From Tricholoma matsutake (Eukaryota > Basidiomycota > Agaricomycetes > Agaricales > Tricholomataceae): a stretch of 64,000 bases of DNA. This document shows, piece after piece, positions 1 to 64,000 of the stretch. The stretch covers positions 4,402,001 through 4,466,000 of the forward strand of contig AP026548.1 of NCBI GenBank assembly GCA_026075535.2. The letters are read 5' to 3'. Within the stretch, counting starts at the first letter, position 1. Each line of letters starts with the position of its first letter. The notes under the pieces were generated by a model. It was not told where the DNA came from. It did no database searches and was given only the letters and a program-made list of their open reading frames with translations. Both the position numbers and the translations under genes were made by a program.

Positions 1-1824
1 GGGAAGGGGCGCAACAGGGCAAAATGCGAACAGCAGCTATTCTTGCCGGCATGATTCCAGACACTAATGAGGGCCGTGCACGTGTTCAATTTGTGACGGA
101 AGGCGAAGCCAGTCTCCATTTTTGTATTCAGAGTGGACTTACAGCACAAGGTATGAAGGTAAATTGATCATCTCTTCCCTCCTGTAGACCTCTACTACTG
201 TTGCGTAGAATGGCGACGGGGTCTTGATAGTTGACGCTGGTGGAGGGACCATTGATATAAGCGCCTATGGTCAAACATCGCCCTCATCCTTTGAAGAGAT
301 CGCTTCGCCACAATGTTAGTCACAATGTGTACATTCATTTTCTCTGAGCCTTTGTTTATCTACATCAGGTCATTTCCAAGGCTCTGTTTTTGTGACAGAT
401 CGTGCTCGCGCACATGTGGCCAGTAATGATTCTTTCATTCGCCGTGACAAAGTTGCATGCTTATTTCCTACCCAGCTTTACTTCGTGACTCCAAATTTGC
501 CGATGACATCGACAACATAACAAATTCTTTTGACAAGACTACAAAGCTGACCTTCAGAAATGTAGCCGAACCGCAGTTCGTCAAGTTTGGTAGTGTTCGT
601 GATCGAGACCTAAAGCTCAACATTCGTTCTGGACAACTGAAGTTACTCGGGTAAATAAATATCATACATTCATCATCTCATTGCAGGTATTGATTCATCT
701 CTAGGCCAGACGTAGCTGCCTTCTTCCAGCCATCTCTTTCGTGTATTGTTCAGGCAGTCAGAGATCAACAAGCCACCGCCAAGAAGATCATATCGGTAGG
801 CCGATGATACTGAATCAAAGCTCGAAACTGATAAGTTGCAGTCCGTCTTTCTAGTTGGAGGGTTCGCCGCAAGCGATTGGCTGTTCTCACAGCTGAAAGA
901 TACCTTTGAACCGTTAGGTCTGAAGTTTAATCGACCTGATAGCCACGTGTGAGTGTTCCATCGATTCCAAGCCCAGAAAAGTTGAATGTCTTTCTCGGGG
1001 TCAGTAACAAAGCCGTGGCCGATGGCGCTGTGTCTTTCTTTCTCGATCACTTTGTTGGAGTCCGGGTGTCCAAACATGATTATGGGATCGGGATTGGGAT
1101 CCCTTTCGAACCCAACAATGATGAACACAGACGTCGGGAGTCTCAATCTTTTATATCATTGTCGGGGGAAAAACGCTTGAATGGGTATTTCGATATCATA
1201 CTGGCCAAAGTAATGAAACAAGTGCCACTATCGTTATCGTTGCTCAATCTTATTCATTGTTATTCAGAACACCCAAGTCTCGGAAACCCGGGAGTTTAGG
1301 AGATCCTACTCCCAAGACAGCACTGATCCATCCTATTTCTATAACACTTCGGTTACGCTCCAGTGCTACCGAGGGCAAGGAACTCCTGGATGGTTGGACG
1401 TTGATCCTTGTATGTTTTCTTTCATGTATGAGGAAGTTCTAAGCCTGATGTGAGCCAGCGATGTATTCAACACTATGTATTGTCGAGGCCGATGTTTCGA
1501 GGTTGAGCAGCTCTCTGACACCACGGCGGAAGGCTGGTCGGCGATACTACATATTAAATTTTGATGTTGTCCTTTCCTTTGGCCTTACAGAGTTGAAGGC
1601 ACAGATCTGTTGGAAAGAACGGGTTAGTTGTTAAAATATGCCATATATCTATTACTTGCTCAAATACTTGTATTTAGGGCGAAGAGAAAAGGTATGTCAA
1701 TCTTTTGTAGGCTTTTGTCCAGGGGTGCATTTGACGGGACTGTCCTTCCTACAGGAGTCCGGCGAGAATTGTGTATGATGCAGAAGTTGTCATCAATGAC
1801 GGTGACAGCTTGAAAGACGGGTAG
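1..1824 (+). CDS. Hsp70-family (fungal Hsp70-like ATPase) protein, 3' part
   Basis: Partial at the left edge. The spliced reading contains an actin-like ATPase phosphate motif, VDAGGGTIDISAY, at about 226-264. A later segment reads FLVGGFAASDWLFSQL (about 850-895), the adenosine-binding lobe motif of Hsp70 ATPases. The opening exon ends with VTEGEASLHFC, typical of the Hsp70-like proteins that are expanded in agaricomycetes and usually lack a canonical peptide-binding domain. Introns fit 159-208 (frame kept as GMK/NGDG), one ending before HFQGSVF near 370, and 1692-1754. The last exon ends SLKDG followed by TAG at 1822-1824. The family probably acts as an ATP-dependent chaperone or nucleotide-sensing protein; substrates are unknown. 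The start lies outside the window. Exon boundaries between 900 and 1690 are approximate. Confidence 0.8.
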
Positions 1825-2286
1825 GAGTTGAAGAACTGATAGCTTTCGATGCACCCGCCGTTAGTACAGTTTTGACCATGTATTTTCGATCCCAGTTCGA
1901 TGTTGTGTAACCTTACTTCCTTCTTGATCTACTTGCATCGTAGGACGGTAGAGTTCGCCACTTATAGTTCCTAATACCCCACGTTCCATAATAATCAACC
2001 GGCGTTTGGCTGTGATCGGGCTGTGATCGACTGTATTAGATTCCGTTGGACTAGGTCAACCTTCCTACTGTAGGCAATACCCTGCCTACACAGGACTAGG
2101 TAGGAGGCCTTAGTCTCCATTGCCACGATGAGTTACGTGCAAACGTCATGACTCGGGTCAACTTGACGCTCACTCGACGATTACGTGAATAGGAAGTCCT
2201 CGTGATGACTGGTGAGGTCCTCACGCCGATTCCATAAGTTCAAGTCGGGAAAGCCGCTTGTTTCATCCCAGCGCCGTCATTCCACC
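1825..2286. other. Intergenic region between Hsp70-like and ZIP genes
   Basis: No convincing coding potential. It should hold the 3' end of the Hsp70-like gene and the promoter of the ZIP gene. Around 2070-2110 there are short imperfect direct and inverted repeats built on 'cctacta' and 'taggta'. I see no RNA gene or transposon end. Confidence 0.5.
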
Positions 2287-4085
2287 ATGCCTGCCCTTTT
2301 CTTAGTCACAATCCCTCTAATAGACGACCTCGCAGAGCCCAGACTCCCCGTCATGTTTGGGATCCTCCTCGTATCCCTTCTCGGTAAGCCGCTTCTCATT
2401 ACCGCCTACTTATTCTATAAAAAGCATCCCAGCTGTTTCCTTCCCTGGAATCTCTAAAAAAGCATCACTACTCAGGATTCCGCATCTGGTGTTCTTCATC
2501 GGGAAGCACTTTGGAACCGGTATGAAGCAGCGTAGGTTGGGTTTGTCGTGCTGACCTTGTTTCTGTAGGGGTGATATTATCCACGGCGTTTTGCCATTTG
2601 CTGCCAGATGCATTCGAGTCGCTCAACGATCCCGCAGTGGAGAAGCGGTATCATATGATTGGAAAGTGGACGGGTATGATCATGTATGTCACCGTTTTTA
2701 TCATCAGTTAAGGGCTCAGACACGTCTATATATCAGCTTAAGCTCCCTACTCTCCATATTCCTCATCGAATGTCTGTCTTTACTTTCTTCCTTGCTATCA
2801 CTAACTATACAGTACCCAGACGCCTCAACAACCTACGTCGACTACCTAAACGCCAAAGACTCTACTCCCGAACCCTCATCATCCCGTCCAGACCCATCGT
2901 CCCTCTCCACACCCAAGGTAATGCTAACACCGACTTCACAGCCAGAGCCCTCCAGCTCCCGATCCCGATCCCGATCCCCCATCCCCGTCTCCCACTTTCC
3001 CACTCACATTACGTCCCCTTCCTCCTCCCCTCGTATCCCCACTTCCGCACCCCGCCCAGTATCTGAAGGCTCACCACTCCTCCCACGCGGCCACAAGCGC
3101 ACTAAATCCCTATGTGGAGAAGACGAGGTATTATTACCGCTGATACTTCTTAATTCTCCGCGCCTGTCAAGGGGGGGGCTGCAGCATGCGGGACTGGTCT
3201 GGGGTAAAGATTTGGGGTGTATATGTCCGATGGGAAGGATGATACTTTCGCAAGATCAAAAAGTGTTTGAGCAGGAAGAGGAGGGAAGGATGGGAAAGGG
3301 GAAAGGGAAGGAGGTGAAGCCTGGAGCGGGGAGGAGGAGACAGGTTGTTGGGATTTTGGTTGGTGTTCTTGTTACTGTGTTGTGTCATTGTTCTTGAACA
3401 GATAAAGGTCCTCCAACTCGGGATTATGATACACTCCCTCGTTATTGGGTTAACACTCGCCGTCACATCGGGCGCCGACTTTAGTAAGCCAAGATCTTCC
3501 CTCAACGTCCCCCTGCTTATCTCCCTCGTGCAGCGTCGCTCGTAAGTGCGATCGTATTCCACCAACTGTTCGAGGGACTTTCTCTTGGTGTAAGGATAGC
3601 TTCACTTCCTCCTACACACACCGATTCGCTGTCCTCTTCCAGCGAGTCGTGGAAGATTGATTGGCTAAACGCAACGCTTTCTATACTTTTTGCTATCACA
3701 ACGCCATTGGGCATGGCGATAGGTATGGCAGCATTCACACATGCTCACCCTAGCATAAGTCCTTCCCAAACCGGTAAGTTCTCAGTCACGACACTAACAC
3801 TAACACTAACACCTCCCAGCGCAAATGGGGCTAACGCAAGGCGTGCTATCGGCGATCTCGGCTGGAATGTTGATTTATGCGGCGACTGTAGAGATGCTAG
3901 GAGGGGATTTCGTGTTTGGAGATGTGGCAGGGGAGCTTGGACCCAGTCATGATCATGGGCATGGACATCATGATGGTGTGAGAGAGGTGAAGAAAAGTGG
4001 GAGTGGCACGGGGAGGAGGGTGTTGGCTGTGGCGAGTTTGTTGGCGGGGGTGGTTGGGATGGGATTAGTTGGACTTGGGGAGTGA
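2287..4085 (+). CDS. ZIP-family zinc/iron transporter
   Basis: Plasma- or organelle-membrane divalent metal transporter of the ZIP (SLC39/ZRT) family. The first ATG that keeps a good N-terminal membrane segment is 2287. Introns fit 2384-2432 (MFGILLVSLLA|VSFPG), 2520-2568 (HFGTG|VILST), one ending at 2812, one near 3357-3402, and one ending before AQMGLTQG at about 3820. The family signatures are present: TM2 has FCHLLPDAF, TM4 has IHSLVIG (about 3430) and TM5 has HQLFEGLSLG (about 3565), the metal-coordinating His/Glu pairs. A long Ser/Pro/Arg-rich cytoplasmic loop sits between TM3 and TM4 (about 2860-3350). A His-rich tract, HDHGHGHH, lies in the last loop (about 3948-3975) and is a likely metal-binding or regulatory site. 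The stop is TGA at 4083-4085. No frame-breaking lesion was seen, so it is probably functional. Confidence 0.88.
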
Positions 4086-4752
4086 GGCCTTGAGGTAGAG
4101 TGGATAGTATTCTACATGCATATCATAGACATTGTATTCTATTCATTGTAGACGAATCAGGTTATGGCGCATCGATTTTTGCTTTTTTGCTTTTATTGTC
4201 TGCACCTGATAGATCCGCGAGCGATGGGTGACTTTGGAACCAGAGTCCAGCGCTGATGGCAACGCCGTGGCATCGTGGGGTTATTAGCTCTCCTCGATCA
4301 TCGGCATGAAATCAAAAAAGCTGGTGCACGGGTCAATCAGATCCAATCAACTTGCCCTTGCCCTTCCCATCCATCTGTTGTGCATCATCGCCATTGTAAT
4401 CAGAATGAGATGCACAGTAATGAGCTCTATCGGATTTCTAAGTATGCAGTTGTAGCGTAGTGTGTTGGATTTGAACGAAGCGCCTTGTTGGAAGTGGCAA
4501 CGGAGCCTGTCTATCACACTCGATCGATCAAATCTACGGGAGTAAAAGACCGAATATATCTCTACTTGAACTTGAAGTACATAGACTATTTCTCCTGCCC
4601 ACTTGACGGCTTCAACCACAGTCGCCCTTCTCGACTTGTGCCCATGCCAGGTTTCTCCTCATAACAACATCCGTCCTTGACAGAATTCGTTGATCTATCG
4701 CAGGCGTGGGCTATACTAATCAGCCGTCTTCCTCTCAGCGAGTTGCGGCACT
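4086..4752. other. Intergenic region, nothing recognised
   Basis: Non-coding spacer between the ZIP gene and the membrane-protein gene. All reading frames are short and have no recognisable domains. It presumably contains a terminator and a promoter, but no specific element can be supported. Confidence 0.5.
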
Positions 4753-6079
4753 ATGAAGGACATCTCGCCCTCAATGGCCAACTTGGTTGGCAGATTATGT
4801 TCAACCCTTTTATATGGTATTGTATGCTTGCTTTTCGAACATATTAAAAGGGTAACACTTTGTTGCAGGAATCAAGTTGGTGGACTCTTAGGGCTCATGT
4901 GGATCGGCCTAATGTTCACACTTTTGCAAACAGCATCGTCGTATATGGTTCTTGCGTGTACGTCCTGTACGGGAAGAGGACAAATACTCGAATATGCTGG
5001 TACGATAACTCGGAAGCGATGTTGATAATGTACCAACGCCTTTTTTGGCAAGGTTTCTCTTCACGACTGCTACCATTCAATTCATCATTTCGACTATACA
5101 TATTGGAGTCAGCTGGCGAATGTTGATCGAGGCGTTTATACAGGACGCAGATATTCCTGGCACATCCGTCGCATATTGGATCCACAATCCTTCCAAGGTA
5201 ACGGATGTGATCACGAAAGGGATCCCGATTGTAAACGTGAGTGTCACGATTTTTTCAAGCGTGCATCAAGTTGACTCTGGTGATTGGTGGTAAAAGTCTA
5301 TTCTAGCCGATGTTATCCTCATCTGGCGCCTCTATGTCATATGGGCGAGAAATCGATTCATTTGCATCTTGCCAGTATGTTGTTTGAAACACTAAATTAA
5401 CTGATGCTTAAATGATGTCTTTCAGTCGATCATTGTCCTAGCATATACCAGTTAGTTTGTTTGCATCTTCCTTACCCCGATGTGATTTGACGAGGCTGAA
5501 CATTTAGTCACATTCTTAGTAGGTGTAGGAAAGCTTTCTAATTTGAACGGACAAGATTTCTTCACCATCTCTCAATATGGGGTAGCAGGTTATGGGATGT
5601 CCGCCGTTGCTCATGTCTCTGTGACTCTCTTGATTGTGGGTAAAATCTGGTGGACAGCCCGTGGAATCCATGTTATCCACCCAAGCTTTGCAAGCTCAAT
5701 AGGGTCTGCTGTTTGGATTGTCCTTGAATCTGGTGCTGTTTACAGCATAACCACCATTTTCGTGGTGGTTTTTGGGAGTCTTAAAACATGGATTGGTGGG
5801 CTCATTTTAGACATCGTTGTCCAAGTTGCAGTAAGCCATAATCACATTAACAATCTAACCTCACTTATACATGGAAAGGAACTTATCCCAACCCTCATCA
5901 TTGTAAGGGCAGGATTGAGACATACATCTGACAATACCACTTCAATGCTCACAACATTTCCTTTGGAATTTTCTACCGATAATAACCTGCAAATTTCTTC
6001 TGGTACATTCTCAGCAGAAACATTGAACCCAGGCCTCAAAGGTGACACCTACTGTTTGGATGCAAAGTTTTCTGTGTAG
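4753..6079 (+). CDS. Agaricomycete multi-pass membrane protein (7TM-like, uncharacterised)
   Basis: Integral membrane protein of a large agaricomycete family that is usually annotated only as hypothetical. It starts MKDISPSMANLVGRLCSTLLYG, the usual N-terminal helix (ATG 4753; ATG 4777 also possible). Later exons give FIISTIHIGVSW, then ADVILIWRLYVIWARNR (the family's most conserved helix plus basic loop), then SAVWIVLESGAVYSI and ELIPTLIIVRAGL. Well-supported introns are 5237-5296, 5375-5425, 5451-5507 and 5831-5878, each 48-60 nt and frame-preserving. Splicing between about 4810 and 5055 is uncertain because two overlapping frames both look plausible. The tail is short and Ser/Thr-rich and ends KFSV, with the stop at 6077-6079. 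Function unknown. No clear disabling mutation. Confidence 0.75.
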
Positions 6080-6205
6080 GAAATTTGCATGGTTTGTGGT
6101 CAGTGTCCTGACATGTTGAGATGGACAATTTGAGCATGACTCTTGACTTGCATTACAGGATCCACTTGCTAGCCCATGAGTCACCTTTTTCTTGTGGAGG
6201 GGACT

Positions 6206-6418
6206 TGTTGAGAGTTGCACCATGAATATGTGAATGCGTGTTCATTGCTCTATCTCCACACACCTTTTGATGTCCTCTTGTCCTCTTCTGTTTGTCTCCC
6301 TCCATATATGATCACTCCCATTATTATAGATATAGTATATATACTACAATAGAGTATATCAACTCAGTCCATTATATGCAGCCTGAGGTGAGTAGTTGGC
6401 ACTACACAGGATCCAACA
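6206..6418 (+). repeat. Possible 5' LTR of the Copia remnant
   Basis: A block bounded by TGTTG and CAACA, with a TATA-rich centre (about 6328-6350), lies upstream of the Copia gag remnant and in the same orientation. No second copy is present in the window, so the boundaries rest only on the inverted terminal pentamers and position. The interval 6419-7006 would then be the untranslated leader; I see nothing else in it. Confidence 0.3.
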
Positions 6419-7006
6419 ACAATCCAAAGGGTCAATTCAGCAGAGACTAAACTCCAATTCTCATCAGTGAATTGTCATTGAATTGCCTCTGAATCACCAT
6501 GTCACTCTGACCATCAACTTTTCTGCAATAATTCAACAGTAGATTCATCAGTTGTTTCTGCATAGTGCCCAGAATGAAATATGTAATTTGATATGGTACT
6601 ACACCTCTCACCACAACTGTCATGCGATGGCCTCTATATATTAGCTCTAGATGAGCATTGCTATGGTAGCACATCAAAGTCCACATAGCAAGTGTCTACA
6701 GTGCTCTATAGAGACTACTGATCATCCAAGATTTATGCTGCTGTGACAATTGAGGAGTAAGCTGTGCCGTACTTGGCAAGCAGAGAGTCTGGGATTTAAC
6801 CAGATTGAAACATAAGTAGATATATATATATGTCAATAGGATAATGACACAATAAGAGGTCTTACCTGCTGCACCCTCATTCCACTGCATGAATTGTGCT
6901 ATTAAGTTACTAAGTCATTATATCCACACTCTCACATATTGTGCCTGTATATTCTGTACAGCCACCACATCTCCAAGAGGTTATGGGCCCTGGTTGCCCA
7001 GATTAG

Positions 7007-8625
7007 GTGCATCATCACATAATCACAGTAATGATCAGAACTCTCATGACAACTGATTTACCTACAATGGCTGAGAAGTCTCTCGACCCTATTATTGTAG
7101 ATCTACAGCCCAATGCTTCAGTCCCCACTGTAAAAGAGCTGGACATCAATATAGGTGCAGTGTCCATGTATAAAATTGAACCCTTAAAGAAGGGAACTGG
7201 GTTGCATGGCAAAGCTGCATGATGACGATCTTAAAGTTTCAACATGCATTCAGACACATTGAAGGCACTGTACCTAAGCCAACTGACCCTGCAGGGCAAG
7301 AAAAGTGGGAGTAATGAGACCTTCTTGCTCAGATACTTATAAAAATAATATGAGTGATGAGCAGATGGTCCATGTCAACCAAGACTCCATCACAATGGCT
7401 GCCCAAATGTGGCAGAGTCTTTGCACTGTCCATGAAGTGCAGCACCATCATGGCTGCCAAGTGCACCTTTTATGGTATGCAAGCCTCAGATGATGTAAAT
7501 ATTCTGGAGCATGTAGCTGAAATGTGTTGTCAGCAAAATAGGCTAAACCAAATGGGTTGTCAGATCACAGACAAAGAATTTAAATCTGTACTTGTCATGT
7601 CTCTCCCCCAATTATGGGATCACTTCATCACTTCCTATGAAGGCACACACATCAAGCCAGATAAGGAAGGGGAGTGGGGCATCACATCACAAGAACTCAC
7701 ATCCATCCTCATTGATGAATATCAGTGCTGTCTTGATCTAGCTGACAGCAAATCATGTGATCAAGCATTCTATGTGCAGCCCACAATGAGTTGCACCAAG
7801 AAAAGGAAGCTGATGGTCAATGATCCTACTCCCAGCACAAGCAGTAAGAAAAAGTGTGACATATGCAGGAAGGACAATCATCCTACCTTCAAGTGCCATT
7901 TCAAGGGAAAACCCAAATGCGGCAAGTGCAGCAGGTTTGGACATACAATGGACAAATGTTGGGGTAAAAATCAGCTGGAGAAAAAGTCCAGAAAGGGGAA
8001 AGAGCATGCCAATGCCATGCAAGAGGATGAAAATGATGCCGAAATGAGCTATGTAGCCAGTCCTGCTGTATCCAGTATGAATGAAGATTCTGTTTCCTTT
8101 TATCTGTGGCATGCCAATTCAGGAACCACATCACATCTTACTCATACATGGTCTGCATTTATTGACTACATGCCTATTGAACCAAAGCCTGTACATGGGT
8201 TGGGTCATTCATATGTATGGGCTTATGGTCAAGGAACCATGGAGGCACTTAGCCTCAAAGGGGGTCAAACCCAAACATTTTACTTAAAGGAGACACTCTT
8301 CACACCTGATCATCCAGATAACCTATTATCTATAGGTAGAATTGATGATAATGGTGGGAAAATCGTATTTGGTAACCATAAGGCAGTTCTTTACAATAGT
8401 AAAGGTAATGAGGTAGTCAATGGAAAATTATCTTCCAACTGGCTATACCCATTGAATATCTATTGAAGGACCAGTACTGAAATTAGTAATATTACCACCA
8501 TAACTCCATGTGCAACCTGGGATGAGTGGCACCATAAATTTGGTCACATTAGTGCATCTGGTTTACTTACAGGTGGCCTTGTAGATGGATTTGACATTGA
8601 CAAAAATTCCACAATGGGAGAATAG
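7007..8625 (+). pseudogene. Ty1/Copia gag-protease remnant, truncated before integrase
   Basis: Decayed Copia polyprotein. The N-terminal part (from ATG 7067) reads MYKIEPLKEGNW only after a one-base shift near 7190, and another shift follows near 7480. The gag domain includes VMSLPQLWDHFITSYEG (about 7590-7645). Two CCHC zinc knuckles follow: CDICRKDNHPTFKC (7856-7897) and CGKCSRFGHTMDKC (7918-7959). The aspartic protease region reads ANSGTTSHLT at about 8113, where the family has DSGAS/T. The catalytic Asp is therefore Asn. A TGA at 8464-8466 interrupts the frame just before the GAG-pre-integrase motif WHHKFGHISASGLL (about 8528). Integrase core, reverse transcriptase and RNase H are absent. 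Non-functional. Confidence 0.8.
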
Positions 8626-8672
8626 GCTACTATTTGATTTTGGCAATCTTCACATATACTGGGCATTGGCAA
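8626..8672 (+). repeat. Short fragment resembling LTR B
   Basis: About 45 bp (including CTTCACATATACTGGGCATT) match the TATA-box/start-site part of LTR B found at 44281-44325, in plus orientation. It directly follows the Copia break. Only this core remains, so it is an eroded LTR fragment rather than an insertion with ends. Confidence 0.6.
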
Positions 8673-9016
8673 AGGGGTGGCTTGCATAGTCATGAATGTG
8701 ATGACTCTTGGGGTAGGGGTTAAAACTTGGGTGAAAGATGGTAGAGGTGTCGAAGTTGTTGGAAGGATGAATGAAGAGGTAGACGATGAGGATGAAGAAG
8801 TAGAGGATGAGGATGAAGACAATGGGATAGGTGAGGGGAATGTGTCGATTCTGCTTCAGAAACTGGGATTAAAATATCTCCCAATTGTTCAAGAGATTCA
8901 AAGGTGTGGCAAGTATTGATTCAAAGGTTTCTAGCTTGTGTTGGCCTCAGATGGGAAACTTGAGATAGGTTAGGCAATGAAATAATTTAGAAACCCCTCA
9001 TGGTGGGCTCCAAAAA
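8673..9016. other. Unassigned spacer with an acidic low-complexity stretch
   Basis: A GA-rich segment (about 8750-8825) encodes an Asp/Glu run in plus and a Ser run in minus. There is no domain, intron signal or start context that I trust. It ends where the 3' end of LTR E3 begins at 9017. Confidence 0.4.
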
Positions 9017-9543
9017 TGATGATACTTGACCCAGAAACCCAAACAAAACCCACTAAAAGGTCTCGAATGGTATAACACAAGTTAGAGGAAGGGTGCAAGG
9101 TGGTACTAAATATCACCGCTGTTACCCAAGGGTGGGGGAATTAAGTTTGAGGAGGTCTGATGATATTCAATGAAGTTTGAGGGCATACAAAGCTCTGCAA
9201 AGATGTTCAAGAAAAGTTCAAAGATGTTCGAGAAAGTTCAAAGATGTTCAAGGGGTTTGTAGAGAATGAGAATAGTCCCAACAAATGCTGAGGATAGACA
9301 ATAGAGATGTGAAAAGGTCTTGAGAGGGGATAGACAATAGATGATAATTTTGAGCAGCTAATACAGAAAGTTTGATGAAGTTCATGGTAACCCACTAAAC
9401 TTCAGGACTAAGATGAGAGGCTTGGACTCAAGAGAATTCAGATGATGGATGTGAGAGGACGATCTGTTCTGTCATTCTAAATAGCTAGTACAAGGCTATA
9501 TATGTTTTGAAGAGATGGTACTTAAAAGGAAATAAAACATGAG
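9017..9543 (-). repeat. LTR E copy E3, 3' part (other part at 24133-24566)
   Basis: Read on the minus strand this continues the LTR E sequence that stops at 24566. It carries the TATA tract aaaacatatatag (also in E1 at about 13420) and ends with GGTCAAGTATCATCA, matching the ends of E1 (13941) and E2 (36319). It contains short tandem repeats of a 'gatgttcaagaaa'-like unit at about 9200-9250. The break at 9543 carries the CTCAT target duplication of element C. Confidence 0.75.
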
Positions 9544-9945
9544 TGTTAGGGCGACACCCACTATCTGCTAGCTAAGACTGTGTGGGTTCTCTCTACAAGA
9601 AGGGGGCGGGATCCACATGCATGATGGGGGAATTGATGGTTTTGATGCAAGGGGTTATTAATAGATGAGTTTATTGACAAAGGCCTTTCACACTGAAAGT
9701 GTAGGTGGAATACCTAAGAGAACACAACTGGGGTCCCCTAGGCATATATTTAGGGTTTATATACTATGTTACATATATTGTACATTGTTGTTACCGATGC
9801 ACTTGTACATGCACGTACATATTGATGTGTGCAAAACAAAATTCTCATGCTATCAAAGTGTAGCATCATTTGGCATCATGTAGCATAATTCAACATAATA
9901 AAATAAAAATGAAATTTTATTAGGTAATGGGGTGGTTTCCTAACA
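9544..9945 (-). repeat. 3' LTR of Gypsy element C
   Basis: A 402-bp LTR with ends TGTTAGG/CCTAACA, the same length as the 24567-24968 copy and clearly homologous to it over the full length. On the minus strand it is preceded by a polypurine tract, AAAAGGGGGGTAA (9946-9958), so this is a 3' LTR. Its outer flank (9539-9543, minus reading CTCAT) is identical to the outer flank of the 24567 LTR (24562-24566, CTCAT). The two LTRs therefore belong to one insertion, although they now lie 15 kb apart in opposite orientations. Confidence 0.88.
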
Positions 9946-10013
9946 TTACCCCCCTTTTATGCCTCGACTTCCAGGCGAGAAAATATTGTGTCTGTCCCCT
10001 CTGTGAAATTTTG

Positions 10014-11049
10014 TTAAGGCTGGAATCTCATCCCCTCATACACCATTCTCGCAATGCGACATGGAGCATTCAGATTATGTTTAAAGAATTGGGCAATCAC
10101 ATTGCATGCTCGCTTACAATTCTCTTTGGGCTCCCACGAATTATTTTTGTTGGTATAGTTTTTCCACTTTCTTAAGAACTCTAATTTGTTCCATCGAAGA
10201 TGTGAGTCTAGAATTTCTTCAACTACATATTCTGGAGCACCTTCTACTATTATTGGAGGTTGTGGAGTAGTTTGTTGGCCAGGAATAGTGGGTGGGTGGG
10301 AAGGGCGTAGGCAGAATACATTAATCTCAGGATCAATCTTGAATGATTGGGGTAATTTTAGCACTACCGCATTAGGCAAGATTACTTTAGAGATCACATA
10401 TGGGCCAACTTGTTTCTCTGTAAGTTTTCTCAAAGGTCGTGGAGTATTCAGGTCCTTGGTACTTAGCCACACCAAGTCACCAACTTTGTACTCTGGAGCG
10501 TGTGCTCAAGTATGATCTGCATGTTGCATCATGTCATCACATGCTTTCTTCAATGCCACCTCTGCTTCCTCTTGTACCTTTTGCATCTTAGATACAAAGT
10601 CTTCTACTGACTGTACTTTGACTTCCCTTCTGGGTTCTACTCCCATGCGAGGATGATATCCATAATTTGCAAAAAAGGGTGACATACAAGTAGCCGAATG
10701 GAATTTGTTATTGTGGGAAAATTCGGCAATTGCCAGCCATTCAGACCAGTCAGTTTGTCGATAGTTGACAAACATATGTAGGTACTGCTCCAACTCCTGG
10801 TCCATTCTCTCTGTCTGCTGTCTGCCCATCAGTCTGTGGGTGATATGCCATAGATAATTTAGTTTGAATTCCCAGTATGTTGTTCAGTTCTCGCATAAAC
10901 ACAGAAGCAAATTGTGGTCCATGATCAGAGATAATGGTATCGGGTAACCCATGTAACCACCATACCTGATTTAGATAGAGGCACACCAAGCCCAATGATG
11001 AGGTTTCTGTAGTAGTAGGAATAATATGGACCTCCTTTGTGAAGTGGTC
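10014..11049 (-). pseudogene. Gypsy element C: integrase catalytic core and chromodomain (3' part of pol)
   Basis: Minus-strand pol fragment. From the 5' side it reads DHFTKEVHIIPTTTE, then LHGLPDTIISDHGPQF (second catalytic Asp), then AYHPQTDGQT with the conserved Glu region following after a frameshift near 10820. Next come GYHPRMGVEP and the C-terminal GPY/F-like motif VGPYVISKV. A chromodomain reads EYVVEEILDSHL...FLRKWKNY (about 10110-10240). The last codons give MRFQP and a stop near 10014, about 55 bp before the polypurine tract. The fragment starts at codon GAC at the edge of LTR A (11050). The matching N-terminal part of pol ends at GAC at 29264. A TGA at about 10505 and at least one frameshift make it inactive. 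Confidence 0.85.
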
Positions 11050-12298
11050 TGTTAAGAACTGATCCTAGAAGGTACATCAGAATCCGATTGGACCCTGCAG
11101 GTGTTGATAGCAGAAGGTTGTCAGGTCGTTGTGGATTCTGCAAGACCAGAAATGGAAAGGACTTGGCTTCAGCTTGTAAGAAGCTGTGCCCTTCACCTCG
11201 TCTGGTGTCCTAATTTCAAGATGAAGGTTTGGAGGTAGGAGCAGAGAGGAGTACAGAGGGACTTGGTTTAAGTTCAGATGAGATTAGAACCTCAGAGGAA
11301 GACTGGAGGTCGAGTCGAAGGGAGTTCAGACTCTTAGGGGACTGAGGTAGGAGTAGTGCTTCGAGGTCCAGTCCGGTCCGGTTTTTTTGCCTTTTTTGGG
11401 TGAACCAATAACCGGACTGGTTATCTATAAAAGGAAATGGCCAAATAACCAGACCAGGACCGAAAAAAACTGCAAAAAACTGACCGTAACCAGTCATGAC
11501 TGGTTCATAACTGAACTGCAGTCCACACCAGTAATAACCAGTCATAACCACCTTTTTCACATGTTCCTCTACAGGATGCGAACAAAAGATTCAAAAAGTT
11601 ATGCAAATTGGCCAAGAAACAAGTGAGATATCATTAAAACTGAGTTTGATATCATCAAACTTGCATTCAAAGTCGGTTTTGATGATATCTCACTCAATTC
11701 TTGACCAATTTGCTTAAATTTTTGGTCATTTTGTAGCCCCTGAACGTGGCTATGTATGGACATAGCTGAACTGGTCTAAACCTGTTAAGATCGGTTTATT
11801 TGAACCGGTTTTCTGCAGTTTTTTTGTTTAAATTTAACTAGGACTGTAACCAGCGGTCCTATATAACTGGTTATGGTCCGGTCCAGTTTCCAGTCCTGAG
11901 GACTGGACCTCAAAGCACTAGGTAGGAGTAGAAGGAGATTTAGATTGGCAGGTTTAAAGTTGAGTCTATGTCGATATATGAACTGAGGAATACAAGGCAA
12001 AACTAACTAAGCTTAAATACTGTAGTCTGGAATAAATGTGGAACAGGAATGAAGACTGCGGCAGTGTCTCGACTGTGTAGATAAATTAACTAGCAGGAGC
12101 TGCACAGGAATCCATAGTCGAATTTGCAATAGAGACGGCAGCCATGGGTGCTGTACAAGGCGGCCTGGTGCACAGCAGTGTGGGCAGTGCAAGGCAGCCA
12201 GGAATGAAATCAGGAGGAGTAGACAAATGTTGGGTTCAATGTACAGAAAAGAGTCAGACGGATGTGGGTTCCGATCAGGCAAGGAATGGTTCTTGACA
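11050..12298 (-). repeat. 3' LTR of Gypsy element A (contains a MITE)
   Basis: Minus-oriented LTR with ends TGTCAAGAACC and TTCTTAACA, homologous to 29265-29972 once the MITE at 11354-11920 is removed (about 674 bp left). On the element strand it is preceded by a purine tract (12299-12325), so it is the 3' LTR. In the first 100 bp, nearly all differences from the 29265 copy are CG versus TG or CA. The outer flank is the integrase of element C at codon GAC. Confidence 0.87.
11354..11920. mobile_element. hAT-like MITE in the 3' LTR of element A
   Basis: A 567-bp non-coding element with about 21-bp terminal inverted repeats (TAGTGCTTCGAGGTCCAGTC at the left, one C/T mismatch at the right). It is flanked by a perfect 8-bp target duplication, GGTAGGAG (11346-11353 and 11921-11928). 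The empty site is seen in the sister LTR at about 29650. Many internal AACCAGT/ACTGGTT motifs in both orientations resemble the subterminal repeats of hAT elements. An 8-bp duplication and TAG-starting ends support hAT; no transposase is encoded. Confidence 0.87.
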
Positions 12299-12325
12299 GT
12301 ATTTCCCCCTTATTTCCCCCTTAGT
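12299..12325 (-). other. Polypurine tract of element A
   Basis: On the minus strand, AAGGGGGAAATAAGGGGGAA runs directly into the 3' LTR A start TGTCAAG. It is the expected plus-strand DNA primer of an LTR retrotransposon. In the restored order, the DNA upstream of it is the antisense gene at 12446-14449. Confidence 0.75.
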
Positions 12326-12445
12326 GCTGAGCCTACGAGGCACGTGAGGGTTTGAGTCTGAATGAGGAAGTTTGTTGAATTTCCGAATGTGGCAATTGGT
12401 TGAAAAAATTTTCACGTTGTTTCTTACTCCCATCACCTATCAAAA

Positions 12446-14449
12446 ATGTCCCCCCCAGCAGTCTCCGTGCAGATTAAAATGGCCGCAATAAAGGCCCAAC
12501 ATGAACAGAGGGAGTGGGAGTTGAAAGAGCAGATGGAACAGGAGATGAAGGAGCTGGAGGAAGCGGGAGGAGGAGTGCAGGGTGCAGGAGGCACAAAAGG
12601 TAGTGGAGGAGGCTGCAAAGGCAGAGGAGGTGCACAGGGCAGAGGTGCAGAAGAAGGAGGCATTGGCTGCACAACGAGCAGAAAAGAAGCAGGCGGCTGC
12701 GGCTGCGGGTTTGGAGGATGAGGCTGAGGGGAGCAAGTCCCCAAAGAAAAAGAAAGTCGCCAGGTCGAGGGTGCGAGTGGGGTCAGAGGAGTCGGAGGAC
12801 CCAGTGCAGGTGCAGGTGGCTTTGCCCTGCAAAAGATGCGTCTTTATCTTCCTTTTCCATATCCTTTACTGACAAATGGCCTAGATGCAAGTATCAAAAA
12901 ATTGCTTGCTTCAAGATGGGCATGAAGGGGCACTGATAGGTCCACTATGGCAGCAGAGCTCTGAAATCAAGATATCACACTCGGACACATCCTTCCCAAA
13001 GTCCTACGATTTTGCGAATGCTTATGAATGCCTATGAACGCACAAAACAATGAAACAACACTTCGAAATGTTTTGAAAGACTTCAAACCATTTTGAACGA
13101 CTTTGGCCACCATATTCCTATCATACTGAACCTCGAACACATGCTCCCACCATTACACACACTAACACATTGCGTTCCCGCCACCACAAACATGAAGAAA
13201 CACAAAGGCTAGCAACTTAGCGCGCATCGAGGCACTTTTTGACATATTCATGATTTATTGGAACCACAAGACAAGGAGATTTGATATATCATGTATATGG
13301 CACATTTCTTTCTTATCATTTTCTCATTTACTTCGTGATTTTGACACCTTGTTCACTGCCTCACGTGTACCACATGTTTTGCCTCATGGCCTTTTACCTT
13401 TTTATTACTATCTCTTTAAAACATATATAGTTTGGTGTATTTACTGTCGATAGAGCCAGAAAAAATGTCTTCTCACATCGCCTATCGTCTAACTTAAGGG
13501 TTTAACTCTTGAGCTTTAGCTCAGTCTTCGTCCAAACTCACCCAAAGTATTCTGCGAACTACATTGTTTTGCCACATAGACTCTTGAAACTCTTGTCACA
13601 TTGCCTATCTGTTGTGTCATCATCTCTTACCTTGCTTTCAACTGTTGTCACCATCTCCCAAACTCGTGAAACCATTTCGGAGATTCTCAAACTTCTCCAC
13701 ACCACTGCTAAACTCTCTCATATTGTTTTGGAACGCTTCGTAGTGTTTCGTGTTACTTCGGATGGCTTTGCAGAACTTCGCACAGCCTAATATGGCTTCA
13801 CAACATCATACAGTACATTTACCGGCCTTTGGATAACACGGTGATATTCAGTACCACCTCGCAACCTTTCTCTGACTCGTGTTATATCTCCTAAGACCTG
13901 TTTAGTTGGTTTTGGTTGAGTTTCCAGGTTGAGCATCATCAGCACGTGTGCGATAACTGCATGCACATCAAACACAAGTGCGAAGAAGTAGTGTGGGAGG
14001 GGCAGGAGGCCCCTGCAGCAAAAATGGCGGGAATGACGGGGTCGATGGGGATTAGCAGGGAGAATGCGGAGATGATGCAGCAGCTGATGAAGTTGATGAG
14101 GAAGGGGTTTGCTGAGGTGGCAACTGCGGTGCGGGAGTTGTTAGGGGATATCCGGGATGCTTTGGACCCAGAGTGGGTGGAGGATGAAAGCACCAGGGAG
14201 GAGAGCGATGAGGGTGATGAAGAAGTGGAGCGGGTGGTGCGAGAGTCCTGGTGGGAAAGACGCAGGATCTGCAAGTCTGGAGATGACTGGGTGGCCTTCC
14301 AGAGATATCTGGAGGAAAGGCGGGCAGATGATGAGGAGGAGAGCGAGAGTGGAGATGAGGAGGGTGGAGAGAAGGACAAGGGTGGAGAAGAGGGCGAAGT
14401 TGGGGGAGAGGGTGACAAAGACAGAGAGGGAGAAGTGGAGGTAGTGTAG
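12446..14449 (+). pseudogene. Coiled-coil protein with a Zn2Cys6-like cysteine cluster, antisense passenger of retrotransposon A
   Basis: Broken gene. From ATG 12446 it encodes a Glu/Lys/Ala-rich predicted coiled coil, with a one-base shift near 12560. A basic patch SPKKKKVARSRVRV follows (about 12735-12775), then CKRC at about 12828. An apparent intron follows, then KYQKIACFKMGMKGH up to 12933. Solo LTR E1 interrupts here. Collapsing its GCAC duplication continues the frame as VCDNCMHIKHKCEE. If the intron is removed between CKRC and KYQ, the spacing is CX2CX6CX9CX2CX6C, which is the fungal Zn(II)2Cys6 pattern. The C-terminal part (13950-14446) is strongly acidic. The stop is at 14447-14449, with AATAAA-like caataaag at about 14481. 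Function unknown; DNA binding is an inference from spacing. After undoing the inversion, it lies convergent to A pol and upstream of A's polypurine tract. Confidence 0.7.
12934..13941 (+). repeat. Solo LTR E1
   Basis: A 1008-bp block bounded by TGATAGG and CATCATCA, flanked by a 4-bp duplication GCAC (12930-12933, 13942-13945). Removing it plus one GCAC restores an open frame across the Zn2Cys6-like gene. It contains a TATA-like tract (aaaacatatatag, about 13418). It is homologous to E2 (32501-36319) and E3. No internal coding region, so a solo LTR or LTR-like element. Confidence 0.78.
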
Positions 14450-14535
14450 GGATCTGGTTGGGTCCAAAGAAAAATTCTTTTTTCAATAAAGTTTGTTTCT
14501 GAGTTCTGACTGAGTGATTAAGTAACATGAATAGT

Positions 14536-14968
14536 ATAAGGGCAACCTCAGCCTCTAGCAAAGGGAAATCCGAAGTTAAAATTATACTACATGTTACAGG
14601 GATTGGGGATGCACCTAGCAAAGGGAAATCCAAAGAGAAAACTCTAAGGATCCCTTTGCTGATGCCCAGTATATGTGAAGATGACAAAAATCAAATAATA
14701 ACCTAAAAATAGAAAAGGCGGAGATAGGCAGATCAAGGCCACCGAATGACATCATACCAAGGGGTAGATGTCGGAAGGGGTACTCTGCCTCTAAATATAA
14801 AACTGTCAACATGCACAAACATGATAGAAAGGGAAATTAGTAATAAAATCCGGAAAAATCATAGAAAATGAAGAATAGAAGGAAATGAAGTGAGGAAAAA
14901 TATAGAACAAATGTAAAAAATAGGAGAAACACACAGGACACCCCCCTAGTCCCCCTAGTCCCCTTACA
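14536..14968 (-). repeat. LTR B at left end of the inversion (hybrid junction)
   Basis: A 433-bp minus-oriented LTR B, TATAAGGG...CCTTACA on the plus strand. Its two flanks (aatag on the left, ctacc on the right) do not match. Read in LTR orientation, the right flank is GGTAG, identical to the 3' flank of element B1 at 44441-44445. The left flank is CTATT, near-identical to CTAAT before the B1 5' LTR at 38877-38881. This is the signature of reciprocal exchange between two inverted LTRs. Confidence 0.85.
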
Positions 14969-15774
14969 CTACCTTGGATATCATTAATAGTGGCACCAAA
15001 GACAGCTGGAGGATGATTTATATGGTCATGATAAGTCTTGTGAAGAGTCTTCTATGATCTGGCAAGACAAAAAAAATTGAAGCCAAGAGTCAAATGACTG
15101 TGTAATGTACAGCTGGCATGGAACCCATTTGAGGCCATTCTGGGCATTCTGAATTTTCCAGAGATTTGTATTGCATGCACGTGATCTTGGAGACTCCTTC
15201 CACTGACATTTCCAAGGAATTGGATAAGGGAAGAGGGAAAGGCACTGGGGACAGCATGCTGTCTTGATGATATCTGGTTCAGGGCAGTGAAGCTGCTAGG
15301 CTGTATGAACATCATGAGGAAGTTTGACATTAGAAAGTTTGATAGCAAATCCTGATGACATCAAAGCAATGCCAACAAGATAAAGAGTTGCAGAGATGAT
15401 AACCTGAATTGCTCATAGAACTTTGTTGGTGATAGCACGACTTACACCAGCTCTGGTGTGGAGCCAGATGACAAGAAGGCAGACCATCTTTATAATAAGT
15501 GTAGTGGAAAAGTTGATATCTGTACTATACTTTTCAACTATATTCTTATGGAAACAGTTTAGCACTTACCTGTTGGAGAATTGGAAGCTGTAGATTTTTT
15601 TGATGATGAACTTGGGGATGATTGTGGCTTCCATCTTGCCAAGGCAGGGTTTTTATTCTGTTTCTCATGCATCAAATGAGTTGGACCACTGACAGACTGG
15701 CCTGGTTGTTCAACACCATGAATGCAGACAGTTTTCATGCTGCAAACTGTGCATGTACATATAACTGAAGGCAT
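14969..15774 (-). pseudogene. Transposase-like gene, N-terminal part (continues at 44441)
   Basis: On the minus strand the first exon starts MPSVICTCTVCSMKTVC with a cysteine motif and GVEQPGQSVSGPTH. Further down are SGRSLQDHVHAIQ and, after a putative intron ending near 15050, KTLHKTYHDHINHPPAVFGA and TINDIQ. It stops at LTR B (14968). Joining this end to 44441 with one copy of GGTAG gives DIQGSPAWNDILG in frame. I therefore treat 14969-15774, 44441-44993, 53243-54901 and 60767-60818 as one gene. Splicing in the 15350-15560 stretch is unresolved. Family: agaricomycete transposase-like proteins with a later DPVKHVVLGFMHNWLEG motif; the exact DNA-transposon superfamily is unsure. Confidence 0.65.
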
Positions 15775-16479
15775 TGTTGAGTGAAAGAGGAAGGAAATGG
15801 AAGAAAGGAGTATTCATGGTGCTAACTGCTACTCCATATTTAATTAAAGTATGTAACCTGGTAACAAGAATAATACAACAAAAGTTGTTGCACCACATGA
15901 TGATCAATGATCAATGATTAATGATTAACCAATTTAATGATTATTGATATATATATTGATAACTTTGTTACAATCACAAGGGCAATATTACATAATTACT
16001 CTGTCAACTGCCATACCAGCAAGCAGAGGTTGTATCATGAAGGATAGATAGGCGCACCCCATGGCAATTATAATTTCTGCGTGCGCACAGTCAAGCTGTA
16101 TTTAACATGTGAAAAGTGGAATAAACACCCATTCTAGGTCACAACAACATATAACCCACAGAGCGATGTTGACACTTGTGTGGGAAAACAAAAAGAGGGC
16201 ATTGTCAAGGCGCAGATAACTGGATGTTAGATGTAAATGGAATACTATCAGATCTTTGATACTCAAAAGTGCATTGTGAGACTCAGATGAGCATTCTTGG
16301 TGTGTCAGATAGCCAAGTTGCCTCCAGTAAGAGGATACCCATTCAAGACTAGTGATGTGTCCATATGTAAGTTGTGATGAATCCAATGCACCCAACAAAT
16401 AGCCAAAGACACAGAAGTTTCACAAACTAAATCAATGAAACATGTCAATAACCAATTTATGAGCATAGAGGAAACATAC
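15775..16479. other. AT-rich spacer between transposase N-terminus and OCD remnant
   Basis: Upstream flank of the transposase-like gene, very AT-rich at 15890-15960. It would contain the promoter and outer end of that transposon, but I could not identify a terminal inverted repeat. Reading frames here show no domain. Confidence 0.4.
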
Positions 16480-17200
16480 CAGTCATAGCTGTCTACGCAC
16501 ATCCCAATGACCATGTGCTCAGCCTTGTCAACAACTGCACATGCAATGGCCACATCCTGCAAACCCACACCCACAGACTTGAACATTGTAATCAGGCCCA
16601 CACCCCTCTGTCCTTCCCCCTTCGCCTCCCAATCCAGCAGACTCAATTCTCTTTGCTCAGAAACCTTCACCAACTCCCCAATCTCTGCCACCTGCGACCC
16701 ATCCACACCAGCCTCAATCAACTCCCCTGCCTCAGCTGCACACCATCCAGGAATCGACTAACAAAAACCTATCTCTCATTGCTCGATGTACAAGCTCACT
16801 ATTGACCTCGCACATGGCAGGGGTGTAGCTCCCTTTGAGAATGACGTGAGTCCAGGATTTGACCCACAAAGAGGGGAAGAGTGGGGAAGTGGAGGAGGTG
16901 GCACATATGATGAGGGAGGCATTGGATATGGCTTTTTTAATTTTGTTTGATTCGGCTGGGATGTTGGTGATGTATTGGAAGGATATGGTAGGGAAGAGGG
17001 GTTTGATGTGGTGCTGGAGTGCATAGAGATGTGAATTGAGAGTACAATTGATGATGGTGCAGGAGGTGAGAAGGTTGTGAGGTGGAGATGGAGGTGAGCT
17101 TGGATTTGTTTTCCAGCTCCAAAAGTGACGAGGGAAGTTGGTCTGAGTCATATGATGTTGGTTGAAAGTAAGGAAGCTGTTATGATGTCACACCAGGGGC
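16480..17200 (-). pseudogene. Ornithine cyclodeaminase / mu-crystallin family remnant
   Basis: On the minus strand, LVTFGAGKQIQAHLHLHL (about 17070-17130) carries the Rossmann GAGKQ motif. After a frameshift near 17060, CTIINCTLNSHLYALQ, ICATSSTSPLFPS, ILKGSYTPAMCEVN and LLVDSW follow. A further break leads to AGELIEAGVDG, VAEIGEL, FKSVGVGLQDVAIA and VDSYD. The order and spacing match NAD(P)-dependent ornithine cyclodeaminase/mu-crystallin enzymes. The N-terminal third is not found, and at least two frame disruptions are present. The canonical VDS(R/K) segment reads VDSW. A dead gene or gene fragment, possibly captured next to transposons. Confidence 0.78.
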
Positions 17201-18299
17201 AAAAGCTAGGGAAGTTGAGTTTCAACTGCCTTCAAGGCAGTGGGCATCGCTCCTCCACACACATTCCAGAACAGCTGAATTTCAAAGAGTCAATCACCTC
17301 AGGCTTTCTATTCCTATATAAAATGAGAATACAGGCTGTGACGTCCACCATACAGTGCTGCCTCAAGTTTTGAAGGTTGGACAGGAAATGCATATTCACA
17401 ATGAAGAGAGCATGTGGTTAGCGGTGGATGGTGGGAGTTGTTAATCTGCACAGCCATCTATGTACTCACACTTTGCAAACTTCAGATCAAGATGCCATCC
17501 GTGTAATTCTGGCCACCCTTGGGGATGCTCAAGATACCATGACTTCACGCTATATGCGCTGGGCAGTCTGAAATCTCATGCAATGTTGAACTGTACAGAT
17601 TTTCAGATGATCCAAGATGTTTGTGGCACGACATGGCATTTATGTCATTCTGGCTCTAGCGGCAGGAGACATACTGCCCAGGTATTAAGCAGTGGAATGG
17701 TCTTCAGCAACTACTTAACCTTGAGCTAGAGTAGAGTTCCAGATTATGATATCTCAATCTCATGAAGGCTATACAGCAAGCTGAGTCTTCTGTCATTAAA
17801 GGTGCTGGCACCTATCATAGAGAACTTCCAAAGACAGAAACCAACAATTGGCTTTCCCACATTCAGAATATCCGACCAACTTTTATTCAAAGTATACAGC
17901 ACCTGCATTCACCCAAGTCACATTTAACTCATATTACCTATTACTGAGTATGCACTAGACCCAGGCATAGTTCAAGAACTCTGGTCTCCTTCTCACTACC
18001 AGATTCTGTTTACTCCTCAGGAACTGATTATTATCATCTCAGGGTTCATCTCATACTCAGAGATATTGTTTACTCAACACTCTGACCCCACCTGATCACC
18101 CTCCATATTTTTGTCTGCAGCATGGTGCATGCAGAATTCATGTGGGACCTTGCCAATGAATTCAGAGCATGGTCATCACTGCCTATCTAAGGTTGGATTT
18201 TACCCAAGCACAGCAAGTGATTAGATTTGCATATGCTAGTGCTTATAGTAGTATAACACTCTAAGGTTGTCAGATCCAATCAGCAACTGGGGAGTTGAA
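17201..18299. other. Non-coding DNA, nothing recognised
   Basis: Short frames only. No LTR end, inverted repeat or conserved protein motif was found. It may be degraded transposon or intergenic sequence. Confidence 0.4.
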
Positions 18300-18487
18300 T
18301 GATAATTATGATGAGAGGACATGACCTCACCATGGTTCGAGGCTTTGAGCCATAATCACCATTTATAGCATACAACCTGTCAATAGTTCTCCATGTAGGA
18401 ATGCAGAAAAGATGACCAGACTGGGGATTGAACCCAGGCCCTCCTGGACATATACCAGATTCTCTGACCAACTGAGCTATCACACCT
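18300..18487 (-). repeat. tRNA-derived SINE-like element or tRNA pseudogene
   Basis: On the minus strand the block begins GGTGTGATAGCTCAGTTGG (A-box TAGCTCAGTTGG) and has GGGTTCAATCC as B-box about 45 nt later. A T-stem CTGGG/CCCAG closes a seven-base TTCAATC loop. An anticodon-like stem TCTGG/CCAGG closes TATATGT, but position 33 is A rather than U. The 3' sequence after the T-arm cannot pair with the 5' acceptor half. About 110 bp of unrelated body follow, ending in an ATCATAATTATCATT tail. This is the layout of a tRNA-derived SINE. No clear target duplication, and no second copy seen here. Confidence 0.55.
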
Positions 18488-21257
18488 AGTCAAAATTGGG
18501 TTGGAGCTGAGCGAGAGAAATCAAGAAGGGGTGATGATGGGGATTTTCATCAAGTGTGATCGAGTAATTTTGTAGAATCCAACTTGTTTCTCTCCCACAC
18601 AAGTTCACACATCAGTTTGAAAATTTGAACAATTGTTGTGACAACTTCCCTCTCTTCTTCCCACTTACATATGCACATTCATTCAAAATCAGATCAGAAT
18701 TTTTAAGTTCCCACTTTGTCTCCTGCCATGTCATCTCTCTTTTGCTACATTGACTTTGTCTTCTTCCAACTTCCCTGGCTACAACCTGCTCTGCTACTAG
18801 TGCTCTGGCATATAAGTACCCTTCTTAGCTATTGTAAGTCTAATTAGAACTTGTACTGCTTAGATGCACTAACACAGGTTTTTACAGTATCCTCCACCAT
18901 GACATGACATGTGCATCCCATTGGTTTTGCCTCACTCACATCATTACATCACCAGCAATGGGCCAGCCTTGCCTATTGCATTTGGTAATGCCTGGCCCAT
19001 CGCCTCTTCCAGCTGAAGCTGTCCAATATCACTCAAGTCAAAAAACCTGTAAACAATTAGCAAAGGGGTCTCAAGAGGTTTTGTAGGGCTAGCAAGCTAA
19101 GTTGACTTTTTCTTCATGTTCTCACCCCACTGACTGAGTTGTATGGTAGCAACTTTTCTTGAGAGGTTACTAGCATAGTTTGAAGCAGGGATGGGGAGCT
19201 GTTAGGATTACTGGGAACTAGATATATGGCTAGTAGTAGCAGTATCCTTGTATAATAGTTTCACACAATACAACATTTCTACTAAATTCTAGTAATGGTA
19301 AATTTGTATGGTATAAGGATTCTTCCATTGGGAACAAATTGGGAACCCCCAAGAAAAGTTTACCCAGTAATATTCACCTGATCTTGTTGTGCTCTGATGA
19401 TGGTGTGATGGGCTCATTAAATGATTGAGGTAATGTGTCAAGTTTCTTGTCGCATCTAAACTAGTCAATATCAGCTAACAACATCGGTCCATCTTGATTT
19501 CCCTTGCTCAGCTCTGAGCCGATTTTGACTGGGTATCACATCTTATAGGGTTCAACAGAACAAGGATACCATATAACCAGACATGGATTGCTACAACTAT
19601 CACATCACTTGTGTGTGTATGCAAAATATGGTCTGTTAAGCACTGATTAAGCAGTGGCAGATTATATAATCCAACACTCTGCTGTACAAATGGCCAAACC
19701 CAAGATGAAATGTGGCAACCTGAAGAGTGATTTCTTCTGACTTGACTTGATGAGGAGTGGGACACCATGAAAGCACAAGTCATGGTGAGGATTGACTCTA
19801 TACTCAAAGCTTAGAGCTTACTGTGAACCCTATTCAACTATGTGCATCACATGATTTTTGGAAAACACTGGTATGGGCATGTTAACAGCAATCCCAGTGA
19901 AAACTGGACCTGGGCTGAGGGAGATAAATCAAGTGAAATCATGATGGCAATTTTTTTTGATTGTCATCTGTATAACTAAGAATTTGACCCACTTTCTTGA
20001 TTTTTTACTGAGGTTTACCAATATCTATCAGTGTCTATCAAGTGAGACTGTAAACAAACTATATCTTCCTCAATTTCTCTCAATCTGATGGAATTCAGTC
20101 ACACCTAGGCAGATCGAGACAAAACATTATTGGGTTTAAAGAATGTTTACACAAGTCCAATGGAAAGGTCAAGCCACAACAACTAGTCACATGGATACTA
20201 TGACCCTCACCGCATGCGGCCTTCCAGGCATCTTAATCTTTGCATGTCTTGCATTATGACACAGCCACAGCACTGCATGCAATCCTCATCTTTGCATGCA
20301 TTGCATTGGGGTCAGGGAACACTCACTGAATTTAAACTCCAATACTCACAGTGAAGAAGGGTAGTCATCTTTATCTCTATCCACAGTAGGATTCATGTAT
20401 TGTTTGTATGAGAAAAAATGCTTGAGAATGTGTTCTTAGAAAAGTCTCCAGAGTAGATTTTTTTTAAACAGCTTAGTTCATCCAGAGGGCCCTTCAGAAC
20501 ACAGAGATCTCAACATTGAGGATCCTTCCAAAAAATCTGTTCTGGAGAAATTATTAATCAGAAATATTCAAAATGGTGCATTCAAATTTTATTTCAGGAA
20601 AAATGGTAGTGCGGAAGCCTGAAAATGTTCATGCAAACTTGACCACATTCTGTTATCCCAGAAAGGCAATTCCAATTACCAGCAACATGGAATTGACACA
20701 TCAGAGGGGTATTCAGAGGATCAGATACAAAGAGGGCCAGTAGGATCTCTCATAGTTATAATCTGCATGCTTTCTCCAGCAAAAACTATTGTGTGGAGGT
20801 AGAACAAAAACCTAAGTATCTTCATGTCCCAAAAAGGAAGTCATGGCTGGCAGACACGATGGCAAAGATGGCGCTGGCAAACATGTAGTACTCCTGGTCA
20901 TTGACAGTGCCCTATATGTACCATGAATGCAAAGTAATCAAATGAATTTGCTCAGAAGAAGAACATAGCCTCCTTCACAGGAAATTGTGCTGCAGAGATT
21001 TCACAGCTAGTTCAAACTTCAGGTTGACTGCTAGTATTACCTTGGTATTACCTCAGGCTAGTGACTAGCTGAAAGACAACAAGAGAACTCTTTGCATACA
21101 GGAAGCTGGGTGACTAATTCATTGATTTATGCAAGATCAGGGCAACAACAACAAGATCCACCTTGTAGAGTCATAGATATAAATCAGAAACAGTGCCAAC
21201 ACAACTTATTCTAGTCAAATGAGCAATGTAGAAGGTGAAAACAATGTTGGCCAATAC
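18488..21257. other. Non-coding DNA with one dispersed similarity
   Basis: No gene recognised. About 40 bp near 18507-18550 and 19912-19955 share gagataaatcaagtgaaatcatgatgg-like sequence, interrupted by differences. This suggests two copies of a small unknown repeat. The rest has only short frames. Confidence 0.4.
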
Positions 21258-21714
21258 TATAAGGGCAACCTTAGAGGCCACTTAATTAATTAATGGACTA
21301 GCAAAGGGAAATCCAAAGGTAAAATTATAGTACATATTACAAGGATTGGAGATGCACCTAGCAAAGGGAAATCGAAAGAGAAAACTCTAAGGACCCCTTT
21401 GCCAATGCCCAGTATATGTGAAAATTGCAAAAATCAAATAATAGTCTAAAAATAGAAAAAGGTGGAAATAGGCAGATCAAGGCCACCAAATGACATCATA
21501 CCAAGGGGTAGATGTTGGAAGGGGTACTCCGCCCCTAAATATAAAACTGTCAACATGCACAAATGTGATAGAAAGGGAAATTAGTAATACAATAAGGGAA
21601 AATCATAGAAAATGAAGAATAGAAGGAAATGAAATGAGGAAAAATATAGGATGAACATAAAAAATAGGAGAAACACACAGGGCATCCCCCCGAGTCCTCC
21701 CTAGTCCCCTTACA
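21258..21714 (-). repeat. 3' LTR of Gypsy element B3
   Basis: A 457-bp minus-oriented LTR B (TATAAGGG...CCTTACA on the plus strand). It is longer than other copies because of about 20 extra AT-rich bases near 21275-21300. The adjoining polypurine tract (minus AGAGAGGGTTGA, 21715-21726) marks it as a 3' LTR. Outer flank AATAC; the partner flank is lost. Confidence 0.85.
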
Positions 21715-21726
21715 TCAACCCTCTCT

Positions 21727-24114
21727 AAGATGCATTGCCCTGATGCATCCAGAATTGCATATGACCAAAGTCAGTGACTTGAATGTGATGTGGTGCAGCA
21801 GCGTGCCATGGGTGGAATTCCTTGACTAACCAAGGGGCATTCACATTGGACTCCTCAACTCATGAGTTCTCCTCATACCCATAACCCTTCCAGTGTGCCA
21901 AATACTGGAGTTTTCCTTGATGCAACTGGCTGTCCAAGACCAACTTGACTTTGTACTGGGGTTCTCTGGTGGACATGAATGGCATCCTGGGAATGGATCT
22001 GGGGCAGCTGGAAGGAGTTTGATGACATGGAAGACTGGGTGGAGTCTGGACATGAAGGCTGGGAGGTGAAGACAATAGGCATGCATTCCAACACACCTGA
22101 CAATGGGGAAAAGCAATGGGCAAGATTCTTGGATGGTTGTGTGGTGGAGATGTCACTGGAGTCAAGATAAACTCGATCACCAATCTTGTACTGAGGGGCT
22201 GGAGAATGGCATTGATTGTAAAAGCACACCATGTCGTCCTTCACCTTTGCTAAGGCTGCCTTTGCCTCCTCAAAGCTATCCCTCATGCATTCTGTGAACT
22301 CATTCACCATTTCAATGTGTGAGGGAGTTTGGTGAGGTTTGAATCCCATGCATGGATGCCATCCAGTGTCTAAGAGGAAAGGGGTCTGTTGAGTGGAAGC
22401 ATGGATGTGGTTATTGTATCCAAACTCAGCCAAGGGGAGAAGATCATCCCAATTGTCCTGGCACTCATTGACAAAGATGCAGATGTACTACTCCAGTTCC
22501 TGGTTGACTCACTCAGTGTGGCCATCAGTTTTCAGGTGATAGGCAGTTAAAGCAAGGAGTTTGATCCCCAGAACTTGGTACAGCTTGCAAGTGAACTCTG
22601 CCACAAACTGAGGGCCACAGTCAGAAAGGAAGTCCATGTAATTTCCACACATGGTGGAGATAGAGTTGGGCAGCACCCAGGGCACTGACAGTGGTGTGAG
22701 TGGGGATAAAGTGAGTGTGTTTCCCCACTGAATCAACTGTGCACATTGCTGCATCAAACCCATTCGACTCTGGCAACTCCACCACAAAGTCAACACTGAC
22801 AACATCCCAATGACCCTCTGGAACAGGAAGAGGGTATAGCTCACCAATGAGTTTGCGATGAGGAATCTTGGTGCATAAGCAAAGGTCACAAGTATGACAA
22901 TACTAACCAATGAGCTGTGACATTTGTGGCCACCAATAATTCTGTGAGGTAAGCTCCAAGGTCTTCCAGCATCCAGGATGACCAGCAATCTGTGAGTCAT
23001 GGTGTTGGGATATGTTGCGCCAGCGAAGGTCTGGGTCATTGGGGACATAGATGTGATCCCTGAAATACAACAAGTCCTCTTTTTCAGCCCACTCTGCCAC
23101 ACACAAGGAAAGGGTGGATCCCTTCCTCAGTTCCTTAACAGCTCAGGCAACAACATCCTCATGTAAACCACTACAGTTTGCATGATGAATGTTGTGTAGG
23201 ATGTCCTGCTCCTCACCCTGGGGCATGATGCCTTCCAGTGCCCAAATGGTGAACAGGTCTGGCTGCAACAACACAATGTTTTGATTGTCATTGCTGCCAT
23301 CCCCCATGGTCTGCATGTCAGGAGAGGGCGTCGGTCTTCCCCATGCTGCAACCTGGATGGTGGTGCAAGGAGAAGTCAAATCTGGATAGATACAGGGACC
23401 AACGAGCTCCACAATGATTCAATTTCTTGGCCATCATAAAGTGCTCAAGATTCTTGTGATCTATCCAAATTCCTACCTTGTGTTGGGCACCCTCAAGGAA
23501 GTGTCACCACTCCTCGAGCACATGCATTATCACCAACATCTCCTTGTCATAGATCTCATAGTTTTGCTCTACAGCACTAAGGCTTTTGGAGTAGAATGCA
23601 ACATGATGCCACTTCTGGTCCTCTGGAGACTGCTGAGACAACACAGCACCCGTCACAAAGTCAGAACTGTTGGCTTCTACATGAAAAGGGTGTGAATTGT
23701 CAGCAAAGGTAAGAATGGGAGTGGAAGTGACCAGCTCCTGAAGCTTTTTGAATGCCTCTTGTTGTGCATTATTTCACCTCCATCCCTCCTTTCCTGTCAA
23801 GTTGAACAGTGGTCATGCATGATGTGAGAAATCCTTGATAAAGCACCAATAGAAATTGATGAAGCCCAGGAAAGACTGCACCTCTTTCTTGTTCATGGGT
23901 GTTGGCCAAGCCATGACCCCATTCACCTTGATAGGATCCATCTCCACCTGACCCTCTGAGATAATCAGGCTGAGGTACTCGATCTTGGTCTTCTCAAACT
24001 TGCACTTGTGCTGATGAAGGTAGAGTTTGTACTGTTGAAGTCATTCCAGGATGAGGCGTGTGATGTGATGGTGCTCTTCAACCATGCAAGTGAAGATGAG
24101 GATGTCATCAAGAT
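21727..24114 (-). pseudogene. Gypsy element B3: RT (partial), RNase H, integrase, chromodomain
   Basis: Minus-strand 3' part of a chromovirus polyprotein, homologous to B1 and B2. It retains LDDILIF of reverse transcriptase next to the 24114 break, the RNase H region, integrase zinc-binding residues, LSDCGPQF (CpG-decayed SDRGPQF), AYHLKTDGHTE and the C-terminal chromodomain. TGA stops stand at Arg positions (for example ALS*). At the RNase H ER motif this copy has CAA where B1 and B2 have TGA, pointing to an ancestral CGA. It is truncated upstream at a MITE end. Confidence 0.82.
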
Positions 24115-24132
24115 TAGTGTTTAAAGGTCCAG
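24115..24132. repeat. hAT-like MITE terminal fragment
   Basis: TAGTGTTTAAAGGTCCAG is identical to the first 18 bases of the MITE at 61850. It cuts the reverse transcriptase of B3 and abuts LTR E3. The rest of the MITE is missing. Confidence 0.6.
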
Positions 24133-24566
24133 TAATAGGTCCACCTTGCACTCTCAGCTCTGGAAACATTTCCAAATGCATCGACACATCACCCCACATG
24201 CTCCCAACCCCTATGAACCCCATGAAACCACTCCAAAACTATTTCGTAGCACTTCAAACAATTTTGAACAATTTTGAATGACTTTGAATGACTTTGCAAC
24301 ACTTTGAGCAAGTTCAAACAACTTTGCAGCACCTCGAATGCCTTTGGCCACCATATGCCTATCACACCACCCTTCAGACACATGCAGCACACCTTGTATG
24401 AGTTAGTGCATTGCATATCAAGCACCACCAGACATGAGGAGATATGACAATGGGCTTTTAGGATGTGATTGTGGTGCTTTGACATCTCGATGATATATTG
24501 GATCAATAGGACAAGTACACTTGATATATTGTGACTCTATATGTTTCCCTTCTCATCATTTCTCAT
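24133..24566 (+). repeat. LTR E copy E3, 5' part (continues at 9543 on minus)
   Basis: Starts TAATAGGTCCACC, versus TGATAGGTCCACT in E1. It contains the 'gactttg...gcctttggccaccat' block shared with E1 (about 13095-13125). It ends at CTCAT (24562-24566), the target duplication of element C. The sequence that should follow is found on the minus strand from 9543. Confidence 0.75.
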
Positions 24567-24968
24567 TGTTAGGAAACCACCCCATTACCTAATAAAATTT
24601 CATTTTGATTTTATTATGTCAAATTATGCTACATGATGCCAAATGACACTACACTTTGATAGCATGAGAATTTTGTTTTGCACACATCAATATGTATGTG
24701 CATGTACGAGTGTGTCAGTAACAACAATGTAGAATATATGTAACATAGTATATGAACCCTAAATATATGCCTGGGGGACCCCAGTTGTGTTCTCTTAGGT
24801 ATTCCACCTACACTTTTGGTGTGAAATGCCTTTGTCAATAAACTCATCTATTAATAACCCCTTGCATCAAAACCATCAATTCCCCCATCATGCACGTGGA
24901 TCCTGCCCCCTTCTTGTAGAGAGAACCTGCACAGTCTTAGCTTGCAGATAGTGGGTGTCACCCTAACA
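24567..24968 (+). repeat. 5' LTR of Gypsy element C
   Basis: 402 bp, ends TGTTAGG and CCTAACA. TATA-like tracts at about 24750-24770 precede the candidate transcription start AGTTGTGTTCT (24783-24793). The sequence right after the LTR, AGAATACAACT (about 24971), is complementary to that start with one G:U pair, which fits a self-priming primer-binding site. It pairs with the 3' LTR at 9544-9945 by the shared CTCAT flank. Confidence 0.85.
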
Positions 24969-25464
24969 GAAGAATACAACTCCCCATATCAGTGCACCTT
25001 CTCTTACTTGCGCATACATCATTGCTTCACTGTGCCACATCTGATTACTCATCCTTTTGGCATGAGCCAGAAGTACTTGTATATATGTAATCTACCTTTT
25101 CTTTTGTAAGCCAACACCAGGCCTCGCCTTACATTGCAACTGCCAGTGATCGAGAGGCAGCACTCATCATTAGGACAGCTGCAACCAGAAAACTGATTGG
25201 ATCTGGTTTAGTCATGATTTTCATCACTCTATTTGGATGACTATTTTAGTTACAAGCCAAATTCAGTGTTATCTCCGAGATCAGGCACTGTTGGAAGGGT
25301 TATTGATCCAAAGTGTCAAATTAGGTGCCCAACAAACGATGAACAATCGACGAACCATTGACAAACAATCAACGAATGATCATGTGACCTGTAAATGTTT
25401 GGGGAGGTCTCGAAGAACAAATCTTGAATTTGTTGAAGAAGTGATTCATCACAGATTTTACCAT

Positions 25465-26645
25465 TATGTCCAAACCCTCAACTTCTAATCCCAGCCCTAA
25501 TCCTGTTCCCACACCAGGGCTAGAGGTGAAAATTGATGCGCTTACAGCACAAATGTTGCAATTAGTGTCAGTGTTGGCAGCATCACAGCCCAGACAAGCA
25601 GAAGTACAGCCAGAGATGAGATGATGAGATGGAGGAGATGGTGGAGTGGATGTCGCAGGAGGATGAGACAGTGGAGAAATCTGGAAATGGAAAAGTGTGC
25701 TTACCTAAGTATGTGCCCCCACAAATCTTTGATGGTACCATGGAGAATACAAAATCCTTCATCAGTTCTATAGTATTGTACATCCATGGGAGGAAGCCAG
25801 AGTTTCATACAGCCGAGTCTAGGATTATGTTTGCTCTCTCATACATTCAGGGGGGGGGAAGCACAGTTCTGGAGAAACAAGGCTATTAATCAAATTGCCA
25901 TGGGAAATAAACCATTTGCAACCTTCAAGTAATTTCTGGAGAGATTGGAGGCACAGTTTGGAGACCCTAATCCAAAGGTGATAGCCAATGCTAAATTAAA
26001 GACCATGTGCCAAGGTTCCCTAAGGGCGGATGAATTTATTTTGCAGTTCAAAGCAGAAGCTTTGCAAGCAGATATGGGAGAAGCCATGTTGGTAGAGTGT
26101 TTGAAAGCAGGATTAAATCCCTCTTTATTCAAGTCTATCTACTGACTACCTTCTATGCCAGAGAAGTTGGACGAGTGGTATAATTGGGCAATGCACCTTG
26201 ACCGGCAATATCAGCAGGAACAGGTGGAGTCAAAGTTGATGTATGGAAGTAGTAAATTTGGAAAGTCTGAGAAAGGAAAGGCGCCTCAGGTGCAAGCTCT
26301 GAGGGCACAGCCACTGGCCATGGCAGTAACACCTATAGTTACAGAGTCAGCAGCACCAGCAGAGGCAATGGAGGTTGATCAAGCAGGGAGATGAGCCCCA
26401 CTTAAATGTTTTAACTGTGGGCAGTTAGGACACATCACTAGGAATTGTAGGCAGAAAAGAAAGATTAGGGAAGCTACAATCAAGGAAGTGAAGCCAGAGG
26501 AAGGCAGGCAGAAGAATTTTGTGGAAGAGTCCCAGTGAAGGTTTCCCCATTGGTGACCCAGAATCATTACAATGTATTAGTATCCAAGGAAACACAGAGT
26601 AAATCAGAAAAGAAAATCGAGGAGGAGTACAACTGTTGCAAATCA
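25465..26645 (+). pseudogene. Gypsy element C gag
   Basis: Nucleocapsid/capsid precursor of element C, starting near 25465 (MSKPSTSNPSPNP). It carries a retrotransposon gag domain (PPQIFDGTMENTKSFISS at about 25725; LKAGLNPSLFKSIY at about 26100). A CCHC zinc knuckle, CFNCGQLGHITRNC, stands at about 26408-26449. Frame breaks at about 25620 and 25860, and stops in place of Trp/Arg codons at 25931, 26144 and 26394, make it inactive. Coiled, Glu-rich region between 26150 and 26400. Confidence 0.8.
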
Positions 26646-26699
26646 TGTGACAAAGAAAATTGCTGAGCATTATTTCCAAAAACCCCTAAATTCTTTATT

Positions 26700-29264
26700 C
26701 ACTCTGCATGAATAGAACCCAAAATCACCTTGACTGTGGGACTGAAGACAGTGGACACACATGCAGCAATTGATGTGGAAGCATTTCTTGATAGTGGTGC
26801 TACAGGATTATTCATTAATTGGTCCTTAATTACTGGAAACAGTATTAACCCACACAAGCTGGCACAACCTATAATGGTGTACAATATTGACAGAACAGTC
26901 AATTGCGGAGGAAATATCAAGGAGGAGGTGACTATGGTACTAAAGTATCAAGAGCATCAGGAGCAAGCCATATTCAAAGTGTGCGATCTTGGGAAAACCA
27001 ATCTAATAATAGGATGTCCATGGTTACAGAAGCATAATCCTGAAATTGATTGGAAAACTGGGAAAGTACAAATGACTCATTGTCCTAAGGAATGTAATGT
27101 GTATGGGAGGAAGATGAAGAAGGAAAAAAGGAAAAAAAAAAGAGAGAAAGAACATCCGAGGAAGTATTCTGTTATGATGGAGGAAGTGGAGGATGAGGAA
27201 ATGCCAAATGGGGAAGTTCTGATCATGATCAAGAAAGAAGAGCAGAAGCAAATCTTTAGAGCAATTCATGGAGGACAGTCATGGGACAAGAATATCATGA
27301 AGGTGGAGAAGCCAGTGGAGGAATGGGTGCCAAAAGTGTATCATGAATATCTGTCAGTGTTCCAGAAGAAGGAGTCTGAGCAAATGCTGGTGTGGAAGCC
27401 ATGGGATCATGCAATTGAGATGAAGCCAGGGTTTGTGCCAAAGAAGTCAAAGGTATATCCATTATCTCCGATGGAACAAGAAGAAGTGGATGCATTCCTG
27501 AAGGAGCAATTGCGCAAAGGATACATATGACCTTCAAAATCACCGCAAACATCACCAATATTCTTCATGCCAAAGAAAGACCAAAGGAAGAGGATGTGTA
27601 CAGATTATAGGTATCTGAATGAGTGGACAGTGAAGAATGCATACCCCCTGCCATTGATCTCAGAAATAATTGACAAGGTGGGAAAAGCCAAGGTCTTTAC
27701 AAAATTGGATTTATGATGGGATACAATAATGTATGAATAAAGAAAGGAGATGAGTGGAAGGCCACATTTGCCCCACGTCGAGGATCCTTCGAGCCACTTG
27801 TCATGTTTTTTGGGATGACTAATAGTCCCCCAACCTTCCAAAATATGATGAATGACATTTTCAAGGATTTAATAGACAAAGGCATGGTAATAATATTTAT
27901 TGACAACATTCTGATATTCACAGAGGATGAAGAAAATCATGAGGCAATAGTGCAGGAGGTGCTATGGAGGTTAGCAGAGAATGATCTATTTTTGAAACTG
28001 GAGAAGTGTGTGTTTGGGGCAAGCAAGATCGAGTTCCTAGGATTATTGATTGGCCCTGATGGGATCAAAATGGATCTGATCAAGGTACAGGCAATCACAG
28101 ATTGGCCTGCGCCTACTTGTGTCAAGGAGGTTCAAGCCTTCTTGGGACTCACAAATTATTATCGTCACTTTGTGCACAATTTTTCCAAAATTGCTGCACC
28201 CTTACATAACCTTACCTGAAAGGGAGTAGTGTGGAGGTGGGGAGAGCAGCAGTAGACAGTGTTTGAGGAGTTGAAGAGGAAGTTTGTGGAGGGACCAATA
28301 TTAGCCCCAGTAGATTTCACATGCCCTTTACAAGTGTAATCAGATGCATCCAATTTTGCTACTGGAGCGGTATTATCAATGCTGTGCAAAGATGACAAAT
28401 GGCATCCTTGTGCATATGTGTCCCAAGGGTTGAATGATGTATGATGTGCATGACAAAGAGATGTTGGGGATAATATGAGCATTGGAGGCATGGAGTCATT
28501 ATTTGGAGGGATGTATGCATCAGATTGAGATCTGGATGGATCATCAAAATCTGCAATACTTCATGTCCACAAAAAGCTTAATCACCAGCAAGCACATTGG
28601 GCACTATTCCTATCATGTTTCAATTTTCACTTCGTCCACAAAGCGGGAAGCTTAATGAGGAAAGCAGATGCATTATCCAGATGTATTGATCATAAAAGGG
28701 GGGTGGAGGAGGACAATAAGAATGTTACCTTACTCAAACCCAAATACTTCGCATTTGCACTATGCATCAAGGGCATCTATTAATAGACAGCTTGGAAATG
28801 AAAATGTTGTCTAAAATTCGACAATGTTTGAAATGGACAATGAAGTAGTGGAAGCCATGAAAGCTCTGAAGGGAGAGAAGAAAGGTAATATTAAAGGAGA
28901 TGAATAGGCTGAGGAACAAGGGTTGGTGTTGTTTCGAGGAAAAGTGTATGTACTGAAGGATCAGGATTTGCGAAGGGAGATCATCCAGTTACAACATAAT
29001 ATGCCGACTGCCAGACACCCAGGAAGATGGAAGACATTGGAATTAGTAATGAGAAATTATTGGTGGCCTGGAATTTCAAAGTATGTGTTGGGGTATGTGG
29101 ATGGATGTGATACATGCATGAGGGGGAAGAAATTTCCAGAGAAACCTGCAGGAAAATTAATGCTGAACCCTATACCTAAAGTGCTGTGGCAAGATATATC
29201 TGTGGATTTTATTACCGGATTACCTGAGGCTCAAGGGTATGATGCAATATTTGTAGTATGTGAC
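26700..29264 (+). pseudogene. Gypsy element C pol: protease, RT, RNase H, integrase N-terminus
   Basis: Protease motif FLDSGATGLFIN at about 26785. Reverse transcriptase reads YPLPLISEI near 27650 and FFGMTNSPPTFQ at about 27805. The active-site segment is IDNILIF at about 27898, where the second catalytic Asp is Asn (GACAAC). RNase H follows (28330-28700) with several TGA codons. The integrase zinc-binding domain (28960-29110) has H/H/C/C residues ending CDTC, then the first catalytic Asp in SVDFITGLP. The frame stops at codon GAC (29262-29264) where LTR A begins. The remaining integrase and chromodomain are at 10014-11049 on the minus strand. Confidence 0.85.
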
Positions 29265-29972
29265 TGTCAAGAACCGTTCCTCACCCGATTGGAACCCGCA
29301 TCTGTCTGACTCTTTTCTGTACATCGAACCCAACATTTGTCTACTCCTCCCGATTTTGTTCCTGGCTGCCTTGCACTGCCCACACTGCTGTGCACCAGGC
29401 TGACTTGTACAGCACCCACAGCTGCCTTCCCAAGGCTGCTATCTCTATTGCAAATTCGACTATGGATTCCTGTGCAGCTCCCACTAGTTAATTTATCTAT
29501 GCAGTCGAGACACTGCTGCAGTCTTCGTTCCTGTTCCGCATTTATTCTGGACTACAGTATTTAAGCTTAGTTAGTTTTGCCTTGTATTCCTCAGTTCGTA
29601 TATCAACATAAACTCGACTTTAAACCTGCCAATCTAAATCTCCTTCTACTCCTACCTCAGTCCGCTAAGAGTCTGAACTCCCTTCGACTTGACCTCCAGT
29701 CTTCCTCTGAAGTTCTAATCTCATCTGAACTTAAACCAAGTCCCTCCGTACTCCTCCCTGCATTTACCCACACTTCCCTGCTCCTACCTCCAAACCTTCA
29801 TCTTGAAATTAGGACACCAGACGAGGTGAAGGGCACAGCTTCTTACAAGCTGAAGCCAAGTCCTTTCCATTTCCCCTCTCACAGAATCCACAATGACCTG
29901 ACAACCTTCCACTATCAACACTGGCAGGGTCCAATTGGATTCCGATGAACCCTCCAGGATCAGTTCTTAACA
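29265..29972 (+). repeat. 5' LTR of Gypsy element A
   Basis: 708 bp, TGTCAAGAACC...TTCTTAACA. A TATA box (gtatttaag, about 29557) lies some 34 nt before AGTTCGTATAT (29593-29603). ATATACGAACT at 29975-29985, just downstream of the LTR, is the exact reverse complement of that start. This is a self-priming primer-binding site as in Tf1/sushi elements. It is inserted in the integrase of element C. Confidence 0.87.
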
Positions 29973-30012
29973 GTATATACGAACTCACACTTCACTCGTC
30001 CATTTCCTCTCT

Positions 30013-31395
30013 ATGACCCCTACCGAGACCTGCCAGTGCACAACAAGAAACTCCCAATGCGCCGGTACTATTCCAGGGATCTCTGCAATCCAGCGATCCA
30101 CCCTTTCCGACCCTTGACCTGCCACTACTTTTGGAGTGTCTTCCAGACCCTCAAACATCTTCCAACAAATTGGCTCAGGAGCCCCCTCAATCAGTGCCAA
30201 TCTCATGTCCACCCATGCCCCGCAACCTTCCGGCAACCCAGAAGGTTTTTGATCAAGACCTCCCCTTGAGTACATAGGGGGCATCAACCAGCCTGAACCC
30301 TTTGGGTTGGAAGATCCTGGTCTAGAGGACGGACCCCCCGGCAGACCCAATGACCCTAGTGGTCCTGACGGCCCTGGGGGTGACCCCGATCCCAATGATC
30401 CTGAGGATCAACCTCCCGCGGGGGAAAGCCCTGACCCAGGGGATAGGTTCATAGATGTCCTTTACAACCTCTCAGAGAGTATCTGCACCCTTCGTCAGAA
30501 TAACACACCCAACACCGAGAAAATCAAAGTTCACGACCCCGACACTTTTGATGGCACCAATCCAAAGAAACTTAGAGACTTCCTAGTCTCCTGCAATCTT
30601 CATTTCCGTGACTGTCCACACATATTTTCCTCTGATGAGAAAAAGATCATATTCATCCTTTCTTATCTTAAGGGATCAGCTCTCAGTTGGTTTGAGCCTG
30701 GTCTGAATGACCTGACAGATTCCGCACACTGGATGTGGGACTATGAAGCTTTCCTCGCCGAGCTGGAAAGCAACTTCAGTCTGCATGACCCAGTCAGAGA
30801 CATGGAAAAAGCTCTCTCTGACTTAGCAATGAAGAAAGGTGGTCATATCACAAAATATAATGTTGACTTCTGGGAATTAGCTTCTAGGGTCAACTGGAAT
30901 GAAGCAGCCCTTCGTGACTGCTATTTCTGCGGTCTTCTGCTCCGGCTTTGCATAGAAGTTCTCCGGGGTGGTAAACCCAATACTCTTGCAGAACTGCACT
31001 TGAAAGCACAGGACAGCAACGACATCTACTGGATGCAAGAAGATGAATCCCATTTTGAAACAAAGAATTCCAGTAACGTCACTAACTCTAGTTGGAAGGA
31101 CACTTCCAAAAGTCCTTCCCCATCGACAAACCAAACCTGTTTGAACTCCGCCCACGGTAACACCTCCAACCAGCAGTCTTCTGTGACAAAGAACACTCCC
31201 TGGGACAAGCCCAAATTGTCCATCTCCGATGAAGAACAGCAAGCTTACTGGGGAGGAACGAGAATGTCACATGAGAGAACGACTTTGTCTCTACTGCGGT
31301 GAGGAAGGGCACGTAGCAGGAAACTGCCCGAAATCCAAAGCCACAAAAGCCCATGCATCCGCTGTTGTTCCTGGCACTATGGACTCGGAAAAATA
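30013..31395 (+). pseudogene. Gypsy element A gag
   Basis: Gag of element A. The frame from ATG 30013 reaches 31302, broken by TGA at about 30118 and at 30253-30255 (both fit decayed CGA). There is a Pro/Gly/Asp-rich N-terminal region, then a capsid-like domain (FDGTNPKKLRDFLVSC, LKGSALSWFEPGL). After a one-base shift near 31255 the CCHC knuckle [14 protein letters not shown] follows (about 31290-31331). It packages element RNA in the family; here inactive. Confidence 0.82.
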
Positions 31396-31439
31396 GTCCG
31401 CAACCCTCAGGAAACAGCCATTGGGGCTGGGGGTTGCAT

Positions 31440-32496
31440 TGACCTTACCCACTTGGCTGCCTACGTTTGTCTCAATGTGTCCGCTCTTTCCGACCCTGAC
31501 TCCGAAACCATTCTTTTAACCCTTCCCGACTCTTCTGCTCCTGTCCAAACCCTTATCGACTCTGGCTCCTCCCACTGCTTCCTTGACTCCTCCTTCATGT
31601 TGGATAGCCAACTCAGCATGGAATCCATTAACCCAATTGGTCTACAACTCTTTGATGGATCTTGCAACTCCACCATAACTCAGGTTGTCAAACTTCCAGT
31701 CACCTTCCCTGCTGGTGAAGTATTCAATTTGTCATTCTATGTAACCTCGCTTGACTCTTCCTGTTCCGCCATACTCAGTCATAACTGGCTGAAGCAATAC
31801 AATCTGTTGATTGACTGGTCTTCAAGCCAACTCGCTTTCCGCTCTGCAGATCATAGAGGTCCAGCACCCCCAATGTCACCTTTGTCCCCAAACCTTCCGG
31901 TAGAAATCCTCGACTCCTCCACACTTTCCAAACCCCCCATTCCTCCAAAGTTTACACCTCCCAACATCTCTTTCATCAACGCTGCTGCTTATGCACATGC
32001 TAGCAAACTTCCTGGGGCAGTAGCTTTTCAGATGACCTTTGCTCCAGAAGGGTTATCCACCTGCTCTGCCCAATCCGCTAACTCATCCAACATTTCCAAT
32101 ATTCTGCCTGAGTATCATGAATTTGCTGATGTCTTTAATAAGACTAAAGTGGATACCCTTCCTCTGCATCAGTCTTATGACCTCAAGATAGAGACAGAAG
32201 ACAATACTCCTCCACCTCCAGGCCGCATGTATTCTCTCTCCCCCTCTGAATTAGAAGCCTTACAAGTCTTTATTGATGAAAATGTCTGCTCAGGCTTCAT
32301 CCACCCATCCAAGTCCCCGCATGGCGCTCCTATTCTCTTTGTCAAGAAGAAGGACGGTAGTCTCCAACTTTGCATTGACTACCAAGGACTCAACTGTCTC
32401 ATGAAGAAGGACTGCTACCCACTCCTGCTCATTTCCAACCCCCCAAAAAGCCCGCTTATTCACTAAGATAGACTTGTGGCATGCTTATCACCTAGT
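31440..32496 (+). pseudogene. Gypsy element A pol: protease and first part of RT
   Basis: Aspartic protease motif [14 protein letters not shown] at about 31549-31590 with an intact DSG. The RT N-terminal region includes [18 protein letters not shown] (about 32341-32394) and LWHAYHLV (about 32472-32494). It is cut at 32500 by LTR E2. The continuation at 36320 reads RIADGDEWK, so the RT is contiguous once E2 and one copy of its 4-bp duplication are removed. A frameshift lies near 32440. Confidence 0.85.
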
Positions 32497-32623
32497 CCAC
32501 TGATAGGTTGTCTCCTCGGCTCAAAGGCCGATTCACCATTTTGACCACATTCTAATCACATCGGATAACTTGCACGAGGTCCCAGAAGCAGTGCGACCAC
32601 TCCCGACCAAGTCTACTGAGCAC

Positions 32624-32775
32624 GAGCATCATATCGAACGTGATCAAACATCGTCGAGCATCATATTGAACATGATCAAACATTGTCGAGGATCGTATTG
32701 AACACGATTGAACATTGTCAAGTCGAGCATCGTTGAGCATCGCGAGCATCATATCGAACGTGATCGAACAACATC
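32624..32775 (+). repeat. 32-bp tandem repeats in LTR E2
   Basis: Four 32-bp units, starting gagcatcatatcgaacgtga, plus one irregular 24-bp unit (32720-32743). The units differ mainly at CG/TG and CG/CA positions. The corresponding part of E1 and E3 has other short repeats, so this LTR region is length-variable. Confidence 0.75.
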
Positions 32776-33033
32776 GAACCTCGAAAAACATTGTCGGACA
32801 CAGTATTTCTTGTTTGAACAATCTTCAGATGCATGCTGGGCACATGGGACACTATATCGAGTATATCGAACACATTTCGACCACATGTGCATGCATACAA
32901 TCTGCTCAAAGCAGTTTCCGATCTTCTATTCAATTTATAACAAGGACAGTCCAGTTTTAGCTATTCTTTTTTATTATTTCTTCATCATGTGTTATATTCA
33001 CCCCTTCTAGGCTCACTTTATTGTTCTGATATA

Positions 33034-35694
33034 CAGTTGACTCCCTCATAACCCATAGCCCTGATAACCCATACTCCCTTGTAACCCATACATTTTTTGA
33101 TCCACCAAGTTGGTAGGCGGGGGATTTGAACCCATAACCCATACTCCCTGATACCCCATAACCCATACCTTTTTTGAGGCAAAACCCATACATTTTATTA
33201 CCATATATATACTAGTGCAGTTGGTCATGTCAACTTCAATGGGCCACAGACATATAATTTACTCTCTCAATACTCAAATTCCAGCTACCCATGCCATTAA
33301 AGCCTCTTGAGGTCCTCAAAAAGGGGCTGAAAATCTTGCAGGATCAGGTTAAAGCCAAGAAAGAGAAGCTACAGGCTCAGCTGCATGTGAAAAAGTCAAT
33401 ATCATCACTTGATGAGAATTGGCTTGACAACGAGGCAAATTTGGTGGATGAGCGACGGGTTTTGGACGCGCTGGAAAATGCTTCGGATTATGAGAGGGGC
33501 TGCGAAAGACTTGATGAGACACAAAAGGGCGTCGTAAGGAGATTACGGGAGGTGGCAGGTGACCTGAGCAAGGCTGTAGGAAGGAAGTGGAAAAGTGCGT
33601 GAACAATTATGGCTCATCATTGCAGTAACATTGAACCGACATAAAGGATCTGAACCCAAACCTAAAGAACCCAGTGAGAAGAAAATGTCAAATAAGGAAT
33701 GTAGCGCACCTGTTTTCACCAAGAAGGAGAATGCGACGCTTGCCCAGTGCATTGAAATCTTGGACTGGTATCATAAGAATGGCAAAAACCAGTCAAAAAC
33801 GGCAAAACACTTTGATCCAATATATCTAAACCTAAAGATGAATCAGCCACTAGTCTCTGCATGGGTAAAGGGTGAAGCAAAATGGTGGGAAGAATGGGCA
33901 CATAGCAGCGGAGGACACACGGCTAAACGGGCCCATCAAACACAGCATCCAGAAGTCACCGAAATGATGGAGCTATGGGTGTCAAAGGCAATGGCAGAGA
34001 GTGTTCTGCTCACGGGTGAGGTCCTGTGCCAGAAGTGGACAAAGTTTGCAGACCTGGCGGGTGTCCCACAGGATGAATGTCTCAATCTAAGTGATGGTTG
34101 GTTGAGTCGTTTTAAGGCCAGGACTGGTTTGAAGCAATTTAAGTGCCATGGTGATGCAGCATCAGCAGATCTGGAAGCAGTGAAGAGAGAGCAAAAACGT
34201 GTCCAGGAGCTTATCGATAAGTATGGCTATGAGCTGCGGGATATCTTCAACATGGATGAGACTGGGTTGTTCTATGCATATGCACCATACCAATTTCCTA
34301 GTTTGAAACACACTGATTTCAGAAATAGATTGCCTCCAGATCAAGGTTTATCAGACAAGAAACATTCGGGAGTGAAGGGCTGAAAGGTCAGACTCACCTA
34401 TGCGTTCACATCTAACGTGGACAGGTCTGAGAAACTACCACCTATCATTATTGGTAAAGTGAAGAGACCTCGAGTGTTCCAAAAGAAATCAGGCAAACAG
34501 CTTGGCTTCTACTATCGGAACAACGCAAAGGCTTGGATGACTTCGGTGCTCTATCAAGAATGGATTCAGGAGTGGGATTCTGAACTACAGGTGAAAAACC
34601 GCAAGATCCTTCTTTTACAAGATAATTTCTCTGGTCACATTGTTCCAGATGGTCTTCAGAATATCTGTGTCGAAAATTTTGAGCCAAATCTCACTGCACA
34701 TGTCCAGCCAATGGATCAGGGGATTATCCAATGCTTCAAAGCTCATTACCATGCAAAATACATTCAACGCACCATTGACCATTATGAGGAAGGGGTCACT
34801 CCCTCCAAAATCTATGATATTGACCAACTCCAAGCAATGCGGCTTGCGGATGTGGCCTGGCACGAGGTGGACATGACTACAATCAGAAATTGCTGGAAGA
34901 AGGCCACTATTCTTCCCCTTGCTTCTCCCATACCAGCTCCCAATCCAAGCATCACTGTCTCATCCCTCCTCAATGGCGACAACACCCATGGTATTGAAGA
35001 TCCAGCCACACATGCTGAGAAGCAGCTTACTTGTGCTCTTGACGAGTTGGAATCAACTGGGGTACTTCAGCTGAGCAACAGGATGTATATTGAGGCACTG
35101 CTCAATCCAGCTGATGAGTTGCCACAGGTAATGGAAGAGACAACAGATGAAGAAATATGCCAGGCCATGTTAGATGCAAGAAAAGCGCAGGAAGAGGGAC
35201 TGATTAATGGCGGAGATGATGATGTCGATGATGATTCATCTGCCATTGAGCCGTGTCCTACACATCACGAAGTACTTCAGGCAGCTTCTGTCATTAATAA
35301 GTATATTGATACTCTCAATGATCCCATTGCGCACAGCCTAGAGGGTGTTCTGGCTTCTTTTAGATATCAAATGTGGTTGGAGATGTCTTGTTCCATGAAA
35401 TCTACTCATCTCACTGACTACTTTCATCATGTATAATCTTCAAATAATTTGAAAAACAGTTACTTTAGCTGTATATAGTTTACATTATAGCTGTACATAG
35501 TTCTACTCTAGAGTTGGCACCAGAAATGTAGAGTTGGCACCAGAAATGGCCCTACATGCGTCGAAATACATATCTGAAAATTTCCTGGATTTTTTCGGAC
35601 CTAATTTTAGAACATTCCTCAAACCCCATACTCCCTCATAACCCATAGCCTGGGGTGTCCACCGAGGGGGTATGGGTTATGAGGGAGTCGACTG
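33034..35694 (+). mobile_element. pogo/Fot1-like Tc1-mariner transposon
   Basis: A 2661-bp element with terminal inverted repeats CAGTTGACTCCCTCATAACC (left) and the complementary GGTTATGAGGGAGTCGACTG (right). It is flanked by TA on both sides (33032-33033, 35695-35696), the Tc1/mariner target. It is inserted in LTR E2. Extra copies of 'ataacccatactccc' occur inside both ends (33060-33180, 35625-35660), a subterminal repeat. It encodes the transposase at 33291-35436. Confidence 0.9.
33291..35436 (+). pseudogene. pogo-family DDE_1 transposase with one premature TGA
   Basis: Exon 1 (33291-33594) is a charged coiled-coil region. A short intron 33595-33625 keeps the frame. Next comes a psq/CENP-B-type HTH (ATLAQCIEILDWYHKNGKNQ, about 33733-33792) and a second DNA-binding region (LSDGWLSRFKARTGLK). 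The DDE domain follows with FNMDETGLFYAYAP (first Asp, about 34250) and LLLQDNFSGH (second Asp, about 34611-34640). The third acidic position lies downstream in the VQPMDQGIIQ region. A single in-frame TGA at 34381-34383 splits it. It cuts and pastes pogo elements at TA sites; this copy needs the stop to be bypassed, so it is probably dead. Confidence 0.88.
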
Positions 35695-36054
35695 TACTTA
35701 TATTGTCTTTTGCCTCAAGTTTTCCACATGTTTGCCTCATGTTCTCTAGCCTTTGTAGGTACTTTCTTTATTTTATATAAAAAGATGTACTAGATACAAA
35801 GAAAAACAAGAAAGTCATCGTCTTCCTCCCAGATCACAGTGATTTGAGAGTACAGTTTAGTCTTATTCAGTCCAAAGTTTGGTGTTTTATGCTAAACTTC
35901 CTCGAAATTCCTCGAAATTCCTCGCATTACGCTATTTTCGCTCTCGCTTCCCTCGATTAGCCTTTTTGTCACTTCTACTACTTGTCTAGTCCCCCAATCT
36001 TGCGTCCGAACATACCAGCGCACTCGAAACTCCTTGAAACCTCTTCGAAAAATA

Positions 36055-36145
36055 TTGCGACATCTCGAAAATCATTGCAACACCTCGCAAATCATTGCAA
36101 GGTCTCGCAAATCATCACAACCACTCGAAAATCATTGCAAGCCCT
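36055..36145 (+). repeat. About 18-bp tandem repeats in LTR E2
   Basis: Four to five tandem copies of a ctcgaaaatcattgcaac-like unit with variants ctcgcaaatc. The repeats are comparable in nature, not sequence, to the short repeats in E3 (9200-9250). Confidence 0.65.
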
Positions 36146-36319
36146 TGAAACACATTCTTTTAGCCTTGAACTGCTTTGACAAGCAGTCCTTTTATGACTA
36201 TTTGACGGTCGATCTGACAGGTGACATCTGGAGGGCCTCGCAACCTTCCTCTGACTCGTGTTATACCATCTGAAGCCATTTTGTGGGTTTTGTTTGGGTT
36301 TCCAGATTGAGTATCATCA

Positions 36320-38873
36320 CCGCATTGCTGATGGTGATGAGTGGAAAACCACTTTCTGCACCCGCTACAGATCCTTCGAGTGGTTGATGGTTTCCTTTGG
36401 ACTCACTAATGCACCCACAGCTTTCCAGCGGTTTATGAATGACATCTTCAGCAACATGCTGGATTTTTGTGTCATCGTGTACCTCGATGACATCCTAATC
36501 TACTCTGACAACAAGTCCCAGCATGGGGCTTATGTCAAGGAAGTCCTCCACCGTCTCCGGAAAAATGGACTTTACGCCTCTCCACAGAAATGTGAATTTC
36601 ACAAAGACACCGTTGAATATCTGGGTTTCATCTTGTCACTGGATGGACTGTGGATGTCTGAGGATAAAGTCAAAACTGTGCTCGACTGGCCCAAGCCTAG
36701 GAAAGTCAAGGATATACAATCCTTCCTAGGCTTTTGCAACTTTTACCGCCACTTCATTAATGGCTATTCAGACATTGTCATCCCACTCACCCGCTTGATG
36801 CAGAAATCCACACCCTGGGACTTCAACAAGAAGTGCCACGACGCTTTCAAAAAGCTCAAACAAGAATTCACTCATGCCCCCATCTTAACTCAATGGGTAC
36901 CTGACTCACAGATGGTACTCAAAACCGACGCTTCCAACTATGCCCTAGCGGCTATCCTTTCAGTTTACACTGTGGATGGAGAAATCCATCTGGTGGCCTT
37001 TCATTCCCGTTCCTTTAATCCTGATGAACTAAATTATGACACCCATGATAAGGAACTCTTGGCAATTTTTGAAGCCTTCAAACACTGGTGGCAGTATTTC
37101 AAGGGTTCCGCAAACCCGGTTGATGTGGTCACTGACCACAAAAATCTTGAATACTTCAGCACTACTAAGTTGCTCACCTGCTGCCAGGCCCATTGGTCTG
37201 AATACCTTTCACAGTTCAATCTCATCATCCACTTCTGCCCTGGAAAATTGGGGGCCAAGCCAGACACACTCACAAGACATTGGGACATCTACCGCAAAGG
37301 GGGAAATAAACCTGACCAACTTCCGACCTGTATTCACACAGGAACAACTCACTTCTTCCCTTCATGCCACCTACCTTGCAACACCTATCCTTCAACAAGC
37401 AGTAATCATGGATGTTGAGAAACTCCACCACGACATCTGCACCTCCCTACCCCTTGACCCCCTATCATCTGCACATCTTCCAACACCTGTCAACCCCAAC
37501 TGGACCATAGATGAGGCAGGTCTTCTCCACCACTTTGACTGGATCTATGTTCTGGACATTGTGGATCTCTGCCTCAAGGTCCTTCAGTACAAACACAATC
37601 ATATCCTCTCTGGCCACTTCAGACAAAATGAACCCAGCAGCTTGTCCATCGGGAATATGTCTGGCCAAACCTCCGCACCTTTGTGCAGGAATTCTGCAAA
37701 TCCTGTACCACTTGCAAACGATCCAAATCGCCTCAACACAAACCCTAGGGGTTCCTAAAGCAACTTCCGGTCCCAGAACAACCTTGGAACTCAATCTCCA
37801 TGGATTTCATGGAACAACTACCCGACTCCGATGGCCACACAGCTATCCTGGTCATCGTTGACTGCCTGACCAAACAAGGCATTTTCATCCCAACTGTCAA
37901 TGAAATCACAGCCCAAGAATTAGCCAACCTGTTCATCCTCCACATCTTCTCCAAGCATGGTGTCCTGTTGAACGTCACATGTGACCAGGGATCTGAGTTC
38001 ATCTCCCATTTCTTCTGTTCCCTCGGAAAAGCACTTGACATGCGGATCCATTTCACTTCCAGTTATCACCCGCAAGGTGATGGTCAGATGGAACAACTTA
38101 ATCAGACCTTGGAGCAGTACCTGCGGATCTTCTGCAACTATCAGCAGGAGGACTGGTCTCACCTCTTACCCTTGGGTGAATTTGCCTACAACAATGCTCC
38201 CTCTGCCTCTACAGGTGTATCCCCTTTCTTTGCCAACAAAGGCTACCACCCAAACATTTCCGTCTTCCCCAAATGCAACTTGGGCTCACAACATGCCCAC
38301 GAGTTTGTCATTGACTTAGATGACCTTCATCAGGAACTTCAAAAACAGCTTGCAGCTGCTCAAGAGCGTTATCAAGGCCCTGCGGACAAACATCAGGCAC
38401 CCGCACCCAACTTCAACATTGGTGACCCTGCCTACGTCACTGCGGAAAATATCCACACCACTCGTCCCTCCAAGAAACTTTCTGAAAAGAACCATGGTCC
38501 TTTTGAAATCATTGCCTGCCTGGGTACTCACTCAGTCACCCTGCGGCTTCTGGACCAGATGTGGGCCATCCACCCTGTTTTCCATGTCTCTCAACTAGAA
38601 AAACACTTCCCAAACACAATTCCAAATTGAGCACAACCTCCACCTCCGATCACCATCAAAGATGAGCTCGAATATGAGATCACCGAAGTCCTCGACTCCA
38701 AGGTCAACAACCAACATCACTGCACAATTCTCTACCTCGTCCAATGGGAAGGTTACCAGGGAACCGATGAAGAGACCTCCTGGCTACCTGTTATGGAACT
38801 TGACCACGCCCAAGAACTCCTTGCAGATTTTCACACCCGCTACCCACAGAAACCTGGACCATTACCCACTTAA
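36320..38873 (+). pseudogene. Gypsy element A pol: RT catalytic part, RNase H, integrase, chromodomain
   Basis: RT resumes RIADGDEWK and has the intact active site YLDDILIY (about 36480-36503). RNase H: KTDASNYALAA (about 36920) and NYDTHDKELLAI. Integrase: zinc-binding region around 37560-37740 with frame breaks, catalytic SMDFMEQL (about 37800) and CDQGSEF (about 37982). The Glu-bearing QMEQLNQTLEQYL follows at about 38085. The chromodomain reads YEITEVLDSKVNN...LYLVQWEGYQG (about 38670-38762) and ends at TAA 38871-38873. A TGA at 38628-38630 precedes the chromodomain. The chromodomain places A among the chromoviruses and suggests targeting to histone-marked chromatin. Confidence 0.88.
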
Positions 38874-38881
38874 AGACTAAT

Positions 38882-39295
38882 TGTAAGGGGACTAGGGGGG
38901 TGCCCTGTGTGTTTCTCCTATTTTTTATGTTCGTTCTATATTTTTCCTCACTTCATTTCCTTCTATTCTTCATTTTCTATGATTTTTCTGGATTTTATGA
39001 CTAATTTCCCTTTCTATCATGTTTGTGCATGTTGACAGTTTTATATTTAGAGGCGGAGTACCCCTTCCAACATCTACCCCTTGGTATGATGTCATTCGGC
39101 GGCCTATCTCCGCCTTTTCTATTTTTAGGTTATTATTTGATTTTGTTGTCTTCACATATACTGGGCATCGGCAAAGGGATCCTTAGAATTTTCTCTTCGG
39201 ATTTCCCTTTGCTAGGTGCATCCCCAATCCCTGTAATATGTAGTATAATTTTAACTTCAGATTTCCCTTTGCTAGAGGCTGAGGTTGCCCTTATA
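38882..39295 (+). repeat. 5' LTR of Gypsy element B1 (right end of the inversion)
   Basis: 414 bp, TGTAAGG...CCCTTATA. The primer-binding site AGAAAACTCT (39298-39307) complements AGAGTTTTCT in LTR B (44330-44339; AGAATTTTCT in this copy at 39185-39194). The left flank is CTAAT in element A and does not match the right flank of the 3' LTR (GGTAG). The gag reading frame stays open through this LTR from about 39023. Confidence 0.86.
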
Positions 39296-40564
39296 GTAGA
39301 AAACTCTCCCCTAAGGCCCGAAATTGCAAATGCACTGCCCAAGATAGGCAGGCATGGAGTGGACGAGGCTTCCCAAAGCTCCACAGACTCCCTACACACT
39401 GTTCCAGACAGTCTCATCTTTACTGCACCACCATTTTTGCCAAATGTGCCCCCTAGCAACATGGACACATCAGAGCGCCTTGATGTGCTTGAAAGCGATG
39501 TTTCCAGAATATGCGCGCAAATCGATTCAGTTAAATCTATGATCAAAAACTTTGTTAGGACCCTCCAGACTAACCCTACGACCAATATTCCCCCCATTGC
39601 GACTCCAAGCACCCCCAACAATGACGTACTGCCAAACGCGCCCACTAAAGAGCGCGCCCAGATCAAACCATCTCCCCCCACTGAATGTAATGGTGCACAT
39701 GCACAGGGATGTGCATTCCTTAATTCCTGTGAGTTATACATTAGTCTCCAGTCACATCAATTCATCGATGAGGCTGCAAAGATTTATTGGGCCTTCACAT
39801 ACATGAAATCTGAATGCGCCTATCTCTATGTGGACCGTATTCTGTGTCAAACTAAAGAACTTGGTTCTCTACCTTTCTCCACTTGGGGTGACTTTCGAGC
39901 CGAGTTTGTATGCCACTTTTGTCCCCTCAACGAGCACCACCGAGCAGTGACACGACTCGAGTCATCCTCTTACCACCAGGCGCATCGATCCATGGAGGAT
40001 TATATCGATGAGTTTAAGGATTTGGTGGACATGGCAGGATATGGGAGTGGGTTACCAGTGGTGGTGAAGTTCCAACGGGGCCTCAATCGAGAAATTCAGG
40101 ACCAGATTGCACAGATGTTGGAAGGGCACCCAGCAGATGATGATATCTATGCTTGGTATGAGGCTGCTTCACTCTGTGATGAGAACCGACTCACAAATGT
40201 GGTGTTTAATGCTGCATTCCATGCTCCAACTACCACTCATGTGCCCTACACCTTCAATCGAACCCTTCCCCACCTTAACCCCATTCCTGTTCGTCAGACT
40301 CCCACACCAGCCATCAATGTCCCAGTACCAAATGGATGTTGATGCGGCCCGCAGCCGTGTGCGTAGGTTGGATCTCTGCTACCGCTGTGGGGAAACTGGG
40401 CACAGGGCTGGAGTGTGTCCCCATTGTCAGGATATCCGCATGCTCACCCCCAAGGGATGAGATGAACTCCTCCAAGACTTGTTGGCACTTGTAGATGTTG
40501 AGGAAGCGAAGGAGCAGGTTGCAGAGGAGATCAAGTCAGAAGTTGTAGAGGAGCAGGATTTTTC
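39296..40564 (+). pseudogene. Gypsy element B1 gag
   Basis: Gag starts at the first downstream Met (about 39462, MDTSERLDVLESD) with a predicted coiled coil, then the capsid domain (FSTWGDFRAEFVCHF, MEDYIDEFKDLVDMAG). The frame ends PVPNGC* at 40342. A +1 shift at ccaaatgg gives MDVDAARSRV and the CCHC knuckle CYRCGETGHRAGVC (about 40377-40418). Element B2 has the same extra base at the same place. A TGA at 40458-40460 and another at 40578-40580 separate gag from protease. Confidence 0.82.
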
Positions 40565-40576
40565 TATTCACAGCGA

Positions 40577-43500
40577 GTGAATTGTACACCCTCACTGCCT
40601 GTCCATAACCACTTGGAAGTCTTGTCAGTTGAATCCCCAGAGAATGAATCCATTTCTGTGACTGTTCCCCTCTCTGACCCTTTGAAGTTGGCTGAAGATG
40701 TACCTGCTCTTCCCATCTCTCCCTCTGCTCCACACCCCAAAATTAAATCATGGGAGCATAAACTACCACACAAATATATTGTTGCGTCCACCCCCTCTAC
40801 ACATTCCTTGAACCTAGCAATTGAACAGCAGACGACCGACACTGGACAGATACTCGGTGTCTCTGCGCTCCTGGACTCTGGTGCAACCGGTCTCTTCATC
40901 AATGCCCATCTTGCACAACAACATCGCCTAAATACTCACTCACTCTCATGTCCGATACCTGTGTATAATGTGGATGGGTCCCCAAACGAAGCTGGTGCCA
41001 TCCAAGAGGTTGTAGACCTGGTCCTCCATTACAAAGATCATAGTGAGCATGCCCTTTTTGCTGTCACTCAATTAGGAAAGCAGAAGGTGATTTTGGGCAA
41101 TCTGTGGCTTCGAGACCATAACCCAGAGGTTGACTGGCATACTGGGGAGGTTACCATGAGCTGATGTCCATCCCACTGTCATACTTGTTTCACAGAAGCC
41201 AGGCAAGAATGTTGTGGACAGAAGGCCACAATACAACGTACTCAGAAGTGTCGTGCCAGACCCCTGCCTATACCTGAAGTGGAGTTGGAAGGGGTTCCTG
41301 ATCTGATGCTGGACTCAGATGATGATGATGAGGAGCCAGAGGAAGTAGAGGAAGGTGATTGGATCTTCTACACTGCGATTCATCCATCACACAAGGTGTG
41401 TGCTACATTGAACATATCCCAACACCTCACCGAGGCCTTCCACAAAAACAATGCTGCTAAATCCTCTACTAATTCCTTGCTCCCTCATCTCCATGAGTTT
41501 GGAGATGTGTTTTCCAAGGAATCATTTGACTCTCTCCCTGCGCGCAAGCCATGGGATCACACAATTGAACTCACCCCCAGTGCAACTCCTTCATCCTGAA
41601 AGGTCTATCCTCTCTCTCCTGAAGAACAACGACAGCTTGACCAGTTCATCAATGAGCACCTGGCCTCTGGACATATTCGACCATCGAAGTTACCCATGGC
41701 CTCCCCCTTTTTCTTTGTCAAGAAGAAGGATGGCTCACTTCGACTGGTTCAAGACTACAGAAGGCTCAATGACATCATGGTCAGACATCACTACCCATTA
41801 CCTCTCATCTCCAAACTCATAAACCAGCTCTGTGGAGCCTGATACTTCACCAAGCTTGACATCCGTTGGGGCTACAACAATGTGAGGATAAAGGAGGGAG
41901 ATGAGTGGAAGGCAGCCTTTCATATCAACCATGGTCTTTTTGAACCGCTTGTCATGTTCTTTGGCCTTACTAATAGTCCTGCCACCTTTCAGACCATGAT
42001 GAACAACATTTTCCATGACCTCATCCTCAAAGCCATTGTCTGCATCTATCTCGATGACATCCTCATCTTCACTCGCACAGTTGAAGAGCACCCTTGCATC
42101 ACACGCCTCGTCCTAGAATGACTGCGATGGTACAAACTCTACCTTCATCAGGACAAGTGCAAGTTTGAGAAGACCAAGATCAAGTACCTCAGCCTGATTA
42201 TCTCAGAGGGTCAGGTGGAGATGGATCCTATCAAGGTGAACGGGGTCACAGCTTGGCCAACGCCCATGAACAAGAAAGAGGTGCAGTCTTTCCTGGGCTT
42301 CATCAATTTCTATTGGCGTTTTATCCAGGATTTCTCACATCATGCATGACCACTGTTCAACTTGACAGGAAAGGAGGCATGGAAGTGGGATAATGCACAA
42401 CAGGAGGCATTTGAAAAGCTTAAGGAGATGGTCACTTCCACTCCCATTCTTACCTTTGCTGATGATTCACATCCTTTTCAAGTAGAACCCAACAGTTCTG
42501 ACTTTGTGACAGGCACTGTGTTGTCTCAGCAGTCTCCAGAAGACCAGAAGTGGCATCCTGTTGCATTCTACTCCAAAAGCCTTAGTGCTGTAGAGTGAAA
42601 CTATGAGATCCATGACAAGGAGATGTTGGTGATAATGCATGTGCTTGAGGAGTGGCGACACTTCCTTGAGGGTGCCCAACACAAGGTGGAAATTTGGATG
42701 GATCACAAGAATCTCGAGTACTTTATGACAGCCAAGAAATTGAACCGTCATCAAGCTCATTGGTCCCTGTATCTATCCAGATTCAACTTCTCCTTGCACC
42801 ACCATCCAGGTCACAGCATGCAGAAGACCGATGCCCTCTCCTGACGTGCAGACCATGGGGATGGCAGCGATGACAACCAAAACATTGTGTTGTTGCAGCC
42901 AGACCTGTTCACCATTCGGGCACTGGAAGGCATTGCAGCCCAGGGCGAGGAGCGGGACATCCTACATGACATTTGTTGTGCAAACCGTAGCGGTTTACAT
43001 GAGGATGTTGTCACCCGAGCTGTTAAAGAACAGAAGAAGGGATCCACCCTTTCCTTGTGTGCAGCAGAGTGGGCTGAAAAGGAGGACTTGTTGTAAGTTC
43101 ACTCGCAAGCTGTACCGACTCCTGGGAATCAAACTCCTTGCTTTGACCGCCTATCACCCACAAACTGACGGCCAGACTGAGCGAATCAACCAGGAACTGG
43201 AGCAGTACATCTGCATCTTTGTCAATGAATGCCAGGACAATTGGGACAATCTTCTCCCCTTGGCCGAGTTCAGATACAACAACCATATCCCTGCTTCCAC
43301 TCAACAGACCCCTTTCCTCTTAGACACTGGACAACATCCACACATGGGATTTGAACCTCGCCAAACTCCTTCACAGATCGAGACAGTGAATGAGTTCACA
43401 GAATGCATGCGGGATAGCTTGGAGGAGGCAAAGGCAGCCTTAGCAAAGGCAAAGGATGACATGGCACACTTTTACAACCAATGCCATTCTCCGACCCCTC

Positions 43501-43997
43501 AGTACAAGGTTGGTGATCAAGTTTATCTTGACTCCAGTGACATCTCTACTACGCGTCCATCCAAGAAACTTGCTTATCACTTCCTGGGACCTTTCCCCAT
43601 TGTCAAGTGTGTTGGAATGCATGCCTATCGTCTACGCCTCCCAGCCTCCATGTCCAGACTCCACCCAGTCTTCCATGTTGTCAAACTCCTTCCAGCTCCC
43701 CCAGATTCATTCCCGGGATGCCATTCACACCCACCACCACCTACAGTGATAGAGGGAGAACCCCAATATGAAGTCGAGTCAATCTTGGACAGCCAGTTGC
43801 ATCAAGGATAACTCCAGTATTTGGTGCATTGGAAGGGTTATGGATATGAGGAGAACTCATGGGTCGAAGAGTCTGATGTGAATGCCCCTCGGTTAGTCAA
43901 GGAATTCCACCGACGGCACACTGCTGCACCACGTCGCATTCAAGTCATGGACTTTGGTCATATGCGATTTCAAATGCATCGGGGTGATCCATCTTAG
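40577..43997 (+). pseudogene. Gypsy element B1 pol with internal integrase deletion
   Basis: Protease ALLDSGATGLFIN (about 40867). [16 protein letters not shown] segment near 41715, YPLPLISKL (about 41793) and YLDDILIF (about 42050), active site intact. RNase H follows at 42360-42600. TGA stops stand at Arg positions (42119, 42347, 42596, 42842), one of which is still CGA in B2. At about 43096 the sequence jumps from KEDLL to FTRKLYRLLGI. About 470 bp present in B2 are missing, covering the integrase zinc-binding domain and first two catalytic Asp. AYHPQTDGQTERINQELEQY, the GPF/Y region and a chromodomain (YEVESILDSQL, about 43765) remain, with the stop at 43995-43997. Inactive. Confidence 0.86.
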
Positions 43998-44008
43998 AGA
44001 GGGGGTGA

Positions 44009-44440
44009 TGTAAGGGGACTAGGGGGACTAGGGGGGTGCCCTGTGTGTTTCTCCTATTTTTTACACATGTTCTATATTTTTCCTCACCTCATTTCCTTCT
44101 ATTCTTCATTTTCTATGATTTTCCGGATTTTATTACTAATTTCCCTTTCTATCATGTTTGTGCATGTTGACAGTTTTATATTTAGAGGCAGAGTACCCCT
44201 TCTGACATCTACCCCTTGGTATGATGTCATTCAGTGGCCTTGATCTGCCTATCTCTGCCTTTTCTATTTTTAAATTATTATTTGATTTTGTTGTCTTCAC
44301 ATATACTGGGCATTGGCAAAGGGATCCTTAGAGTTTTCTCTTTGGATTTCCCTTTGCTAGGTGCGTCCCCAATCCCTGTAATATGTAGTATAATTTTAAC
44401 TTCAGATTTCTCTTTGCTAGAGGCTGAGGTTGCCCTTATA
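44009..44440 (+). repeat. 3' LTR of Gypsy element B1
   Basis: 432 bp, preceded by the polypurine tract AGAGAGGGGGTGA (43996-44008). TATA-like catatact (44299-44306) lies about 30 nt before the candidate start AGAGTTTTCT (44330-44339). Right flank GGTAG (44441-44445), matching the right flank of the LTR at 14536-14968. Confidence 0.88.
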
Positions 44441-44993
44441 GGTAGCCCTGCTTGGAATGATATTTTAGGCTTTCTCCAGTCTCCCTATCATTTACTCTTT
44501 GGAATTCATGTTGATTGGGACAACCCTCACACAAACAAGATTGCTGGTAGGTCACTAGAAAGAACTTAAATACTAATATGGCTAATAATATTATGTATAG
44601 GTAAAAAGGTATCCTGTGGTGCAATTTTGCTTTATTGCTGGAATTTACCTTTCAATCTCCGCTATCAACCTGACAATATCTTTATTGCTGGTCTCACACC
44701 TCCTCCTCATCTTCCTGACCCTACCACTATTTCCCATGTTCTTGATCCTGTTATTAGTTCTGTTGCCAAGTATGGTGTTGCACCCAGTCAAAATGTGCCA
44801 ACATCCAGACATCCCAATGGTATTCCTGTGCAAGCAAAATTTGCACCTGTCATTGCTGATCTGGAGGGAAGTTGGAAGGTTACTGGCTTTTTAGCACATG
44901 GTGCCACAATGTTTTGTTCCTTCTGCCTCTGTACCCAACATCAGCTAGGAGACCTTAATATGCAATCTTGGGAACTATGTAATGGTGCCCAGG
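44441..44993 (+). pseudogene. Transposase-like gene, middle part
   Basis: Continues the gene of 14969-15774. SPAWNDILGFLQSPYHLLFG (44446-44505) is followed by an intron near 44540-44600. Then FNLRYQPDNIFIAGLTPPPH, LDPVISSVAKYGVAP, GFLAHGATMFCSFCLCTQH (a CXXC-C knuckle) and WELCNGAQV follow. It is cut by element D at TSD CCAGG (44989-44993) and resumes at 53243. The upstream end is the B1 3' LTR. Confidence 0.72.
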
Positions 44994-45725
44994 TGTTAAG
45001 GGCGAAGCCTCAACCACTTGATCTAGTCGATGTCATTCAACGAGGTGCTTCCTCGATGAGTCATTCGGCACTAGTCTTACTTGGAGCATCTGACATAAGA
45101 TAGGTAGTGCACTCTAGCAGGGCTTCTGCATAGAGTTGTTCAGGTTCACGCACTAAGGGGCTTCCTCGAGTAAGTTGCAAGTTGCAAGTTAAGGCTGTTA
45201 ATTGCCTAGATCTAAACTAAGGACATCCCTACTACAAGTCGCAGTACTTATACTAGAAGGGAGGTCCCTATCATCCAATCGGAATGGTAGATGCATATCA
45301 AGTAACAATAGAAAGAATAAGCCTCATGTCTTGCATGAGGCGTCCAATGTCAAGGAGTGCTGCGGCGCAGCATGTCAGGGAACAATAAGAAGTAAGCCTC
45401 ATGCCTAGCATGAGGCGTCCGATGTCATGGATCTGATGTCAAGGATCTGATGTCGATCGTGAGAGTCTGATGTCACAGACCTCTTGTCAAGGGGCTGTCG
45501 TATCACAGCATGTGTGGGAGTAGGTTCGGGTGCATGGAGTCACCATGCATCAAGAGTGCCTTCCTCGGGAAGGGGATCGAATGCATGCAGTTGGCATGCA
45601 TTGTGCATGTGTCTGGTGTCAAGGTCATGCCCTAGGCATGAATCATGGAGTGCCTCCTGTCTGGAGGGGATCATCAGGTTGGTTGGGTTGGTCGGGTTCC
45701 ATGAGTTACAAGGAAAATTGTAACA
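44994..45725 (-). repeat. 3' LTR of element D
   Basis: 732 bp, minus TGTTACAATTTTCC...CGCCCTTAACA. It is preceded on the element strand by the polypurine tract AGCGGGGGGGTAA, which overlaps the end of ORF4. Differences from the 52510-53237 copy are mostly CG versus TG/CA, plus one short indel near 45165. Confidence 0.9.
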
Positions 45726-46094
45726 TTACCCCCCCGCTATGGTCGAAAGTTCCACACTTCGACCTAAATCTTCGTCTCTCCTTCGTGGTCTGATCAGGCG
45801 TGGTCTGGTTATGTGGGTAGGTCGGGGTCGAGGGGTACGATGGAGGAATAATTCATGTCCAAACTTGGACCATGATTGGGTTCTTCTGGTTTGCACTGCC
45901 CTAGGTAGTGGTGTCAAGGAGTCGGTAGTATCATTGAAAGGGGGGCGTTGCAGGATGGCAAATTCAATGTCTGTAATCAGGGGTTCGGGTTCTGTTCGGA
46001 AGATGGCGTAGAGGCAAAATGCAAAGGTTAGGGCTGCCGCTGCAGCCAGGGTCATGCCAACGACGATGGCAAGGATCGTAATCCCTGTGAGCAT
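45726..46094 (-). CDS. Element D ORF4: small protein with N-terminal transmembrane segment
   Basis: 122 codons, uninterrupted. The N-terminus (residues 3-31) is a strong hydrophobic helix: ITILAIVVGMTL then AAAALTFAFCLYAIF. An Arg/Pro/Thr-rich polar tail follows (RPRPTHITRPRLIRPRRRDE). Few residues precede the helix, so a signal-anchor or type II single-pass protein is possible. The TAA stop touches the 3' LTR and the last codons form the polypurine tract. No family recognised. It could be a membrane-acting accessory factor or an env-like relic, but there is no direct evidence for entry function. It could also be a chance ORF. Its openness in a decayed element argues mildly for coding. Confidence 0.45.
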   Translation of the reverse strand: MLTGITILAIVVGMTLAAAAALTFAFCLYAIFRTEPEPLITDIEFAILQRPPFNDTTDSLTPLPRAVQTRRTQSWSKFGHELFLHRTPRPRPTHITRPRLIRPRRRDEDLGRSVELSTIAGG

Positions 46095-46250
46095 GGGTCT
46101 GTCTTGTCATGCCATCGTCTTGAGCTCTGCCTTTTAAATCCTTCCATATGGCTCTCCTGTCATGTTTCTTATCGCGTCATCATCAAAATCATTGTATCCA
46201 GAGTTAAAGAAGAGCTGCTGTCTGTGCTCAGCTTCTTTTTGATTGGTCTC

Positions 46251-46874
46251 TCAATCTTTCCGAGGTTTCTCCGGGCAATTCATCCTGTAGTGTCTGGGGC
46301 CTCGCTGTTTGCAATACCTGCAAATGTATCATTGGCAAATCAGGCCGAAGTGGCCTATCTGTTGGCAGATGAAACATCTGGCATGTCTCATGTGTGGGGG
46401 AGACCAAGGCGGTTGGGTGGTCTTCAGTTTGGGTTCGGGGGTGGTCAGATCAATTATTTCGGGTGCCCTAGGCATGATCTTCGGGTTCTTCGTAGAATGG
46501 GAGGAGCCTCCAGAGGGAGCTTGTCGTTCGTCTCTGTTGCTCTGCTCGCTGAATGGTGAGAGTGAGGTTGGTGGTCATCTGTGTCGACCTAAAGGGGTGT
46601 GAGGTCTCTCCTCAGCTGTTCTTGGTCTGTCTGACTGCGGTGCAATCATTTCCTGGATTGTTTGCTCGATCCCCAGGGCGTCTGCATTGTTCATTGCTTC
46701 TTCTAGATTTTGTTCCATCTGTTCAATAGTGCTTGCATAGTAGAAGCACATCCTGGCTAGATGGTATTTTGGTGGATCGTGGGTGAGGTGAACGCAAAGG
46801 GCATCAGCATTCAATTGGTTTCATAGGTATTCTTGGGTGAATTGTCGTTCGGCAGGCATAATGGGGAGTGTCAT
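46251..46874 (-). pseudogene. Element D ORF3: zinc-knuckle protein downstream of the chromodomain
   Basis: 207-codon frame from ATG 46872-46874, interrupted by three TGA codons (46821-46823, 46575-46577, 46329-46331), each explainable as CGA decay. The N-terminal half is helical (YYASTIEQMEQNLEEAMNN). The middle is Pro/Ser-rich. Near the C-terminus is a CCHC knuckle, CFICQQIGHFGLIC (about 46380-46339). After one stop, a second Cys/His motif CRYCKQ...HYRMNC follows (CX2CX6HX4C). It lies just after the pol stop (about 46909), so expression would need reinitiation, readthrough or a spliced RNA. Nucleic-acid binding is inferred from the knuckles. Confidence 0.6.
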
Positions 46875-46908
46875 TGTGGGAAGAGAGGGGGGGGTTTTTG
46901 GGTTTCCA

Positions 46909-48465
46909 TCAGAGGTGGTACCTCTTCTTATATGCCATCAGGATCTCAGGGGCATTCTTTAGGTTTGATTCAGGTTCCCATGTGTTTTCAGATGTCGGGT
47001 AGTCAACCCATTTCACAAGGTAACGGCGTGTCTTGCCGTGCTTCTTGTGTGCGATGATCGCTTCCACCTCGTATTTGTTTTCTCCTTCCACAAGGTCAGG
47101 TGGTGGAGTCAGGAAGTTTCATCCATGAGTGTCATTCTCATGGTATCGCGTGAGTAAAGCCGCATGGAATACCAGGTGGATCTTCCATCTCAGCAGCAGT
47201 TTCAATCGGTATGTCATTCTCGACAAGGCATCTTCAATCATGAAGGGCCCTTCTCATTTTGGTGCCAGTTTTCTCATTGGGTAGCCAATCTTCAGGTTCT
47301 TGGAGTCAAGCCATACTTGTTCTCCAACCTTGAATGGTTCGTATCGCCCTTTCATTCGGGCAGCCATAGCCTGTCTGGCTAGTTTGTGTGCAGCAAGAGC
47401 TTCCCTTCTCACAGAGAGAAGTTCTTGGATTCTCTGTTTGGCGGCCGGCACGTTCATCTTTTTGTATGGGGTGGGGATAGCACGTGGTTGATATCCCATC
47501 ATCAAGTAAAACGGCAAATGTTTTACTGCGGAGTGCATCTTCTGATTATGCGAGAATTCTGCCGTTGGGAGATAGCGCTCCCAATCTTCTGGTTTGTTCG
47601 AACAGAACATGCAGAGGTAAACTTCTAGCTCTTGGTTTACTCGCTCCATTTCTCCGTCGGTCTGGGGGTGATAGGTGGTGCTCATGGATAACTTGATCCC
47701 AAGCAGTTGTCCGAGTTCTCAGAAGAGTTTGGATGCGAATCGAGGGTCTCTGTCTGAGATGATTCTTCCGGGGAGTCCAAATCTTGTGTATACATGGCAC
47801 AGGTAGAGGTCCGTGGTGCCAAGTGCATCGATCGTCTTCGCGCAAGGGATAAAAATTACCCCCTTCATAAGACCATGGTCTACCACGACCATGATTGAGT
47901 CAAATCTGTTTATTACGGGCAGGTCCATAATGAAATCTGTTGTTACCAGCTCGAATGGTCTGCTGGCATCAGATGATATCGGTGTCAGTGGTGGGGTTGT
48001 CGGGTGTGTGTTCACTTTCATTTGCTGGCACTTTGCGCAGCCTTTGACATATTTCTTGATGAAGTTGGCCATTCCTGGCCACCAGTAGTCACGTCGGATC
48101 AGTTCGATTGTTTGCCATTGTCCAGGGTGCCCTGTCATGATGCTGTCATGGTATTTCCATATGATCGCTTGGCAGAGGGTTTCGTCCTGTGGCACGTAGC
48201 ACCTGTCTTTGAAAAAGAGTAGGCCGTCTTCGAATTTCCAGTCCTCCAATGCAGACTTGATTGGGGGAGTTCCATTGTTCTTCAGGGCTTGTAAAGCTTC
48301 ATTTACAAGGTCGTCCTTCATTATTGCTAAGACCAGGGCTCCCTGGAGTTCAGCATTGATCATTTTCACAAATAGTTCATTGGTGAGGATGGTCTTGTCC
48401 TTGTTATCGGTGTCTTCTTCGGCTACATGATCTGCTCTCCTCAATAGGGCATCAGATTGTACCAT
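46909..48465 (-). pseudogene. Element D integrase and chromodomain
   Basis: Integrase with the HHCC zinc-binding region (GHPGQWQTIELIRRDYWWPG, CAKCQQMK). Catalytic positions are TTDFIMDL, SDRDPRF and the Glu of MERVNQELEVYL. AYHPQTDG is here TYHPQTDG. A single TGA at about 47717 splits SKLF from the next segment, and another sits at about 47254 before EGPFMIED. The chromodomain (46912-47091) reads YEVEAIIAHKKHGKTRRYLV and WVDYPTSENTWEPESN with intact aromatic-cage type residues. It directs integration in the family. Confidence 0.87.
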
Positions 48466-49965
48466 CTGTGATCCTGGTACGTGTTGTAGCTTCAGGTCAA
48501 ATTGTGATAAGTAAATGGCCCATCTAGTCTGTCATCAGTTTAGTTTCTGTGGCTGACGGAAGTACATCAGGTTCTTGTGATCGGACAGTACCGTCACAGG
48601 GAATGGTGTCCCCTGTAGGTAATGTCTCCATGTTTCCAGCGCTCAGATTACTCCCAACAGTTCCTGGTCATATATCTCGTAATTTCTTTCTGCTTCATTG
48701 AAAGAATGCGAGATGTATCCGCATGGGTGCCAGTCTCCATTGGCGTCCTGTTGTCTGAGTACTGCACCTGTCGCAAATTTTGAGGCATCAGATTCCACCA
48801 CAAATGGTTTCGTTGCATCTGGCATCAGCAGTACTGGGGTTTTGTTGAACTTCCTTTTTAGCACATTGAACGACTGCTGGCAGTCGTTCGTCCATTCGAA
48901 TTTCTGGTTCTTCTTCATCAAGTAATTTAGCGGTCTGGCCAGATCCGTGAAGTGTCCAATGAATCGTCGATAGAAGTTTCCAAATCCTAGGAAGGATCTT
49001 ACATCCTTTACTGTCCTTGGCGTGGGCCAGTCTTTTATCCCAGCCAGTTTCGTGTTGTCCATTGCAAGTTCATTGGGTCTGACGATCATGCCCAAGAACT
49101 CGACTTCCTGTACATTGAATTTGCACTTCTCTATTTTCAGGTAGAGATCGCATTGTTGTAGTTGTTCGAGGACCCTTTTGGTCCTTATCTGGTGTTCTTC
49201 TTCCGTCTTCGAGAAGATCAGGATGTTGTCCATATAGATGATGAGCCATCCTTCATCTAGCATATCTCAGAAGAGATTGTTCATCATCGCCTGGAATGTT
49301 GCCGGTGAGTTGCACAGCCCAAAGAACATCACCATTGGCTTGAATAGCCCTTGGTTAGTCTTGAATGCTGCCTTCCACTCGTCTCCTTTCTTTATCTGTA
49401 CGTTATGATATCCCCATCGAATATCAAGTTTCATGAAAAATCTTGCTCCCTTCAGCTTGTCCAAGAGGTCTCCGATCAGTGGCAGGGGGTAGTTGTTCCA
49501 GATCGTTCCTTCGTTCAGATAGCGATAGTCTTGGCAAGGTCGTAGAGCGTCGGAGTCCTTCTTCGACACGAAGAAGAATGGGGATGCCATGGGTGATTTT
49601 GATGGTCAGATGTATCCTTTCTCCAGGTTTTCATCTAGAAACTCATTGAGTTTCTCTTGTTCTTTTGGCGTCAATGGGTAGACTTTGCAATCCTTTGGTA
49701 CAAAGCCTTCCTTCAGGTCAATTGCGTGATCCCATGGTCTTGATTCCAGGAATTGTTCAGATGCGGCTTTCTCGAATACCTGTCTGTACTTCTGGTATTC
49801 TGGTGGCAGTAAATCGTCCAGGGTCTGTTGGCTAGTCTCCTTTCCCTCCTCCTGCTCGTGTGCTAGTCGTTGGGATATGGATGTCTTTGCTCTGATCCAT
49901 ATGTCTGAGTTGAGTAGGTACCATGGGGAGCCCTTGCCTTTTGTGAGCCTGCTGATTGTGTTCAT
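48466..49965 (-). pseudogene. Element D reverse transcriptase and RNase H
   Basis: RT fingers/palm: [21 protein letters not shown] (about 49575-49515), [30 protein letters not shown]. The active-site loop reads YMDNILIF (about 49240-49215): the second Asp of YMDD is Asn through GACGAC to GACAAC. RNase [17 protein letters not shown] and [16 protein letters not shown] codons at 49264-49266, 49600 and in the RNase H tail break the frame. The Asn would abolish polymerase activity. Confidence 0.86.
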
Positions 49966-50373
49966 TTTTCAGATGTATCTGTGTGTCGGCTCTCGATGTT
50001 CCTCTGTCAGGGGCAGTTCTATGTCTGGTCCAAATAGGCCAATGACCAGTTTGCCTCACACGTATGCGATCAACACTGAGTCATCCTCGATTGTGTCTCG
50101 TTCGGGGGTCTGGTTTGTCATTCGTATGCCCATGCCTGTGTCTGCCAGTAGTTCTTCGTCGGGTACCTCTTCGATCTTTACTCGAGGTGGAGCCTCCCTG
50201 GGCATAGGTACTCCAGTGTTGTTAGTACCATAACCTGGGGTTCCATGATCGTGTATTGGGGTAGCCTCCTGATGAGGGTCTTTTGTCCTGTTTTGTGATG
50301 CCGTTTTTGAGTTTCATTTGCTGGTGCTTTCCTCCCCTGTGGAGGTCAGCAATTCCTTCATCCTTTGCACGAT

Positions 50374-51330
50374 TCATTGTGCCCTGTCGCATTCATTGTT
50401 TTTACCCTTTTCCAGTTGTTTCTTTTTCTGGTTCTCTCGGGTTTTGGCAACAGCACATCCTGCTGCTTCAAGGTTTCTGGCTTCTTTAGGAGTGTTGCTG
50501 CTCCTGGTCTTTGCGACAGCTATCTGGGCAGAATTCAGTTCTTTGGCTTTCTTTTTGGAGAGCCTTTCCTTCGTCTTTGCCATGGCTAGTCATGCTCAGG
50601 CAAGGTTTCTCTCCTTCTCTTTGGAGAGTCTTTTTCTTGTTTTTGCCACAGCCAATCTGGCTCAGGCAAGGCTCCTCTCTTTCTCTTCAGAGAGCCTCTG
50701 TCTTGTTTTGGCCACGATGTGTCGAATTTGTGCCATTCTGTCATTTGGCACCTCCCTTTCGGCGTCTACCCTAGAAAGGTTTAGGGTGTTTGGGAGGGCC
50801 TGTTCGGCTCTTCTTGTCTTTTCCAAGATTCGTTTGATCTGAGCCTGTCGTTCTTCATCTCGGAACTCAAGAGTTCCCTTCTTCCAGTCGATGATTGGGT
50901 TCACCTCCCGCAGCCATGACAGGCCCAGGATTACCAATTCTTTGCCTAGTCCGGCAACTAGGTATTCCATTGGGCAGCTCCGTCCATTGATGTGGAGCTT
51001 CCCTTTCACGTATCTTGTGATCGTTCCCTGTCTGTTCAGGGTTCCATCTACATTTGTGGCCCAGATGGTATAGCCTAAGGGATATGTCTTGATCCCTTCT
51101 CATTTGACGAATTTCGAGTCAATAAAGACTCCTCCTGCTCCAGAGTCAAGGAGCACATTCGTTGCAATGTCTTTCCTGTTATCTGACTCAGCTACCCAAA
51201 TAGACAGGCGCATAGATTGTCTATTCATGGTAGCTAAGAGTACAGACCCTAGGGAGACTACAGCCGTGAGTGGCATCGTATCAGGCTGCTGTTCTAAAAA
51301 CCTGATTCCTCCATGAGGTTGAGGGCTCAT
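50374..51330 (-). pseudogene. Element D protease and repeat-rich linker
   Basis: Protease motif VLLDSGAGGVFIDS (about 51150-51110), then a TGA, then the flap/substrate region up to ELVILGLSWLREVNPIIDW, typical of Gypsy proteases. It is followed by a charged, helical linker made of 22-residue repeats (AVAKTRKRLSKEKERNLA-like), with TGA codons replacing Arg. The linker joins protease and RT. Confidence 0.8.
50441..50770 (-). repeat. Five in-frame 66-bp tandem repeats in element D pol
   Basis: Exactly 66-bp periodicity: units at 50441, 50507, 50573, 50639 and 50705, each beginning on the plus strand with gttttggc/gtctttgc. Because 66 is a multiple of three, the units encode 22-residue charged repeats with AKTR and RLSKEKER-like cores, a predicted extended helix. 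The outer units are more diverged than the two central ones. Confidence 0.85.
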
Positions 51331-51345
51331 TCCTTTTCTTCTTCA

Positions 51346-52193
51346 TCTAGTTCATCCAGCATCATGCGGATCTTCTGGTAGGTGTCCACCCCAGTCTTCT
51401 TCTGGGTGAAGTGGTTTCGGTAGGGAGGGGGCGCTGACCCTGTCTGAGTGGGGTTCTTTCCATCCCTGTGGTTGGACAATCAGTGTCCCAGTTGGTGGCA
51501 GATGAAACACAATCCCTTCCGGAGGTGTTCCACACGTTCTTGGTTTGTCAGTCGGTTGATGTCAAGAGAGGGCTGTCCTTTCTTTGTTGTTTCGTTTGTC
51601 TTCTGGTTCTGCCTGGTCTTTCCCAGGATTGCCATGGCCTGTTTCCATTGCCCTTCATATTTCGAAGCTGCCTTTATCCAGCCTTTGAGAGTATTGGGCA
51701 CTGTCTCCATTGTGTGTACCCTCTTCAGTAACTCGGGATGCAGTCCATCCATGAAGTACTCAATCATGGCTGGATCTTCAGTGATTCCTGTCCTGTCTTT
51801 CAGGATGCCGAAGTTTGCCACATATTCTTTGAGGTTCCCTGAACCTTGTTTGAGATTCTTGATCTCTGTCTTTGCTGTTCCGGTGTTGTTGATCAGTGAG
51901 AAGGCCTCTAGGACCTTCTGTCAGAAGTCTGCGTATTCTCTGAGTCCTTTGGACTGGTGTTGGTTGACAAATGCCTGCGCCCAGGCAGCTGCTGTCCCTC
52001 CATTCATGAAGGACAGCATGAAGATGATCTTCTTGTCGTTCGTGTCATAGACCTGGTCGTTGATTTGCAAGTACAGGTCTATCTCCTGCAGGAACTTGGT
52101 GGTCTTGGTCTGCTCTCCTGAGAAGTCTGTGGGTGATCAGATTCGAATGTCCTTCACAGACATTGTTGGTGCAGTTGCAGTGGGTTTGGACAT
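51346..52193 (-). pseudogene. Element D gag
   Basis: Likely start at ATG 52191-52193 (MSKPTATAPTMSVKDI). The capsid-type domain includes FLQEIDLYLQIN, IIFMLSFMNGGTAAAWAQAF, LKQGSGNLKEYVANFGIL and MIEYFMDGLHPELLKRV. The zinc knuckle reads CFICHQLGH then a TGA then LSNH, so the fourth ligand is His instead of the usual Cys. TGA codons replace Arg at about 52137 and 51920. It forms the particle in the family. Confidence 0.8.
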
Positions 52194-52509
52194 CTCGTTG
52201 TGGAGGTTGTTGGTTTTGTCTATTAGGAAGTGGGTGGATGTTTCGGGTGGGGGTGTGTGTGGTTGTTCAAAGTCTTTGTTGGTGAGGAAATCTCCTCTTT
52301 GTCTGTCGGTTGATCCATAGAACCAATGCTGTGCTGGGGTCGAGTAACGGACTAGTCTTCCATTGTATCAGTACCAAGATGAACCTGGCTGTGGTTCTGC
52401 TTCTCTTGGTGGTCGGTCTGGGGTTTGTCTAGACCCAGGTCGCTGTGGTGTGTTTCGAGACGTATTGCCTACACCTAGGTAGGTGGGCTAGCAGATAGTT
52501 TAGATCTTA

Positions 52510-53237
52510 TGTTAAGGGCGAAGCCTCAACCACTCGATCTAGTCGATGTCATTCAACGAGGTGCTTCCTTGATGAGTCGTTTGGCACTAGTCTTACTTGG
52601 AGCATCCGACATAAGATAGGTAGTGCACTCTAGCAGGGCTTCTGCATAGAGTCGTTCAGGTTCACGCACTAAGGGGCTTCCTTAGTGGTTTCAAGTAAGT
52701 TCGCAAGTTGCAAGTTAAGGCTGTTAATTGCCTAGATCTAAACTAAGGACATCCCTACTACAAGTCGCAGTACTTATACTAGAAGGGAGGTCCCTATCGT
52801 CCAATTGGAATGGTAGATGTGTATCAAGTAACAATAGAAAGAATAAGCCTCATGTCTTGCATGAGGTGTCCGATGTCAAGGAGTGCTGTGGCGCAGCATG
52901 TCAGGGAACAATAAGAAGTAAGCCTCATGCCTAGCATGAGGTGTCTGATGTCAAGGATCCGATGTCGATCATGAGAGTCTGACATCATGGACCTCTTGTC
53001 AAGGGGCTGTCATATCACAGCATGTGTGGGAGTAGGTTTGGGTGCATGGAGTCACCATGCATCAAGGGTGCCTTCCTCGGGAAGGGGATCGAATGCATGC
53101 AGTCGGCATGCATTGTGCATGTGTCTGGTGTCAAGGTCATGCCCTAGGCATGAATCATGGAGTGCCTCCTGTCTGGAGGGGATCGTCGGGTCAGTTGGGT
53201 CGGTCGGGTTCCATGAGTTACAAGGAAAATTGTAACA
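52510..53237 (-). repeat. 5' LTR of element D
   Basis: 728 bp. On the element strand a TATAAG box (complement of about 52775) lies about 34 nt before TAGTTTAGATCT (complement of 52734-52745). The sequence after the LTR (AGATCTAAACTA, complement of 52496-52507) is its exact 12-nt reverse complement, a self-priming primer-binding site. Outer flank CCAGG. Confidence 0.9.
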
Positions 53238-53242
53238 CCAGG

Positions 53243-54901
53243 TGTGAGCACAAGCAGAGGCATGGCTTAACCAGACAACCAAGGCTGGCCAAAATGCTCT
53301 ATCAAAGTCAAATGGTGTATGGTGGACTCCATTACATCATCTGCCATACTGGGACCCAGTCAAACATGTTGTTCTAGGTTTTATGCACAACTGGCTTGAG
53401 GGTATTTTACAGCATCATCTTCACTCACTCTGGAGAATTGGACAAGATGAGGATGAAAGCCAGAAGATTAAAGAAATAGAGCTTGATGAGTGATTGACTG
53501 AAGAGGATCTATCAGACTCTGCTGAAGAGTTGGGAGGTCTTTTCCAGGAAACAGCTGAATATGAGACTACCATGATGATGCCAATACAACATACACCACC
53601 ACCTATGTCTTCCTCATTGACTGCTGGTTCAAGCATGTCTGAATCATCCTCAACCCCTACAGTTACACAAACCCATCCAGTTCCCTATGACCTCAATTTT
53701 GATGATGAAGATGATGGTGATGATAGTGACTATATTCCTGCAGACACAGTGCCATTCAGCTTTACACCTACAGAGCTACAGGCAATACAGGATTGCATTC
53801 GAGACATTACTCTTCCAACATAGATACAATGACCACCAGTCAATCTGGGTGAACCAAGTCATGGCAAGCTCAAAGCAAGAGAATATCTCACTCTGTTTAC
53901 ATGCATTTTCCCTCTCATTATTCCTGAATTCTGGTACATTGTTGCTGCTACAGCACCGCCAACACTTTGAGTGCTTCTATAACCTTGTTGCAGCTACAAA
54001 TATTATTGCTGCATTCAAGACTTCAAATGCTGATGCTGATGCCCATACCCAGCATTATATCCGGTATCAGACTGCAATTCAAAAGCTCTTCCCTTACCGT
54101 CCATCCAAGCCAAATCACCACTATGCCATGCATAATGGCTCCCTGCTCAAATAGTAGGGTCCTTTGGCTTCATTGAGTGAGTTTTCAGGAGAGCGAATGA
54201 ACGGAATGTTGCAAAACATTAATACTAATCACCATATTCGTATGTTTATTACACTCATTTATGTAAAGCTAGTAGCTAATATCAATTGCAGGAGATTTGG
54301 ATTTAACAATGCTCTGCCAAATGAGTCGTAGAGCTTATCTTGATGCTTCACTGCACAGTGACAATGCTATAAAAGAGTTGTCTGACATTCTGGAGCCAGT
54401 TGACATTTCAGTGGATGATCCACCAGTACCTCTGAAGTCTACTGAAGTGGCAGAAATTCTAGAGAAGGCCCCTAGCCTTCAAGATGTAGAATATAATGAG
54501 CTGCTTCATTACCTTCGTCAGACAGGAAGGCCCTACCAAGCCTACTCTGATCTTCCCCATCCATTGAACAGCATTATTCTTCCTCCACAAGCTCAGCATC
54601 TTATGGAGATCCACCGAGACGAATGTACCTTTAGTTGTGAAAGATCACACAAAGGAAATAGTGCCATACAGTTTTACAATCCTTTGACTCAAGTTCATGA
54701 TACAGGCTTTATTCAACAAATTTGGAAGCTTCCAATAGAAGGCACAATGCAGATCTTCATAAATGTCTGCCCACATCAACCACTATCTGAACAACAGGAA
54801 GGAAAAGCACCATTCAAATATTATCCTGGATTTATGACCCAGATTGTTGATGCAATCCCCTCTAACACCAATATCATTATTGAACCTGCTCATATCATTA
54901 C
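53243..54901 (+). pseudogene. Transposase-like gene, C-terminal part
   Basis: Resumes after element D: AEAWLNQTTKAGQNALSKS (about 53256-53305), HLPYWDPVKHVVLGFMHNWL (53335-53394), then EGILQHHLHSLW. The DPVKHV...HNWLEG...LQHH signature is shared by agaricomycete and rust transposase-like proteins. An acidic Ser/Thr-rich region follows, then an intron-rich stretch (53820-54295). The C-terminal domain (YNELLHYLRQTGRPYQAY; GNSAIQFYNPLTQVH) ends IIIEPAHIIT at the ATTAC target site (54897-54901). The last codons, HVVTLQCPLGTYNIGGEVL and a stop at 60816-60818, lie beyond element B2. TGA at 53491-53493. Cut-and-paste transposition role inferred; superfamily uncertain. Confidence 0.75.
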
Positions 54902-55326
54902 TATAAGGGCAACCTCAGCCTCTAGCAAAGGGAAATCCAAAGTGAAAATTATACTACATATTACAGGGATTGGGGGCACACATAGCAAAGGGAAATCCGA
55001 AGAGAAAACCCTTTGCTGATGCCCAGTATATGTGAAGATGACAAAAATCAAATAATAACCTAAAAATAGAAAAGGTGGAGATAGGCAGATCAAGGCCACC
55101 GAATGACATCATACCAAGGGGTAGATGTCAGAAGGGTTACTCCGCCTCTAAATATAAAACTGTCAACATGCACAAACATGATAGAAAGGGAAATTAGTAA
55201 TAAAATCTGGAAAAATCATAGAAAATAAAGAATAGAAGGAAATGAAGTGAGGAAAAATATAGAACAAATGTAAAAAATAGGAGAAACACACAGGGCACCC
55301 CCCCTAGTCCCCCTAGTCCCCTTACA
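54902..55326 (-). repeat. 3' LTR of element B2
   Basis: 425 bp LTR B. A polypurine tract lies immediately upstream on the element strand (complement of 55327-55339). About 10 bases of the TATA-start region are deleted relative to other copies near 55010. Confidence 0.9.
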
Positions 55327-55337
55327 TCACCCCCTCT

Positions 55338-58300
55338 CTAAGATGCATTGCCCTGATGCATTCAAAATCGCATACGACCAAAGTCAGTGACTTGAATGCG
55401 ATGCGGTGCAGCAGTGTGCCATTGGTGGAATTCCTTGACTAACTGAGGGGCATTCACATTGGACTCTTCAACCCATGAGTTCTCCTCATACCCATAACCC
55501 TTCCAATGCACCAAATACTGGAGTTTTCCTCAACACAACTGGCTGTCCAAAATTGACTCAACTTCGTATTGGGGTTCTCCCTCAATCACTGTAGGCAGTG
55601 GTGGTGGGTGTGAATGGCATCCTGGGAATGGATCTGGGGGAGCTGGAAGGAGTTTGACAACATGGAAGACTGGGTGGAGTCTGGACATGGAGGCTGGGAG
55701 GCGTAGATGATAGGCATGTGTTCCAACATGGGGAAAGGTCCCAGGAAGCAATGAGTGAGTTTCTTGGATGGATGTGTAGTGGAGATGTCACTGGAGTCAA
55801 GATAAACTTGATCACCAACCTTGTACTGAGGGGTTGGAGAATGGCGTTGGTTGTAAAAGTGCACCATGTCGTCCTTCACCTTTACTAACGCTGCCCTTGC
55901 CTCCTCCAAGCTATCCCGCATGTGTTCTGTGAACTCATTCACCATCTCAATGTGTGAGGGAGTTTGGCGAGGTCTGAATCCCATGCGTGGATGTTGTCCA
56001 GTGTCTAAGAGGAAAGGGGTCTGTTGAGTGGAAGCATGGACATGGTTGTTGTATCCAAACTTGGCCAAGGGGAGAAGATTGTCCCAATTGTCCTGGTGTT
56101 CATTGACAAAGATGTGGATGTACTGCTGCAGTTCCTGGTTGACTCGCTCAGTCTGGCCATTGGTTTGTGGGTGATAAGCAGTCAAAGCAAGGAGTTTGAT
56201 CCCCACAAGTCGGTACAGTTTGTGAGTGAACTCTGCCATGAACTGAGGGCCACAATCAGAGAGGAAAGCACCAGGAAGTCCATGTAATTTCCACACATGG
56301 TGGAGGTAGAGTTGGGCAGAACCCAGGGCACTGACAGTGGTGTGAGTGGGAATGAAGTGAGTGCATTTTCCCACTGAATCAACTGTGCACATCACTGCAT
56401 CAAATCCATTCAACTCTGGCAACTCCACCACAAAGTCAATGCTGACAACATCCCAATGACTCTCTGGAACAGGAATAGGGTGTAGCTCACCAATTGGTTT
56501 ACAATGAGGAATCTTGGTGCATAAGCAAAGGTCACAAGTACGACAATACTGACCAATGAGCCATGACATTTGTGGCCACCAATAGTTCCATGAGCTCCAA
56601 GGTCTTCCAGCATCCAGGATGACCAGCAATCTGTGAGTCATGGTGTTGGGATATGATGCCCCGGCAAAGGTCTGGGTCATTGGGGACGTAGATGCAGTCC
56701 CTGAAATACAACAAGTCCTCCTTTTCAGCCCACTTTGCTGCACACAAGGAAAGGGTGGATCCCTTCCTCAGTTCTTTAACAGCTCAGGCAACAACATCCT
56801 CATGTAAACCACTATGGTTTGTGTGATGAATGTCATGTAGGATGTCCTGCTGCTTGCCCTGGGGTGCAATGCCTTCCAGTGCCTGAATGGTGAACAGGTC
56901 TGGCTGCAACAACACAATGTTTTGGTTGTCATCACTGCCATCCCTATAGTCTGCATTTCAGGAGAGGGCATCGGTCTTCCGCATGCTGCGACCTGGATGG
57001 TGGTGCAAGGAGAAGTTGAATCTGGATAGATACAGGGACCAACGAGCTTGACGACAGTTCAATTTCTTGGCCGTCATAAAGTACTCAAGATTCTTGTGAT
57101 CCATCCAAATTTCCACCTTGTGTTGGGCACCCTCAAGGAAGTGTCACCACTCCTCAAGCAGATGCATTATCGCCAACATCTCCTTGTCATGGATCTCATA
57201 GTTTCACTCTACAGCACTAAGGCTTTTGGAGTAGAATGCAACAGGATGCCACTTCTGGTCTTCCGGAGACTGCTGAGACAACACAGTGCCTGTCACAAAG
57301 TCAGAACTGTTGGGTTCTACTTGAAAAGGATGTGAATCATCAGCAAAGGTAAGAATGGGAGTGGAAGTGACCATCTCCTTAAGCTTTTCAAATGCCTCCT
57401 GTTGTGCATTATCCCACTTCCATGCCTCCTTTCCTGTCAAGTTGAACAGTGGTCGTGCATGATGTGAGAAATCCTTGATCAAACCCCAATAGAAATTGAT
57501 GAAGCCCAGGAAAGACTGCACCTCTTTCTTGTTCATGGGCGTTGGCCAAGCTGTGACCCCGTTCACCTTGATAGGATCCATCTCCACCTGACCCTCTGAG
57601 ATAATCAGGCTGAGGTACTTGATCTTGGTCTTCTCAAACTTGCACTTGTCCTGATGAAGATAGAGTTTGTACCATCACAGTCATTCTAGGACAAGATGTG
57701 TGATGCGACAGTGCTCTTCAACCATGCGAGTGAAGATGAGGATGTTGTCGAGATAGATGCAAACAATGCCTTCGAGGATGAGGTTGTGGAAAATGTCATT
57801 CATCATGGTCTGAAAGGTGGCAGGACTATTAGTAAGGCCAAAGAACATGATGAGCAGTTCAAAAAGACCATGGTTGGTATGAAAGGCTGCCTTCCACTCA
57901 TCTCCCTCTTTTATCCTCTCATTATTGTCACCCCAATGGACATCAAGCTTGGTGAAGTATTGGGCTCCACGGAGCTGGTTCACGAGTTTGGAGATGAGAG
58001 GTAATGGGTAGTGATTTTTGACTGTGATGTCATTGATCCTTCTGTAGTCTTGAACTGGTCGAAGTGAGCCATCCTTCTTTTTGACAAAGAAAAAGGGAGA
58101 GGCCATGGGTGACTTCAATGGTTGAATATGTCCAGAGGCCAGGTGCTCATCAATGGACTGGTCAAGCTGTTGCTGTTCTTCAGGAGAGAGAGGATAGACC
58201 TTGCAGGATGAAGGGGTTACACCAGGGGTGAGTTCAATTGCATGATCCCATGGCTTGCATGCAGGGAGAGAGTCAAACGATTCCTTGGAGAACACATCCC

Positions 58301-59223
58301 CAAACTCATGGAGATGAGGAGGCAAGGAATTAGTAGAGGATTTAGGAGCATTGTTTTTGTGGAAGGCCTTGGCAAGGTGTTGGGATATGTTCGATGTAGC
58401 ACACACCTCATGTGATGGACAAATCACAGTGTAGAAGATCTGATCACCTTCCTCCTCTTCCTCTGGCTCCTCATCATCATCATCTGAGTCCAGCATCAGA
58501 TCAGGAACCCCTTCTAACTCCACTTCAGGTATAGGCAGGGGTCCAGCACAACACTTCTGAGTACATCATATCATGGCCCTCTGTCCATGATGTTCTTGCC
58601 TGGCTTCCATGAAACAAGTACAACAGCAGGATGGACATCAGCTCATGGTAACCTCCCTGGTACACCAGTTGACCTCTGGGTTATGGTCTCGAAGCCACGG
58701 ATAGCCCAAAATCACCTTCTGCTTTCCTAATTGAGTGACAGCAAAAAGGGCATGCTCACTATGATCTTTGTAATGGAGGACCAGGTCTACAACCTCTTGG
58801 ATGGCACCAGCTTCATTTGGGGACCCATCCACATTAAACAGGTATTGGATGCGAGAGTGAGCAAGTATTTAGGCGATGTTGTTGTGCAAGATGGGCATTG
58901 ATGAAGAGACTGGTCGCACCAGAGTCCAGGAGCGCAGAGACACCGAGTATCTGTCCAGTGTCGGTCATCTGCTGTTCAATTGCTAGGTTCAAGGAATGTG
59001 TAGAGGGAGTGGACGCAACAATATATTTGCATGGTAGTTTATGCTCCCATGATTTAATTTTGGGGTGTGGAGCAGAGGGAGAGATGGGAAGAGCAGGTAC
59101 ATCTTCAGCCAACTTCAAAGGGTCAGAGAGGGGAACAGTCACAGAAATGGATTCATTCTCTGGGGATTCAACTGACAAGACTTCCAAGTGGTTATGGACA
59201 GGCAGTGAGGGTGTACAATTCAC
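55338..59223 (-). pseudogene. Element B2 pol
   Basis: Protease ALLDSGATSLFINA (about 58950). [22 protein letters not shown] (about 58095-58036), [29 protein letters not shown], and active site YLDNILIF (about 57755), where GACAAC replaces GACGAC. RNase H: VEPNSSDFVTGTVLSQQ. The integrase has a 385-codon open stretch (55586-56743) with SIDFVVEL, LSDCGPQF, AYHPQTNGQTERVNQEL and GPFPM. The C-terminal chromodomain region is at 55340-55590, with the stop at 55338-55340. TGA codons replace Arg at RNase H and between domains, with frameshifts near 58640-58830. Arg to Cys in SDRGPQF is another CpG change. Confidence 0.87.
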
Positions 59224-59339
59224 TCGCTGCGAATAGAAAAATCCTGCTCCTCTACAACTTCTGACTTGATCTCCTCTGCAACCTGCTCCTTCGCTTCCTC
59301 AACATCTACAAGCACCAACAAGTCTTGGAGGAGTTCATC

Positions 59340-60326
59340 TCATCCCTTGGGGGTGAGCATGCAGATATCCTGACGATGGGGACACACTCCACCCCTGTGC
59401 CCAGTTTCCCCACAGTGGTAGCAGAGATCCAACCTACACACATGGCTGTGGGCTGCATCAACATCCATTTGGTACTGGGACATTGATGGCTGGTGTGGGA
59501 GTCTGACGAACAGGAATGGGGTTAAGGTGGGGAAGGGTTCGATTGAAGGTGTAGGGCACATGAGTGGTAGTTGGAGCACAGAATGCAGCATTAAACACCA
59601 CATTTGTGAGTCAGTTCTTGTCACAGACTAACGCAGCTTCATACCAAGCATAGATATCATCGTCTGCTGGGCACCCTTCCAACATCTGTGCACTCTGGTC
59701 CTGAAATTTCTCAATTGAGGCCCTGTTGGAACTTCACCACCACTGGTAGCCCACTCCCATATCCTGCCATGTCCACCAAATCCTTAAACTCATCAATATA
59801 ATCATCCAGGATCGATGTGCCTGGTGGTAAGAGGATGACTCAAGCTGTGTCACTGCTCAGTGGCACTCATTGAGGGGACAAAAGTGGTGTACAAACTCTG
59901 CTCAAAAGTCACCCCAAGTGGAGAAAGATACACAGGAATTAAGAAATGCATGCCCCTGCACACGTGCACCATTAAATTCGGCGGGGGGAGATGGTTTGAT
60001 CTGGGCGCACTCTTTAGTGGGCATGTTTGGCAGCGCATCATTGTTGGGGGCACTTGGAGTTGCAATGGGAGGAATATTGGTCATAGGGTTAGTCTGGAGG
60101 GTCCTGATGAAGTTTTCCATTGTAGATTTAAGTGAATTGATTTGTGTGCATATTCTGGAAATGTCGCTAGAGGGCACATTTGGTGAAAATGGTGGTGCAG
60201 TAAAGGCGAGACTGTCTGAAACAGTGTGTAGGCAGTCTGTGGAGCATTGGGAAGCATCGTCCACTCTGTACCTGCTATCTTGGGCAGTGCATTCGTGATT
60301 TCAGGCCTTAGGGGAGAGTTTTCTAC
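59340..60326 (-). pseudogene. Element B2 gag
   Basis: Capsid region and CCHC knuckle CYHCGETGHRGGVC (about 59425-59384), homologous to B1. The same extra A at ccaaatgg shifts the frame between gag and the knuckle. A deletion near 59895-59905 removes about 100 bp of capsid present in B1, and there are further stops. A primer-binding site (complement of 60315-60324) adjoins the 5' LTR. Confidence 0.8.
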
Positions 60327-60761
60327 TATAAGGGCAACCTCAGCCTCTAGCAAAGGGAAATCCAAAGTTAAAATTATACTACATATTACAGGGATTGGGG
60401 GCACACCTAGCAAATGGAAATCTGAAGAGAAAACTCTAAGGATCCCTTTGCCGATGCCCAGTATATGTGAAGACGACAAAAATCAAATAATAACCTAAAA
60501 ATAGAAAAGGCAGAGATAGGCAGATCAAGGCTGCCAAATGACATCATACCAAGGGGTAGATGTCGGAAGGGGTACTCCGCCTCTAAATATAAAACTGTCA
60601 ACATGCACAAACATGATAGAAAGGGAAATTAGTAATAAAACCCAGAAAAATCATAGAAAATGAAGAATAAAAGGAAATGAAGTGAGGAAAAATATAGAAC
60701 GAACATAAAAAATAGGAGAAACACACAGGGCACCCCACCTAGTCCCCCTAGTCCCCTTACA
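60327..60761 (-). repeat. 5' LTR of element B2
   Basis: 435 bp LTR B, minus orientation. The start-site decamer is the complement of 60428-60437 and its partner primer-binding site is the complement of 60315-60324, an exact 10-nt match. Confidence 0.9.
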
Positions 60762-60766
60762 ATTAC

Positions 60767-60818
60767 CCATGTTGTAACCTTACAGTGCCCATTAGGGACT
60801 TACAATATTGGAGGAGAG
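60767..60818 (+). pseudogene. Transposase-like gene, last codons
   Basis: HVVTLQCPLGTYNIGGEVL followed by VVC and TAA (60816-60818). It continues the frame of 54901 once B2 and one ATTAC are removed. Confidence 0.75.
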
Positions 60819-61841
60819 GTGCTAGTTGTTTGTTAAGCTCCAAATAGAGGACATAGATAGGAACAAGAGCAGGAGTGCCAGTGGATGCTTAGGGACAAGT
60901 ATTTAATTGTACATTTGTATCCACTCAACTTAATATATCTTGTTGTTGGGAAACATGTCAGTTGAACTTTCATAGTAGTTTCCTATTATTTGAGCACAGG
61001 AGCAGTCGGGAGAATCCTGACTATCTGGTGACAAATGCATTGAACATGTTTGATTCGGGTTGCATGTCACATGTTTCAACTTGATGGGTAACCGTCAAGT
61101 TTTGCTCAACTCCTACTGGTGAACAACTTGTACATCATTCACCTTTCTTTCTTGGGTGTAACACACCCCAAGTCTCTTGTCGACTCATTCTGACCTCCTA
61201 TGGTGGCCAGATTCCCTCCTGACTGTACCAGTTGAGTACATGCATTTATGTAGGTCCATGACAAATCCTAACAAAGTGTTTGACTTTGCTTTAGATATAG
61301 CATTCGAATTCAAACATTTCATGCATACCATGTCACACCAATGCTGTCTCAACACCTCAAGATGACAATGCCACAACGATTGGGGATAATGCGGGTTGGT
61401 GGAGGCTACAGCCTTTTTGGGACCATAGAAATGATGGATACACATTTTCAGATGCATTGGGCCTTGAGTAATTCTACTTCTTTCTTCTTCTTAGTACTAA
61501 CAAACATCTTTTGCTTTTTGTTCTAGATACAACGGTCACATTAGCTTGACAATGGCCATGTATGCCTGCTCTGCCCTCCTCCCCATAGAATCAGGATGTG
61601 AGGGCTTTGTCTTAGTACAGGATATGGCTGAGGGGTGCCAGGAGACCCAAGGAGTGGCATACCCACCAGGTACGCCCCCTACCCTTCTCAACTCTCACCC
61701 ACCACAAATGCAAGCAGGATCGCAGTTGCCAGTGACAGAGATGGCAGAAGAGGGAGCAGGCATGGGGTAATGACACAATGCACACCCAGACATCCCCCTC
61801 ACAATCCAAACAGGATGGAACCAATGATGATGATGACATCC
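60819..61841. other. Spacer, presumed 3' flank of the transposase-like transposon
   Basis: No gene recognised. Short frames near 61180-61860 show no known domain. The 3' end of the DNA transposon may lie here, but I found no terminal inverted repeat to pair with the N-terminal side. Confidence 0.4.
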
Positions 61842-61849
61842 TTGGTGAC

Positions 61850-62677
61850 TAGTGTTTAAAGGTCCAGTCCAGTCCAGTTTTTGACTTCCAAATGGGGCAA
61901 CTGGCAACCACAACCAGTCTAGGACTGACCCAGATATTGGAGGACCACAACTGGACCCTTTAGGACCAGTCCTAACCGGTCCATGGACCGAAAAACGACT
62001 GGTTTGGACTGGTCTTTTGTCATAAAATTTATTGTGCAAAATAATCTCAACAAATATAACCATCACCTCATATATATTATATTCATGGATAGAGATTGTA
62101 ATGCTCCATAGACTGATCCAACATTTAAGCAATTCCATCAAGATTTGATTGAGATATGGCCAAAACCGAAAGGACATGCATTCAAGTTGTGGTTTGTAGT
62201 TTGTAATTTGTAGTTTGTAGTTGCACTCATTTGGGCTGTTATATGAATAAAATCCCATGGTACAGATGATTAGGTGTGTTGTTGTTACTTTTATGATGTC
62301 ATATAGCTGTACAAAAAAAATTATAGCTCAGGTAATAAGCAATGCAATCAAAGTTGTTCTGATACAACAAAATACTTGTACAAAAATGTTTTTGGTCATA
62401 TCTCAACCAATTCTTGACCATTTTTGATGATCCAGGGACCGAAAATGAAGTAAATATGTGTGGGAGTAAGGTCTAACATACGTTGGGACAAAAGACTGGT
62501 CGCAACCAGTTTTAACCAGTTTTTCATTGGTCCTACTATATTTTTCAAAATGAAAGACCAGCAACTGGACTGAAAAAGACTGGTCCATAAATAGATCACT
62601 GATCTGGTCCTAATCGGTCCAGTTCAGTTCAGTTTTGGTCTTTTTTTTGGTCCTACAGACTGGACCTTTAAACACTA
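61850..62677. mobile_element. hAT-like MITE, second copy
   Basis: 828 bp with perfect 20-bp terminal inverted repeats TAGTGTTTAAAGGTCCAGTC. The flanking 8-mers are TTGGTGAC (61842-61849) and TCAGCGAC (62678-62685). They differ only where a CG would have decayed to TG or CA, which fits an original TCGGCGAC duplication. Subterminal ACCAGT/ACTGGT motifs as in the 11354 copy. No coding capacity. Confidence 0.82.
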
Positions 62678-62685
62678 TCAGCGAC

Positions 62686-63120
62686 TATGGGCACCACCAT
62701 CACACATCACAGCACCCCGAACTGCTGCTGTGAGCAACTGCTCACAGGGTGGAAACAGGGAGCAATGAGGATGGAGGCAATGAGAAGGGGGAGCAGGCAT
62801 GACAATGACAATGACAGGCACCACCCCCCTCTTGCTGCAAACATGAGCAGGGATGTTTCATGTTCTGTTCTTGGCGACAACCACCACCACCCCCTCTCTC
62901 ACTGCAAACATGAGAGGAGGGGTTTCTCATTCTGCTCTTGGCGACAACATGCACCATCACCCCCTCCCTTGCTCCAAATGCAAGGGAGGAGCCTTCTTGG
63001 GGGAGCAGGCTCAACAATGATGATGACAATGGCCACCACAACGACCACAGTTCCCCCACCTGCCACTGCGAGCAACTGCTCGTGGGGTGGAAACAGGGAG
63101 CAACAATCTTTTTTTTGTAA
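62686..63120. repeat. Degenerate GC-rich repeat block
   Basis: About 37-bp near-copies (gagcaactgctcacagggtg at 62730 and gagcaactgctcgtggggtg at 63069) bracket a stretch with repeated gcaaacatgag and ttggcgacaacc(a) motifs (62845-62960). Not a clean array. No protein-coding signal. Confidence 0.5.
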
Positions 63121-63370
63121 CTTTTCTTAATGAATAAATATCATGATTTTGTATTAAATGAAGTGTCCATATCATAATGTACAGTGAGTCAAGAGAATCA
63201 TAGAGAAATCATAGAGCATACTACTAAAGAGACCATAGTGAGTCAATAGGCATAGAATTAATATATTAGTGGAAAGCATAGAAGTGCTGCTAGCAGCTAC
63301 CAGTTCATTGCAAAGGGCCAAACATGCAAAGTCAAGAAGGATATACCTTGATCTATCCTGCATTCTCAGG

Positions 63371-64000
63371 CTAGTCATCACCATCCGAGTCATCACCATC
63401 ATCATGATCATGCCCCTCTTCTGCCCCATCTGCCTGCCCCTCCTGCTCTTCATCATATTGGTCAAGCTGTTTCAGTTCCTCCTCAGTAGGCAGCTTATAT
63501 TGTGTCAACACATAATTCCCATACTTCTCCATGAACTCTTTCTCTCGCAGATTTTTTCATGCCACACATGCAGACCAGGTGCTGTACACTGTGGATCACC
63601 AGGCAGAGAAACATGCCATCCACCCCAGGTGTAATCAGCATGCTCATGGAGCATAAGGTGTTCATTCCAGTAGATTGGATCAAACCAATCAATTGGGACT
63701 GACTTTGGTAGTGCCAGAAGCTTTGATTGTTTTGGCATTGGAGGATCTTCACAGTGTCACTCAGTTCTGTAATTATAAAATTAGCCAATGATAAAAGGTA
63801 ATGACACTTGAACTCACCTGAAGCGACCACTTTTGCTTTTATTCATCTGCTGGCATTGCTTGTCTGCCATACAGAAGAATCCAGCCACCCCTGTTGCCCG
63901 ACCCTCCTTTTCCTTGATATGGTAGACTGAGTCTGGGCCCCCTTCTGCCAACTCATCATCAGAATGGGCCTCATTTTCATTAGCTAAGGCCAAGACTCGA
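63371..64000 (-). pseudogene. Hypothetical transposon-associated protein, C-terminal part
   Basis: Enters from the right edge: VLALANENEAHSDDELAEGG, VYHIKEKEGRATGV, then an intron at about 63780-63828. After it the frame has one TGA (about 63763, Arg position) before MPKQSKLLALPKSVPIDWF and DPIYWNEHLMLHEHADY. A second splice near 63550-63590 leads to KYGNYVLTQYKLPTEEELKQ and a Glu/Asp-rich tail, with stop TAG at 63371-63373. The 'P.DWFDP.YWN' segment recurs in agaricomycete proteins linked to transposons. Function unknown. Strand and C-terminal frame are secure; the splice sites are approximate. Confidence 0.6.

Follow-up and report, generated by a model that had tools for sequence, protein, structure and literature searches.

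Inversions produced by exchange between two copies of one mobile element have been described before. In the system treated in the available part of PMC2775673, copies of a DNA transposon of the P superfamily lie at the two breakpoints in opposite orientation, their target-site duplications are exchanged, the copies are chimeric, and the inverted arrangement was compared with non-inverted chromosomes. Inversions also distinguish genomes in the genus Tricholoma; according to the available sections of PMC10627285, inversions and translocations separate the chromosomes of T. bakamatsutake and T. matsutake, but these are events of chromosome scale, their breakpoints are tied to no repeat in those sections, and the term "ectopic recombination" is absent from the text of the paper. 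Tricholoma matsutake carries MarY1 (marY1), an LTR retroelement of the gypsy type (PMC10211490; also the available sections of PMC10627285).

The current work concerns a 64-kb part of chromosome 11 of T. matsutake, called the window here. It contains a segment at 14969-38881 (23,913 bp), very probably inverted, whose two breakpoints, likewise, are occupied by oppositely oriented homologous copies of one element with exchanged target-site duplications, as in PMC2775673. The matsutake case differs in that the copies are LTRs of a retrotransposon, the block is a transposon-rich one of 24 kb, and the ancestral order can be read from other copies within a single genome; chimeric copies, shown in the earlier system, are suggested here.

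At the left breakpoint lies a solo LTR of the family LTR B (14535-14968, minus strand), which has the ends TGTAAGGGG...GCCCTTATA and, in the sense of the LTR, the flanks GGTAG/CTATT. The initial annotation had recognised this LTR and its strand and placed the start at 14536; the LTR is one base longer. The right breakpoint falls at the 5' LTR (38882-39295, plus strand), the probable exchange partner, of the full-length element B1 (38882-44440, plus strand). The 3' LTR of B1 occupies 44009-44440 on the same strand, and the flanks of the element are CTAAT and GGTAG, the latter at 44441-44445. Paired LTRs together with gag and pol domains (Retrotrans_gag, the protease RVP_2 and SH3_Tf2-1 in B1; reverse transcriptase in its relative B2) identify B1 as an LTR retrotransposon of the Ty3/gypsy type. 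The solo LTR and the B1 5' LTR are 93.6% identical over 423 aligned bases. The family is probably MarY1, judging from LTR length and copy number: MarY1 LTRs are reported to measure 426 bp and to number 3,240 (PMC10211490), compared with 411-435 bp and 3,215 first-look candidates here. The reported length of MarY1 is 6,047 bp (reference record AB028236), against 5,559 bp for B1 and 5,860 bp for B2.

Mobile elements abound in the block between the two LTRs. A profile scan of 6 of the 19 listed frames of at least 95 residues in 14969-29263 and all 7 frames of at least 150 residues between 29264 and 38881 revealed no host gene. Matches exceeding the curated cut-off belonged to mobile-element domains. 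One aspartyl protease match and one integrase core match fell below that cut-off, as did matches to MtrC and OCD_Mu_crystall, which were taken for chance.

As found, the flanks of the solo LTR agree in 0 of 5 positions and those of B1 in 1 of 5. When the inner flanks are swapped, as the initial annotation proposed, the duplications are repaired to GGTAG/GGTAG (5/5) for B1 and CTAAT/CTATT (4/5) for the solo LTR. In a control with random flanks, 5/5 together with at least 4/5 was reached in 3 of 200,000 trials, and at least 9/10 in all in 6 of 200,000. Perfect 5-bp duplications are present in all five other copies of the LTR B family with both ends seen, namely B2, a solo LTR in L010, and the elements of L005/L076, L007/L077 and L008/L075. 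Seven full elements outside the window were tried and three of them were resolved; in L002, L003, L004 and L006 the far end lies beyond the fetched piece. A piece of L078 resembling the start of the LTR is followed by no LTR end and was judged a chance match.

The decisive test came from other copies, in the same genome, of the two transposons that host the insertions. The inner-element part at 14135-14534 (plus strand) originally ran on into the reverse complement of 38482-38881, and 27 of the 29 copies fetched for the site of the solo LTR run across this restored junction. At the site of B1, the restored junction is continuous in 23 of 29 fetched copies. Neither of the present-day junctions is spanned by any of 68 aligned loci. 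The best 40 matches listed for each site (39 besides the window's own) gave the same picture: 12 copies at the site of the solo LTR, 11 of them joined within 3 bp, and 28 adjacent pairs at the site of B1, with a gap of 0 in 20, of 1 in 3 and of 13-42 in 5; the present order appeared in none of these matches at either site. The gene interrupted by B1 appears to be Transposase_21-like, with a left half at 14969-15368 (minus strand) that ends in NDIQG and a right half at 44446-44993 (plus strand) that begins with GSPAWND and runs up to a repeat starting at 44994. The proposed joining of DIQ to GSPAW across B1 is matched by a natural copy, L040, which reads through DIQ-GSPAW uninterrupted (INDIQGSPAWND). 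L040 itself has no Pfam match at E 0.01, but some homologs have a PF02992 match or bear the name transposase domain-containing.

Two nested elements are also rejoined by the flip. The outer one has its left LTR at 9544-9945 (plus strand), outside the inversion, with the outer flank ATGAG, and its right LTR at 24567-24968 (minus strand), inside the inversion, with the outer flank CTCAT. The latter becomes ATGAG after the flip, which gives the element a direct pair of LTRs with ATGAG/ATGAG as outer flanks; two random 5-mers were identical in 253 of 200,000 trials. In one copy of the outer element, the single entry shared by two lists of 39, the sequence passes uninterrupted, to within 2 bp, through the site of the inner element. 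The inner element, of the Ty3/gypsy type, has one LTR outside the inversion (11050-12298, plus strand, carrying an insert of some 0.55 kb) and the other inside it (29265-29972, minus strand), and its gag-pol reading frames lie between 30253 and 38630. We infer that these two are the elements "C" and "A" of the initial annotation, which were matched without coordinates for them in that source. The rejoining of "C" between two CTCAT flanks is confirmed; for "A" the two LTRs do pair, and its outer flanks have only the 3 bp GTC in common. The four repairs claimed there are not fully independent, because both nested-element repairs follow from the inner block having been flipped.

Given that both restored junctions are ancestrally continuous, that the duplications are exchanged and that the LTRs lie in opposite orientation, an inversion at this locus is very probable, whichever LTR of B1 took part, and the proposed 24-kb inversion through inverted LTRs is supported by the copies of both interrupted transposons. 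The following history is likely. B1 would have inserted into the Transposase_21-like gene, duplicating GGTAG, and a related element, now the solo LTR, would have inserted about 24 kb away in the opposite orientation, into a nest of two LTR elements. Thereafter the solo LTR and the 5' LTR of B1 would have undergone homologous (ectopic) exchange, presumably by a single crossover and probably in the middle of the LTRs. The intervening 23.9 kb would thereby have been turned round, leaving two LTRs, probably mosaic, with exchanged target-site duplications.

The pairing of these two LTRs, proposed in the initial annotation, is rejected here as the sole option. Exchange with either LTR of B1 gives an identical flank swap, a point that had been missed, and tests for LTR mosaics were added because exchange with the 3' LTR would leave the same flanks. 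If the 3' LTR was the partner, the inner nested element originally housed the full element and the transposase gene housed the solo LTR; the predicted flank swap and restored junctions would be identical. The mosaic patterns favour the 5' LTR without being conclusive. In an alignment of six LTRs, agreement with the B1 3' LTR switches between columns 241 and 282, which would place the crossover at 14690-14729 in the solo LTR (minus strand) and at about 39102-39140 in the B1 5' LTR. The solo LTR would thus probably combine a 5' part from the original B1 5' LTR with a 3' part of its own, and the 5' part of the present B1 5' LTR probably derives from the original solo LTR. A single switch accounts for 12 of 13 sites, with 26 of 1,287 label orders equally good, when columns 34 and 382 are left aside, where the allele of the solo LTR also occurs in two other LTRs each; with them the fit is weaker (13 of 15 sites; 210 of 6,435 label orders equally good). 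Excluded from both permutations are columns in which one LTR alone differs (130, 333), as well as the deletions of the B1 5' LTR and a column adjacent to one of these (3-11, 14, 234-243). Columns 33, 330 and 340 contradict a single switch. Most diagnostic LTR sites are variable across the family. Of 2,717 first-look candidates, 40 were scored against the 5' part of the B1 3' LTR; apart from self, the solo LTR matches it best, and the B1 5' LTR is absent from those 40. The solo LTR's 5' part is slightly nearer to the 3' LTR of B2 (2.5%) than to that of B1 (3.2%). The best 40 listed for the 5' part of the B1 5' LTR include neither the B1 3' LTR nor the solo LTR, which fits, and does not prove, an origin of that part in another insertion. 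The 3' part of the LTR discriminates poorly, a point in favour of the 3'-LTR partner: queried with this part of the B1 3' LTR, the B1 5' LTR stands in row 20 of the best 40, self included, and in the reverse search the B1 3' LTR is not among the best 40 listed. The present B1 LTRs differ by K2P 0.070 in the 5' part and 0.033 in the 3' part. Exchange with the 5' LTR lets both parts of the original pair diverge equally (0.033 and 0.033), whereas exchange with the 3' LTR predicts a more diverged and uneven pair (0.070 and 0.047). The latter also turns into coincidences both the 1-bp deletion common to the two present B1 LTRs, which is absent from 16 other LTRs, and the fact that the 5' part of the B1 3' LTR has its best match in the solo LTR. 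A 3'-LTR partner is accordingly considered unlikely. LTR divergence was rejected as a date, because the inner element (K2P 0.078) is more diverged than the outer element in which it is nested (0.057), the reverse of a clock; the LTRs of B2, which has perfect duplications, stand at 0.054.

A misjoining of two haplotypes or repeat copies through the LTRs might be suspected in a genome with 71.6% repeats and a heterozygosity of 1.05%, for which PMC10211490 itself reports a misassembled contig, B6. Such an assembly join is formally possible but very improbable, because the HiFi N50 values of 11 and 10 kb, in an assembly made with hifiasm (PMC10211490), exceed both the 434-bp LTR and the whole of B1, and a false flip requires two wrong joins. 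Two sporocarps were moreover assembled separately, and chromosome 11 corresponds to one contig in either assembly (A12, B2), contigs that may or may not share the present order. The flip is probably real in the living fungus. According to the available part of PMC2775673, inversions can arise through end joining of double-strand breaks, and breaks that happened to fall inside both LTRs, or a history of more than one step, might lead to a similar arrangement. Homologous exchange, however, predicts junctions without loss or gain of flank, and both junctions lie in alignable LTRs with no flank lost or gained (gap 0 in 20 of the 28 listed adjacent pairs at the site of B1), so that end joining is given hardly any weight. 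That no inversion took place, and that separate insertions with decayed duplications and nested elements merely look rejoined, is scarcely credible: duplications can decay, and the outer flanks of the inner element share 3 bp only, but the copies of the host transposons that were examined continue across the restored and not the present junctions, and chance gave the duplication swap in just 3 of 200,000 trials.

Homologous exchange between the solo LTR and the B1 5' LTR represents a mechanism already known, and the matsutake inversion is a new instance of it, documented unusually clearly. No earlier case of an LTR-mediated inversion in matsutake was found in the literature searched. In this ectomycorrhizal mushroom both breakpoints could be located within LTRs, and copies in a single genome reveal the ancestral order. 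It may be speculated that this inversion is one of many small cryptic flips caused by the roughly 3,200 MarY1-like LTRs, and that its presence may vary between the nuclei of the dikaryon. If true, exchanged duplications and continuity in other copies would allow such flips to be counted from a single assembly. The same two signals, applied genome-wide, could measure how often LTRs rearrange the matsutake genome.

In the window, two family-B LTR copies in opposite orientation bound the block at 14969-38881: a solo LTR, lying in the inner of two nested LTR elements (Ty3/gypsy), and B1, a full-length element that interrupts a transposase-like gene. An inversion of this block predicts two former joins: the solo LTR's left flank with B1's left flank in reverse complement, and the solo LTR's right flank, itself in reverse complement, with B1's right flank. 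All four flanks derive from multicopy transposons; thus, other copies could be used as a test. The genome (161,040,721 bases in 13 contigs; the window is 4402001-4466000 of chromosome 11) was searched with 400 bp per flank, and the hit lists were then paired. Each list holds the best 40 candidates, 39 besides the window's own, making the pair counts lower bounds. At the B1 site, at least 28 copies among the 39 non-window matches per list have the halves adjacent in the restored order (block flipped back), with gaps of 0 bp in 20, 1 bp in 3 and 13-42 bp in 5. The restored order at the solo site is represented, among the best 40 per list, by at least 13 pairings from 12 copies. Eleven of the 13 lie within 3 bp, as one target-site copy predicts; the remaining gaps are 229 and 718 bp, and the copy with the 229-bp gap also has a short piece at the junction. 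No adjacent pairs in the present order were found at either site among the best 40 matches per flank. When 200-base joins were aligned to 68 loci, the restored solo site was spanned, for the inner nested element, by 27 of its 29 fetched copies, and the restored B1 site, for the transposase-like element, by 23 of its 29; neither present-day join was spanned by any locus. These host copies support the inversion proposed in the initial annotation.

The target-site duplications point the same way. The solo LTR (14535-14968, minus strand) is flanked, in its own sense, by GGTAG and CTATT, and B1 (38882-44440, plus strand) by CTAAT and GGTAG. Exchange of the inner flanks raises the duplication match from 0/5 to 4/5 for the solo LTR and from 1/5 to 5/5 for B1, as had been claimed for both. 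Random flanks drawn from the window equal this result in 3 of 200,000 trials; 9/10 matches, however divided between the two sites, are reached in 6 of 200,000. Perfect 5-bp duplications occur in all five other family-B copies with both ends seen; outside the window, seven full elements were tried, with both ends resolved in three and unresolved in four.

The family-B LTR begins with TGTAAGGGG, ends with GCCCTTATA and is between 411 and 435 bp long across six copies in the window, of which the shortest is incomplete. Since its length and its 3,215 first-look candidates genome-wide fit published MarY1 (683 copies and 3,240 LTRs reported in T. matsutake; PMC10211490), it is very probably MarY1, judged from count and length. 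In B2, a second family-B element (54902-60761, minus strand), the LTRs (54902-55326 and 60327-60761) have a K2P distance of 0.054 despite perfect GTAAT duplications and differ in family alleles at several sites; gene conversion between them is possible. A third, truncated copy (21258-24114, minus strand) lies within the block; a short insert apparently interrupts its 3' LTR close to the end. Direct repeats at 44994-45725 and 52510-53237 (92.9% identical, K2P 0.044) enclose approximately 8 kb in which the minus strand encodes an integrase zinc-binding domain; this is probably another LTR element adjoining B1's right flank.

The transposase-like gene was said to read continuously across B1 after the flip (DIQ + GSPAW). 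Its halves in the window end in NDIQG and begin with GSPAWND, and L040, an uninterrupted copy elsewhere in the genome with an open frame of 699 residues, reads INDIQGSPAWND at this point, in agreement with that reading. An additional frame break in the left half (14969-15268, minus strand) means that B1 is not the sole lesion of the window's copy. Homologs of the L040 protein occur in many mushrooms, some with PF02992 or named transposases; a Pfam search of the protein itself gave no match.

Two LTR pairs, outer (9544-9945 and 24567-24968) and inner (11050-12298 and 29265-29972), lie across the left breakpoint and are now inverted; the flip turns both into direct pairs. The outer pair then has ATGAG at both outer sides (two random 5-mers agreed in 253 of 200,000 draws), and the inner pair's outer flanks have just 3 bp in common (GTC). 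The rejoining of two elements, which we equate with these, holds in orientation for both and in duplication for the outer one only. At C5:1811880-1812672, the only neighbouring pair among the listed matches (two lists of 39 non-window matches each, best of about 1,300 candidates), the outer element is unbroken to within 2 bp across the inner element's site. The initial annotation counted four independent repairs; however, the nested-element repairs both result from one flip and are consistency checks, not independent proofs. Tc5 DNA-binding and DDE_1 transposase frames, presumably pogo/Fot1-like, lie at 33580-35436 between the inner element's protease and reverse transcriptase frames. Above-cut-off domains in the block frames scanned, 13 of 26 listed (at least 95 residues in 14969-29263, at least 150 in 29264-38881), are of retroelement or Tc5/DDE_1 transposon origin only.

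The flank swap is identical whether the solo LTR exchanged with the 5' or the 3' LTR of B1. If the 5' LTR was the partner, B1's 3' LTR should match the solo LTR in its 5' part and the 5' LTR in its 3' part. In an alignment of six LTRs, agreement with B1's 3' LTR changes between columns 241 and 282, and columns 33, 330 and 340 contradict a single switch. With 19 LTRs, one switch accounts for 12 of 13 sites, a fit that 26 of 1,287 label orders equal, or for 13 of 15 when two columns first taken as private are included (210 of 6,435). Also in favour of the 5' LTR, a 1-bp deletion is common to both B1 LTRs and missing in 16 others. Exchange with the 3' LTR, giving the same inversion, is the considerably less probable course: it leaves uneven K2P distances in the two LTR parts (0.070 and 0.047, versus 0.033 and 0.033 for the 5' LTR), and, among 40 scored of 2,717 first-look candidates, the closest non-self match to the 5' part of B1's 3' LTR is the solo LTR, with B1's 5' LTR absent from those 40. 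In its favour, the 3' part of B1's 3' LTR as query places the 5' LTR only 20th among 40 listed, the reverse search lacks the 3' LTR among its best 40, the diagnostic sites are mostly variable across the family, and the solo LTR's 5' part is marginally nearer a B2 LTR than B1. On these sequence comparisons, the 5' LTR would be the partner by a clear margin of probability. An assembly artefact is very improbable, since the 434-bp LTR is far below read length and a false flip requires two wrong joins; chromosome 11 (10,203,996 bases) belongs to a telomere-to-telomere hifiasm assembly of HiFi reads (N50 11 and 10 kb) from two sporocarps, with heterozygosity of 1.05% (PMC10211490).

The inversion, if real, is younger than both insertions. 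Dating it by LTR divergence was rejected, because this divergence is not clock-like: K2P is 0.078 in the inner nested element versus 0.057 in the outer one containing it, and B2 combines its distance with perfect duplications. A possible cause is gene conversion among the LTRs; full copies of crapaud in Podospora with disparate LTRs are a fungal precedent (PMC10787394).

For inversions by ectopic recombination, the Galileo study expects three features: oppositely oriented copies, an exchange of their target-site duplications, and chimerism of the copies (PMC2775673). The first two were found here, and chimeric copies are suggested in the solo LTR and B1. The mechanism is already known, and this case is new as far as the literature searched shows. 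In a study of mushroom fairy rings, one of 72 variants described in monokaryons is a transposon-related inversion; its mechanism is not the same in detail, but it shows that events of this sort can be observed in this order of life (PMC9674265).
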